From: Tetraselmis striata
Taxonomy: Eukaryota; Chlorophyta; Chlorodendrophyceae; Chlorodendrales; Chlorodendraceae
NCBI GenBank assembly: GCA_006384855.1
Contig: VCJN01000341.1
Coordinates: 1 to 64,000, forward strand
Length of the DNA: 64,000 bases
Direction of reading: 5' to 3'
In this document: positions 1 through 64,000 of the stretch, piece by piece
Layout of the letters: every line of letters begins with the position of its first letter
How positions within the stretch are numbered: the first letter of the stretch is position 1
The notes under the pieces: model-generated
What the model was told of the DNA's origin: nothing
Databases searched by the model: none
The model's input: only the letters and a program-made list of their open reading frames with translations
Program-made: the position numbers and the translations under genes

Positions 1-3000
1 TAATTGCAATTCCTACCGTGTAATGTTGCCACGATGTGCGCACACAACAACACTTACTACAAGTTCCCACACGGATGGAGGCGGGGCTGGCGGAGTGCAT
101 TGGCGGTGCGTAGAGTAGCGTGATGCAAATACTTGGGGTGCATCGGACGCCGGATGCCCATCCACCCGGCGTAAAAGATGCGCAATATTCACACTAAAGT
201 CACACACAAATGTGTGAAAACCGAGCATTCCGTGCCGGATGGATGGGAATACGGCGTCCGATGCAGCCAAAACCCCAGCAACACGCTATTCTATGCACCG
301 CCAATGCACTCCGCAACCCCCGCCTCATTCTCCGTCGATTTGGAAAGTGCCTTCACATTATCCACCGTCAATTGCAATTCCTACCGTGTAATGTTGCCAC
401 GATGTGCGCACACAACAACACTTACTACAAGTTCCCACACGGATGGAGGCGGGGCTGGCGGAGTGCATTGGCGGTGCGTAGAGTAGCGTGATGCAAATAC
501 TTGGGGTGCATCGGACGCCGGATGCCCATCCACCCGGCGTAAAAGACGCGCAATATTCACACTAAAGTCACACACAAATGTGTGAAAACCGAGCATTCCG
601 TGCCGGATGGATGGGAATACGGCGTCCGATGCAGCCAAAACCCCAGCAACACGCTATTCTATGCACCGCCAATGCACTCCGCAACCCCCGCCTCATTCTC
701 CGTCGATTTGGAAAGTGCCTTCACATTATCCACCGTCAATTGCAATTCCCTACCGTGTAATGTTGTCACGATGTGCGCACACAACAACACTTACTACAAG
801 TTCCCACACGGATGGAGGCGGGGCTGGCGGAGTGCATTGGCGGTGCGTAGAGTAGCGTGATGCAAATACTTGGGGTGCATCGGACGCCGGATGCCCATCC
901 ACCCGGCGTAAAAGACGCGCAATATTCACACTAAAGTCACACACAAATGTGTGAAAACCGAGCATTCCGTGCCGGATGGATGGGAATACGGCGTCCGATG
1001 CAGCCAAAACCCCAGCAACACGCTATTCTATGCACCGCCAATGCACTCCGCAACCCCCGCCTCATTCTCCGTCGATTTGGAAAGTGCCTTCACATTATCC
1101 ACCGTCAATTGCAATTCCTACCGTGTAATGTTGTCACGATGTGCGCACACAACAACACTTACTACAAGTTCCCACACGGATGGAGGCGGGGCTGGCGGAG
1201 TGCATTGGCGGTGCGTAGAGTAGCGTGATGCAAATACTTGGGGTGCATCGGACGCCGGATGCCCATCCACCCGGCGTAAAAGACGCGCAATATTCACACT
1301 AAAGTCACACACAAATGTGTGAAAACCGAGCATTCCGTGCCGGATGGATGGGAATACGGCGTCCGATGCAGCCAAAACCCCAGCAACACGCTATTCTATG
1401 CACCGCCAATGCACTCCGCAACCCCCGCCTCATTCTCCGTCGATTTGGAAAGTGCCTTCACATTATCCACCGTCAATTGCAATTCCTACCGTGTAATGTT
1501 GTCACGATGTGCGCACACAACAACACTTACTACAAGTTCCCACACGGATGGAGGCGGGGCTGGCGGAGTGCATTGGCGGTGCGTAGAGTAGCGTGATGCA
1601 AATACTTGGGGTGCATCGGACGCCGGATGCCCATCCACCCGGCGTAAAAGACGCGCAATATTCACACTAAAGTCACACACAAATGTGTGAAAACCGATCA
1701 TTCCGTGCCGGATGGATGGGAATACGGCGTCCGATGCAGCCAAAACCCCAGCAACACGCTATTCTATGCACCGCCAATGCACTCCGCAACCCCCGCCTCA
1801 TTCTCCGTCGATTTGGAAAGTGCCTTCACATTATCCACCGTCAATTGCAATTCCTACCGTGTAATGTTGTCACGATGTGCGCACACAACAACACTTACTA
1901 CAAGTTCCCACACGGATGGAGGCGGGGCTGGCGGAGTGCATTGGCGGTGCGTAGAGTAGCGTGATGCAAATACTTGGGGTGCATCGGACGCCGGATGCCC
2001 ATCCACCCGGCGTAAAAGACGCGCAATATTCACACTAAAGTCACACACAAATGTGTGAAAACCGAGCATTCCGTGCCGGATGGATGGGAATACGGCGTCC
2101 GATGCAGCCAAAACCCCAGCAACACGCTATTCTATGCACCGCCAATGCACTCCGCAACCCCCGCCTCATTCTCCGTCGATTTGGAAAGTGCCTTCACATT
2201 ATCCACCGTCAATTGCAATTCCTACCGTGTAATGTTGTCACGATGTGCGCACACAACAACACTTACTACAAGTTCCCACACGGATGGAGGCGGGGCTGGC
2301 GGAGTGCATTGGCGGTGCGTAGAGTAGCGTGATGCAAATACTTGGGGTGCATCGGACGCCGGATGCCCATCCACCCGGCGTAAAAGACGCGCAATATTCA
2401 CACTAAAGTCACACACAAATGTGTGAAAACCGAGCATTCCGTGCCGGATGGATGGGAATACGGCGTCCGATGCAGCCAAAACCCCAGCAACACGCTATTC
2501 TATGCACCGCCAATGCACTCCGCAACCCCCGCCTCATTCTCCGTCGATTTGGAAAGTGCCTTCACATTATCCACCGTCAATTGCAATTCCTACCGTGTAA
2601 TGTTGTCACGATGTGCGCACACAACAACACTTACTACAAGTTCCCACACGGATGGAGGCGGGGCTGGCGGAGTGCATTGGCGGTGCGTAGAGTAGCGTGA
2701 TGCAAATACTTGGGGTGCATCGGACGCCGGATGCCCATCCACCCGGCGTAAAAGACGCGCAATATTCACACTAAAGTCACACACAAATGTGTGAAAACCG
2801 AGCATTCCGTGCCGGATGGATGGGAATACGGCGTCCGATGCAGCCAAAACCCCAGCAACACGCTATTCTATGCACCGCCAATGCACTCCGCAACCCCCGC
2901 CTCATTCTCCGTCGATTTGGAAAGTGCCTTCACATTATCCACCGTCAATTGCAATTCCTACCGTGTAATGTTGTCACGATGTGCGCACACAACAACACTT

Positions 3001-6000
3001 ACTACAAGTTCCCACACGGATGGAGGCGGGGCTGGCGGAGTGCATTGGCGGTGCGTAGAGTAGCGTGATGCAAATACTTGGGGTGCATCGGACGCCGGAT
3101 GCCCATCCACCCGGCGTAAAAGATGCGCAATATTCACACTAAAGTCACACACAAATGTGTGAAAACCGAGCATTCCGTGCCGGATGGATGGGAATACGGC
3201 GTCCGATGCAGCCAAAACCCCAGCAACACGCTATTCTATGCACCGCCAATGCACTCCGCAACCCCCGCCTCATTCTCCGTCGATTTGGAAAGTGCCTTCA
3301 CATTATCCACCGTCAATTGCAATTCCTACCGTGTAATGTTGTCACGATGTGCGCACACAACAACACTTACTACAAGTTCCCACACGGATGGAGGCGGGGC
3401 TGGCGGAGTGCATTGGCGGTGCGTAGAGTAGCGTGATGCAAATACTTGGGGTGCATCGGACGCCGGATGCCCATCCACCCGGCGTAAAAGACGCGCAATA
3501 TTCACACTAAAGTCACACACAAATGTGTGAAAACCGAGCATTCCGTGCCGGATGGATGGGAATACGGCGTCCGATGCAGCCAAAACCCCAGCAACACGCT
3601 ATTCTATGCACCGCCAATGCACTCCGCAACCCCCGCCTCATTCTCCGTCGATTTGGAAAGTGCCTTCACATTATCCACCGTCAATTGCAATTCCTACCGT
3701 GTAATGTTGTCACGATGTGCGCACACAACAACACTTACTACAAGTTCCCACACGGATGGAGGCGGGGCTGGCGGAGTGCATTGGCGGTGCGTAGAGTAGC
3801 GTGATGCAAATACTTGGGGTGCATCGGACGCCGGATGCCCATCCACCCGGCGTAAAAGACGCGCAATATTCACACTAAAGTCACACACAAATGTGTGAAA
3901 ACCGAGCATTCCGTGCCGGATGGATGGGAATACGGCGTCCGATGCAGCCAAAACCCCAGCAACACGCTATTCTATGCACCGCCAATGCACTCCGCAACCC
4001 CCGCCTCATTCTCCGTCGATTTGGAAAGTGCCTTCACATTATCCACCGTCAATTGCAATTCCCGCCGTGTAATGTTGTCACGATGTGCGCACACAACAAC
4101 ACTTACTACCAGTTCCCACACGGATGGAGGCGGGGCTGGCGGAGTGCATTGGCGGTGCGTAGAGTAGCGTGATGCAAATACTTGGGGTGCATCGGACGCC
4201 GGATGCCCATCCACCCGGCGTAAAAGACGCGCAATATTCACACTAAAGTCACACACAAATGTGTGAAAACCGAGCATTCCGTGCCGGATGGATGGGAATA
4301 CGGCGTCCGATGCAGCCAAAACCCCAGCAACACGCTATTCTATGCACCGCCAATGCACTCCGCAACCCCCGCCTCATTCTCCGTCGATTTGGAAAGTGCC
4401 TTCACATTATCCACCGTCAATTGCAATTCCTACCGTGTAATGTTGTCACGATGTGCGCACACAACAACACTTACTACCAGTTCCCACACGGATGGAGGCG
4501 GGGCTGGCGGAGTGCATTGGCGGTGCGTAGAGTAGCGTGATGCAAATACTTGGGGTGCATCGGACGCCGGATGCCCATCCACCCGGCGTAAAAGACGCGC
4601 AATATTCACACTAAAGTCACACACAAATGTGTGAAAACCGATCATTCCGTGCCGGATGGATGGGAATACGGCGTCCGATGCAGCCAAAACCCCAGCAACA
4701 CGCTATTCTATGCACCGCCAATGCACTCCGCAACCCCCGCCTCATTCTCCGTCGATTTGGAAAGTGCCTTCAAATTATCCACCGCTATTTGCAATTCCCG
4801 CCGTGTAATGTTGTCACGATGTGCGCACACAACAACACTTACTACCAGTTCCCACACGGATGGAGGCGGGGCTGGCGGAGTGCATTGGCGGTGCGTAGAG
4901 TAGCGTGATGCAAATACTTGGGGTGCATCGGACGCCGGATGCCCATCCACCCGGCGTAAAAGACGCGCAATATTCACACTAAAGTCACACACAAATGTGT
5001 GAAAACCGAGCATTCCGTGCCGGATGGATGGGAATACGGCGTCCGATGCAGCCAAAACCCCAGCAACACGCTATTCTATGCACCGCCAATGCACTCCGCA
5101 ACCCCCGCCTCATTCTCCGTCGATTTGGAAAGTGCCTTCACATTATCCACCGTCAATTGCAATTCCTACCGTGTAATGTTGTCACGATGTGCGCACACAA
5201 CAACACTTACTACAAGTTCCCACACGGATGGAGGCGGGGCTGGCGGAGTGCATTGGCGGTGCGTAGAGTAGCGTGATGCAAATACTTGGGGTGCATCGGA
5301 CGCCGGATGCCCATCCACCCGGCGTAAAAGACGCGCAATATTCACACTAAAGTCACACACAAATGTGTGAAAACCGAGCATTCCGTGCCGGATGGATGGG
5401 AATACGGCGTCCGATGCAGCCAAAACCCCAGCAACACGCTATTCTATGCACCGCCAATGCACTCCGCAACCCCCGCCTCATTCTCCGTCGATTTGGAAAG
5501 TGCCTTCACATTATCCACCGTCAATTGCAATTCCTACCGTGTAATGTTGTCACGATGTGCGCACACAACAACACTTACTACCAGTTCCCACACGGATGGA
5601 GGCGGGGCTGGCGGAGTGCATTGGCGGTGCGTAGAGTAGCGTGATGCAAATACTTGGGGTGCATCGGACGCCGGATGCCCATCCACCCGGCGTAAAAGAT
5701 GCGCAATATTCACACTAAAGTCACACACAAATGTGTGAAAACCGAGCATTCCGTGCCGGATGGATGGGAATACGGCGTCCGATGCAGCCAAAACCCCAGC
5801 AACACGCTATTCTATGCACCGCCAATGCACTCCGCAACCCCCGCCTCATTCTCCGTCGATTTGGAAAGTGCCTTCACATTATCCACCGTCAATTGCAATT
5901 CCTACCGTGTAATGTTGTCACGATGTGCGCACACAACAACACTTACTACAGTTCCCACACGGATGGAGGCGGGGCTGGCGGAGTGCATTGGCGGTGCGTA

Positions 6001-6975
6001 GAGTAGCGTGATGCAAATACTTGGGGTGCATCGGACGCCGGATGCCCATCCACCCGGCGTAAAAGATGCGTAATATTCACACTAAAGTCACACACAAATG
6101 TGTGAAAACCGAGCATTCCGTGCCGGATGGATGGGAATACGGCGTCCGATGCAGCCAAAACCCCAGCAACACGCTATTCCATGCACCGCCAATGCACTCC
6201 GCAACCCCCGCCTCATTCTCCGTCGATTTGGAAAGTGCCTTCACATTATCCACCGTCAATTGCAATTCCTACCGTGTAATGTTGCCACGATGTGCGCACA
6301 CAACAACACTTACTACAAGTTCCCACACGGATGGAGGCGGGGCTGGCGGAGTGCATTGGCGGTGCGTAGAGTAGCGTGATGCAAATACTTGGGGTGCATC
6401 GGACGCCGGATGCCCATCCACCCGGCGTAAAAGATGCGCTATATTCACACTAAAGTCACACACAAATGTGTGAAAACCGATCATTCCGTGCCGGATGGAT
6501 GGGAATACGGCGTCCGATGCAGCCAAAACCCCAGCAACACGCTATTCTATGCACCGCCAATGCACTCCGACCGCCAGCATTGCTTCATTCTCCGTCGATT
6601 TGGAAAGTGCCTTCACATTATCCACCGCTATTTGCAATTCCTACCGTGTAATGTTGTCACGATGTGCGCACACAACAACACTTACTACCGGTTCCGTCCC
6701 ACGCGGATGGAGGCGGGGCTGGCGGAGTGCATTGGCGGTGCGTAGAGTAGCGTGATGCAAATACTTGGGGTGCATCGGACGCCGGATGCCCATCCACCCG
6801 GCGTAAAAGATCGATGCGCAATATTCACACTATAGTCATACACGAATGTGTGAAAACCGAGCATTCCGTGCCGGATGGATGGGAATACGGCGTCCGATGC
6901 AGCCAAAACCCCAGCAACACGCTATTCTATGCACCGCCAATTCAGTTCATCCGCAACCCCCGCCTCATTCCTAGT
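1..6975. repeat. 368-bp satellite array, about 19 units
   Basis: Tandem units with a 368-bp period fill the first 7 kb and continue beyond the left edge. Interior units are nearly identical; the last two (from about 6430) are diverged, with small insertions and substitutions, as expected at an array edge. Each unit is an imperfect inverted repeat: in the first full unit, about 71-170 pairs with about 233-337 (shared blocks include GCATCGGACGCCG and GGAGTGCATTGGCGGTGC), with a loop of about 60 bases that holds a smaller hairpin (TTCACAC at 188-194 against GTGTGAA at 212-218). Open frames of 85-115 codons recur in every unit on both strands only because the repeat lacks stops; I do not call them genes. 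Confidence 0.97.
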
Positions 6976-7364
6976 CGTACGAGCTTGTGCACGCTCGGGA
7001 TGCTTGCACTGCTCCGAAACCACTGTCACATACCCCGCTCATTGAGTACCAATTGCGGCGCATGCACGGCTGGATATTTGTTTACATATACCCCAGGGGG
7101 GAAGGAAGGTGGGGGGGGGGGGGGGGGGGGGGGGGGGGGAGGGGGCACAGCGTCCCGCTACTCACCCAAAATTGAATTAGGGGGCGACGATTGCAACAAG
7201 ACGAGGAGGCGCGCATGTACTACTCCGGAACCACGCGATGTGCCCGGTGACCTCCATATCCAGCACGTCCACCGATGCAAGTAATAAGGACAGGACACCC
7301 CCCCCCCCAAAAGTGGAGGAAGTGTAGGAGTATAACCGGAGCATGACGTGATCCATTGTCGCTT
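6976..7364. other. Intergenic, no gene seen
   Basis: Sequence between the satellite edge and the next gene. It holds a G homopolymer of about 29 bases at 7111-7139 and a short C run near 7300. No coding pattern is convincing. Confidence 0.6.
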
Positions 7365-8877
7365 ATTTACAAGCACGGGCGGTGCTGCCAGACCCGACTG
7401 TCTACGGCGGGATGGAGGCGGCAGCGGCAGCAGCAGGAGCCGCAGCCTCAACAACAAGCCGCAGCTCCTTCGCGCTGGCATGGATGATGGCGTAGTCCTC
7501 GTCACTGTACAAATGCTTTGGCAACACAGCACGATCCCCAAAGTGGGCCACATACTGCGCCGCCAACTCGTGATTGCGTTTCTCCGCAGCATCACTGCGG
7601 GCGGTGATGTGTTGGTAGAGTGCCTCGTTGTGGGCTTTCAGGAACGGCGTGTACTGGGTAGGGTCGTCCGCACGGCCGCGGCCAGGCAGTCCCAGAAGGT
7701 GCCCCTGCCCGTACAAGCGGACATTGCCACGCCCGCGACACTTGGGACGGGAGTTACCGCCGGGCAACTCAACTGGGACGCCCACGGGCCCGCGGTGCGT
7801 CGTGTCCGACCCAAACATGTACCCATGGTATTGTTTCATGTAGGGCATGTCCTCCTCGGGGACAGCCATGCCACGCTCCAAGTCCTCCAGGGGCTGCATC
7901 AAGTTCTGGTGGCTCATTATGAAGTCGGCAACTCCCGGATCTGTCTCCGCAAGCGTCCTCTCCGTGAGGCGGTGATCCTCGTGGCCCTTTTCATGTCAAC
8001 ACATGGATGGCACTCACTCTCCGCCCCCGCCCCCGCCCCCGCCACCGGCCTGGGGGGGTGGCCCGGGGGGGGGGGGGGGGGGGGGCACCGGGTACCGAAT
8101 GTGCTTCACGGCATCTCTAAAGCTCACTTCTGGCCCGCGGTAGTGGCACGTGCATGCAATGATGGCCTGCAGATTTGGAGCCTGCCCATCATCAATGTGG
8201 GTGATCTGAGCGGGGGCATCCGCCGGGGTGAACAACAACGCGATCACCGGCCACGACCAAAACCTTGGTACTAGCTCGCCGGCCTTCTCGGCACCAGCCA
8301 CGAAAGCGCGCCGCAATTCCAGCAAGGCGGCAAACAAAGCCTTCCTGCAATGCACACGCTCAGAATAAGCGACGCACGAGTCAGGGGTTGAAGGGGTGCG
8401 GGGGGGGGGGGGGGGCACCTCTTCATATGCCTATGCTTTTTGCCGACCCAGGTCTCTGGCGCACTCCTTGCTCAATGCCACAGCTTCCACAAGTCGATTT
8501 TTCCCTCCTTTTCCCCGTCATACGGCTTCACCTGCGTGTGGTATGCAACGTCCATGTCTTCCGGGGGCAGGATGACCTGTTGGTGTCAGGGGCACACCCA
8601 CCATGCTCAACAAAATGCTCAAAACCACGACGTTTGTACTCCCTTCCGCTCCGCCGCGTCCTTCGCTGAAACCAACCAGGTCTTGTGCGATGTGCGACAA
8701 CAAACCCACCTCTAGCAGCCCGGGAGCGTTCAGATCCGGGTATGGCGTCGGGGCCACATTAGGGAACCTTCTTAGCAAGGCATGCGCGGCGTCTTGTCCG
8801 AGAAGCCTCCACAGCTCCAGGTGTACGGGGTCATAGGTACCACCATCATGTAGCCACCGCTCGAGGTAGGCTTGCAA
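7365..8877 (-). CDS. Decayed intron-containing gene, possibly 2OG-Fe(II)-oxygenase-like
   Basis: Three minus-strand blocks look coding. Block A (8877 to about 8480) starts MQAYLERWLHDGGTYDP and changes frame twice. Block B (8344-8089) follows a TTGCAG acceptor and ends at a GTGCCCC donor. Block C begins near 7986 after an AAAAG acceptor. Block B contains QITHIDDG followed by QAIIACT, and block C contains SDTTHRGP. A Q-x-x-H-x-D then a distal His is the pattern of the iron-binding facial triad in 2-oxoglutarate dioxygenases, but the match is weak and the substrate unknown. Introns carry G runs on the plus strand (about 8067-8084). A TAG at 7402-7404 is followed in frame by 12 further codons to a TAA at about 7366. 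It may be a pseudogene or may suffer from sequence error in the homopolymers. Confidence 0.35.
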
Positions 8878-8879
8878 CC

Positions 8880-9269
8880 TCGTCGTCGCATATTCCTCAG
8901 CGAGGAGCTCGGGGATTTAACATTGTTTTACATGGCGGCAGGTTTAATGGGGGGGGGGGGGGGGGGTGCCCACGCACGGGGATTTGCTGGATGGAGCGGC
9001 GGACACTCGCCCGCTCCGCCCCTACATGGCGTGCACATCTTCGTGCACATCGGTGCACAACGCCGCACAACGCCGCACAACGCTTCTGCACAACGGTGCG
9101 CACATCCGCGCACATTCGTCGCGCACATACACGCGCGCCCTACCGCACGTATTATCCCGGATTCACTCGGTGAAACCACGTATTCATTACGCCGTGCTAC
9201 TTCAACAATAAACATTGCGAAATTACACCGACACAATGCCGCACCGACTAGCCCTTCACAATACGTGCA
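8880..9269. other. Intergenic between divergent genes
   Basis: This stretch lies between the minus-strand gene start and the plus-strand small gene. It holds a G run at about 8950-8967 and a short cluster of GCACAACGCC-type direct repeats near 9055-9095. No gene is supported. Confidence 0.5.
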
Positions 9270-9277
9270 TATAAATA
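9270..9277 (+). promoter_or_regulatory. TATA box (TATAAATA)
   Basis: TATAAATA lies 129 bases upstream of the ATG at 9399, in an otherwise GC-rich setting. It is a good candidate core promoter for the small plus-strand gene; the transcription start would be expected near 9300. Confidence 0.5.
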
Positions 9278-9398
9278 GTAGTGGCGCGGTGCTCCTCGCC
9301 TCCGCTGTGTCGTTGACTGCTTCGGAAGGCGGTTGTCGAGTGGGTGTTAGTTTCTCCACCTCCCCCCCCCCCCCTCCAGCTTCACCGCGCACAGCGCA

Positions 9399-9889
9399 AT
9401 GGCAGACCTCGTCTCCCGGGCAAAAGTGAGCGGCGGGCCTTTTTGTCTCGTGTGTCCGCGCCGCCGGCATCGAGGAGGACGAGAAAGACATGAGGAAACG
9501 CGTGACAAGGTGGGCACGCAACAAAACACTCCACCCTCCACATAAGCACGGACCCACTCGTGGCTAACTTGTGCTGCGCGCAGGTTCGTCCGCATGGCAA
9601 CCTTGACGCGCTGAGCGCTCAGTGCATGGAGCACTCCATCAGGGAGATCAAGGAGGGCTTCCGCAAGGGCAGCAACCACCAGCCTCAGCGCCTTCTCAAG
9701 TCCGGCAAGATGACGCTATGCAAGACGGGCCAAGTCATGAAGCGCATCACCTTGATGGCGCACCACCATGACATGCACGCACGGACCAGCCCATCATGCA
9801 CAGCCCCACATGCCCAAGCAGGCAAAGGTAGATGCCATAAAGGCAGCGCAGAGATGGCACAGAAAGCGGCGAAACGGAGGAAAATGTGA
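9399..9889 (+). CDS. Small basic protein of unknown function, two exons
   Basis: Exon 1 (9399-9425) reads MADLVSRAK and ends at a GTGAGC donor. Exon 2 (9584-9889) follows a GCGCAG acceptor in the same phase and ends at TGA, giving about 110 residues. The protein has a charged middle (EHSIREIKEGFRKG) and a lysine/arginine-rich tail (AQKAAKRRKM) that resembles a nuclear localisation signal. A C run of 14 precedes the ATG in the leader. A TATA box stands upstream. An alternative third exon (GAGGACGAG from about 9475) would terminate early and is less likely. I do not recognise the family; splicing is inferred only from consensus sites and phase. Confidence 0.4.
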
Positions 9890-10486
9890 ATGCATTATTT
9901 ACATCTAGTGAGCGTGTCCCTTCCTTCCCGCCTCGCCCTTACTGAATTTACCATCGATAACCCTTAAACGTGAGCGGCGGGTGTTCGGCTCACCCCCGCC
10001 CTCAAGCCCCCGCCCCCGCGCCCCCCCCCCCCCCCCCCCCCACCGATGTTGCCCGCGTCGCCTCCCGCCTCCAGCCCTGATGAAACAATCAATAGTTAGG
10101 CAGATGGTCTGCAAGATCCGGCCAGTTCCGGCTTTTTAATCGCTCCCGCCCTCGGCTCGCCCTACGCGATTAAGACACACGAGACAAGGTGATGTCTATG
10201 GTATTAGCTGCTCTACGACTTCGATAATCTCAAGTATCCACTGTGCTCACTAACTGCCCGGCTGCCGCGCGTACAGTCTGCCAAGACTTTATGTCCAAGG
10301 CTGTGGGGGTCGGGATGTGCAATGGCTGCGGTCACGAGTGGCAAGCGCGTGCCGACGTGACCTTGGTGGCTGAGCGAGCGAGTAATATGCAGGGCGCGTC
10401 GGCACCCGGCTTGCATAACGATTACTTGTACAGAAATAGCGCACCGGAAATATCCCGGCGCCGGAACGCCGTGGGTGCTGAGCCAG
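9890..10486. other. Intergenic, no gene seen
   Basis: Holds a C homopolymer at about 10021-10040 and otherwise unremarkable sequence. The right half may be further degenerate flank of the retroelement ORF that begins clearly at 10487. Confidence 0.4.
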
Positions 10487-10578
10487 CAGATCGCCGAACA
10501 GTAGGGCCACATGGGGGGCATTGTCCGTGCCGGCGGGGAGGCCGGTGCGAAGTAGGTGGGATGGGCGTTGTAGCACGC
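10487..10578 (-). mobile_element. Retroelement ORF1-like fragment, left flank of the giant element
   Basis: This stretch matches 41132-41223 (shared blocks include TCGCCGAACA and GTCCGTGCCGGCGGGGAGG). On the minus strand both encode the same peptide pattern (LPAGTD, then ALLFGD). It is one half of an old retroelement ORF; the other half resumes at 38545, so the 28-kb element between them is an insertion. The source ORF is broken and old. Confidence 0.7.
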
Positions 10579-10605
10579 AACAGTAATTTAACCTATTTTG
10601 CACCG
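10579..10605. repeat. Left terminal inverted repeat of the 28-kb element
   Basis: It matches the reverse complement of 38518-38544 at 25 of 27 positions (differences: TT versus GC after AACAGTAAT). A second ATTTTGCACCG follows at about 10615-10625, and this doubled arrangement is also seen at 43057-43107. Confidence 0.9.
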
Positions 10606-10775
10606 TGGAATTCATTTTGCACCGTAGGGTTTGTTTAAACCCTAGTTCCCGGGTCTACTATCAGTACTTAAGACTCACTGGTGATGTAGCTTGGGTTTGT
10701 AGACCTTGGGTGCAGTGCAACATTCATCAGCGTGCAGGCCGGCCGCGACGCATATCCAATGTTGGTTTTGGAGCA

Positions 10776-10796
10776 TTTTGTCCAAAATGGGACAAG
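10776..10796. repeat. Subterminal palindrome, TTTTGTCC/GGGACAAG type
   Basis: An imperfect palindrome just beyond the 3' end of the DUF7869-like gene and about 200 bp inside the left end. It shares the GGGACAA core with the intronic 24-bp repeat and with the right subterminal repeats. Confidence 0.6.
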
Positions 10797-10829
10797 ATGA
10801 GGCAATGAAATCAATATTTATTATGATGA

Positions 10830-13800
10830 TTACATCCAGCGGCTAGCTAGCCACAAGACGTTGCTGATAGTTTTTTCGTTGAGCATCCCCAACTCAAGCA
10901 AGTCCTTCTTCGTGGCTGCGTTAAACTAGACTCCGCCGGGTTTGCGTTGCGCTGGGGTGGTTGACATGACGTGGACGCAGTTGTTTCGTGGCTGGCTGAT
11001 TTGCCACCCAGTTTGCGCATATGTCTTCACGACTTGGCTTTTACCGTACCACTTCTTTCTGACCATGGTGCCGTCCTCGTTGAACACCTCTCGACTTCCC
11101 GACGCGTCGTGGATGGCCTTCGCGTACGATAGGGGGACGGCTTCAACAAGCTTCCAAGGAAGCGTCAGGCACTTATCCCAGCTTGTGTCAACTGGCTTCT
11201 TCCCTCCTTTTGTCTGCGCGTACAACCATAGGGGCATGAGGGGTTTGCCCTTTGCATCGGCATGGAAGGGCTCGTATACGGCCACGGTCAACGTGTCTTC
11301 GGTAGTCTCGCGCGACTTCACAAGCCCGATGACGAATCTCGACTCCCAATCACCAAGAGTTTCAGGACACTTGTCTTCCTCATGCACCTAACGATGGCCA
11401 AGACCGCGAGCTATGTTAGTCCCGAGCGAGCCGCCACGCCATTTTTGTCCCAGTTGGGACAAAATAACAAGCAAGGTAGATGAACCAAATTGTTTTGTCC
11501 CGTAAAGGACAAAAATGACAAACACTGGGACTCACATCGGAGACGTCGATGACAACGAGGTTCGAGCCCTTTGCATCGCTGGGCGATGTGTTGTCATGAA
11601 GCCTCTCCTTGGCGTCGGCGTGAACTCCCCGGAAGGCGCTGTCATCTTGAAGCACTTGAGCACGAACCTCGGCTTCAACGCGAGCGGCTTCGGCATTGTT
11701 GAGGTATGCGTTGGTAGCCATCGTGTGACGTGCCTCAGCAGGCGCGGTCTGCCCGTGCTCGCGCAAGAAGTCGTCAACTTCCTCTTTCCGTTGCGGCCAG
11801 AACCCGGAGAAAGCTGCAGAAGGAGCAGTTTGCATCTCATCCAAGTCGTCGAGCAGATCTGCCAACTCTCGCGCTCGACTGGGGAGAAGTGCCACTGGAC
11901 CGCCAGGTCCGTGATGTACGACCTGACCTTCTTGAAATCATCCAAGTACCTCTGGACCCTCACCGCGTCGGGCTTCTTTTTGTCGCAGAGAGCGTACAAA
12001 AGGGGCCGGCCCGCACGAATCTCGGGCGTCCCTGTTGGCGCGCTCTTCAAGATCTGCACGGGCTCAGAAAGCGGTGTGTTGGACCACAAGGCGGTGCGCA
12101 ACGAGCCGCCAGACGCGGCGGCGTCGTCACGGGTGAACTCGAATTTGTGCGGCTTACTGATGTCCTGAATGTGGTCTTGGAAATGGGGCCTTAACCACTC
12201 AAAGAAGTCGAGGGAGAATGCGAGCTCAGCAATCTCCGGAGTGGGCGAGAATGCCTTCGCCACCAAGTCAAGAAAGGCCTCGATTGTGTAGGCGGAGCTG
12301 CGAGATAGCGCAAGACTGATGCGACTGAAGATCTGGCCAACCCGTTCGTGAGTGTGCCCGACAGGCAAGAAGACCAAATGAATGACGTCGCAGATGCCGA
12401 TAGACACAAGCCAATTGCAGAGGGCCGCCACGTTCCTATTCTTGTTCTCCCTGACGGTGTTGTCCATCTGGATTCTGATGTACGGAATCTTTCTACCACG
12501 ATGTTGAATTTCCTGCATCGCAGATCAGATTTCATCAGTCCATGGCTACCGGACAACCACGGCGAACCTATCGGATGGCTAACGAGCTCACCTTCATGAT
12601 CGTGATCCATATTAGAGTGCACGTCGTGGACGAATCGTGGGGGATGGTGTTGGTGTAGTAGTAGATGTCGTCCGGGCGGTATCCATCGTACTTCACACAG
12701 GTGAGGTGGTACTTGAGGAGCATGTCGGGCTTCACAGTCTTGGGGATGCGAACCCAGTGAGACAGCAGGGTCTTCGCGGAGTCCATGCTATCAATTTCGA
12801 AGAAGAAGAAGTTTCCATGGCCAAGGCGCGACTGGAAGACGGCGTTGTTCAGATCCCCTCGTTCCTGGCGCACTCTCTCGAGGTGTACCTTCTGCTCCGC
12901 TATGACCTGACGCCTCACCCGCAGCTGATGTTGACGGTGCACTTGACGTTCCTCTGGCGTCATGTCCTTTATTTGTGCAAATCTCGCGAGCTTGGTCTCT
13001 GAGTGCTTTGCCCGCCGCGCATATGGGACAGTGGCTGAATCGCTTCACTTTTGGCGTGGTGACATCCGGGAAGTCTTCCTTCCAAGTCCGGCGGAAAGTG
13101 TCGAACGATGCCAGCTTCACTTCGCTCTCGGTAGCCAAATCTACAAAGGGGCAAGGGCATGATAGGTCGGTAGACAAATAAGGTCTCAAAATGCGAGACA
13201 GAAAAGTTCGGTCTAAAGTGGGTCGAAATAATTATATCGATAGTAGGTGAACAATTCTGTAATCAGCAGGGCGAAACAATCTGTCATCAGTGTGACGAAA
13301 CGGTATGTCAGTAGTGGGACAAAACCGTCTCTCAGCAGTGGACGATATCGGCTAATTATGTGGGACAAATGCTTTTGTGGTCGGCGGGACGAAACGGTTT
13401 GTCATCAGCGGGACAAAACGGTCTGTCATCAGCGGGACAAAACGGTATTTCATCAGTGGGACGAAACGGTTTGTCATCAGCGGGACAAAACGGCATATAA
13501 TTAGCGGGACATAACGGTTTGTCATCAGCGGGACAAAACGGTTTGTCATCAGCGGGACAAAACGGTCTGTAATTAGCGGGACAAAACGGTCTGTAATTAG
13601 CGGGACAAAACGGTTTGTCATCAGCGGGACGAAACGGTCTGTCATCAGTGGGACAAAATGGGCCTCACCTCGGAGAATGGCGTTGTCGTCCTCGGCCCAC
13701 GACTTGTAGTAGTAGTAGACGCAAATCTTGGTCATCCAGGGAGGTAGGTGCTTCTTGAAGGTCTCGCTGTTGCCGTCATGAAAAGGCATGATCTCGACGT

Positions 13801-14494
13801 GACCGAGGTCATCTGAGAAGAAGTGCTCGAGAAACATGCGCACATGCTCCCTCGGTCCGGTTTGTCTGCTCTCGTATTGCTTGCGCTGCCTGATGTACGT
13901 GGGTTCGTTATCCACCACCGACCGCTGGATCACGAGACGTCTGTGTTTCGAGACTTGATGCAAGGCCTCCCACGCACGCCCACACGTGTAGATGGGGCCT
14001 CGATGATCGAAAGAGCGCAAGTAGCCACCGTGATCAAACATGTAATCGAACTTGTCGGATGCCGACTCGTAGCCACCCCTGAGAACCTGAGCGAGCCGGT
14101 CAAAAAAGCGGTTTTGATTGCCAGAGTAGACGGTCAACGCACGGTCCAACACGGCATCAACGAGGGCCTCTCCGCACTGTGTGTATAGCTTGTGCACGCA
14201 CTTCCGCGAACAGTATGGCGACTGCTCGCTAGCCTCCTTGGCGAGCATGAGGCGGATACAATCGCGAGAGGTGCGCTTGCTGATCAGAGCCGAGGCCTTG
14301 CCATTATCGCTTTCGGCGACCTCATCGGAGCCCTTGCCCCACGTGTGCTTCCTTTTCTCAGGCTCCTTACGATCACTCGCACGCGCGTCGCAATCACACG
14401 AGTACCCGCTGCGGCACGAACACGGCGGTAATGTAACTGTAGTGTCCGACGCGCCGGATCCCGGAGAAGAGGCCATGCTTTCGACCGCCACCAT
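10830..14494 (-). CDS. DUF7869-like protein, candidate transposase
   Basis: Minus-strand gene, about four exons: 14494-13669, 13140-12592, 12512-11536 and about 11391-10830. The first exon encodes a Cys-rich start (CSCRSGYSCDC) and a region ending YYYYKSWAEDDNAILR. The second has TFRRTWKEDFPDVTTPKVKR, a CPIC motif and a Gln/Arg-rich coiled stretch, then FFFFEIDSMDSAKTLLSHW. The third has QMDNTVRENKNR and LVFLPVGHTHERVGQIFSR. This order and these motifs are those I know from the DUF7869 family, multi-copy proteins of algae, oomycetes and animals that look like RNase-H-fold transposases; that role is inference. Two frame changes (near 13010 and 11870) and an in-frame TAG at 10926-10928, after which coding-like sequence continues 32 codons to TAA, suggest decay. 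Intron 1 (13141-13668) holds the 24-bp repeat; intron 3 holds two palindromes. Confidence 0.7.
11443..11464. repeat. Perfect palindrome in intron 3 of the DUF7869-like gene
   Basis: Arms TTTTGTCCCA and TGGGACAAAA flank a 2-base centre. The core GGGACAAAA is the same as in the 24-bp intronic repeat. Confidence 0.8.
11493..11514. repeat. Second palindrome in intron 3 of the DUF7869-like gene
   Basis: Arms TTTTGTCC and GGACAAAA around a 6-base loop (CGTAAA), 28 bases after the first palindrome, within the same short intron (about 11392-11535). Confidence 0.8.
13247..13660. repeat. 24-bp hairpin repeat array in intron 1 of the DUF7869-like gene
   Basis: About 17 units, diverged towards the left end. 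The main unit contains GACAAA-ACGG-TTTGTC, a perfect 6-bp stem with a 4-base loop, followed by ATCAGCGG. It is the same repeat as in the introns of the neighbouring methyltransferase gene, in the same genomic orientation, so antisense relative to this gene. Confidence 0.9.
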
Positions 14495-15044
14495 GCTGCA
14501 GTGTGGGGCGAGTGGGGGGGGGGGGGGGGGGTGAAGGACTGTGATCTGTGGTGAGGAAGAGTGACGGCCGATGACCGTTCTCGGACGGGCCGTTGACCGG
14601 GGTGCATAATATCCAGCTACGGGTCAATATAATTGAAACTGATGACTCAAGTACCATATTATTTCGTGTTTCTTTCGTATGTCGGTAATAGTTCTATACT
14701 AGTAAGTACACCCGAATCCAATCCAAGGAATATATCATCCCATGAAGGAATAATATTGCCACGCCACTGTACTCTCGTACCGTTATGACTCTCGAGTAGG
14801 GAATGTTTTTTCTTCCATTAATAGTAATATATAGTCGCAGTAGTTAGCCCTGTATATTCGTCGCGGTGCAAAATACATGAACATGATGACGACGACGAGG
14901 TACACTATAGTGTGCGCACGCGCGCCGTTGGTCCAGCAGGGGTCAGAGCGGCGGCAGACAGAAACCACGTCATTTCCACCTCTCCCTCACCGCTTCCCAC
15001 CAAGAAACCCGCTCATCTACCGCGTCAACCTACCTACCGCCAGA
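14495..15044. promoter_or_regulatory. Divergent intergenic region between the two element genes
   Basis: About 550 bp separate the start of the minus-strand DUF7869-like gene from the first methionine of the plus-strand gene. It holds a G run at 14514-14531 and AT-rich stretches (14640-14870) that could house both promoters; no clear TATA box with proper spacing is evident. An upstream in-frame ATG at 14877 could extend the plus-strand protein by 56 residues. Confidence 0.45.
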
Positions 15045-15484
15045 ATGGCGCCGAAGAAGAACGAGCCTGCCAAGGACAAGGAAGACAATGACGACGCCAC
15101 CCCAGGTGAGTTGCGCGCGCGTACAGTAGCTGCCTGCCTGCTCGACGCGTGATACGGCCAGATCTAGCGAGTTCGGTTAGGGTTCCCTGTAGAAGCGGTG
15201 TAATTTAGGACCGCTCGAGGTGTAGGCAGACGAGTGGGAATAGAAACCATAACGAGACGAGCGCGCGGCATCAGGGTCCTGCAGGGTAATATTACGTCCC
15301 GTCGAGGCAGCTGCGGCAAGTTCAATAAGGATGCTAATTGGTGGTGGGAGGGGGTGGGGGTGGAGAGCGGCCAGGTGGAACCTGTGCATGTACTCCGCCG
15401 TAAGGAGTGGTTAGATATTAGTGTGAAGCGCAGTACTTAAAGACATAACATTATTAAACCGCAGTACATAATGTATTGGAAATA

Positions 15485-18400
15485 TTTTTGTAATCAGTGG
15501 GACGAAACGGTTTGTCATCAGTGGGACAAAACGGTTTGTCATCAGTGGGACGAAACGTTGTGTCATCAGTGGGACGAAACGGTTTGTCATCAGTGGGACG
15601 AAACGGTTTGTCATCAGTGGGACGAAACGGTGTGTCATCAGTGGGACGAAACGAGCTGTCATGAGTGGGACGAAACGGGTTGTCATCAATGGGACGAAAC
15701 GGTTTGTCATCAGTGGGACGAAACGGTTTGTCATCAGTGGGACGAAACGGTCTGTCATCAATGGGACGAAACGGTTTGTCATCAGTGGGATGAAACGGTC
15801 TGTCATCAATGGGACGAAACGGTCTTTCATGAGTGGGACGAAACGGTTTATCATCAGTGGGACGAAACGGTTTGTCCTCAGTGGGACGAAACGGTTTGTC
15901 ATCAGTGGGACGAAACGGTTTGTCATCAGTGGGACGAAACGGTCTGTCATCAGTGGGACGAAACGGTCTGACAGAATATGATATTTATAGGTCGAAGGTC
16001 CAAGCGGACATCAAAACCTACCGAGAAAGCAAACGAATTCGATACGCTCGGAGCGCTAGTCGGGAGAAAACACAAGGCGTCATCTTTTGTGCCCGAGCAG
16101 CCGGCGGCGAAGAAGAGCGAGCCTGCCAAGGACAAGGAAGACAATGACGACGCCACCCCAGGTGAGTTGCGCGCGCGTACAGTAGCTGCCTGCCTGCTCG
16201 ACGCGTGATACGGCCAGATCTAGCGAGTTCGGTTAGGGTTCCCTGTAGAAGCGGTGTAATCTAGGACCGCTCGAGGTGTAGGCAGACGAGTCGGAATAGA
16301 AACCATAACGAGACGAGCGCGCGGCATCAGGGTCCTGCAGGGTAATATTACGTCCCGTCGAGGCAGCTGCGGCAAGTTCAATAAGGATGCTAATTGGTGG
16401 TGGGAGGGGGTGGGGGTGGAGAGCGGCCAGGTGGAACCTGTGCATGTACTCCGCCGTAAGGAGTGGTTAGATATTAGTGTGAAGCGCAGTACTTAAAGAC
16501 ATAACATTATTAAACCGCAGTACATAATGTATTGGAAATATTTTTGTAATCAGTGGGACGAAACGGTTTGTCATCAGTGGGACAAAACGGTTTGTCATCA
16601 GTGGGACGAAACGTTGTGTCATCAGTGGGACGAAACGGTTTGTCATCAGTGGGACGAAACGGTTTGTCATCAGTGGGACGAAACGGTGTGTCATCAGTGG
16701 GACGAAACGAGCTGTCATGAGTGGGACGAAACGGGTTGTCATCAATGGGACGAAACGGTTTGTCATCAGTGGGACGAAACGGTTTGTCATCAGTGGGACG
16801 AAACGGTCTGTCATCAATGGGACGAAACGGTTTGTCATCAGTGGGATGAAACGGTCTGTCATCAATGGGACGAAAACGGTCTTTCATGAGTGGGACGAAA
16901 CGGTTTATCATCAGTGGGACGAAACGGTTTGTCCTCAGTGGGACGAAACGGTTTGTCATCAGTGGGACGAAACGGTTTGTCATCAGTGGGACGAAACGGT
17001 CTGTCATCAGTGGGACGAAACGGTCTGACAGAATATGATATTTATAGGTCGAAGGTCCAAGCGGACATCAAAACCTACCGAGAAAGCAAACGAATTCGAT
17101 ACGCTCGGAGCGCTAGTCGGGAGAAAACACAAGGCGTCATCTTTTGTGCCCGAGCAGCCGGCGGCGAAGAAGAGCGAGCCTGCCAAGGACAAGGAAGACA
17201 ATGACGACGCCACCCCAGGTGAGTTGCGCGCGCGTACAGTAGCTGCCTGCCTGCTCGACGCGTGATACGGCCAGATCTAGCGAGTTCGGTTAGGGGTTCC
17301 CTGTAGAAGCGGTGTAATCTAGGACCGCTCGAGGTGTAGGCAGACGAGTCGGAATAGAAACCATAACGAGACGAGCGCGCGGCATCAGGGTCCTGCAGGG
17401 TAATATTACGTCCCGTCGAGGCAGCTGCGGCAAGTTCAATAAGGATGCTAATTGGTGGTGGGAGGGGGTGGGGGTGGAGAGCGGCCAGGTGGAACCTGTG
17501 CCTGTACTCCGCCGTAAGGAGTGGTTAGATATTAGTGTGAAGCGCAGTACTTAAAGACATAACATTATTAAACCGCAGTACATAATGTATTGGAAATATT
17601 TTTGTAATCAGTGGGACGAAACGGTTTGTCATCAGTGGGACAAAACGGTTTGTCATCAGTGGGACGAAACGTTGTGTCATCAGTGGGACGAAACGGTTTG
17701 TCATCAGTGGGACGAAACGGTTTGTCATCAATGGGACGAAACGGTTTGTCATCAGTGGGACGAAACGAGCTGTCATGAGTGGGACGAAACGGGTTGTCAT
17801 CAATGGGACGAAACGGTTTGTCATCAGTGGGACGAAACGGTTTGTCATCAGTGGGACGAAACGGTCTGTCATGAGTGGGACGAAACGGTTTGTCATCAGT
17901 GGGACGAAACGGTCTGTCATCAATGGGACGAAACGGGTTGTCATCAATGGGACGAAACGGTTTGTCATCAGTGGGACGAAACGGTCTGTCATGAGTGGGA
18001 CGAAACGGTTTGTCATCAGTGGGACGAAACGGTCTGTCATCAATGGGACGAAACGGTATGTCATGAGTGGGACGAAACGGTTTATCATCAGTGGGACGAA
18101 ACGGTCTGTCATCAATGGGACGAAACGGTCTGTCATGAGTGGGACGAAACGGTTTATCATCAGTGGGACGAAACGGTTTGTCCTCAGTGGGACGAAACGG
18201 TTTGTCATCAGTGGGACGAAACGGTTTGTCATCAGTGGGACGAAACGGTTTGTCATCAGTGGGACGAAACGGTCTGTCATCAGTGGGACGAAACGGTCTG
18301 ACAGAATATGATATTTATAGGTCGAAGGTCCAAGCGGACATCAAAACCTACCGAGAAAGCAAACGAATTCGATACGCTCGGAGCGCTAGTCGGGAGAAAA

Positions 18401-21400
18401 CACAAGGCGTCATCTTCTGTGCCCAAGCAGCCGGCGGCGAAGAAGAGCGAGCCTGCCAAGGACAAGGAAGACAATGACGACGCCACCCCAGGTGAGTTGC
18501 GCGCGCGTACAGTAGCTGCCTGCCTGCTCGACGCGTGATACGGCCAGATCTAGCGAGTTCGGTTAGGGTTCCCTGTAGAAGCGGTGTAATCTAGGACCGC
18601 TCGAGGTGTAGGCAGACGAGTGGGAATAGAAACCATAACGAGACGAGCGCGCGGCATCAGGGTCCTGCAGGGTAATATTACGTCCCGTCGAGGCAGCTGC
18701 GGCAAGTTCAATAAGGATGCTAATTGGTGGTGGGAGGGGGTGGGGGTGGAGAGCGGCCAGGTGGAACCTGTGCCTGTACTCCGCCGTAAGGAGTGGTTAG
18801 ATATTAGTGTGAAGCGCAGTACTTAAAGACATAACATTATTAAACCGCAGTACATAATGTATTGGAAATATTTTTGTAATCAGTGGGACGAAACGGTTTG
18901 TCATCAGTGGGACAAAACGGTTTGTCATCAGTGGGACGAAACGTTGTGTCATCAGTGGGACGAAACGGTTTGTCATCAGTGGGACGAAACGGTTTGTCAT
19001 CAATGGGACGAAACGGTTTGTCATCAGTGGGACGAAACGAGCTGTCATGAGTGGGACGAAACGGGTTGTCATCAATGGGACGAAACGGTTTGTCATCAGT
19101 GGGACGAAACGGTTTGTCATCAGTGGGACGAAACGGTCTGTCATGAGTGGGACGAAACGGTTTGTCATCAGTGGGACGAAACGGTCTGTCATCAATGGGA
19201 CGAAACGGGTTGTCATCAATGGGACGAAACGGTTTGTCATCAGTGGGACGAAACGGTCTGTCATGAGTGGGACGAAACGGTTTGTCATCAGTGGGACGAA
19301 ACGGTCTGTCATCAATGGGACGAAACGGTATGTCATGAGTGGGACGAAACGGTTTATCATCAGTGGGACGAAACGGTCTGTCATCAATGGGACGAAACGG
19401 TCTGTCATGAGTGGGACGAAACGGTTTATCATCAGTGGGACGAAACGGTTTGTCCTCAGTGGGACGAAACGGTTTGTCATCAGTGGGACGAAACGGTTTG
19501 TCATCAGTGGGACGAAACGGTTTGTCATCAGTGGGACGAAACGGTCTGTCATCAGTGGGACGAAACGGTCTGACAGAATATGATATTTATAGGTCGAAGG
19601 TCCAAGCGGACATCAAAACCTACCGAGAAAGCAAACGAATTCGATACGCTCGGAGCGCTAGTCGGGAGAAAACACAAGGCGTCATCTTCTGTGCCCAAGC
19701 AGCCGGCGGCGAAGAAGAGCGAGCCTGCCAAGGACAAGGAAGACAATGACGACGCCACCCCAGGTGAGTTGCGCGCGCGTACAGTAGCTGCCTGCCTGCT
19801 CGACGCGTGATACGGCCAGATCTAGCGAGTTCGGTTAGGGTTCCCTGTAGAAGCGGTGTAATCTAGGACCGCTCGAGGTGTAGGCAGACGAGTGGGAATA
19901 GAAACCATAACGAGACGAGCGCGCGGCATCAGGGTCCTGCAGGGTAATATTACGTCCCGTCGAGGCAGCTGCGGCAAGTTCAATAAGGATGCTAATTGGT
20001 GGTGGGAGGGGGTGGGGGTGGAGAGCGGCCAGGTGGAACCTGTGCCTGTACTCCGCCGTAAGGAGTGGTTAGATATTAGTGTGAAGCGCAGTACTTAAAG
20101 ACATAACATTATTAAACCGCAGTACATAATGTATTGGAAATATTTTGTAATCAGTGGGACGAAACGGTTTGTCATCAGTGGGACAAAACGGTTTGTCATC
20201 AGTGGGACGAAACGTTGTGTCATCAGTGGGACGAAACGGTTTGTCATCAGTGGGACGAAACGGTTTGTCATCAATGGGACGAAACGGTTTGTCATCAGTG
20301 GGACGAAACGAGCTGTCATGAGTGGAAAGAAACGGGTTGTCATCAATGGGACGAAACGGTTTGTCATCAGTGGGACGAAACGGTTTGTCATCAGTGGGAC
20401 GAAACGGTCTGTCATGAGTGGGACGAAACGGTTTGTCATCAGTGGGACGAAACGGTCTGTCATCAATGGGACGAAACGGGTTGTCATCAATGGGACGAAA
20501 CGGTTTGTCATCAGTGGGACGAAACGGTCTGTCATGAGTGGGACGAAACGGTTTGTCATCAGTGGGACGAAACGGTCTGTCATCAATGGGACGAAACGGT
20601 CTGTCATGAGTGGGACGAAACGGTTTATCATCAGTGGGACGAAACGGTCTGTCATCAATGGGACGAAACGGTCTGTCATGAGTGGGACGAAACGGTTTAT
20701 CATCAGTGGGACGAAACGGTTTGTCCTCAGTGGGACGAAACGGTTTGTCATCAGTGGGACGAAACGGTTTGTCATTAGTGGGACGAAACGGTTTGTCATC
20801 AGTGGGACGAAACGGTCTGTCATCAGTGGGACGAAACGGTCTGACAGAATATGATATTTATAGGTCGAAGGTCCAAGCGGACATCAAAACCTACCGAGAA
20901 AGCAAACGAATTCGATACGCTCGGAGCGCTAGTCGGGAGAAAACACAAGGCGTCATCTTCTGTGCCCAAGCAGCCGGCGGCGAAGAAGAGCGAGCCTGCC
21001 AAGGACAAGGAAGACAATGACGACGCCACCCCAGGTGAGTTGCGCGCGCGTACAGTAGCTGCCTGCCTGCTCGACGCGTGATACGGCCAGATCTAGCGAG
21101 TTCGGTTAGGGTTCCCTGTAGAAGCGGTGTAATCTAGGACCGCTCGAGGTGTAGGCAGACGAGTGGGAATAGAAACCATAACGAGACGAGCGCGCGGCAT
21201 CAGGGTCCTGCAGGGTAATATTACGTCCCGTCGAGGCAGCTGCGGCAAGTTCAATAAGGATGCTAATTGGTGGTGGGAGGGGTGGGGGTGGAGAGCGGCC
21301 AGGTGGAACCTGTGCATGTACTCCGCCGTAAGGAGTGGTTAGATATTAGTGTGAAGCGCAGTACTTAAAGACATAACATTATTAAACCGCAGTACATAAT

Positions 21401-24400
21401 GTATTGGAAATATTTTTGTTATCAGTGGGACGAAACGGTTGTCATCAGTGGGACAAAACGGTTTGTCATCAGTGGGACGAAACGTTGTGTCATCAGTGGG
21501 ACGAAACGGTTTGTCATCAGTGGGACGAAACGGTTTGTCATCAGTGGGACGAAACGGTGTGTCATCAGTGGGACGAAACGAGCTGTCATGAGTGGGACGA
21601 AACGGGTTGTCATCAATGGGACGAAACGGTTTGTCATCAGTGGGACGAAACGGTCTGTCATGAGTGGGACGAAACGGTTTGTCATCAGTGGGACGAAACG
21701 GTTTGTCATCAATGGGACGAAACGGTCTGTCATGAGTGGGACAAAACGGTTTATCATCAGTGGGACGAAACGGTTTGTCCTCAGTGGGACGAAACGGTTT
21801 GTCATCAGTGGGACGAAACGGTTTGTCATCAGTGGGACGAAACGGTTTGTCATCAGTGGGACGAAACGGTCTGTCATCAGTGGGACGAAACGGTCTGACA
21901 GAATATGATATTTATAGGTCGAAGGTCCAAGCGGACATCAAAACCTACCGAGAAAGCAAACGAATTCGATACGCTCGGAGCGCTAGTCGGGAGAAAACAC
22001 AAGGCGTCATCTTCTGTGCCCAAGCAGCCGGCGGCGAAGAAGAGCGAGCCTGCCAAGGACAAGGAAGACAATGACGACGCCACCCCAGGTGAGTTGCGCG
22101 CGCGTACAGTAGCTGCCTGCCTGCTCGACGCGTGATACGGCCAGATCTAGCGAGTTCGGTTAGGGTTCCCTGTAGAAGCGGTGTAATCTAGGACCGCTCG
22201 AGGTGTAGGCAGACGAGTCGGAATAGAAACCATAACGAGACGAGCGCGCGGCATCAGGGTCCTGCAGGGTAATATTACGTCCCGTCGAGGCAGCTGCGGC
22301 AAGTTCAATAAGGATGCTAATTGGTGGTGGGAGGGGGTGGGGGTGGAGAGCGGCCAGGTGGAACCTGTGCCTGTACTCCGCCGTAAGGAGTGGTTAGATA
22401 TTAGTGTGAAGCGCAGTACTTAAAGACATAACATTATTAAACCGCAGTACATAATGTATTGGAAATATTTTTGTAATCAGTGGGACGAAACGGTTTGTCA
22501 TCAGTGGGACAAAACGGTTTGTCATCAGTGGGACGAAACGTTGTGTCATCAGTGGGACGAAACGGTTTGTCATCAGTGGGACGAAACGGTTTGTCATCAG
22601 TGGGACGAAACGGTGTGTCATCAGTGGGACGAAACGAGCTGTCATGAGTGGGACGAAACGGGTTGTCATCAATGGGACGAAACGGTTTGTCATCAGTGGG
22701 ACGAAACGGTTTGTCATCAGTGGGACGAAACGGTCTGTCATGAGTGGGACGAAACGGTTTGTCATCAGTGGGACGAAACGGTCTGTCATCAATGGGACGA
22801 AACGGTCTGTCATGAGTGGGACGAAACGGTTTATCATCAGTGGGACGAAACGGTTTGTCCTCAGTGGGACGAAACGGTTTGTCATCAGTGGGACGAAACG
22901 GTTTGTCATCAGTGGGACGAAACGGTCTGTCATCAGTGGGACGAAACGGTATGTCATCAGTGGGACGAAACGGTCTGACAGAATATGATATTTATAGGTC
23001 GAAGGTCCAAGCGGACATCAAAACCTACCGAGAAAGCAAACGAATTCGATACGCTCGGAGCGCTAGTCGGGAGAAAACACAAGGCGTCATCTTCTGTGCC
23101 CGAGCAGCCGGCGGCGAAGAAGAGCGAGCCTGCCAAGGACAAGGAAGACAATGACGACGCCACCCCAGGTGAGTTGCGCGCGCGTACAGTAGCTGCCTGC
23201 CTGCTCGACGCGTGATACGGCCAGATCTAGCGAGTTCGGTTAGGGTTCCCTGTAGAAGCGGTGTAATCTAGGACCGCTCGAGGTGTAGGCAGACGAGTGG
23301 GAATAGAAACCATAACGAGACGAGCGCGCGGCATCAGGGTCCTGCAGGGTAATATTACGTCCCGTCGAGGCAGCTGCGGCAAGTTCAATAAGGATGCTAA
23401 TTGGTGGTGGGAGGGGGTGGGGGTGGAGAGCGGCCAGGTGGAACCTGTGCCTGTACTCCGCCGTAAGGAGTGGTTAGATATTAGTGTGAAGCGCAGTACT
23501 TAAAGACATAACATTATTAAACCGCAGTACATAATGTATTGGAAATATTTTTGTAATCAGTGGGACGAAACGGTTTGTCATCAGTGGGACAAAACGGTTT
23601 GTCATCAGTGGGACGAAACGTTGTGTCATCAGTGGGACGAAACGGTTTGTCATCAGTGGGAGGAAACGGTTTGTCATCAATGGGACGAAACGGTTTGTCA
23701 TCAGTGGGACGAAACGAGCTGTCATGAGTGGGACGAAACGGGTTGTCATCAATGGGACGAAACGGTTTGTCATCAGTGGGACGAAACGGTTTGTCATCAG
23801 TGGGACGAAACGGTCTGTCATGAGTGGGACGAAACGGTTTGTCATCAGTGGGACGAAACGGTCTGTCATCAATGGGACGAAACGGGTTGTCATCAATGGG
23901 ACGAAACGGTTTGTCATCAGTGGGACGAAACGGTCTGTCATGAGTGGGACGAAACGGTTTGTCATCAGTGGGACGAAACGGTCTGTCATCAATGGGACGA
24001 AACGGTCTGTCATGAGTGGGACGAAACGGTTTATCATCAGTGGGACGAAACGGTCTGTCATCAATGGGACGAAACGGTCTGTCATGAGTGGGACGAAACG
24101 GTTTATCATCAGTGGGACGAAACGGTTTGTCCTCAGTGGGACGAAACGGTTTGTCATCAGTGGGACGAAACGGTTTGTCATCAGTGGGACGAAACGGTTT
24201 GTCATCAGTGGGACGAAACGGTCTGTCATCAGTGGGACGAAACGGTCTGACAGAATATGATATTTATAGGTCGAAGGTCCAAGCGGACATCAAAACCTAC
24301 CGAGAAAGCAAACGAATTCGATACGCTCGGAGCGCTAGTCGGGAGAAAACACAAGGCGTCATCTTCTGTGCCCAAGCAGCCGGCGGCGAAGAAGAGCGAG

Positions 24401-25282
24401 TCTGCCAAGGACAAGGAAGACAATGACGACGCCACCCCAGGTGAGTTGCGCGCGCGTACAGTAGCTGCCTGCCTGCTCGACGCGTGATACGGCCAGATCT
24501 AGCGAGTTCGGTTAGGGTTCCCTGTAGAAGCGGTGTAATCTAGGACCGCTCGAGGTGTAGGCAGACGAGTGGGAATAGAAACCATAACGAGACGAGCGCG
24601 CGGCATCAGGGTCCTGCAGGGTAATATTACGTCCCGTCGAGGCAGCTGCGGCAAGTTCAATAAGGATGCTAATTGGTGGTGGGAGGGGGTGGGGGTGGAG
24701 AGCGGCCAGGTGGAACCTGTGCCTGTACTCCGCCGTAAGGAGTGGTTAGATATTAGTGTGAAGCGCAGTACTTAAAGACATAACATTATTAAACCGCAGT
24801 ACATAATGTATTGGAAATATTTTTGTAATCAGTGGGACGAAACGGTTTGTCATCAGTGGGACAAAACGGTTTGTCATCAGTGGGACGAAACGTTGTGTCA
24901 TCAGTGGGACGAAACGGTTTGTCATCAGTGGGACGAAACGGTTTGTCATCAGTGGGACGAAACGGTGTGTCATCAGTGGGACGAAACGAGCTGTCATGAG
25001 TGGGACGAAACGGGTTGTCATCAATGGGACGAAACGGTTTGTCATCAGTGGGACGAAACGGTTTATCATCAGTGGGACGAAACGGTCTGTCATCAATGGG
25101 ACGAAACGGTCTGTCATGAGTGGGACGAAACGGTTTATCATCAGTGGGACGAAACGGTTTGTCCTCAGTGGGACGAAACGGTTTGTCATCAGTGGGACGA
25201 AACGGTTTGTCCTCAGTGGGACGAAACGGTTTGTCATCAGTGGGACGAAACGGTTTGTCATCAGTGGGACGAAACGGTCTGA
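15485..25282 (+). repeat. Nine intronic arrays of the 24-bp hairpin repeat
   Basis: Arrays lie at about 15485-15970, 16545-17028, 17610-18301, 18880-19573, 20150-20844, 21420-21898, 22475-22978, 23555-24250 and 24827-25282, each about 19-29 units, near 215 in total. The main unit holds GACGAA-ACGG-TTTGTC then ATCAGTGG. In the sense RNA this forms a 6-bp stem with one G-U pair; in the antisense RNA that pair is an A-C mismatch. Each array ends about 30 bases before the TTTATAG acceptor. About 480 bp of conserved unique intron sequence precedes each array after the donor. Confidence 0.95.
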
Positions 25283-25475
25283 CAGAATATGATATTTATA
25301 GGTCGAAGGTCCAAGCGGACATCAAAACCTACCGAGAAAGCAAACGAATTCGATACGCTCGGAGCGCTAGTCGGGAGAAAACACAAGGCGTCATCTTCTG
25401 TGCCCGAGGAGCCGGCGGCGAAGAAGAGCCGTGCAGCCTCAGCTTCTGGAGCTAGAGCGGGCGCTGAGGCATCAG
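15991..25475 (+). repeat. Nine tandem exon-intron modules of the methyltransferase gene
   Basis: Exons at 15991-16161, 17048-17218, 18321-18491, 19593-19763, 20864-21034, 21918-22088, 22998-23168, 24270-24440 (each exactly 171 nt) and 25302-25475 (174 nt, diverged 3' half). All begin after TTTATAG, end at GTGAGT (the last at GTAACC) and are phase 1-1, so each adds or drops 57 residues without a frame change. The peptide is Lys/Ser-rich, for example RRSKRTSKPTEKANEFD and later KKSEPAKDKEDNDDATPG. Exon 1 matches the 3' part of the module. Module spacings are 1057, 1273, 1272, 1271, 1054, 1080, 1272 and 1032 bp; the large differences are whole multiples of 24 bp to within 1-2 bases. Confidence 0.9.
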
Positions 25476-28029
25476 GTAACCCCTGGAAACCGAGCCTTTT
25501 AGGAGGTAGTGCGCCGGTTTACGGCACGCACTCGCGCAAGGCGAAAGATCGGCCGCCGCTCTCTTGAGGGCCCAAATCATGAGCGGCCAAGTCCTCTCAG
25601 ATGCTCAAATGCAGACAGCGCGAAGGCTAATCGATTACGAAAAGCTCATGCAAGCTTACTATCAATCATGTCCTTGCCTCTCCAATCATATGATTTTTGT
25701 CAGTGCACTGTGTCATATTGACATTGTTTGAAATCATGTGTGTTGACAGGTTCGACAGCACGCGCACATGAGCCAGTAGCGACTCAAGCTTCAAAGGAAT
25801 CCAAGGGAAAAGAAAAGGTTTCAGAGACGATTGTGACTCCAGGTAATTGTGACTGAAAGTATCAATCCCTGCCTTCTCACTCCCTTCGATTAATTTCTCG
25901 TCAGTGAGTTATCTGACGTTCCAACAGGTCGTCAATTGGCGCAGGCAACCGCGTCGGAAGCAGCTGGTAAATCGGGATCCCCAGGTAAGAAAGTCACGCT
26001 TGGCTTTGCTGGTGTATGGCGATACCGTTCAGTAGTTAATCGTGACGCCCACTGCAGGTGTGTTGAGTACTCTCTACTCATTCTTTACAGGTTCCCCGAA
26101 TCAAGGCTCTTCTTTGTCTAAAGGCCCGCCACAAGTACCGGAAACAGAGCCGGAGCCTGCGCCCGGTCCGGAGCCCGAGCCGGAGCCTGAGCCTCAGCCA
26201 ACTCGGCTGGAGCCTGAACCGGAGCCTCAGCCCGAGCCGGAGCCGGAGCCGGAGCCGGAGCCTGAACCGGAGCCGGAGGCCGAGCTCTAGACTCCAGCGC
26301 CGACTACCGGGCAAGCGTCCGGTTATGGAGCCTCTGGTTCTCGAGCATCTCTTGCCAAGGCTCCGAGAAGAAGGGTTCCTGAATTTCTCAGTATGTGCAC
26401 GGATGAAGAGGTCTTCGGCACAGAGGAAGAACAGAGGCAACGGGCGGCAGAGAAGCGTAAGCAAGCTCTCGACATCACCGGCACTCCTGGACCCGAGAGG
26501 AAGACAAAGCTGATGACAGTCGCCTCTTACGACGACTTCTTTGACGAGAGGGACGGATCCCAAGAACATGACTCCTACAGCGACTTCACCTCAAGGAGCT
26601 GGACTATCCACTTGTTCAAGAACACGCGTGCTGAGGTACATATCTATTTGTACATCGAATTGCACAAGGCGAGCCTGCTTACTGGCAAGGACTTTTTCGA
26701 TGATCCGAAGGGGCCACTTCTCGCGTGTATCGGAAAGATCAAGGACGTCGAGCTGGACTCGGCCGGAAACTACGGGGTGAGTAAAGCTTATATGATGTCT
26801 ATGAATTCGTGTCAATTTCGTGTATCAATAAGTATTAATATTCTTATGCTTGTTACCGCAGATCTCTCTTGAACCTTATCGCTTGACACCGCACAAGGAG
26901 TTCAGGATCGATGTCAGCTTTGAGAGGTTGCTACTCCACGCGGTCCAACCGCCACTCTCCTTCCAGCCGCGGTTCCAGTCTTTCTACGCATGGACTTTGG
27001 TCGAGCGCAATGTGCTGTCGCAGGCGCTGACAGGTTTTGCGTCTGGTCAGATTGACATCGATGACTTGGCCAACATTGACAAGGATTTTAAGAACGCGCT
27101 TCCATACGTCGACACGTTGGCCGTCCCGCCGGCCTTGAATGGCCTCTACAACACCGGTGCCGTCGACTTGATCTCTTACGGCCACCTCAGAGTCGAGATT
27201 GCTGATCCAGAGGTGAAGACATCTCACGGTGGCGACATCAACACGTTATACGCCGACAGAGTCAACCTCGTCGTCGACAAGGATACGGGGCTGCCTCACA
27301 TGTTCAGCTTCCCATCCGATAAGTTCGTCGCTCCGCCGCCGGAATTTGAATTCCGATCCCCAAAGCTGCAAGACTGCAATGTGGTGGCGCAAAGCTACAA
27401 GGTGAAAGCCTATCGCGACTTGTTGTACCTACCCGGATCAAATATGTGTAGACAAATCTAAATCAATACACAATGCAACTTACTGACATCCATTTCTTGC
27501 ATTTGTTATTCAGAGGAATCCTTCCCTGTCCGCCGAGAATTTCTCAGTGTCCTTTCCGGTGTACGGAGTGTCCTCTGGAGAGTATGGGCCCCTCGCTCTT
27601 ACCATGGCCAACTTCAAGGAGCAAGTCGCAATATTCGAAGGCGGGGAGAAGCCGATGTTGGCGGATTCAAGTTCCTACAAGCCAGAGATCGACGTCATCA
27701 TAAAGTTTCTAGACTATCATGGCGCGCGTCAAGCCAACATCGACGGCAGCCACAGACGGGAGGCGAAGCGCATGGTGAAAGAAAACTACCCGGAAATCTA
27801 CAAAGCCAACAAAGGCATCCACCTCACGTCGGACAAGATGTACATCGGCCTCTCGCCGGAAGTCTGCCGCTACGTGTCTATGAAGCTCAACGAGGCGGGT
27901 CACACCGTCGTGGGAGACACGTCCATGCACAAACTCCTGGTGAGTGACCCATTCTCCCAAATTATTATTAAGCTGACCGTGGCAGCAAATAGGCGTAAAG
28001 TGTGACAAAAGTCGTTCCGTCGTCAGCGG

Positions 28030-28115
28030 GTTAAAAATATGTGTCAGTGGGACGAAACGGTATGTCATCAGTGGGACGAATCGATCTGTAATCAGCGGGA
28101 CGAAACGGTTTGTCA
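28030..28115 (+). repeat. Short relic of the 24-bp repeat in a downstream intron
   Basis: Three to four diverged units sit in the 226-bp intron 27940-28165 of the methyltransferase gene. The repeat thus occurs in introns well away from the tandem modules. Confidence 0.85.
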
Positions 28116-29311
28116 TCGAGGTACAATCGTTCGGAATTTTGAAATCGGTGCAATTGATTCTGCAGAACCTTCGCCGATGTTTCGAGAGCTGGTATGCAGA
28201 TCAGGATGCAACTCGCCCCGGCTTTAGGGCACTTCCGCAAATCAAAGTCATGAAGGAGTTCAAGAAGTCTGAAGTTCTTCAAGTTGAACTTGAGAAGATC
28301 GGCGTCAAAGATGCGAAGAGCAGCGAGTTCTCAAATTTGATTGACCTCTGCTCGCGCCCACAACGGTAAGCTGCGTACATGATGAAAATTTATCGTGTTG
28401 TTAATGCTGCTAGATTCTGACAATTGATTTGCGCAGTGTTTTTGAGCCCCTTGAGCAGATTTCTGAAGCCTACCGGCATGTGGAGCTCGGGGCTCGAGGA
28501 TAGGACGAAGCCAGAACCAAACTCGGAGACCTATTTATGTACTACCAGCAAGAACTCGATAGAGTCAAGCGTCTCAATTGCGGCAGGCAACTCACCCAGA
28601 AGGAAGTGAGGAAGGTTTACGAAGCAACTCGGAAGCCTTTCAATGCAATCCTCGATAACAAGAAGTACGGCTTCGGCAAAGACAGAGCTCACTTCCGAGT
28701 CGCCCTCATGGAGGTAAGTTGTGACCGACCCCAGTGTCTTAATCACATGGAATACTATCATTCCTTTCTCCGTACTGAAGTTTGTTATTCGACCCAGGAT
28801 GTTGGCTTTGGACCCCATGCGCCCTGGCTAGACGAGCCGTCTCTTGCCAAGCAGAGCGACAGCGCGGATCTCCCTGTGGGCCAGATGTACCTAGTGGTTG
28901 GACTGCTCATCCAAGGCGAGCACAGTGTGACCCCGAGCCTCTACGAGCTGGTGGATGACATAAAGCAAACATGCGACAATGGCCCCATGGCTTTTACGCA
29001 CACCAACGCGGAGTGGCTCGCGATGATTGAGACCTGGAGGTTTCGCGATCTCTTGCGTCGAGCAAGCATCAAGCTCATGAATGCCATTGACACGGCCAAG
29101 GGCAGAGAGGCAATCCAACTGCTGACGCCGGACGAACCGGCCAGGAATTGGGGGAAATATCTCTCGGACCACATCATCGATTGGGATGTGGAAGACAAAG
29201 TGTCGGATGAGCAAGCGGCCGCTCGCCTTGACGCCATCACCAAGTTCCGAGCCAAGGTTGATGACCTCGGCCCAACAGGCTTCCCCAGAAAGTTCAGGGA
29301 TTTGTTCAAAG

Positions 29312-29321
29312 GTGCTCATCG
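29312..29321. repeat. Left 10-bp target duplication (GTGCTCATCG)
   Basis: Exact match to 36558-36567; the neighbouring bases on both sides differ, so the duplication is exactly 10 bp. Confidence 0.9.
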
Positions 29322-29383
29322 GGAAAAAGGGCAAATATCGAGTCAAAATGGGGACATTTACGGACTCGAAAATGTGCCCCCCT

Positions 29384-29427
29384 TAACTCGGTTTTTGCAC
29401 CCCCCAAGGGGGTGCAAAAACTGAGTA
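29384..29427. repeat. Subterminal hairpin of the nested transposon
   Basis: TTTTTGCACCCCCC is followed directly by GGGGGTGCAAAAA with a 2-base loop. A smaller hairpin (ATGTACCC/GGGTACAT) lies near the right end at about 36452-36475. Both may be sites of DNA structure or protein binding. Confidence 0.7.
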
Positions 29428-29692
29428 ACGCCCAATACCGTACGAATGTACTGTGAAACTGGCCTTTCACACATTCTTGCCAACACTGTACGAGGTACCC
29501 TTCACCTATACTGCACTATGTACTACGCATATGTCCACCGCCCCTTGACGAGATGCGTCGCTACCAGTCCATGCTAACCGTTTTTGCCTCGAATGCTACT
29601 CCGTCGCTGTGCTTTTCACTCTTCTATCACTCGCAAGCACCCTCGCGCTTTTGTTTAGGGAGGCATCTTCACGCATCTTGGTTCACAAAAGC

Positions 29693-31595
29693 ATGGCAGA
29701 CCATCCTCGCAAAGGAAAACGCACCTCTGCCCGGTTGAAGACTCCGGTGGCGGGGGCATCTGCAGCTGCGCTTGGTTTCGAGCCAACGACGGCTCCCGAC
29801 GCACTGCTAGTGACCCCCATGGCGCAAGATTCTCCGCAGATGCACTTGCGTTCGGGCAGGAGGGCGTGTCAGGCTCCAATACCCACGACTCAGCCCAAAA
29901 GGCCCCTGCAACCGAGCGGTGGGCAACATCGGAGCGGACCGCCATGGCCTTGGTACGGCGGAGATTCGCAGCCTTTGGCCGAGCCGGGGCCTCAGCCTAA
30001 CCCCTAGCCTCGAGGCGTGCCACCTTTGGACCCACTCCCCGGAGCGACTCCAACGGTACGCGGACTCGCATCTTCGTTAGCATCACTCATCTCGGCGCCG
30101 TGGGCTGCGTTAAGCGCACCTCGCCATCGCGCATCTCAGGGATCTCAACCCACGCAGACCGATGTCAAACAGTCTGGAGCCGGTCTAGGTGAACCTTTGG
30201 CCACGATTCATGAGGATGAGCACGGACAGGAAGAGGAGGAGGAGGAGAAAGAGGAGGAGGAGGAGGAGGGGCCCATTACTGTCGGAGGGTGTCCGCCTGG
30301 ACAAACGAGCTCCGCCACAAGCGCCACAAGTGGGAGCAAAATGGTAACCCCTCGCCCCTTGTCAACAAAACCTCAAACGTGTGCGCATCTTCGCGCGTGA
30401 GGGAAAAGATTCTCACACGCCCCCCCTCCCTACATAGACCATCTCCACGACCCCCTTCAACAAGAAGCGCCACTTGTCGACCCAATGCTCGGCGAAAACT
30501 GTGAAACACTGTGGCTACTCGATTCGCAGCGTGCGCGAATGGCACAACGACTACGAGATGCGGCGCGGCATTCAACAAATCAAGAACAAACGCTTCACGA
30601 AGTCCACCAACACCTGCCAGCCCTGCCAAGGCAGCTCGGCACCCCGCACCGTCTTGGTCGACAACCGCTACTACCAGGTCGTAGCGGCAACTCGTTAGGC
30701 TGGCGGATCCTCCAAGCCCGCATCTCAACCACCGCCAGCGGGGTCCGGTGGAGATGGTTCCCAAAACGGCGCTGCAACAGGTCTCCTCGAGCGTCGAGCA
30801 GCTCCGCCCCTCCCCCAAGCAAGCTTGGTCCCTTGGTGACTGCCAAGCCGCCGAGTGAGCCTCAGCCTTCGAGAGCGACGAAGCGCTCGCACGGTGCGTT
30901 GAGCACAGCAGGCAAGACCACTTTGTCGCCCATGAAGCTGCGTAGGAAGCGTTCCGAGAAGCGCGGGCCGAGTCCTCCTTTGAAGATGGCGAAAGAATTG
31001 GAGGCCGACGACCCCCTAAGCCGAAACGCGAAACCCGGTCAAGCCGCCAGGCGCCTTCGGGTGCCGCTGCTGGAAGTCGCCTTGCCACATCTTCCCATGG
31101 CGGTGCCCCATCTCTGCGTCCCCGACCCACATCTCCGCCCAAAAAGCCCTCATCTCGGGACGCAAAGCCCGTAACGCCGCATGCGCGGACATCTCGGCCT
31201 CCTACTAAATGTATCTCTCGTGTACAAACCCGTGTATTGTCGCTCCTAGCTCTACTTGTAACGCTGCCCTGTCCAAGGAGCCCTTTGTCGTTGTCACGTC
31301 GCCTTGGTTCACTCACCTGGATGTCCTCCTACCGTTGCTGGCGGCCTCCAAGGCGGAAATCTATCGCGTGCAGATTCCGAGCACCTACTTGACGCAAGGG
31401 CCCCTCCCGCGAATGATCTACCTCGACAGCCTGTTGACAGCGAATCGTGTACTTTTCATCGCGTCAAAGCACCCAAGAAACCCCGAAACCAACGGACGCG
31501 CCTTGTGGTTTGTCGTCGGAAGAGATTCGGCGACTTTTAGAGCGCACCTCTCGGAGCACCTCGGCAAGCAACGTGAGTTCGTGTCTGGTCCGTGA
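29693..31595 (+). CDS. Unrecognised gene of the nested transposon (copy A)
   Basis: A first exon reads MADHPRKGKRTSARLKTP and continues as a Pro/Gln-rich chain (PLAEPGPQPNP) across an in-frame TAG at 30005-30007 into an acidic tract (EEEEEEKEEEEEEGP); a GTAACC donor follows at about 30344. A second block (about 30451-30698) has TVKHCGYSIRSVREWHNDYE and NTCQPCQGS, which could be a helix-turn-helix and a Cys pair, and runs through TAG at 30696-30698; copies at 34265 and 36165 have CAG there. A third block (31209-31595) has PFVVVTSPWFTHLDVLLPLL and VLFIASKHPRNPETNGRALW. I do not recognise the family. It might be captured host sequence or a decayed transposase. Confidence 0.4.
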
Positions 31596-31751
31596 CAAGG
31601 GATTCATGCAGCTTGAAATTCGCTGCCATAGCGCCCTAGACAATACCTCATTAATCATAGTCAACGATCATAACAAATCATTCTCAACCGCAGATAAGAG
31701 TTGAATCGACTCCTGTCCGTCGATTTCACAAACCGCACTTCCTTTGCTAGC

Positions 31752-32372
31752 GCGGCCGGGGCAGCGGGGCGCCAACGCGCCGCGGCCGGGGCAGCGGGGC
31801 GCCAACGCGCCGCGGCCGGGGCAGCGGGGCGCCAACGCGCCGCGGCCGGGGCAGCGGGGCGCCAACGCGCCGCGGCCGGGGCAGCGGGGCGCCAACGCGC
31901 CGCAGCCGGGGCAGCGGGGCGCCAACGCGCCGCGGCCGGGGCAGCGGGGCGCCAACGCGCCGCGGCCGGGGCAGCGGGGCGCCAACGCGCCGCGGCCGGG
32001 GCAGCGGGGCGCCAACGCGCCGCGGCCGGGGCAGCGGGGCGCCAACGCGCCGCGGCCGGGGCAGCGGGGCGCCAACGCGCCGCGGGCCGCGCAGCGGGGC
32101 GCCAACGCGCCGCGGCCGGGGCAGCGGGGCGCCAACGCGCCGCGGGCCGCGCAGCGGGGCGCCAACGCGCCGCGGCCGGGGCAGCGGGGCGCCAACGCGC
32201 CGCGGGCCGCGCAGCGGGGCGCCAACGCGCCGCGGGCCGCGCAGCGGGGCGCCAACGCGCCGCGGGCCGCGCAGCGGGGCGCCAACGCGCCGCGGGCCGC
32301 GCAGCGGGGCGCCAACGCGCCGCGGGCCGCGCAGCGGGGCGCCAACGCGCCGCGGGCCGCGTTGGCGCCGCG
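31752..32372. repeat. 30-bp GC-rich minisatellite, about 21 units
   Basis: Units share GGGGCGCCAACGCGCCGCGG and differ in one block (GCCGGGGCAG in the left half, GGCCGCGCAG becoming dominant to the right). Because the unit is a multiple of three and lacks stops, several frames stay open for more than 200 codons; this is a composition effect, not evidence of a gene. Confidence 0.95.
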
Positions 32373-32389
32373 GGCGGCGCATGTTTGTG

Positions 32390-34165
32390 ATTCATGCAGC
32401 CCCGCATACTTATAAATGGTTTGCAGCCATCCAGGCAATCAAAGCATGCTTAAAGGCAGCATCTGCGGTGCAGCGCTGCAGCAACCTGCGGCGTGTTGCC
32501 AGCAAATATCAAGCATTAGCCCTACTGCCTTGCAATCCGTATAGTATCGTCAAGCAGGTGCGTGTTTATATCCCTTTCATGCCATGCAGCCCCGCATACT
32601 TATAAATGGTTTGCAGCCATCCAGGCAATTAAAACATGCCTTAAGGCAGCATCTGCGGTGCAGCGCTGCAGCAATCTGCGGCGTGCCGCCAGAAAATATA
32701 AGGTATTAGTCGTACTGCCATGCAATCTGCATAGTATCGTCAAGCCAATGCGTGTTCACATCCCTTCTATGCAATGCAGCCCCGCATACTAAATGATTTG
32801 CAGCCATCCAGGCAATTAAAACATGCCTTAAGGCAGCATCTGCGGTGCAGCGCTGCAGCAATCTGCGGCGTGCCGCCAGAAAATATAAGGTATTAGCCGT
32901 ACTGCCATGCAATCTGCATAGTATCGTCAAGCCGATGCGTGTTCACATCCCTTCTATGCAATGCAGCCCCGCATATTAATAAATGGGTTGCAGCCATCTA
33001 GGCAAATGGCTGCAGCAATCTGCGGTGTGCCGCCAGCAAATATAAGGTATTAGCCGTACTGCCATGCAATCTGCATAGTATCGTCAAGCCGATGCGTGTT
33101 CACATCCCTTCTATGCCATGCAACCACGCATACTAAATGATTTGCAGCCATCCAGGCAATTAAAACATGCCTTAAGGCAGCATCTGCGGTGCAGCGCTGC
33201 AGCAATCTGCGGCGTGCCGCCAGAAAATATAAGGTATTAGCCGTACTGCCTTGCAATCTGTATAGTATCGTCAAGCCGGTGCGTGTTCACATCCCTTCTA
33301 TGCAATGCAGCCCCGCATATTAATAAATGGGTTGCAGCCATCTAGGCAAATGGCTGCAGCACTCTGCGGTGTGCCGCCAGCAAATATAAGGTATTAGCCG
33401 TACTGCCATGCAATCTGCATAGTATCGTCAAGCCGATGCGTGTTCACATCCCTTCTATGCCATGCAACCACGCATACTAAATGGTTTGCAGCCATCCAGG
33501 CAATTAAAACATGCCTTAAGGCAGCATCTGCGGTGCAGCGCTGCAGCACTCTGCGGCGTGCCGCCAGCAAATATAAGGTATTAGCCGTACTGCCTTGCAA
33601 TCTGTATAGTATCGTCAAGCCGGTGCGTGTTCACATCCCTTCCATGCCATGCAGCCCCGCATACGAAATGGTCTGCAGCCATCTAGGCAAATGGCTGCAG
33701 CAATCTGTCGCGTGCCGCCAGCTATTATCAGGCATTAGCCGTACTGCCTTGCAAATCTGTATAGTATTGTCAAGCCGGTGCGTGTTCACATCCCTTCTAT
33801 GCCATGCAGCCCCGCATACTAAATAATTTGCAGCCATCTAGACAATTACAGCATGCCTTAAGGCAGCATCTGCGGTGCAGTGCTGCAGCAATCTGCGGCG
33901 TGCCGCGAGCACATATCAGGCATTAGTGGTACTGCCTTGCAAATCTGTATAGTATCGTCAAGCCGGTGCGTGTTCACATCCCTGCTATGCCATGCAGCCC
34001 CGCATACTAAATGGTTTGCAGCCATCTAGACAATTAGAGCACGCCTTAAGGCAGCATCTGCGGTGCAGCGCTGCAGCAATCTGCGGCGTGCCGCGAGCAA
34101 ATATCAGGCATTAGTGGTACTGACTTGCAATCTGTATAGTATTGTAAAGCATATGGGCAAGTAAA
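32390..34165. repeat. Satellite of alternating 185- and 159-bp units
   Basis: About ten units, each with a CCCCGCATACT-like block, a GCAGCATCTGCGGTGCAGCG block (missing in the short form) and GTATCGTCAAGCC. Short and long units alternate in the middle (344-bp higher-order period, for example starts near 32706, 33050 and 33394). Outer units are more diverged. Confidence 0.9.
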
Positions 34166-34199
34166 TTCCCTTTTATCATAGAATCCTCATACTGGAAGG

Positions 34200-34810
34200 T
34201 TGCCGAGCCAGCTCTTTACCCCCCACGGTCGTGGTCGACGATCGCTACTACCAGGTCGTAGCGGCGCCGCGTCAGGCTGGCGGGTCCTCCAAGCCCGCAT
34301 CTCAACCGCCGCCACCGGGGTCCGGCGGAGATGGCTCCCAAAACGGCGCTGCAGCAGGTCTCTTGATAGAGCTTCGAGCAGCTCCGCCCCTCCCCCGAGC
34401 AGGCTTGGTCCCTCGGAGACTGCCAAGCCGCCGAGTGAGCCTCAGCCTTCGAGAGCGACGAAGCGCCCGCACGGTGCGTTGAGCACGGGAGGCAAGAGCA
34501 GCTTGTCGCCCATTAAGCTGCGCAAGAAGCATTCCAAGGAGCGCGGGCCGAGTCTTCCTCCAAGATGGCGATAGAGCTGGAGGACGACGACCCTTCCAGG
34601 CGCCTAAGCCGAAACGCGAAGCCACATCAAGCCATCAGGCGCCTTCGGGTGCCGCTGGTGGGAGTCGCAGGGCCATATCTTCCCGTGGCGGTGCCGCATC
34701 TCCGCCTCCCCGACCCGCGTCTCCGCCTATGGAGGCAAGAGCAGCAGCTTGTCGCCCATTAAGCTGCGCAAGAAGCATTCCAAGAAGCGTGGGCCGACTC
34801 CTCCTTTTGG
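34200..34810 (+). repeat. Copy B of the transposon gene segment
   Basis: It matches about 30640-31160: the DRYYQVVAA peptide, then QAGGSSKPASQPPPPGSGG and a Ser/Pro/Arg-rich stretch. It has CAG at 34274 where copy A has TAG. Part of the segment (GGCAAGAGCAGCTTGTCGCC) is repeated within it at about 34735. Confidence 0.8.
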
Positions 34811-34819
34811 AAGAGCCTC

Positions 34820-35905
34820 AGGCCACCGCTGGCAACAATGACGAGCAAGAGATGCAGAGGGTGGAGATAGTTAAGTGTGAGGGGTGGGATTACCCGCATC
34901 TCGACAGCAAGAGCAGGTGAACGCCCGCATCTCTCGCGTAAAAACCCGTGTACTGTCGCTCCTAGCTCTTTTAACGACGAGACGCTTTTCCAAACCCGAC
35001 TCCAGTGCGTCGTGGAACCTTGTCTTACAGGTGGTTACGCCGAGAGAGATGCGGTAATGAAACCCGGAGGCCCACTTTGAGGACGACAAGTACATCCTCG
35101 TGTCAGTCTTGCCAGCGGTGGGTGAGGCCACCGCTGGCAAGACTGACGAGCAAGAGATACATAGGGTGGAGAGATTTTACCGTGACGGTGGGGGTACCGC
35201 ATCTCCGCAGGTGAACGCCCGCACCTCTCGCGTAAAAACCCGTGTACTGTCGCTCCTAGCTCTTGTAACGACGAGACGCTTTTCCAAACCCGACTTCTGT
35301 GCGTCGTGGAAACATGTCTTACAGACGGTTGCGCCGAGAGAGATGCGGCACTGGAACCCGGAGGCCCACATTGGGGACGACAAGTACATCCTCGCGCCAG
35401 TCTTGCCTCCGGTCACCGCTGGCAAGACTGACGAGCAAGAGATGCAAAGGGTGGAGAGATTTACCGTAAGGGTGGGATTACCCGCATCTCGGCAGCAAGA
35501 GCAGGTGAACGCCCGCATCTCGCGTAAAAACCCGTGTACTGTCGCTCCTAGCTCTTGTAACGACGAGACGCTTTTCCAAACCCGACTTCTGTGCGTCGTG
35601 GGACCATCTCGTACAGACGGTTGCGCCGAGAGAGATGCGGCACTGGAACCCGGAGGCTCGCGTCAGTCTTGCCAGCTGTGGCTGAGGCCACCGCTGGCAA
35701 GACTGACGAGCAAGAGATGCATAGGGTGGAGAGAGTCAACCGTGACGGTGGGGGTACCGCATCTCGGCAGCGGGGGCAGGTGAACGCCCGCATCTCGCGT
35801 AAAAACCCGTGTACTGTCGCTCCTAGCTCTTGTAACGATGAGACGCTTTTCCACACCCGGCTCCCGTGCGTCGTGGAACCTTGTCTTGCAGGCTGTTGCG
35901 CCGGA
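34820..35905 (+). repeat. Coding tandem repeat, about 290 bp, 3.7 copies
   Basis: Units start near 34820, 35128, 35418 and 35690. A frame open from 35100 to 35783 crosses them and encodes TRVLSLLALVTTRRFSKPD and QTVAPREMRHWNPEAHIGDD. A related block occurs once at about 31200-31270. The last unit leads into copy C. Confidence 0.8.
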
Positions 35906-36300
35906 CTTTTCCGTAGATTGGTGGTACGCTGCCGTGGATTCTGCCCTCTTCGGGGAGTGCCAAAGCAAGATTGTAAAACACTGTGGCTACTCGATTCGCA
36001 CCGTGCGCGACTGGCGCAACGACAACGAGATGCGGCGCGGCATTCAACACATCAAGAAGCAACGCTTATTAAGTCCACCAACACCTGCTTGATCTGCCGA
36101 GCCGGGTCTCTAACCCCCCCCCCTTCCCGTCTTAGTCGATGACCGCTACTACCAGGTCGTAGCGGCGCCGCGTCAGGCTGGCGGGTCCTCCAAGCCCGCA
36201 TCTCAACCACTGCCAGCGGGGTCTGGCGGAGATGGCTCCCAAAACGGCGGCGCTGCAGCAGGTCTCTTGGAGCTTCGAGCAGCGAGGAGTGAAATCCTTA
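35906..36300 (+). repeat. Copy C of the transposon gene segment
   Basis: It encodes VDWWYAAVDSALFGECQSK then IVKHCGYSIRTVRDWRNDNE, the counterpart of copy A near 30480-30570, followed by DRYYQVVAAPRQAGGSSKP with CAG at the position that is TAG in copy A. It is followed within 200 bp by the right end of the transposon. Confidence 0.75.
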
Positions 36301-36557
36301 ACAGGGTGGGCCACCGTGGCGCGCAAAATGGCGCGAAGTAGCCCCACCACCTAGGTTGAGGCGGGTAGTACTTTACGCAGGAGAGGGCGCGAAGAGGACA
36401 CGGCGAATGGTCATTGTTAGTACTCTCGTATAGTTATAAATTGCACCTGAAATGTACCCAAAAAGTGGGTACATATACGAGTCTAAGCGATCACGTGGGG
36501 GGCACATTTTCGAGTCCGTAAATGTGCCCATTTTGACTCGATATTGCCCCCTGTACC

Positions 36558-36567
36558 GTGCTCATCG
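36558..36567. repeat. Right 10-bp target duplication (GTGCTCATCG)
   Basis: Exact copy of 29312-29321. It shows that the host gene was intact across this point before insertion. Confidence 0.9.
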
Positions 36568-38225
36568 CTCCGGTCCTTTGATGGTCTTGCTGACCCCTCT
36601 TGCCAGATGGGGGGACATGAAATCCGCCGATTGTCTCACACCACTACCGGTTCGACAGCATATCGCGGCCACCAACACCACCATCAGGAGTGAGGCGTAT
36701 CGCATCAAGAATCAGATGCCGGACTTGCTCATCTCCTTCTTCACAGAGTTTGCTCTTCTGGCATGTGCGCCGGAGCTTATCGCGGTTTCCGCTCCGAATG
36801 TTTCTCATGAGCTGTGGATATTGATGAAGGTAACTAAGATCTTGTGCAACCACAAATGCTCTTCTGAATTTTCGTTGTGAGCTATTAACCCGAATCTGTT
36901 TTCTAATACACACAGGCCGAGGCACTTCCGGTGATGCCCAAGGGCTTTGAGGTCGACAAGGATGACAAGGTGTGGTTGAACACGGAGCTTTGCAAGACTT
37001 GCATTGTGGAGGGGGACTTCAAGGCTCCCGCGACAAAACAAGCCGTCGTGGACGCCATGTCGGCAGTTCGTGCCTGATCGGCAACATTCTTCATTGCCGA
37101 CGCGCTTTTCGGAGCTGGTTCGCACACATGGGACTCGAAGGATGCTGCGTGGGGTACGGACGACTTCAACGACGTGTTTGCTTTCGCCAGGCAAGACAAC
37201 CCCCACAACCCCGGTGCGTAGATGACTGTGCTTTCATTTATCTCATTCCCGATTTTCCCCCGCGCAGGCAGTTGAATATCCTGACTGGATCTTCTTACGT
37301 CCACACTGCTCTCGATGGGTGCCATTTCTTCATTCACCTCTCGGACCAGCAACTTGGATCCGCAATCACAGCCGTTCAAAACAAGTTGAGGACCTCATCT
37401 ATCACGTCCTGACTTGGGCCAAGGATTGCGGGATCAAGATGGGCAGCTCTCTGCGTCACGACGCTGAGTACTACCTCTACGTCAGGAAGCCCCCGCCAAG
37501 CATCATAGCTGACAACATCCGTTTCGATGATCTCCGAAGGTGAGATTTGATCCGTGGAAAATAGCCGGCTTGTATTTATTTACTCGCTAACCCGGTTGTG
37601 CCTTTCCAGGTTCTCTACATCCATCATGTTGGGTCACTTCAAAGACAGTTCGAAATTGAAGGACGAGAACAGACAAACGGTGAACAAGTCCCAAAAGCCT
37701 ATCGCTCTCTTCGCGAATCGCCTTAAGATGGCGGCAACAGACGGAATAACAATCGTCGACGTCACAGCCGGAACCGGGACAACCGCGGTGCGTAAGGGGT
37801 GCAACCCGGGTGAGTGTCTTAATGGGATCAACATAAAAATTTTAACGCCTTGTGCGGTTTGCCACGCCTTTTCCAGGTCGCTGCGGCCTTTTCTGTGTGG
37901 TGGGACCATATGCATCCGAGCTACTCGTTCACACACAGGAACTTGAAGACGATCCTCATTGACAACCAAAAGACACAAATCGCTGGGATGAAGTCCAGGA
38001 TGACCTCATGGTTCAAAGAGAAGCCATGGGACGAGGCTCAAAGACTGCGTCCAAATGACTTCGAGAGAGAAGTGGCCGGGTCTACCCCTTCCAATGACCG
38101 TGGGAGAGGAGTTCGCAGAGCGTCTCGCGGCGGAGAAGAGGAGGCAAGAGGCGGCAGAGCGCCGAGGGGATTATGTGATCAAAGATGATGATATGTAGTA
38201 CAATTCCGCAAAATTAGCCGCTCAT

Positions 38226-38405
38226 ATGTTTTGTCCCGGCTTTGACAGAGTTTCAGCCCCGGACAGCACAAACTACTTGTAGCCATCACGGCCCCCGCAC
38301 TTTTTTTTGTCCCAGTTTGGACAGAGTTTCAGCCCCCGATGGCGCAAACTTCTTGTAACCATCCCGTTTCCTTCACTCTTTTGATTTGTCCATGTTTGGA
38401 CGGAA
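38226..38405. repeat. Right subterminal repeats of the 28-kb element
   Basis: Three diverged copies of about 80-85 bp, each beginning with a TTTTGTCCC-type block followed by TTTGGACAGAGTTTCAGCCC or a relative. The reverse complement of each carries the GGGACAAAA core of the intronic repeat, so related motifs stand near both ends of the element. Confidence 0.75.
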
Positions 38406-38517
38406 TTGGTTTCCCCGACTTGGCACAACATGAACCAACTGTCATTCATATTAGCTTTCAATCCCGCTGCTGCCCCCAAACCCTAATTTAGACCTAACCA
38501 CAATGCACCGCGTGCCT

Positions 38518-38544
38518 CGGTGCAAAATAGGTTGCATTACTGTT
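38518..38544. repeat. Right terminal inverted repeat of the 28-kb element
   Basis: The reverse complement matches 10579-10605 at 25 of 27 positions. It is followed by the ACGC target duplication and by retroelement ORF sequence matching 41225 onward. Confidence 0.9.
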
Positions 38545-40963
38545 ACGCGTATGTGGCGGCGGGTTGCTGGTGGGAGTTGGGTGCCTGCGAATTGTTTTGC
38601 AGTTACAACCGTGCGGATCGTTGGCTGTTGCACTCTGCCGCCTCGTAGCGCGGCCACAGAGGTGCCGGCCTCGGCGTCATGTTGCTCCTCAGATTTGTCT
38701 GTGTCCATGCTAGTTGTTGTGGTGTCCTCCTGGAGGGCCTACTCTTCACGCCACTGTGGGCGCAGGCCGGCAGTTGGCATGGTGGTGGGCGTCCGGTCGT
38801 CGGAGGGTCCGCCGTTTCACAGGAGAAACACGCTATCAGTACCATTAGATAGCCGCGCCGGCTCGCCCGGGTTTAGTACATATGCAGTACTTTGCCCGGT
38901 GTTAAGGGCCGGCTGGAAAGTGAGAAGTCGCTGGCGGGGGTGGTGTTCCAGCCGGATGGAGAGGCGCTTTGGGTTGCGCAGATGGTGTGACTCCGTTGTG
39001 AGGCTGGCCAGTTCGGCCGCTAGTGCGGGTTGACTGGCAGAAGAGGACTGAGCGAGCAGCTGTGTGGTTGCAGTGGTGAGGTGGTGGAGCTCTGCCAGTC
39101 CTTTTGTGGTGCCGTCAAGTGTGCCATCACGGAATGTGCGGTGTACTGTTGAGCGTTGGGGAGAATCGAGGGAAATGTCAGCCGAGCCTGGTGTCTTTGC
39201 TGCGGCACGCCGAGCGATGTCCACCTCCATGGCGTTGTCGTTGTCCTCGTAGTTTAGTTCGAGCTCTTCCTCGTCCTCCGCCTGCGCGCCAGTTATGGCG
39301 GTTGCCGCCGGGACTGTGGTTGTAGGTGCAGGGGCTGGGTTGGCTGCTCCGGGGCTGCTCCTTGGTTGCACCGCGCTGGTCGATGGCTGCCACTGCGTCT
39401 GCGACCGCCCCGCGCCTCGGTGTTATGTGCTCGAACCCCAGGGGGGAGCGTCTCGGACCTGGGGTGTGGTCTAGGCTGCTTGGGTCGCTGGTAGTGGCAG
39501 TTGGATTGGGTCTGCCGGTGGTGGGGCTGGCGATGTGCCTGCAGGGCGTCCCTCGGCTGGTACCTGGGCTGGCGCGGCCTTGATCTTCCCGCACGCTGTT
39601 GACATTGTCTTGCGCCGCTGTTCTGTTTTGCCGGTTCCGCGGGTGCCACCGACGATGCCGTGGTGGTGGGCGGCCAGCTACACGGTGAGGGTGTCGACTG
39701 GGCGTCCGGTGGCTCGTAGGGCGAGGGACGCTGGGGCGGTCTTCCGAGCCTTCTTGCGCAAGCCTATCGCTGCGCATCGGATCTGGTCGTGGCCAGTGTT
39801 GCCTCTCGGTTCTCCCGCCTCCATGATCGTCTGGCTAAATGGGGTGGATGAGCAGTTCCGAGGGGTCGAACTCGGACTCCGTGAGGTAGATGACGATGGT
39901 GCGGAGGCGTACCGCTCGCAATAGTGCGACAGGGGAAGTGAGAGCCACTGCCAGGCGTAGGGTGTCCGCGAACTCCTCGTCCTCTTTGCCAAGGGAGATG
40001 GCGCAGAGGTTGTCGTCTCCCGCGCCCAACAGTGTCGGCTCGTCGGTGTGGTGATGTTGCATCTCGACGCCAGGAGCTGGCATGGTGTCCGTCAGCCATT
40101 GCGCGTGTTACAGCTCCGGAGGTGTGTTGATGCGCTGGCTGATGTTAGCTGCGATGGCCTCCGCGAGCTGCTCCACCGTCGGCAGCTCCAGGTTGGCCTA
40201 GGGGCCGGTGCAGATCGCTCTGGCCGTCAGCGCGCATCGGAAGAACTGCTTGAATAGTGCCGGGCAGTACTCATGGGAGTGGCGCGGTTGGTTGGTCCTC
40301 ACGTCCCTTGCGCTGTGTTCAACGGTGACTTGGATCACTGCTCGGCCCTGCGACTGGTCGCCAAACGGTAGCGCCGGTACCGCGTCGTGGCACACATCCT
40401 ATAGTAGGCGCGCCGCATCGGGATCAAGGAGTTCGAGGCGCACCGAGTCGGTTGAGCGGCGGGCTTTCCATACCTCGCGGACCTTCAGGAGGGCCAGTAG
40501 TGTGCGGGTCGGGGGGCAGATGACGGCGTCGACCGTGTCTGGCTACGTCGGCCTCGTACTCGGCCCAGGCTCTCACTCCGGCGGGTGCCAGGACGTCTGT
40601 TGGTGTCGAAGCCGGTTGGTCTGCCGCCGCTTCGCTCGGCTGGGGTTGGTTGTACGCCGGGAGGAGGCCCTCCGCCAAGTGTTGCCACATGTCGGCCTCA
40701 TTAGATAGGGCCCATGAACGAGGGGGGGGGGGGGGGGGGGCTGAGCTACACTTGGTGTGCCGAGGTGGAGCAGGTGCGGCGCTCGATGTCGATGTCGTCG
40801 AGGTGCGGCGCTCCGAGCAGGCGGGTGGAGCAGCGGCGGCCTTGGCGGTCGAGGGTCGATGTGCCCTCTCCTGTCCATTGGGTCTGCAAAACGCTTGCGG
40901 CCGTTTCTCGGCGGGCCAGTCGCAGGATGACGGACCTAGTGATAGTGGGAAGCCAGGTGCCAC
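38545..40963 (-). mobile_element. Retroelement ORF1-like region, target of the 28-kb element
   Basis: Minus-strand reading shows a Pro/Thr/Arg-rich chain with acidic blocks (EDEEELELNYEDNDNAMEVD) and a more ordered part (PTVEQLAEAIAANISQRIN; DTLRLAVALTSPVALLRAV). About 400 bp at its left (38530-38930) match 41205-41605. Removing the 28-kb element joins this region to 10487-10578. It resembles ORF1 of a non-LTR element, but the class is not certain. It is broken, with several breaks, and old. It contains a G run at about 40721-40740. Confidence 0.55.
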
Positions 40964-41015
40964 TCGGTCCGGTTGGGTCGGGGGCGGTGGGTTTGGGGGG
41001 GCGGCGAGTGACCAC

Positions 41016-41605
41016 TCATACGTTTGCTAGTAGTATTTGAACTCCGATTTTGGGGCTGAGGGTGCGGATCAGGTTCGTCACAGTTCGGCCGCGCGACTCT
41101 TCGTCCATAGCTTGATGTTGGGTCACCATATCGCCGAACAATAGGGCCGCATGGGTGGAATCGTCCGTGCCGGCGGGGAGGCTGGTTAGGAGCAGGTGGG
41201 ATGCATGGGGGTTGCAGCACGCGTATTTGGCGGCGGGTTGCTTGTGGGAGTTGGATGCCCGCAAAATGTTTTGCGGTTGCGACCGTGCGGATCGCTGGTT
41301 GTTGTACTCTGCCGCCCCGTAGCGCGGCCACAAAGGTGCCGGCCCCGGCGTCCTGTTGCTCCTCAGATTTGTCGGTGTCCATGATGGCTGTGGTGGTGCC
41401 CTCTTGGAGGGCCTGCTCTTCACGCAATTGTGGGCGCAGGCCGGCAGTTGGCATGGTGGTGGGTCGTCCGGTCGTCGGACGGTCCACCGTTTTGGAGGAG
41501 AAACACGCTACCATTACCAGTAGATAGCCGCGCCGGCTCGCCCGGATTTAGTACATATGCAGTACTTCTCCCGGTGTTAAGGGCCGGCTGGAAAGTGGGT
41601 CGTCG
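41016..41605 (-). mobile_element. Second partial copy of the same retroelement ORF
   Basis: This stretch holds the uninterrupted version of the insertion site of the 28-kb element (GCACGCGTAT at about 41217-41226) and the peptide LPAGTDDSTHAALLFGD. It repeats 38530-38930 in direct orientation 2.7 kb away. It is broken and partial. Confidence 0.7.
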
Positions 41606-41829
41606 CATGATCCAAGGACCCGCCACAACCGGCCACCCCGCTCAGCGCCCTGCCGCACCCAGCCGGGTATGGGTCTTAGGGGTTACCAGCGCCCACCACG
41701 TGGAGGTGCAGCCGGGCCTGCCGCACCCAGGGTCCTCCGCTCCTGGTGGGCCGCTGCTTGGCGGCGGGCGCCGTCCCTAGCTACATTGTACATATGCAGT
41801 AGTGCACCTCCAACATTGATGTCAACACC
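41606..41829 (-). mobile_element. LTR-like terminus, minus orientation
   Basis: On the minus strand it begins TGTTGACATCA directly after a G run (GAGGGGGG), which looks like a polypurine tract followed by a 3' LTR of a Copia-like element. The first 45 bases resemble those at 43051 and 55885. The inner end was not located. Confidence 0.45.
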
Positions 41830-41879
41830 CCCCCTCAATGTTGCTAGGGGCTGCTCCAAGCAGGGGGGTCCGGTTGATG

Positions 41880-42190
41880 AAGCTAGTCGCTAGCCTAGAG
41901 AGGCAGCCCGCCATGCCCTGACCTCGGCGTGGGCCCAGGCTTGCCCTATAGGGAGTCTGACTGCGCCGGTTGTAGCCGGACGGTGTCGAGCGAAGCAGGC
42001 TTGCGTCGAGTGACGCTTCTCCGGAAATGATGCAAGCTCATGCCTCCCTTTGGCGGGCTGGTGTGCCGAGCTTAATCAGTAGAATTGGTGCCGGCGCTAG
42101 TCGCTAGCCTAGAGAGGCAGCCCGCCATGCCCCCCTGCGTGGGTCGAGGCTTGCCCTCTAGTGAGTCTGACTGCGCTGGCTGTTAAGCGG
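41880..42190. repeat. Two direct repeats of about 110 bp
   Basis: AGTCGCTAGCCTAGAGAGGC followed by AGCCCGCCATGCCC and a GCTTGCCCT block occur at about 41883-41980 and 42095-42180, within Copia-like non-coding sequence. Confidence 0.7.
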
Positions 42191-42773
42191 ACTACAGTCG
42201 CGACTGACCCATTCTTCTCGGCGTTGTGTGCCGACGAGCTTCGCATACTAATTTCCCGTTGGTCGAGGCGAGCGGGCACAACACTGAGAGCAGTGTACAT
42301 GGCAGCGCGCAACGGCGCGCTAGCTGGCGTGGCATGCATAGTAGCCGACGCCCATGATGCTGCCCATGTTGCCGTCCGTACGTGTTGCAGGGGCTTGCAG
42401 GGTCCGAGAGTAGATCTGCGAATTCTGACTGCTCGACGAGCGTTGCCCGAAGTTTCGATCGGCCGAGCCGAGAAAATGTGAGTTTGGGCGGGAACTGCAA
42501 CACTAACTCGGCGCTCGCTGGCGTCTTGGTAGCTGGCGAGCCCGTACGGGCAGTCGCTGGCGCGTCATGGTAGCCAGCTTCCGGGTGTGCACTGTTGTTG
42601 AAGGTGCGCGAACCTTGAGCGACCTTGCGCCGCGAGTGCGACGTCAGTCACTGCTTGAGTGTTGAGAACCGGCAACCGCCGGCGATCTCAGATTAACGGC
42701 AAGACTAGCGTCTAGACGGACTTCTTGCGCCCTCGTCAGACCACCCTCCCTTGTAGAGGGGCCATGACCTTTT
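42191..42773. other. Non-coding retroelement-like sequence
   Basis: No coding pattern that I can support. It lies between two LTR-like sequences and is probably remnant internal or leader sequence. Confidence 0.35.
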
Positions 42774-43051
42774 GTGCGGAGCGTCCCTGCCAACCCGCGT
42801 TGAGCGGGTCCCTGCGCGAGTCGGGGACTGTGGGAGGGAGCATGAAGCGCGGAGAGTGGATGGTTATACAGAATTGGCCGGGCCCGCCATCATGGCGCCG
42901 CACGCATCTAGGCAGGCGATGCGGTGCCTGGTGCGCGCGCGCCGTGCAAGTGCGGACTATGCATGATGACATGTGCTAAAGTACTAAGGCATATCCCAGT
43001 CCCTAGCTACATTGTACATATGCAGTAGTGTACCGCGAACACTGATGTCAA
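42774..43051 (-). mobile_element. LTR-like sequence, about 278 bp
   Basis: It matches 50659-50893 plus 55806-55885 (shared blocks: GCGTCCCTGCCAACCCGC, CGGGGACTGTGGGAGGGAGC, GACATGTGCTAAAGTACTAA). On the minus strand it begins TGTTGACATCA and ends CGCACA, a TG...CA arrangement. The two copies differ by many substitutions, so it is not recent. Probably a Copia-like LTR; the parent element is broken. Confidence 0.5.
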
Positions 43052-43056
43052 CACAC

Positions 43057-43107
43057 ATGGTGCAAAATGAAATACGCGGTGCAGAATATGTTAATTTACT
43101 GTTGATG
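43057..43107. mobile_element. Isolated end of the same TIR family as the 28-kb element
   Basis: Its reverse complement begins AACAGTAAATTAACATATT, continues CTGCACCG and then ATTTCATTTTGCACC, closely following the first 50 bases of the 28-kb element, including the doubled TTTTGCACC block. No partner end is visible nearby. It is a relic or a truncated relative. Confidence 0.65.
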
Positions 43108-43261
43108 ACTCACTACCATCAATTACCAACCGCTATGACAGCCCGCCGGTTCTTCGGCCAGAACGTTGTGCTAATAGCAGTTGCTCGCGCGGAGTCGGCT
43201 AGGCACTAACGTGTCTGCCATCATGCTAGTGGCACTGTCCGTGATGGCGCGCCATGGCCTC

Positions 43262-45200
43262 TCAATCTTGCCATGCTAATGATGGCAGTACGGTGTTGCC
43301 CACTCGGGTGCGCCCCCCTATACCAACCATTAGGCGGGTGTCCATCGCATCAGTCTCGAAGATGGAGTCGCGGTCAAAGCGGACCTCGGGAGCAAACGGA
43401 CCACTAAACTCTGCCCAATACTTGAGGTAAAATTGTCTGACTTCATCTAGCATTGAACGCATGGTTGTCGGCACCTCTGCTGCCTCTTTGCTTATCATAT
43501 ATAAGCAAATATACATAGGTTCAATCTAGGTTTTAGTGGTACTGTGCCACTAAAACCTATATTGGCGGCAAATGATGTTGATAGTCCATGGATAGCCACC
43601 CGGTGATGTGATGTGGATGGGACCCAGTGTGTCGACGGAGATTTGGCTGCAACATGTATTAGTAGGGAGGGTTGTTGGCTCGCGGTTGGCAATGGCGGCT
43701 GTGGCTTTGTTGAGAAGGCGGGAATGACATGGGAGATTCCTTGCAGCATCCGTAGGGAAGGCAGGTACACCATTGTAATGTTGTTGCTGGACTGTGCCCA
43801 TGCCGGGATGGCCTAATCTATTGTGCCATAGGATTGCAGAGTCATTGACTGTAGCACTAAGCATGGCGATGCCATCTTGCTGTCCATCAGAGATAGGAGC
43901 ACCTCCATCCGCTGGCGCAAGGTCCAGTAGGTACAAGCCATTGTAGCCTCTCAAGCGCACCACTCTTGCATCCATGGTCACAGTGCCAGAATCAATTCCA
44001 CCCGGAAATTTGATGGCATCATGTAGGTGTTTTTGCCATGACACGCTGTGTAGTCTGCCTACACCCATCGAATTCGTGTCGAGCAGGGATGGACAATAAA
44101 CATCCGGCAGTCGCAGTGTGCAATAATCGCCGGAGGTGAGTGTTGCCCGAATAGCCATAGAGCCACTGCCCTTGATAACAGTCCCCACGCCGCCAAGTTC
44201 GCCCTTGTCCGACTCGATTCGAAATGTCTCGAAATCGGATTTGTGTGCCGTGACATTCTAGGGAGTGCAAGCAGAGTCGGCGATTCATGCCTGGCTAACA
44301 CTTGGGGCTTAGTCTTGAGAAAAAGGCCACGAGGGTTGAGGGAATAGTGGTTGAGGTGGGTACCCCGCGGGGGAGTATCTCCTCCTCCTCGAGGGCAAGT
44401 CGTCGATGGCGTCGGTGTGGTCGCTCGGCTGCTGGTCGGCCACAGCTATAGTGTTGTCGTCCTCGACCGCCGCGAGAGCAGCACCAGTTGACGCCTAAGC
44501 CTTAGAGTTTTCGGGATACTTGATTTTCAGGGCCTGATTTTTGTGCGCTGAAAACTCAAAACAACCGAGTCACTCGCGATGCACTGGCTAGTCAGGTGCT
44601 TCTCGCCACAATATCCACACTTGCCGAACCACGGCGACTTGTGGATTCTGCGAGCAATTCTGGGCGGATTTTTAGCTGTGAGAATGCCGCAATACCAACT
44701 GGAGGTGCTAGAGGTGCATGAGCGCGCTGGTGCGGAACACATTTGGCGTGGACACGGAGTTCGGCGAACAAATGTGCCGCAGTACACCGATGTAAGTCGA
44801 CATTCCCCGCAACGACTGTCTTGATAATATCGTATTTCGCGGGAAGTGCATTGAGAATTGTCGGTATATGCAATGAGTCGCGGAGCTGATGACCTCCATA
44901 GCTCCGGCGTACGCCTAGATGGATAGCCTCCCATTTGCGGTCAAGAAATTCGACAAGTTACTCCGTCGAGTTCTTGTCGAGTGTGCGATTCACCTCGTCG
45001 ACTAGTGGCATGGTGTGATGCACGTCTTGTCTGTCGAAATTGAAATTGAATTTGATTTACAACGTGCTGACTTGCTGCTCTCCACTGCCCAAGCCGAGTT
45101 GCTTTTAGGACATGCTTTATCCAACCGTTGTGGGAACCCTAGGGATTACGGATGCAGCTTCCGGCCTTCCTCCTTGTCGCCCTCGCCCCTCCTCCTTCCA
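43262..45200 (-). mobile_element. Copia-like LTR retrotransposon remnant (gag and pre-integrase parts)
   Basis: Minus strand. Parts in order: a gag-like region (ILNALPAKYDIIKTVV), a CCHC zinc knuckle (CGYCGEKHLTSQC), and a GAG-pre-integrase region (AILWHNRLGHPGMG) running into SVDTLGPI. The reverse transcriptase and most of the integrase are absent. It is a broken fossil with several breaks; LTR-like sequences on either side suggest it lies in a larger nested Copia-like unit. Confidence 0.75.
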
Positions 45201-45270
45201 TGGCGCTTGGTATTGTCCCCCCTGCCCTGGCGGGGGTGTCGTGTACGGTGGTCTGCGGAAAGCGTGTATG

Positions 45271-48200
45271 TTAACGGTAGGTGTGCGTGCGGGGTGTGTG
45301 GGAGGTATTGGGGTTGGACATGGCAGGTTTGAGGGACTGTCGGGATATGCGGAGGAGAGTACGTAGCCATCCCATTGAGTGTCGTTGGAGTTTCCTACAG
45401 AGGCGGATTGTGGCGGCGCTGGGAGGCGAAAGGGGTTTGTCCGGGGGTTGCTTCCTCGGGCGGAGGACCGTGAGGCTATGGATGGCTTTTAGTGTGAGTT
45501 TGTGCATGGTGCCGCTGCGGTTTAGGGTGACGGGAATGATTTCAATCGGACACCGCCAACCTTGTTGACGTAGGGCGCTCACCATGTGTTGGTATTTTTC
45601 GCGGATGAGAGCGTGCACGATGGCATGCTGATTGAGATCTGTACAGTACTTGAATTCGATTATCTGTATTTTTGGGACTGCTCTGGGATCAGTGCTGAGA
45701 GATATGGTTTCGGTGGCCGGGTCCCAGTCGAATCCGACGATGCGTACTGCGTCCGGCTTGCGGTGTTTAGGGCGGAGGTGAGGGGGTAGCATGGTCGTGG
45801 GGAGGAGGATGGGTGCTTCGGCGGCGCTGGGACCTTCGGGTTCCCCTTCTTGGGCGTCCGCTAGGCGATCGGGGATGTTGATGCACGGGACTGTGTGTGT
45901 GATCCTCACTGTCGGTTAGGTTGGAGATCAGGGTGTCTCTGTTGGGGGAGGAGAAGTCAGCCACATATTTGTTGCCCGCGTCCGTGGATAATACGTGCCA
46001 GCGACCGTCGTTTAGGACTTCCGGCTCGTTGAGGAGGAGTTTAAGCGTGCTATTGTGTCGGTCTGTCTTTAGGCCGGCTATGGAGGGGCAATTGCGTGCC
46101 ATGTGACCGTTGCTGAGGTGCTGTCCGCATTTCCCGCATGTGAAGGACGGCTGGCCTTTGCGTCTCATTCGGCTGGAGTGTGTTCCCCACATGAATTCCA
46201 GCCTGTGGATTCTTTCCGAGGTGGTGATGTCAGAGGGGGTGACGATGTCCGGCATTACACATGTGGCCAACGCCTGGTGTATGAGGTGGGAGTGCAGGGT
46301 TTCGTCGGAGGCGTCGCAGCCTACTGTAGCGTTGGCGTGTTTCCGAAGGGCGGGTTTCAAGTTGTGGGGGGTGTGAGTGGTGGTCGGCGCGCCTTGGTAT
46401 GGGTTCGGCCACACGTCATTGGTTGATTCGGGAGTTGCGCCAACGGTTACGATAGTGTCAGGTGGGATTGTCCCGTTGGCTACTTCGCCGGCGGTGGTGT
46501 CGGCTTGTTCGTTGCCTTCGACCCCAATATGGGCTTTGACTTTCTGGAGGATGGTTCGGAGTCCCAAATCCGCTCGGTGTCGGAGTTGGCGTACTATATG
46601 TTCGAGTAGTATTTTGTGAGCGTGGCGTCGTAAGGTGACCGGCCGGTACACCATGCGCTCTACTAGGTGAAGGGAGACTGCGCTATCTGAGAGGATGTGC
46701 TTCGGTAGGTCGGACTCGAGTGCCACCGATATGGCGGCCAGTTCGGCTCTGGTGATGATGCCGCGAATATTGTCCGCTTCCACTCCCATTGCGATGGGTT
46801 TATTGCCCGGCGTGTAGACCCCGGCACCGATTCCCACCGCTCCGCCGCGGCGGATGCGAGAGCCATCGGTGTATGATAAGCGTTTCGGGTCGTGCCGTCG
46901 TTCCAGTAGTTGTATGGACGATATTGGTGACGTCAATGGGCGGGGTTTCTGTGCGGCGGGTGGTATCCGCCAGTCGCGAGGCGGTCTCGGAAGACGGGGG
47001 CATGATGTTGCTGCTCTTGCTGCGTCCGAGCCTATTTGTCGTTGGGTGGTGTTAAGGTGGAAGTGCGGCGTGCGGCCGGGGTACAAGACCCTGAGGGCAG
47101 CCGACATCTTGGTCGAAGCTTCCGCTGCGTTGACGTTTGCGAGGTAGGGGGCGGAAGCCACCAAGTACACTCCCACCGGCCAATTGGTGCCGAGGTCGTT
47201 GTTCGGGGATGTCTCGGTGTGTTGGTCTGGGGACTGGAATTTGGCGAGGTCCGCGGGCAGCTCGCATAATTTCTGCATGTAGGGTGGTTGAGGAGATGAG
47301 CTTTCTTGTAGGATGCGTCTATCCACTTGGGAAGGATGAGCATTGTGGCGGTAGACTCGTGCCTTTGAGCGTGCACGCTACGGAGAGCGTGTTGCACCGC
47401 TTTCATCATAGACTTGTCATCGTATTTGGGGTTGGCGAGGGACGTTTCAGCCCACAAGTACAGGTCGTTGGGGGGTCTAGCGCCGAAAACTACATCTTCG
47501 GGGTACAGACTATGGTATTGGGAGATGTATATCGACTTGTTGAGGGGGTCGCTGAAAAGTTCTGTGCGGGCATGCAGGGCGGGCATGATTGCCAGTGTCA
47601 AGCGGTCATCCGTGGCCCACTTGTTTCTTCGGATTTGGTGTTTGGAATTGTCGTCGTCACTCGTAAGGGTGCCCACTCTGCCCAGGAGCGCATAAACCTC
47701 CTCCGCAAACGTCTTATTTGTTCGGTCCGGTCTGAAGAGAAAGTGGAGGTGTTTGACCCTTCGGCGGTCGAGGGTATGGGAGGCTGTGCCGTCAGGCTTG
47801 TGGAGCACTAGTTGATGTGTGTCCCGGACGATGAAGTAGAATTCTTCCGTAGGCAGGGAGTTCAGGTCCGGATTGATGGTGGCGAGCCTGATTTCCACTT
47901 GGTGTTTGGGGGGGTGCCACGCGGCCGGTTGAGCGGGGGGAATTCCGGGGTTTTGAGTCTGGTTCAAATGCGATGGCTTGCATTGAGTGCGCGCTGTCCG
48001 GAATTCGTATCCATAATGGATTCGGCTAGTTGCCAGGCTGGTTCCCATTGGACCTTGAATAGGTGGGTGGTGTCGTCGTGGTTGTTTTTAAGGACGCATT
48101 TGGCACACCTGGCATCCGTGGCGAGGACGCAAGCGTGGTGGACCACGTTATGGCACCCGTGAATGGGCAGTTCCAGACTATGCATGCAGCGGGGAGGTGG

Positions 48201-50499
48201 CAGTGGGTACAGTCAGGTCGACCGGCGATTTTTAGTTTTTTACTTCTCATTGCGGAAGGCAGTCGTGTGTGATGGGTGTGCAGGAGGCCAAGACGAAGCC
48301 CATGTGCTTTTGGGCGTTGATTTCCGCAATGTTGAGGATTTCCGGGGCCCAGTGGACGAGGTATTGGTTGACGCCATCGAGTCCTCGGGCTGTGGAGGTG
48401 ATGCGGGTCACGTCGCTAGCTGGCAGGGGGGTTGCGTGGCATGTGAGGGGTTTCGTGCGGAATTGGGCTGTGCGGGCCTGGGCTGGGGCGCGTTGGGGGT
48501 GTAGGACCGGCGGGCCGAGTTGTGGGCGGCATGCGGTGCGCGGAAGGGCAGATAACCATGTGTTGTGCACCGGGAGCCGACGCGTGTCCGGGGAGTGGTA
48601 ACGCGGCGGGGGTACGGTACCTCTTGGTAGGGTGAGAATTTGCGAGAGGGTATGTAATGCCTTTGGGAGGGCGGATCTGGTGGCGGCTGGGGTATGGGTG
48701 GGGGCGGCTCTGGTAATCTCTGCGACCGTTTCGAGGCGGTATATGGGGGCGTCGTTTCGTCGGTGGGTCGCCAGGGCGTCCCCCCTGGTCTCAAGGCCAA
48801 CTGCCCAGAGCGGGGCCATCCTGCGCATCATGACCGCGGTTTTAGGTTTGGCTTTGTACTGCTTGTACGTGGCGGTCCTATCGGCGGGGGGTAGGTGTTC
48901 CGAGAGTTTGGTCCATGCTGCTGCCTTCGCGGCCTCGTGTCGGTAGTTGAAGGCCTCGCGGATGGAGGTGGCGAGGTGTGTGTCGTCGGCGAATGAAGGC
49001 GTACGAGTACCCCGTGACGTAGAGGTGCAGGTCGCGGTGAGTCTGCGTGAGGCTTCGCAGTGCCGGGTAGGAGTGGGAGGATGCTGTGCATTCCTTCGGC
49101 CACTTGGCGTTTTTTGGCGACAGTGTCTTTGATGTGGGCCATGTACATGTCTCCCCTTAGGCCGGGTACGGTTAGTGTATTCCTTACGTGTTTCGCTGCC
49201 ATTGAGGCTGCTTTGGCCCTCGGATGGAGGGGAAGCCGAGGCCAAGTTGGTCTAGAGGGCGTTGCAAGGCTTGTCGCGGAAGGGACTTTGTGGCGGACAC
49301 AGCGTTGCGGTAACCCGTGCCGAGGGCGGCATCGAATTGGCGGAGTTATTCCATGGAGAAGGGACCTAGTTGTAGTGAGAGGAGCTTCCCCTTCATGAGG
49401 GACTCGACTATACGGGTCTTCCTGGTGGAGGAGAGGCGCACTGCGGAGATAGCCAGGCCTATGGGTCGGAGTTCACGGAGCAGAGCGGAGTGGTGCGCCG
49501 TTAAGTGTCATTGTGGTGGGGACCCCAAGCATTTTATATGGTTCGTCCGGAGGGAGGCGGCCTATGGGTTCGAGATGGCCTGATACTCCGAGGAGGCGCA
49601 GGTGGGATAGTTGATGGGAGAGGGCCGCCCGGTTCGCGGGGGAGAGCGGTTTTGTTCTACTCCATAGGGCTCCAGTGGCTGTGCATTTGGAGGCTTCTAC
49701 CGACATGTTTGTGCATTCGCTGAATTCGGAGAGTTTGGTGAGTTGGAGTTTCATGTCCGCTATTGTGGAAGTGGTAATGCTTATGTCGTCAGCACAGCCG
49801 TGGCCGGGATATGTTCGTCGATTGGGGTGGGTGTCCTTCCGCATGCAGTGGAGAGGGTAGCCCGGCTACCGACATGGAGCCATTGCAAGAGGGGTTCCGG
49901 GAAGAGGGTGAACATGAAGGGGGGTAGAGAGTCTCCTTGTAGGGTGCGTCTTTTCACTTGGACCCTTGCTGTTTCCCCCCATGGGGTGTGATATGAGGTG
50001 GTCGTTTTGGAATATAGGTCTACACACAGCTATGTACTCCGTGGGCATGCCCATGTTCATCATGGTTTTGAAGAGTATCTCGAGGTCGGTGGAGTCAAAG
50101 GCGCCTTTGAAGTCAACATATACCGTGTATATGTCTTTGTGGTGTTCCTTTGCGTCAGCATATGAGGTCATGACTGTGGTGAGACCATCGTGCGACTGCA
50201 TGCATGGGACGAAGCCATCGTTAGTTCGTGCCGCATCGAATGCCGTGTTCCCCGGCGTTCGCAACCCCAATCTCGTGTAGGCAGGCTGTCCACAGCTTCA
50301 GCATGCAGTTCATGAGGGCAATGGGTCGATAGTTGCTAGCCGGGGAGCCCCGTATGTATAGCAGACATGTGACGCTAGTGCACCATGTTGAGGGGGTGTA
50401 CAAGTGGCTAGCCATGTGTTGGAAGAGGACATGGAGGATTGAGGTGGTGCTTTCCGGCAGCCACTTCAGGATTTCGTTCGGGTTGTCTGTCGAGACCAT
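45271..50499 (-). mobile_element. LINE with RT, RNase H, CCHC and PD-(D/E)XK-like nuclease
   Basis: Read on the minus strand: an RT start (SNYRPIALMNCMLKLW, about 50330), VYVDFKGAFDSTD (about 50120), the catalytic CADD box (about 49785), a long connection region (49245-47032), RNase H (YTDGSR near 46860; ITRAELAAISVALE; ILSDSAVSLH; KAHIGVEGNEQAD), a CCHC knuckle (CGKCGQHLSNGHMARNC near 46130), and a C-terminal block with KPDAVRIVGFDWD and IQIIEFKYCTD, which fits a PD-(D/E)XK nuclease. No AP endonuclease is seen upstream, but the 5' end is missing or degenerate. Reading frame changes occur between the RT, the connection region and the RNase H part, so it is not intact as assembled. It lies to the right of Copia-like gag sequence, as if inserted there. 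Confidence 0.8.
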
Positions 50500-50658
50500 G
50501 GCACATGTTGTCTCATGCTATCGCACCTCGGTTGACCGCAGTGGATTGAGAGAGGTCCCTGAGTTCCGAGGTAGCACTCGGGTGGTGCTGGGCAACCTGG
50601 ACGAGCGTGTGGTAAAGGTATGACTGGAGCTATGGGTCGATGTTGGATCATTCGTGTT

Positions 50659-50893
50659 GTGCGCAGCGTCCCTGCCAACCCGCCCTGTGCGGTCCCGGCG
50701 CGAGCCGGGGACTGTGGGAGGGAGCACGAAGCGCGGAGAGTGGATGGTTACAGAGTAGTGACCAGGCCCGCCCGGGGGCCGCACGCATCTAGGCAGGCGT
50801 TGCGGTGCCTGGTGCGCGCGCGCCGTGCAAGTGCGGACTATGCATGATGACATGTGCTAAAGTACTAAAGCATATCCCAGTCCTTAGCCACAT
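50659..50893 (-). mobile_element. LTR-like sequence interrupted by the DIRS element (first part)
   Basis: Matches 42774-43000. The remaining part of the LTR-like sequence lies beyond the DIRS element at 55806-55885, which ends where the minus strand reads TGTTGACATCA. Confidence 0.6.
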
Positions 50894-51071
50894 ATGGTCA
50901 GATGTAGTCATCTAGAGGTTTACAGTACATTAGCTATGTTGTACTGCGCACGACCCCCGAGGTCGGCGCACGGACTAAGGCCTGCCGGCCCGCACCAGCA
51001 CTATGACCTGAGGGGTCCACCCTCGGGCACATGCACTCTCTGCTTTGCGCTCGCCTCAACCGGCTCGCGCA
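50893..51071. repeat. 5' direct repeat of the DIRS element
   Basis: About 178 bp, nearly identical to 55504-55681 (one difference, CACATGCAC versus CACAGGCAC). It lies just upstream of the first open frame. Confidence 0.9.
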
Positions 51072-51115
51072 AGCAGTCTCGACTCTAGCAGTCGAGCAGA
51101 GTGTCAGCTTACTCT

Positions 51116-52156
51116 ATGCCGACTCGGACCCGAGCCTCAGCCTCCCGAGACGCTACACCTTCCCCACCCCGCGACAGCAGGATGCCCCCTCGCCCTGTAC
51201 CGGAAGACGCCTTAGCGGACGACGCCCCGGGCGGCGCCACGGCGGCATCTGTCGCGGAATTGGAGAAACGCCTGACGGCCCAAGCGGAAGCCCTGGAGAA
51301 GCGGCTGGCCGGGCAGTTTGAGGCTGCTACGGCTGCCTTGCTCGCTCGACTCGCCCCCCCCACTAACCCGCTTCCTCCCGAAGGTACCCAGCCAGCCAAC
51401 CCCGCGGGCACGCCTGCGCCCGAGGGTGGTGAGCAAGGAGCGCGAGAGCCCCTTCCTGCTGAGCTAGACGCACCCGACAACGAGCTCGAGTACGTCGACT
51501 TTGCCTACTACGGCCGAGTCATCCCCCCCGGTCTGGAGCGCCCCCCGCGCGACGTCGACGAGCCCCGCTTGTGGACCCTGACCGACGACACCGCCCGCGC
51601 CCTCGCGGATAAGCGGAGTCAGGCAGCGTACGACGAGTACCTGCACCTAGGCTGCTATGCCTTCTTCAGTAGCTGCGCCAACGAGGCGATGCGCTGCGCT
51701 CTGGAGTCGCTTTCGACCGAGTCTGCTACGCCGGCAGGCAAGGCTGCGGCCCTTGCCGAGCTCCGCGCATGCTACCGCACCCACCTGGCGACGGAGGAGG
51801 CCACCCGTTCCCGGTTGGGCTACCTCCAGCTCGCCAAGAATGGCCCAACGGCTACCGAGGCGGACCGTGTTTTCGCCGAGCTCGCCCACGCAAAGTTCTG
51901 CACCCCACGGCGCATCGCCGTGTCCGGGCAACTCGACCAACTCCGCCGAGCGTTCGACGACAAGACCCTCGAGATCAGCCTTTCCGCAGCAGGCAAGGCC
52001 CGTGCCGCGGCCGCGTTCGCCAAGGCTACCCCCGACAAGCCCGCCCCCACGGAGTCCGCCGAGAGGCGCAAGCAACGCGAGCAAGCCGCTGCGGCGCGGA
52101 AGGCCGCAGCGACAGCCGCAGCGTCCGACAAGGCCAAGTCCAAGGTCACCAAGTGA
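51116..52156 (+). CDS. DIRS gag-like protein
   Basis: About 346 residues. It has an Ala/Glu-rich coiled N-terminal part (ELEKRLTAQAEALEKRL), a central region with WTLTDDTARALADKR and LHLGCYAFFSSCANEAMRC, and a Lys/Ala-rich tail. In this position, upstream of the RT frame of a DIRS-like element, it is expected to be the structural gag-like protein. Assignment rests on position; the sequence has no motif I can name. Confidence 0.7.
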   Translation: MPTRTRASASRDATPSPPRDSRMPPRPVPEDALADDAPGGATAASVAELEKRLTAQAEALEKRLAGQFEAATAALLARLAPPTNPLPPEGTQPANPAGTPAPEGGEQGAREPLPAELDAPDNELEYVDFAYYGRVIPPGLERPPRDVDEPRLWTLTDDTARALADKRSQAAYDEYLHLGCYAFFSSCANEAMRCALESLSTESATPAGKAAALAELRACYRTHLATEEATRSRLGYLQLAKNGPTATEADRVFAELAHAKFCTPRRIAVSGQLDQLRRAFDDKTLEISLSAAGKARAAAAFAKATPDKPAPTESAERRKQREQAAAARKAAATAAASDKAKSKVTK

Positions 52157-52202
52157 CGGTGTGGCCCGCCGCGCCGACTCCTGTACGCCTACCTCCCTCT
52201 AC

Positions 52203-54200
52203 ATGCGACACCGCGTGCGCAGAAGATGGCGCGACTGGGAAAGCATCGGCGCGAGCGGACAAGTCTTGAGTTGGATCCGCCAAGGGGTCCGAATACGCTT
52301 CAAGAACGGGCGACGCCCTCACCCCTACAACCACGGCGTCTCTATGCGCGACGCCACTCAGGCACAACTGGACTTCATGGCTACAGAACTGCCCCGCTTC
52401 GAGGCGATTGGCGCGTGGGAGCGCGGACACTGCAACAAGTGGGTATCCAGAATGTTTCTAGTCCCCAAGCCCGGCGCCAACAAGTGGCGCCTCATCATCG
52501 ACCTGCGGGAGCTCAACAAGTGGTGCAAGACTTTCACGATGTCCTACGAAACGCTCAAGCACCTGCGGCACCTTGCGCGCGCGGGGGATTGGTTCGTGTC
52601 GATGGATCTGGCCGATGGCTACTACGCCCTTGGGATTCGGGAGGAGGACCGCGACTTCTTTACCGTGAACTACCGAGGGGAGCTGTGGCGGCTTGCGTGC
52701 CTACCGATGGGTTGGACAGGCTCGTCGTACTACTTCTGCAAATTGACGGCGGCCTTTACGGACTACCTGCGGACGCCCCTGAAGCGGCGCGACCCAGCGT
52801 TGCCTCCCACGGCCCCGTCCAAGCCTACTCGCCGTTTCCTGCGCAACACTCGCTGGCGAGGCGAGCGGCTCCTACCATATATGGACGACTTCCTTTTCCT
52901 CGCGGACTCCCGCGAGGCAGCCCTGGAGCTACGCGTCCGGTTAAGCACCTTGTTGGACCGCTTGGGCCTGCTGCGCAACCCCAACAAGGGAGTCTGGGAG
53001 CCCACCCAGGTCGGCCCTCACCTGGGCCTGATCATCGACCTGAAGCGCGGCGAGTTCCGCGCCCCCGAGGAGAAGCTCATCGCGCTAGCCAAGGCCGCCC
53101 GTTCGCTCCTTGGCCGCGCAGCCTCCGACAAGCGCTGGCTCCCAGCTCGGCAGCTGGCGTCCTTTGCGGGCAAGGCGCAGTTCCTGTACTTGGCAGTTAC
53201 GCCGGCCCGTTTCTTTCTGCGAGAGCTGCACTGCGTCCTCGCAACCCGGCAGGGATGGGGCGGGCGCGTCAAGATGACACACCAGCTGCGCCGCGACCTA
53301 GAGTGGTGGACCCAGGTACCTGCGCAACACAACGGTCGCTCTATGTACAAGCCTGTGGAGACCGCGTATCTTCACGCGGACTCCAGCTCGTACGGATGGG
53401 GGGCTGTGCTGAACAACAACAGCGCTTACCAGGCGCGCGGCTTCTGGTACGAGGACGACCGCTCGCATCACATCACATGGAAGGAGCTTCGCGCGGTACG
53501 TCACGCGGTCGAATCATTTTTGCCACAACTCCGAGGACGGCGCGTCTTACTGCACGAGGACAACACAGCCGTGGTGGCAGCGCTGACCATCCTTACCTCT
53601 CGGTCGCCCGTCATGATGGAGGAGCTCCGCAAGCTGTGGCACCTCCTGGATATCCACGACATCTCCATCAGGCCCCGATACATCCAGTCTGCAGCCAACG
53701 TTTGGGCGGACCGACTCAGCAGGGAGCTGGACGACTCCGACTGGCAGCTCAATCCGCGGATATTCGCGTACCTGCAGCGCTTGTGGGGTCCGCACACCGT
53801 CGACAGATTTGCGTCAATGGAAAATACGCAACTTCCACGGTACAATTCCCGCTGGCGCGACCCGCATTGCGAAGCGGTGGATTCGCTCCATTTGCCGGAC
53901 GAGTTCTGGCGCAGGGAGCGCAATTATTGCAATCCTCCGTGGGGTTTGTTGGACGATTTGGCGGACAAACTGCGACAGTCGGGCGCGGCCGCCACGGTCA
54001 TCGCACCGCACTGGCCAGGACGGCGTTGGTACCAGCTGCTGCAAGACCTCGCCACCGAGACGATTGTCTACCCGCCTACCCGCGACCTCTTCTTTCCTGG
54101 GCGGCGGGGAACGCGCGCGGGGGTCGGACTGCCCGGCTGGAGCGTCGTGGCTTTTCGGCTGCCACGCCGGCATGGCTGCACCTCCGCCGGGGGTCGCTAG
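52203..54200 (+). CDS. DIRS reverse transcriptase, RNase H and methyltransferase-like protein
   Basis: About 665 residues from the ATG 46 bases after the gag-like stop. RT motifs in order: SRMFLVPKPGANKWRLIID, VSMDLADGYYALGI, LPMGWTGSSYYF and the catalytic YMDD (LLPYMDDFLFLAD). RNase H follows: LHADSSSYGWGAVL, ITWKELRAVRHAVESF, LHEDNTAVVAAL and SAANVWADRLSR. The C-terminal part (DRFASMENTQLPRYNSRW, then NYCNPPWGLLDDL) is the Dam-like methyltransferase-related region typical of DIRS elements. It copies the element RNA into DNA. Confidence 0.9.
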   Translation: MRHRVRRRWRDWESIGASGQVLSWIRQGVRIRFKNGRRPHPYNHGVSMRDATQAQLDFMATELPRFEAIGAWERGHCNKWVSRMFLVPKPGANKWRLIIDLRELNKWCKTFTMSYETLKHLRHLARAGDWFVSMDLADGYYALGIREEDRDFFTVNYRGELWRLACLPMGWTGSSYYFCKLTAAFTDYLRTPLKRRDPALPPTAPSKPTRRFLRNTRWRGERLLPYMDDFLFLADSREAALELRVRLSTLLDRLGLLRNPNKGVWEPTQVGPHLGLIIDLKRGEFRAPEEKLIALAKAARSLLGRAASDKRWLPARQLASFAGKAQFLYLAVTPARFFLRELHCVLATRQGWGGRVKMTHQLRRDLEWWTQVPAQHNGRSMYKPVETAYLHADSSSYGWGAVLNNNSAYQARGFWYEDDRSHHITWKELRAVRHAVESFLPQLRGRRVLLHEDNTAVVAALTILTSRSPVMMEELRKLWHLLDIHDISIRPRYIQSAANVWADRLSRELDDSDWQLNPRIFAYLQRLWGPHTVDRFASMENTQLPRYNSRWRDPHCEAVDSLHLPDEFWRRERNYCNPPWGLLDDLADKLRQSGAAATVIAPHWPGRRWYQLLQDLATETIVYPPTRDLFFPGRRGTRAGVGLPGWSVVAFRLPRRHGCTSAGGR

Positions 54201-54208
54201 GCCGGGCT

Positions 54209-55447
54209 ATGACCGTACAGCCGTCGCTGCAGTACGGTGTGCCGTACGGTGTGCAGTACGGTGTGCAGTACGGTGTGCAGTACGGTGTGCAATACCCGGG
54301 CCGCCTGTCCCACACTCGACGCGCGCGCTACCGGCTTGCCGCGCGCGCCGGCTCGGAGGCGCCCTGGTCGGCATCAATGGCGGCCGAGCTCCGGTCTTTG
54401 TTGGGAACCGACGACGTTGGTCAAGCGGCGCTCGGGTTGCTTACGGGTTCGCTGGCGGCCGGCACCTACCGCAACTACGACAGCGGCATGCGCTCTTTCG
54501 CTACTTTCTGCGAGCAGGAAGGCTTACGCCCGCTGCAGGCTACTACCAGCACAATCGTCCGCTACACTGCCTGGCTAGGCTTGCAAGGTACCGTCGGCGC
54601 GGAGTCCCTTCAACAGTACTACTCGTCCATCAACAAGTACTTCCGCGACCATCAACGCCAGCCTGTCGCCCTCGGCGAAATGGTAGCCGACGCGCGCCGC
54701 GGCCTGGCTATCCAGCAAGAGCGTCTTGCGGCGGAAGACGTCCGCGTCGCCCTACCTGCGCCCGTGGCGGCTGACATCCTGAACACCGCGATTGGATTTC
54801 GGAAGACATTGGCGTGGGAACCCGCTAATATTGCGGACATCCGCGCTTTCAGGGCCGCGCTCGCGACGATTACGGCGTACGTCTTCCTGTGCCGCGCGGA
54901 GTCCGGCATTAGCTGCGAGACCGGTGATTTACTGGTCGACCGGCCGTCCGGAAGCATTCTACTGTACGTCCGCAAACAGAAAGGCGACCAGCGTACGAGG
55001 GTTTCCGCTAAGCCCCTGATAACTCTGCCCATCGCCGCCGTTCCGGACTTCGCTGACCTGCTGGACTGGTACACCGTCAGTCGCGACGCCTACTGCCGCC
55101 GTTTCTACGGCGCCAACCCGCCGCCCAAGTTCTGGAGCATCTCCCCGCCGGAGTCTTCCGCCACTTGGTCGGTTTCAGCCACTCTTACCGAGTGGTTGCG
55201 GGACGCCTACCTGGCGGCAGGCGCCCGACCTCCCACCGGTTTCAAGTGGACATCGCACAGTTTACGCAAGGGTGCCGCTTCCGCAGCAAGCTGCGTCGGC
55301 GTCCCCTTGCCGGCCATCAAACACATGGGCGACTGGTCGAAGAACAGCGAGGTGGTCACCGGGAAGTACATCGACCCGACCATGCGCCCGACTCCTGCGG
55401 CCTGGAGGTTCTTCGGTTGGCTCGTCCCCGTCCGGCCGCCGGCCTAA
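54209..55447 (+). CDS. DIRS tyrosine recombinase
   Basis: About 412 residues; the ATG lies 9 bases after the stop of the RT frame. Near the start is a short tandem repeat (GVQYG units, 15 bp each, about 54237-54292). The N-terminal SAM-like core (AAGTYRNYDSGMRSFATFCE) and the catalytic region (RAESG; SHSLRKGAASAAS with the HxxR motif; KHMGDWSKNSEVVTGKYID with the nucleophile Tyr) are those of tyrosine recombinases. It joins the circular DNA copy of the element to the host genome. Confidence 0.9.
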   Translation: MTVQPSLQYGVPYGVQYGVQYGVQYGVQYPGRLSHTRRARYRLAARAGSEAPWSASMAAELRSLLGTDDVGQAALGLLTGSLAAGTYRNYDSGMRSFATFCEQEGLRPLQATTSTIVRYTAWLGLQGTVGAESLQQYYSSINKYFRDHQRQPVALGEMVADARRGLAIQQERLAAEDVRVALPAPVAADILNTAIGFRKTLAWEPANIADIRAFRAALATITAYVFLCRAESGISCETGDLLVDRPSGSILLYVRKQKGDQRTRVSAKPLITLPIAAVPDFADLLDWYTVSRDAYCRRFYGANPPPKFWSISPPESSATWSVSATLTEWLRDAYLAAGARPPTGFKWTSHSLRKGAASAASCVGVPLPAIKHMGDWSKNSEVVTGKYIDPTMRPTPAAWRFFGWLVPVRPPA

Positions 55448-55503
55448 GCTTCCTGTGCTAGCCTTTGGCTTTCGTCTCTGGCAAACAGTGCCTCCTTGGG
55501 TAA

Positions 55504-55681
55504 ATGGTCAGATGTAGTCATCTAGAGGTTTACAGTACATTAGCTATGTTGTACTGCGCACGACCCCCGAGGTCGGCGCACGGACTAAGGCCTGCCGGCC
55601 CGCACCAGCACTATGACCTGAGGGGTCCACCCTCGGGCACAGGCACTCTCTGCTTTGCGCTCGCCTCAACCGGCTCGCGCA
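55504..55681. repeat. 3' direct repeat of the DIRS element
   Basis: Copy of 50893-51071, starting 57 bases after the stop of the recombinase frame and followed by about 95 bp of further element sequence. Confidence 0.9.
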
Positions 55682-55780
55682 CCCACCCACCCTCAACCAT
55701 CTTTTGCGCTAGGAGACACCCAGGCCAAGCCTGTGGTTCTTGTCTTAGCCTTCGATGTAAGCGAGCTGACATTCTTTAAA

Positions 55781-55971
55781 GTACTAAAGCATATCCCAGT
55801 CCTTAGCCACATATTGTACATATATGTAGTAGAGGAAAAACAAATGTACATATGCAGCAGTGTACCGCCAACACTGATGTCAACAGGGGGGGTGGGATGC
55901 TAGCGGGGGGCACAGTCGGCACCCCCATCACGGTACTCGCGGCAAGGTGGCGAGCGGCGCTTTTCGTGGGT
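55781..55971. other. LTR-like remainder and 3' flank of MSH3
   Basis: 55781-55814 repeats the sequence found at 50860-50893. 55806-55885 is the outer end of the interrupted LTR-like sequence; after it a G run (GGGGGGG) matches a polypurine tract on the minus strand. 55886-55971 is the presumed 3' flank of MSH3; no polyadenylation signal is obvious. Confidence 0.5.
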
Positions 55972-58900
55972 TCAGGCCTGCTCCGGGGCGCCCAGCCCCA
56001 GCAGGCGGGCCGCCTCCGCGCGCAGCTCCCCCAGCGGACGCGCCGCCGCCCCGCCGCCCGCCGCGCGCAGCACCTCCGCCGCCATCGCCGCCAGCCGGGC
56101 GCCGCCGACCTGCGCGCCGCCGCCGCCGCGCCCCGCCGGCCCGCCACCTCCGCCTCCAGGTCGCCCGCGCGCTGGCTGGCGCGCGCCACCACCGCCGGCG
56201 GCAGCCCCGCCAGCGCGGCCACGTTCATGCCAAAGCTGCTCTCCACCACGCCGGGTGCCAGCTTGTACAGAAACGCGATGCGAGGCGCCCCCGCCCCGCC
56301 CTCCCCCGCGGCCGCGTACGCCATGTGGTAGGCGCCCATGCGGCCGGGGAACGCGGCGGCCAGCGCGCCCAGCTGCGGGTAGTGCGTCACGAAGAGCGTC
56401 AGGCAGCGCTGCGCGGCGAGGAGGTGCTCCAGCGTGGCGGATGCGATGGCGACGCCGTCGTGGGTGGAGGTGCCGCGCCCCAGCTCGTCGATGATGACCA
56501 GGCTGCCCGGACCGGATGGCCAGGCGAGCAGGGGGGCCAGGGGGGTCGAGGGGGGGGGGGGGGAAGGTCAGTGCCCCCATGCGTCGTGCCTGGAGTTGGG
56601 GGGGGGGGGGGGGGGGGGGCGATGAGGCGCACCTGCGGGGGGTGGCGTTGGCCAGGATGAAAGACGCCTCGGTGAGCTCCACCTAGAGGCAGCAAGGGGG
56701 GCCCCGGGGGGAGAGGGGGGGGGGGGGGGGGGGGGGGGTCTGACTAGGCAAAGGTGTTGTGGGGGGGGGGGGGGGGGAGCGGAGGGGCAGATGGGCAATG
56801 AGGCGGCACTGGGGGCGAGGAGAGGGGAAGGGGGGGGAAGGGTGCCTGGAAGGTGGAGCGCCCGGCGGCGATGTTGTCGCTGGCGCCCATGCGCGTGTAG
56901 ATGCAGTCCACCACGTGCAGCTCTGCGGAGTCCGCCGGCACGTAGCACCCAATCTATGGGTGCGAGTGGGGGTAGCGGGAAGGAAGGGAAGGGGGCGCGG
57001 GGAGGGGGGGGGGGGGGGGGGCAGATCAGCCAGTCTGCAGACCATCGCCGGGAGCCAGGCGGGGGGAGGGGGGGGGGGGGAGGTGTTGACGGCCGCCGCA
57101 CCTGCGCCATCAGCACGATGAGCGCCGTCTGCCGGATGTAGCAGCTCTTGCCGCCCATGTTGGGACCCGTCACCAGCAGCGCCGACTGCCCGTCGCCGCC
57201 GCCGCTGAGCGCGGTGTCGTTGGGGACGCAGCCGCCGGGCAGCAGCGCGTCCATCATGGGGTGCCGCCCCCCGCGGATCCGCACGCGCGGCGCCGCGTCC
57301 TCTCCGACAAACGACGGGCGGCAGAAGCCGGGCGCAGAGGACACCTGCGGAGGATGTTGGGGGTGATGGACCTCAGCGTTGCCCACCACAGAGCCATCGA
57401 TCCCCGCCCCCCCCCCCCCCTCCCTCCTCCTCCGCCCCCCCCCCCCCCCCCCCCCAGAGCTCCTTGTATCCGCAGACCCAGTCCCCCTGACTCCCCCCCC
57501 CCCCCCCTCCTTCATGGTCGGAGGCTGCCGCCATCGCGCAGGGAGAATGATGCGCCTTGCTGAGGGATGTGGGACACTATGGTACATATTGCCGGATGCT
57601 GTCTGCCCCGGCGGGGGAGGTGCGGGTGAGGGTGAGGGTGGTGGATGAGGGCGATGCCCAGCAATACCGCCCCCTCCCTCCTCCCCAAGCAGCTGCCGGC
57701 ATCCAGCCCTCCATCATGCAGCCGAACCCGCCCGCCCAGCCACAGGCATGGCATGGCACGGCATGGGAGGGGATGGCATGGCATACCGCGCCCCCATCGC
57801 CGCCACCACCACAGACACGCGCCCTCACCTGGCTCAGGGACAGCAGCGCGTCCAGCTCGGACAGCGCCGCGGCGGCCGAGCGGAACTGGCTGTAGTGCAT
57901 CGCAAAGTCGTCCAGCAGCTGCAGCCACGCGGCCTGGGGAGGAGGGAGGAAGGCGGGCGGACAACGTCGGCACTCGGGTCGCCAGCGGTAAAAGGGGGGG
58001 CAGGGGGGTGGGCACCAGGTGGGCGGAGCCCAAGTAGGGGGGTGGGGGGGGAGGGGGGCGACCCACCTTGCACGCCTGGTGGCGCCGCTCCGCCGCCATC
58101 TCCAGCGCGTGGATTCCCTCCTTGACGGCGGGCGGGTGGTAGCGGTCCACCTTCTTGGTGCTGCACACCTTCGCCCAGCCCGCGGGCACCGCCGAGTCAG
58201 CGGGCACCTCGATCAGGTACTTGCCCTGCGCAGCCGCCCCCGCGGCAAGAGGGGGGGGGGGGGGGGCACTTCAGCGCTCGCCCACTCAGCCGCACCCCCC
58301 CGGCTTTGCGGGGGGAGGGGGGGAGGAGTCCCAACGAGGCTTTCACTGTTCAGAATCTTCACAAAACTGAGAGCAGACCCCGGGTGCAAACCCTGGGCCC
58401 CGGACATGTTCTGATACGGCAAAGGATGATCGCGCGAATGTGAGATGATGTACTACTGATAATACATGGCTTGCAGGTCCCCTGTCTAGATAGGGTCTCC
58501 GCAGGTGGTATATCATCTTACTACAGTGATGCTTTAAGGCAACACCCTAAACAAGCAGCCCCTGAGATGATACTGGTGAGGATGATGATGGGGGGGGAGG
58601 GGGGGGGGGGGTAAATGGTGATGATGAAATACACACTCCCACAAAAAAAACGATCGGAGCGGCGCCGAGCCACCGCCCGCCCCGCCCGGCGGACCCGGGT
58701 CCCTCCCCGGTGGCGGCGCGCCTGGTTGGCGATCTCCACGTAGTTGAGCGAGGGGCGGCGGGTGGCCGTGCGGAGGTCCTTCAGCACCGCCTGCAGCGCC
58801 GCCTCCGCGCCCGCCACCTCCGCGTGGCACTCAAACACCTGCATGCGCCGCACCCCGCCCCGCTCAGTCCGCCACTCTGCCACCAGAAGCCCCATTCAAC

Positions 58901-61900
58901 CCTACTCCTCCCCCGCCCCCCCCCCCCCCCCCACTGCCCGCCTGCCTACCTCTCCCTACCCTCATCATGCTGGCTGCTCCCCTCCCTTGTGAGTCTGGAG
59001 AGCATGAAGCCAATGCAAGGGGGGGGGGGGGGGGAGGGCAGCGCCTCGGGGAAGCGCTCCGCGCTGGTCATGAGCGCGATGAGGTCGTCCGCCTCCGCGG
59101 CGTGCTGGTTCATCTGGCCCAGCAGCTCCGCCGCCGCGCCCTCCACGCCGTCGTCCGCCGCAGCGGCCAGCAGCTCCCGCAGCAGCGCCGGCCCCACGCC
59201 CGCCAGCCGCCCCGCCGCCCCGCCACCGGCCGCCATCAGGCGCTCCGCACGGCTGGCCAGGCCCAGCGACTCGGGCAGGCCGGTGAAGGCGCGCAGCACG
59301 CGGACCGCCTCGGCGGGCGACGCAGTGCGGTGCAGCATGCGCGTCACGCCCGCCTCCAGGTCCGGCAGCCCCTGCGCCGCGCGCCACCAGGGAAAGGGGC
59401 GGGGGGGGGGGGGGGGGGGGGTTGTCAGGTCCGCCGGCGAGAAGGGCAGCAAGGGGCGGGACGAGAGGCCCACGCGCCGCTGCTGTTCAGCCAGCCAGCA
59501 AGCGGATGCAGCCTGAGGCCCCGCCCCCCCCCTGACTAAAGTCGGATCTATACTGCCACCGCAGCCGGCGAGGGGTGCCGGGCAGGGCAGCGCGGGGCAG
59601 TTTGCGCCCACCGCCCCGTCCCCCCCCCCCCCCCCCCCCCCTGCTGGGACGGTACCTGCCCCTACCACTGCCGCCATCCTACCGCTGCGTCCCCCGCGGA
59701 TGCCACACACCGCGGAAGCCACCACGCGGCCGGCTCCCTGGACGAACTGAGGCTTCCTCATGATAGCACGATTGCGCGTTCCGTGTTTTGATTCTCAACG
59801 TCCCCCCCCCCCCCCCCCCCACACCCACCCTTCCCCCCTCGCCCACTTGCCTCCGTCCCCGCTGACTGCGGAGTTGGCCGCGCAATGGCGGTCATCCAGC
59901 CCACGTTCCAAGGGCAAGGGGAATGGGGGTGGGGGTGGGGGAGGGGGGGAGAGGGGGAAAGGGGGGGCACCTTGAGGATGGCTGGCAGGCCGGCCAGCAT
60001 TGGGTCGCCGCCCTGCACACCCACCGCGCCGCGCAGCGCGCCCACCGCGTCCAGGCGACGCGTGATGTCCGGCAGGCGCGTCAGCGGGCGGCTCACCCAG
60101 CGGCGAAGCACGCGGCCGCCGCCCGCCGTCAGCGTCTGGGACAGCAGCCAGAGCAGCGAGCCGTGGTACGCGCCGTCGTCGCTGTTGCCCAACACCTGGG
60201 GGAGAAGGGGAGAAGGAGGGGGGGGGGGGGGGGAGGGGGGGGTGTCATCGTGGCACCGCCCAGCAGATGGATGCCTTGCCGCCTTGTAGGAGCGGGGGTT
60301 CGGGGGGGGGGGAGGGGGGGCAACCTCCAGGTGCGTCAGCGTGTTGGGCGTCAGCTGCATCTCCGCCTGCTCGTGCAGCGGCCGGAAGCAGCCGGCCTGC
60401 GCCAGCACGCGCTCCATGGACAGACCCCTGGGTGGGCGCGGGGAGTGGCGGCGCTCAGGCAAGCGGCGGGGTGGTCGGCGGGGGAGGGGGAGAGGGGGAG
60501 GCGGGGCGGGTGGGCCCAAGCCGGGGCGGGGATGCCCCACTTGAGGTAGTCAAACAGGTGGGCAAGGCCCTCCGCCTCGAGGTCGCTCAGCTCCATGGCG
60601 GCATCGCTGGCGGAGTGCTCCGCGAGGGCGGTCGCCACCGCGGTGCGGCCGCCCCCATTGGCGTACCTGCGGCCGCCCGCCCAGAGGGCAGCTCAGGCAA
60701 GGTCCCGCCCAGGCAGGCAGGCGCGGAGGGAAGGGGGAGGGGGCAATGGCGAGGAGAAGGAAGCAGCAGCGGGCGGAAGCTGGTGCATCCCGAGTCACTT
60801 TCACCAGCTACTGGATACCTCCACATGTGGGGAACTATGCGGAGCCACACTGGTGGTCAACCCGCCACACTTGCGCGAAACACTTGAAACACCAACTTTT
60901 CAAGGGAAAGGGGGACCGGGGGGCGGGACCCAGGAGAAAAGGGGGGGCGGGGGGGGGGGGGGGGGGGGACTTGTCGCGCTGGAAGTGCTCCACGCGGACG
61001 CCGCCAGATGCGGTCCACGCCGCCAGCAGCTTCTGCGTAGCGGGCGAAAGGCCGCTCGCGGGGAGCAGCACCTCCGCGGGGCGCAGCCGGAGGAGCGCCG
61101 CCTCCAGCCCCGCGCGCATCGGCCCCTCCCGCAGCACCCCGCTCTGCAGGGTGCCGGAGCTGCAGTCCACCGCCATCACCACCACATCCGCCGCCGAGGG
61201 CGTCATCGCCTGCCGCCAACCAGCGGGCCAACAGAAGCATGGTCACCACGGCATGGGCGCTGGGGTCATCTGAAGAGCATCGGGGCGCATTGGGCATTGC
61301 GGGTACAACATGGCCTGGGCGGTGCAGATGACAGCCCCCCCCCCCCCCCCCCCCCCCCCCCACCGTCCAGCCCAGCGCCGCCCAGGCACCAGCCGCAGCC
61401 CCACCTTCTCCAGCACGAGCACCAGCTGGCTGGAGGCGCCGCCGGCGGCGACGTCGCCCTGGGAGCCGGTGGAGTCGAGGCCGCCTGTCTCCACGTCGCC
61501 CGCGTCCAGCGTGGCGGGCGTGTACAGCGCGGTCAGCTGGCGCACAAAGGGCGCGCTGCGGTTGCTGCCCGCGGCCTTCAGCGCCGCCGATTCCATCTGG
61601 CGGACGACGCCCACCTGCAGGCGGGGCGTTTGGGGGGAGGGGGTTGGCGCAGCGATGGGTGGAGGCGAGGAGGCGCAGCAGGGTCGGCTGAACACTCGTG
61701 TCGCTGCATGGATGATCATGGCGGGGCAGGGCGCCCGTGCCTTGTGTCCCGCCTTGACGAGGCGGCGCACGTGCACGTGCAGGCGCTGCACCGGGATGGA
61801 AGCGGTGAGGAAGTTGTGGTCCGGGAAAGACATGATGTTGCACACCGCGGACGCGGTCTCGGCGTCGTCGCCGAAGAAGCGCATCTTGTAGCCCACCTCC

Positions 61901-62016
61901 ACCACCAGGAGCACGCCGGGGTGCTTTCGCTGCACAACGCCAGCCGCACCAGTCAGGCAGCACATCGGCGATGGGAAGTGTGGAATGGAGAGAATGGGGG
62001 AGCAAGGCGGAGCGCT

Positions 62017-62048
<32 letters not shown>

Positions 62049-62696
62049 GGACGGGGGGCACCCATGCAGTGATAGGCTGGGTAACTCCCCCACCTTGAGC
62101 TCCACCACCTGCTGCTCCAGCGGCGTCAGCTTGGCTCCGGGAGCTGGGTGGTTCTTCCCTCCGCCCGCGGTCTTGCCCTCCACCCGCCCGCCACCGCCGC
62201 GCGGCACGCCATTATCCACCAGCTTGCGCTGCAGCGCGGAGTGCCGCTGCGCGTCCCGGGGCGCCACCTCAGGCGCTGCTGTTGCTGCCGGCGGCCCCGT
62301 CGGGTTGGGTTGCTGAGGGGTGACGGAGGTGGGGACGACTGCCTCCCCGGCGTCCTCGGACAGCGGGGCAGAGGCGGCGAGCTCCGGCGCCTGCGCTTCC
62401 CCCGACGAGCGGAGCTTCTTATTGGCCTCGGGAGCAGCCGGCTGCACCGCCGGCACGGCGCGCCCGCCGGCCGGAGAAAGCCGCCGCTTTGTACCGGCCT
62501 GAGCCGGCTGCTTGCTAGGGGCGACCACCTCCGTTGTCTCCGCCGCTGCCACCGGCTGTTCCGCCCCGCCCCCCTTGCCACCCTCCTTCGCCGTTTCAAT
62601 CTCGGCTGGTGGTGCCGCGGGCTTTGGGACCTTGGCGAAGAAGCGCGAGAGGCCGGCCTGCTTGAGGCCGCCCCCGGCGCGCCCTCCTTCGGCCAT
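55972..62696 (-). CDS. MSH3: DNA mismatch repair protein MSH3 (MutS homologue)
   Basis: MSH3 pairs with MSH2 (MutS beta) in the nucleus to bind insertion/deletion loops. Exons on the minus strand: 62696-62094, 61929-61741, 61614-61405, 61209-60971, 60666-60541, 60427-60325, 60195-59971, 59371-59045, 58838-58722, 58225-58067, 57933-57829, 57344-57102, 56953-56846, 56682-56633, 56502-55972; about 1,110 residues, the usual length. The N-terminus has a PIP box (QAGLSRFF, residues about 13-20), then [12 protein letters not shown]. The mismatch-binding domain has [15 protein letters not shown], diagnostic of MSH3, then [14 protein letters not shown]. The ATPase has Walker [13 protein letters not shown], and Walker [14 protein letters not shown]. 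All exon phases fit. Four donors are GC (exons 2, 8, 9 and 13). Introns bear long C runs in the sense strand. The last exon changes frame near 56080-56110, from a short intron, sequence error or mutation. Confidence 0.93.
61979..62050. repeat. CT/GA dinucleotide tract in MSH3 intron 1
   Basis: About fourteen CT units at 62021-62048 within intron 1 (61930-62093). A simple repeat, likely length-variable. Confidence 0.85.
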
Positions 62697-62825
62697 GGCC
62701 TACCACCGCTGACTAGGCACGTAAGGCTGGAGCTGCTGTGCCGGCAGGCGAGCAGCGGTCGCAAGATCCGCGCTCTCGCCCCCGTGCTTGCCGAGGTCCG
62801 TGCGTGCCGAGGGCTGGCGCTCCGT

Positions 62826-62838
62826 TGGCGGATATATA
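62826..62838 (-). promoter_or_regulatory. TATA-like element upstream of MSH3
   Basis: TGTATATATCC on the minus strand about 135 bases upstream of the MSH3 ATG at 62696. It is the only AT-rich block in this GC-rich stretch and a fair candidate for the core promoter. Confidence 0.4.
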
Positions 62839-62839
62839 C

Positions 62840-63150
62840 AGCAGACGCGCAGCTGTCGCTCCAGCCACGACCCGGGCGATCACGCGCGCCTGCTCCCGCC
62901 CTGCCGACAAAAGACAACAGAACACGCTCCTTCCGAGGACAGCTGTCGATAAGGGAAGGCGCTGGCCGGGGTTGCTACTAGCCCGTCGTTGTCGGAGTGG
63001 CTGTCCTTCCGTCACTTGGTGGAGGCTAGTCAGTGACGAAGGCTGTGGACCCGCGCCGACTCGTTTGAATTTCTTGCATCTTATGAGCAGTAGCTGAAAG
63101 CACACCCGCACGCGCGCCTGCTCGCGGCGCGGCGCGGCGGTGGAGCATAT
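62840..63150. other. MSH3 upstream region, no gene seen
   Basis: GC-rich sequence without a convincing coding pattern. It ends at a sharp switch to AT-rich DNA at about 63145. Confidence 0.4.
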
Positions 63151-63608
63151 ATAAACAACAATCCTTAGATAATTATGAAGATTATATAATTATTGGTATC
63201 ATAATTGTGGACATATATATGCACAGCAGGTTAACATACATCAAGCCGCTAACCATATATTTATGTCAGACGGGTACCTCCTGTATAAGGCCACTCGGGA
63301 GTAAATTGTATGCCTTACCCCTTTTTTGGCGCCCCCATTTGTACTTCGTTGCTGGACGGTAAGTAATACTAATGTACTACAGTCCCCAGCAATGTTGTTA
63401 CGGTCTGTTATGCAGGTTTGAGTGGCCCCAGTGTGCCTCCGGCATGTTGCATGTGCTCTGCAGCCTACTTTAGGGAGCACAAAAGGAGGATATATAGGGG
63501 CATGTTGTTGGTATTGTGATGCCTCAAGGGGCATTATTTGTTGGGTTTACAACATTATTTTTGTTAGGAATTGAAAGTATAAAATAAATTATGTTACATG
63601 TGATAACA
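63151..63608 (-). mobile_element. Possible LTR, minus orientation
   Basis: On the minus strand the sequence from 63608 begins TGTTATCACATG directly after GGTCGGGGG, like a polypurine tract followed by an LTR, and contains a TATA-like CCTATATATCC near 63500. The other end is not defined, and no internal coding region is visible to the right. An old LTR relic is the best guess; ordinary AT-rich intergenic DNA is the alternative. Confidence 0.25.
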
Positions 63609-64000
63609 CCCCCGACCGTTGTGCGGCAACCTATGATACTTGCTACTTACTAACTATAAGCGCATGTACTCCACGGCACAAGTGCGCTTGAGGACCTCCT
63701 TTGCAAGGAGTAGCTAGGGCGCATGCTCCCCGTGGCCTCTTGATTGTTGGTTACTCGTCGTGTTCATGGGAGCAAGCAATGAGCAAGAGTTGGCAAGTGG
63801 CTTATTGCCGTTGGCTGCTTGGCTCCTAGTTGTTGGTTGCTAGCCCCGCTGCTCTATTGTTCACGTCAAGGTGGTTGTCCTCATCTAGCTCGTTTTTGCC
63901 ATGCTAGCGCTTTGCAGCCTTGGGAGCCCTCTTGGCCGAGGCTCTCTACTTGGCAATAGCATTCCGGATTTCCGAAGCACACGCACGCACTGCCACCGAT
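63609..64000. other. Non-coding sequence to the right edge
   Basis: No open frame of note. It contains short near-repeats (GTTGGTTAC and GTTGGTTGC; CTCCTAGTTG) and resembles the non-coding internal sequence seen near 41830-42600 in composition only. Confidence 0.3.

Follow-up and report, generated by a model that had tools for sequence, protein, structure and literature searches.

The element at positions 10579 to 38544 of the window (the whole 64,000-nucleotide stretch of Tetraselmis striata DNA analysed here, contig VCJN01000341.1) can be read with good confidence as a member of a high-copy family of terminal inverted repeat (TIR) transposons of the cut-and-paste type, in which a protein with the Pfam domain DUF7869 would be the transposase and a methyltransferase-like protein, encoded on the opposite strand, its accessory partner. 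The two genes are divergently transcribed and are found together again in a second TIR family of the same genome.

Ends, insertion sites and copies in the genome

The inverted ends lie at 10579..10605 (forward strand, AACAGTAATTTAACC...) and 38518..38544 (reverse strand) and are identical at 25 of 27 bases, with the word ACGC on the left (10575..10578) and on the right (38545..38548), exactly as an earlier note on this DNA had placed them. The empty site proposed there is also confirmed: a related uninterrupted site at 41124..41597 has one ACGC at about 41219-41222, and the flanks of the element, once joined, align with 41.1-41.6 kb without a gap across the junction (429 of 491 positions identical; 88% over 474 in a further alignment). 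The earlier note had argued as well from a presumed retroelement ORF that is rejoined when the element is removed. Open frames do cross the joined junction, but four of at least 120 aa do so, two per strand, and the argument is therefore weak; insertion is better attested by the uninterrupted relative at 41 kb.

Other copies with the same ends, for which the earlier note had proposed a search, are abundant. With two mismatches allowed, the TIR pattern has 309 + 298 = 607 matches in the Tetraselmis striata genome vs 0 + 0 for the control, the pattern read backwards, and many other copies of this family (family 1) start at the same base as the window copy. Exact 4-bp duplications flank 15 of the 18 copies checked, namely 12 of 15 surveyed copies together with the compact copy C24, the window copy and a 1.4-kb deletion derivative on C1495. 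Since two of these 15, C483 and C613, have common flanks, the tally amounts to 14 of 17 insertions. The duplicated words are all different, this pair apart, and the target sites are of mixed composition (81 flanks); an exact duplication is missing in three of the 18 copies (C889 and C455 are off by one base). Besides the relative in the window, three of four fetched empty sites are precise (C163, 236/240 identical; C345, 225/238; C464, 225/234), the fourth (C363) having a 4-base gap at the junction; in a search for empty copies of nine sites, five had none among the matches listed. Ends common to independent copies, a duplication of constant length and precise empty sites are the marks of a TIR DNA transposon. 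An assembly artefact is rejected on account of the many copies and the empty sites. A viral element is likewise rejected, no viral domain having appeared in the parts covered by general Pfam scans.

The second family with the DUF7869 and methyltransferase-like pair has diverged far from the first, the DUF7869 proteins being 31-50% identical (two stretches) and the methyltransferase domains 30% identical over 210 aa (E 2e-15). All nine of its DUF7869 exon hits are 2.74-2.79 kb inside a family-2 left end. Its right end was defined from ten copies, seven with exact 4-bp duplications and three without; a further copy, C761, has a damaged right end and no duplication. A 4-bp target duplication is general in the Sola superfamily, and both families make one.

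Internal build and the DUF7869 gene

The earlier note had described a 28-kb TIR transposon, of which the TIR transposon stands and 28 kb as its own size is rejected, the compact family-1 copy C24 being 12,010 bp long. Two additions bring the window copy to 28 kb: an internal unit is present about nine-fold, and a 7.2-kb element is nested in the copy. The tandem units, of about 1.05-1.27 kb each, occupy roughly 15.0-25.4 kb (15045..25450, from comparison with C24, TRF arrays and C24 open frames), with starts near 15045, 16103, 17160, 18433, 19705, 20976, 22030, 23110 and 24382; C24 has a single unit, at 4749-5817. Every unit includes 24-bp minisatellite repeats and, according to the alignment, the opposite-strand gene's first exon. 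The nested insertion (29322..36557; 7,236 bp) is a separate TIR element with 61-bp inverted ends, flanked by the 10-bp repeat GTGCTCATCG at 29312-29321 and 36558-36567. It is missing from C24, where bases 10033-10042 correspond to both flanks, and does not belong to family 1. A search of Rfam gave no match at the gathering cut-off.

The DUF7869 gene (10929..14494, reverse strand) was rightly identified by the earlier note, the domain matching Pfam PF25273 at E 3.7e-35. It has four exons with approximate edges (exon 1, about 13675-14494; exon 2, about 12592-13144; exon 3, about 11539-12512; exon 4, within 10929-11387), their order being read by hand with JGI gene models and open copies as guides. 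A 24-bp minisatellite at 13384..13658 (TRF) is read as lying in intron 1 and is absent from the JGI model P0002. Copies of either gene often have stops and frame breaks. In the window's DUF7869 gene the frame is broken in exons 2 and 3 relative to open copies; many copies have an open main DUF7869 exon. The in-frame pN/pS of 0.21-0.42, vs 0.66-2.06 in the two wrong frames, makes the gene look to be under purifying selection.

Four of four divergent DUF7869 proteins have acidic residues in the spacing D-81/82-D-38-E, which fits a DDE triad, the D-to-E interval of family 2 resting on an assumed splice. In model P0002 the predicted triad is D385, D468 and E507. The low in-frame pN/pS, this constant spacing and the location inside matched ends in two families support the DUF7869 protein as the best transposase candidate, in line with the role given to it by the earlier note. 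It is predicted to be an RNase-H-fold DDE transposase that would bind the AACA...TGTT ends and cut the target 4 bp apart. Counting against this, a profile search of solved structures with DUF7869 gave no match up to E 10, and further searches of solved structures brought nothing of use. An IMG/VR scan for DUF7869 returned 24 pattern matches of which none was confirmed, and the 69 proteins listed by an alignment-based search are all named Tetstr1.

That the partner protein performs transposition, with DUF7869 as the accessory, is very improbable. In both families the element does contain the two genes, and the partner is large (828-1042 aa in 18 JGI models) and mostly without a Pfam family match, but the stronger in-frame contrast and the constant acidic spacing belong to DUF7869. 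Moreover, two distant DUF7869 proteins exist (P0053 and P0054, from ENA records), whereas the 18 partner homologues among the matches listed are all named Tetstr1. With DUF7869 as the transposase, a Pfam domain whose function is unknown would gain a likely one.

The opposite-strand methyltransferase-like gene

The second gene (24382..38190, forward strand) has many exons, recognised by comparison with C24, C1272 and C163, and a C-terminal N6_N4-methyltransferase-like domain. The last tandem unit was taken, approximately, as its presumed 5' part; a 24-bp minisatellite at 28044..28117 (TRF) is read as intronic, and the nested element splits the gene. The exon at 36907..37409 runs as far as the motif IV region and the segment after it, its open frame being broken near 37074 in the window copy, and the exons at 37551..38185 hold motif I (VDVTAGTGTTAV) and the C-terminal part. 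The methyltransferase domain was detected only once exons were joined: no methyltransferase came up when whole frames were scanned with Pfam, all six at 34.15-38.54 kb and five of six at 25.3-30.3 kb, and JGI models of other copies match PF01555 at about 1e-5 (E 8.9e-06 to 2.5e-05), with scores of 24.8-26.2, just below the curated cut-off of 26.7.

The catalytic motif of N4/N6 DNA methyltransferases is DPPY, with the pattern [DNS]PP[YFW]. As in beta-class enzymes such as CcrM (PF01555, NF050803), the motif I region and the stretch preceding it match; unlike in these enzymes, motif IV reads DALF in all 18 family-1 gene models and DSNY in four of five family-2 loci (L145, L147, L148 and L149; L146 is without that part). 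Motif I, as DVTAGTGTTAV/I, is present in four of the 18 family-1 models, not contained in the other 14 as annotated, and is found in the DNA of the window, of C24 (with one change) and of C163.

Because motif I is kept, the partner protein probably still binds S-adenosylmethionine. The idea of the earlier note that it could mark element or host DNA did not hold as stated: with the catalytic Pro-Pro absent in both families, DNA methylation may have been lost. Escape from silencing, which the note gave as an example of its use, would be hypothetical. A motif IV without Pro-Pro leads to two readings, a changed or very weak methyltransferase, which comes close to an even chance, and a non-catalytic regulator, decoy or reader, which is slightly less probable than that.

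The description of the gene as cargo fared no better. At least 69 of 107 partner-gene hits adjoin a DUF7869 hit, in divergent orientation and 3-30 kb apart (median 8.6 kb), while 38 have no neighbouring DUF7869 among the matches listed, the window's own copy included. Given this association and the recurrence in a second family, the gene, as read from these sequences, is no incidental cargo of a single copy. It can still be hypothesized that it was captured once and is decaying with no role: the catalytic Pro-Pro is absent, stops occur in many copies, and selection on it in family 1 is weak, two of four exons having a contrast (0.47 and 0.49 vs 0.84-1.07) and two none. This is rather improbable, however, as two families with little identity between them have both retained the gene, with an S-adenosylmethionine motif that can still be recognised, and the motif IV letters are identical in all 18 gene models. 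The preferred reading, a weaker one than that of DUF7869 as the transposase, is that of a conserved accessory factor, which would descend from a beta-class N4/N6 amino-methyltransferase and would probably target the DNA or chromatin of the element itself, for example its minisatellites or ends. A transposon may thus retain a methyltransferase-like partner across long divergence despite the loss of the catalytic motif.

Comparison with known transposons

Ginger elements have a retrovirus-type integrase (rve) domain, and Academ elements a 3-4 bp duplication and XPG-nuclease-bearing proteins, XPG not being present in all of them. The proteins scanned gave no rve and no XPG Pfam hit, while the 4-bp length would fit Academ. 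The KDZ transposase domain is a Pfam family, also without a hit in the proteins scanned, and the 4-bp duplication here differs from the 8 bp of Zisupton (PMC12730594). According to the accessible part of the same paper, fungal KDZ and other transposons bearing TET/JBP genes likewise have a DNA-modification gene of their own, which encodes a dioxygenase and not a methyltransferase (PMC12730594). Mariner-1_OLpv and Mariner-2_PGv, so far as their description was available, do encode a methyltransferase, but differ in their Mariner transposase, TA duplication, additional endonuclease and integration in viruses (PMC3627910). Transposons with their own DNA-modification proteins form a test bed for the contest between mobile DNA and host silencing, and the Tetraselmis striata genome offers hundreds of ends, many open main DUF7869 exons and precise empty sites for such tests.

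Closer likenesses are found in the Sola superfamily, and the element is probably, not certainly, Sola-like. In the accessible text, Sola2 elements make 4-bp duplications, and those with Fanzor1 in Dictyostelium fasciculatum and Polysphondylium (in one family the transposase has 888 aa) have short inverted ends and a second captured protein, as here; their targets are AT-rich instead of mixed, and their partner is a Fanzor and not a methyltransferase-like protein (PMC3627910).

The nearest counterpart is Sola1-1_Ec32 from Ectocarpus, described in the available part of its report, with no mention of the DPPY motif, as a Sola1 element of 21.5 kb whose opposite strand encodes a 1104-aa protein with ParB-like and N4/N6-methyltransferase domains, similar proteins being cited from green and red algae (PMC12477816). 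Like it, the present element is a giant DNA transposon with a gene opposite to the transposase for a large N4/N6-methyltransferase-domain protein. There is thus about an even chance that it is a plain Sola1-superfamily element, DUF7869 being the Pfam designation of the Sola1-type transposase and the partner corresponding to the methyltransferase accessory protein described in Ectocarpus; the 4-bp duplications shared with Sola2 also favor this. Against it, the ParB-like domain had no Pfam hit in the partner at E up to 0.5-1, where a diverged one could escape, and the term DUF7869 was not found in the literature searched, the available text of PMC12477816 included. It is unlikely, though less so than decaying cargo, that DUF7869 is the catalytic domain of an unrecognised transposase superfamily distinct from Sola, which in algae would have a dedicated, S-adenosylmethionine-binding and non-methylating partner shielding or steering the element's chromatin. 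The earlier note knew of no described family with this architecture; since Sola1-1_Ec32 has a similar opposite-strand methyltransferase gene, as far as its description extends, the architecture is not wholly new (PMC12477816).

Termini, target duplications and empty sites

The transposon at 10579-38544 of the window, which was placed on contig C264 of the 224-Mb assembly, ends in inverted repeats with 25 of 27 bases identical, and ACGC flanks it at both termini, as the earlier note had described. The empty site proposed there was likewise borne out: an uninterrupted relative of the flank at about 41.1-41.6 kb has a single ACGC and aligns with the joined flanks at 429 of 491 positions, without a gap at the junction (88% over 474 bases in a second alignment).

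The genome search for further copies that the note had suggested, run with the terminal pattern of this family (family 1) and at most two mismatches, returned 309 + 298 matches, against 0 + 0 for the reversed pattern. Left and right ends can be distinguished because two pattern positions (TT, GC) differ. Target duplications, a further comparison suggested there, were checked in 18 copies whose two ends share a contig (15 end pairs, the compact copy C24, the window copy and C1495), chosen because both ends were among the matches listed and not a random sample. Exact 4-bp duplications can be found in 15 of these 18, namely 12 of the 15 pairs together with C24, the window copy and C1495; C889 and C455 are one base off, and C436 has no match. 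C483 and C613, which have their flanks in common, were counted as a single insertion. C1495 (locus L044), shortened to 1.4 kb by an internal deletion, retains both ends and is flanked by a duplication of its own, GGGT.

For nine insertions, 120 bases from each side were joined with one copy of the duplication and searched against the genome. Near-full-length matches across the junction were obtained for at least four of the nine (C163, C345, C464 and C363) among the best 40 candidates scored, and one match was fetched and aligned for each. The junction is intact for C163 (236/240), C345 (225/238) and C464 (225/234), and the match of C363 has a 4-base gap there.

Regarding size, C24 measures 12,010 bp. 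The window copy differs from it by a unit of about 1.05-1.27 kb, present approximately nine times at 15.0-25.4 kb and once in C24, and by a foreign insert of 7,236 bp at 29322-36557. The insert is a TIR element in its own right, 7.2 kb long, which interrupts the partner gene (the opposite-strand, methyltransferase-like gene). Its inverted ends measure 61 bp, a 10-bp repeat, GTGCTCATCG, flanks it, and it holds its own tandem repeats of 30 bp and 190/344 bp. The 1.05-1.27-kb unit contains a 24-bp minisatellite, one 24-mer of which has 9,997 genome matches with at most two mismatches (5179 + 4818; backwards, 0). By our own reading, the arrays of C24 sit in apparent introns of both genes, and the JGI models P0002 (DUF7869) and P0062 (partner) exclude them. 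The TGGGAC/GTCCCA core of the 24-mer resembles, by eye, repeats near both element ends (about 10770-10800 and 38230-38400), which are possible candidates for protein-binding sites.

Elsewhere in the window, a 368-bp satellite occupies 2-6970 (18.9 copies, 98% match). On the minus strand at 45767-48087, an RNase H match (E 8.3e-11) adjoins an ORF with a PCIF1_WW match (E 1.7e-09), perhaps a retroelement also bearing a methyltransferase-related domain. The 1096-aa open frame at 52157-55444, whose phage-integrase SAM-like match has E 4.1e-05, is perhaps a tyrosine-recombinase element, and a GC-rich stretch at 56571-57713 (minus) has a 26-residue match to MutS domain V (E 1.4e-09).

The DUF7869 gene and its partner

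Close to the left end, a minus-strand gene of four exons encodes the DUF7869-like protein that the note had recognized, and Pfam matches the domain with E 3.7e-35 for one exon and 5.4e-44 with exons 2 and 3 joined. P0002 represents a cluster of 45 sequences at 90% identity, and 52 of the 54 matches in a protein search with DUF7869 are named Tetstr1, which we take to be the JGI code for Tetraselmis striata. One of these 52, P0043, shares by eye letters peculiar to the window copy. Across 18-21 copies, the exons give in-frame pN/pS values of 0.38, 0.42 and 0.21 and wrong-frame values of 0.66-2.06; these ratios, like those of the partner gene, are descriptive and not tests because pairs share history. 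The order D-x-x-D ... DNT ... HTHExxDQxFS is common to the DUF7869 proteins of family 1, of a second family (family 2) and of P0053 and P0054, two distant ENA proteins, organism not stated. Between the first and second D stand 81-82 residues, and between the second D and E 38 (41 to the following D); in family 2 the interval after the second D depends on a piece joined across an assumed intron. Such a layout is as would be expected for a DDE transposase. Taken together, the mostly constant 4-bp duplications, the precise empty sites, the deletion copy with its own duplication and the DDE-like spacing point to cut-and-paste transposition, which the DUF7869 protein would perform.

The partner gene has many exons on the plus strand, and its 18 JGI models span 828-1042 aa. 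Its earlier description as a methyltransferase gene holds in part: the C-terminal part matches N6_N4_Mtase in all four models scanned (E 8.9e-06 to 2.5e-05, with scores that all fall slightly short of the curated cut-off) and the CcrM model in three of three (E 0.0012-0.002), but motif IV, canonically [DNS]PP[YFW], reads ADALFG in 18/18 models. Of the five family-2 loci fetched, four have ADSNYG at this motif, and one is without that part. Motif I (DVTAGTGTTAV/I) is contained in 4/18 models as annotated.

At least 18 partner homologues, every one named Tetstr1, were present among 7999 candidates scored, and 8 of the 18 models have a locus-tag number within two of a DUF7869 model. Among the 107 partner-gene matches listed, at least 69 are accompanied on the other strand by a DUF7869 match at a distance of 3-30 kb (median 8.6 kb), a lower bound because the window's own copy falls among the 38 without such a neighbour in the list. 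In 19-25 copies, two partner exons show a pN/pS contrast (0.47 and 0.49 vs wrong-frame 0.84-1.07) and two do not (0.63 vs 0.55/0.77; 0.67 vs 0.72/0.52); two more gave 0.49 and 0.86 from only 3-4 copies, with no wrong-frame control. The conserved pairing and the kept SAM motif argue for some function of the partner protein, and the absence of Pro-Pro argues against an ordinary methylating enzyme.

A second family

When the genome was searched for PF01555, a second repeated group emerged within the 104 matches, and five of its loci were fetched and read. The C363 insertion flank resembles, by eye, an exon of a DUF7869-type gene, and one of its relatives, on C761, has a PF01555 match 12 kb away. 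The C761 locus harbors a minus-strand DUF7869 gene (Pfam E 7e-23 for one exon and 6.7e-13 for another; 50% identity to P0002 over 153 aa and 31% over 261 aa) and a methyltransferase-like gene on the plus strand. In the relative on C2208, the methyltransferase-like protein is 30% identical to the family-1 partner over 210 aa (E 2e-15; PF01555 6.8e-06).

The left end of family 2, AACATTCGTTCATTAAACATG, has 81 matches with at most three mismatches (control, 2). The right end was located where 39 of 39 other main matches end (query 719-721); it reads ...CAATGTT in ten copies and agrees with the left end at 21 of 28 bases. An AACA start and a TGTT finish are common to both families. Exact 4-bp duplications flank seven of ten copies (C1740, C1479, C2762, C586, C2415, C1658 and C1735) and are absent from C1697, C401 and C541; the C761 copy has a damaged right end and no duplication. 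C541 (L164/L165) displays an 11-base flanking repeat (GGCACTCCACC) in place of the 4-bp duplication. Each of the nine family-2 DUF7869 exon matches is located 2.74-2.79 kb inward from a left end. Of 40 right ends, 14 have a facing left end 3-45 kb off, and a right end lies within 4 kb of 17 of the 24 partner-gene matches, these 24 having been selected by eye from the 104 PF01555 rows (80 dropped as family 1, single strong matches or short pieces). Strong PF01555 matches at five places on C1010, C2009, C1597 and C803 (E 6.9e-32 to 1.3e-14) are unlike the transposon copies, and host, viral or contaminant genes are candidates.

Comparison with known elements

In the literature searched, with subscription literature outside it, we found no link of DUF7869 to such elements, no report of a loss of the catalytic Pro-Pro and no description of the two Tetraselmis families. 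While Pfam scans found no ParB-like domain in the Tetraselmis partner protein, one is reported in Sola1-1_Ec32 of Ectocarpus, where a single protein with a ParB-like and an N4/N6-methyltransferase domain is encoded opposite to the transposase (PMC12477816). The architecture itself, a transposase with a methyltransferase-like gene on the opposite strand, is of an already known kind.
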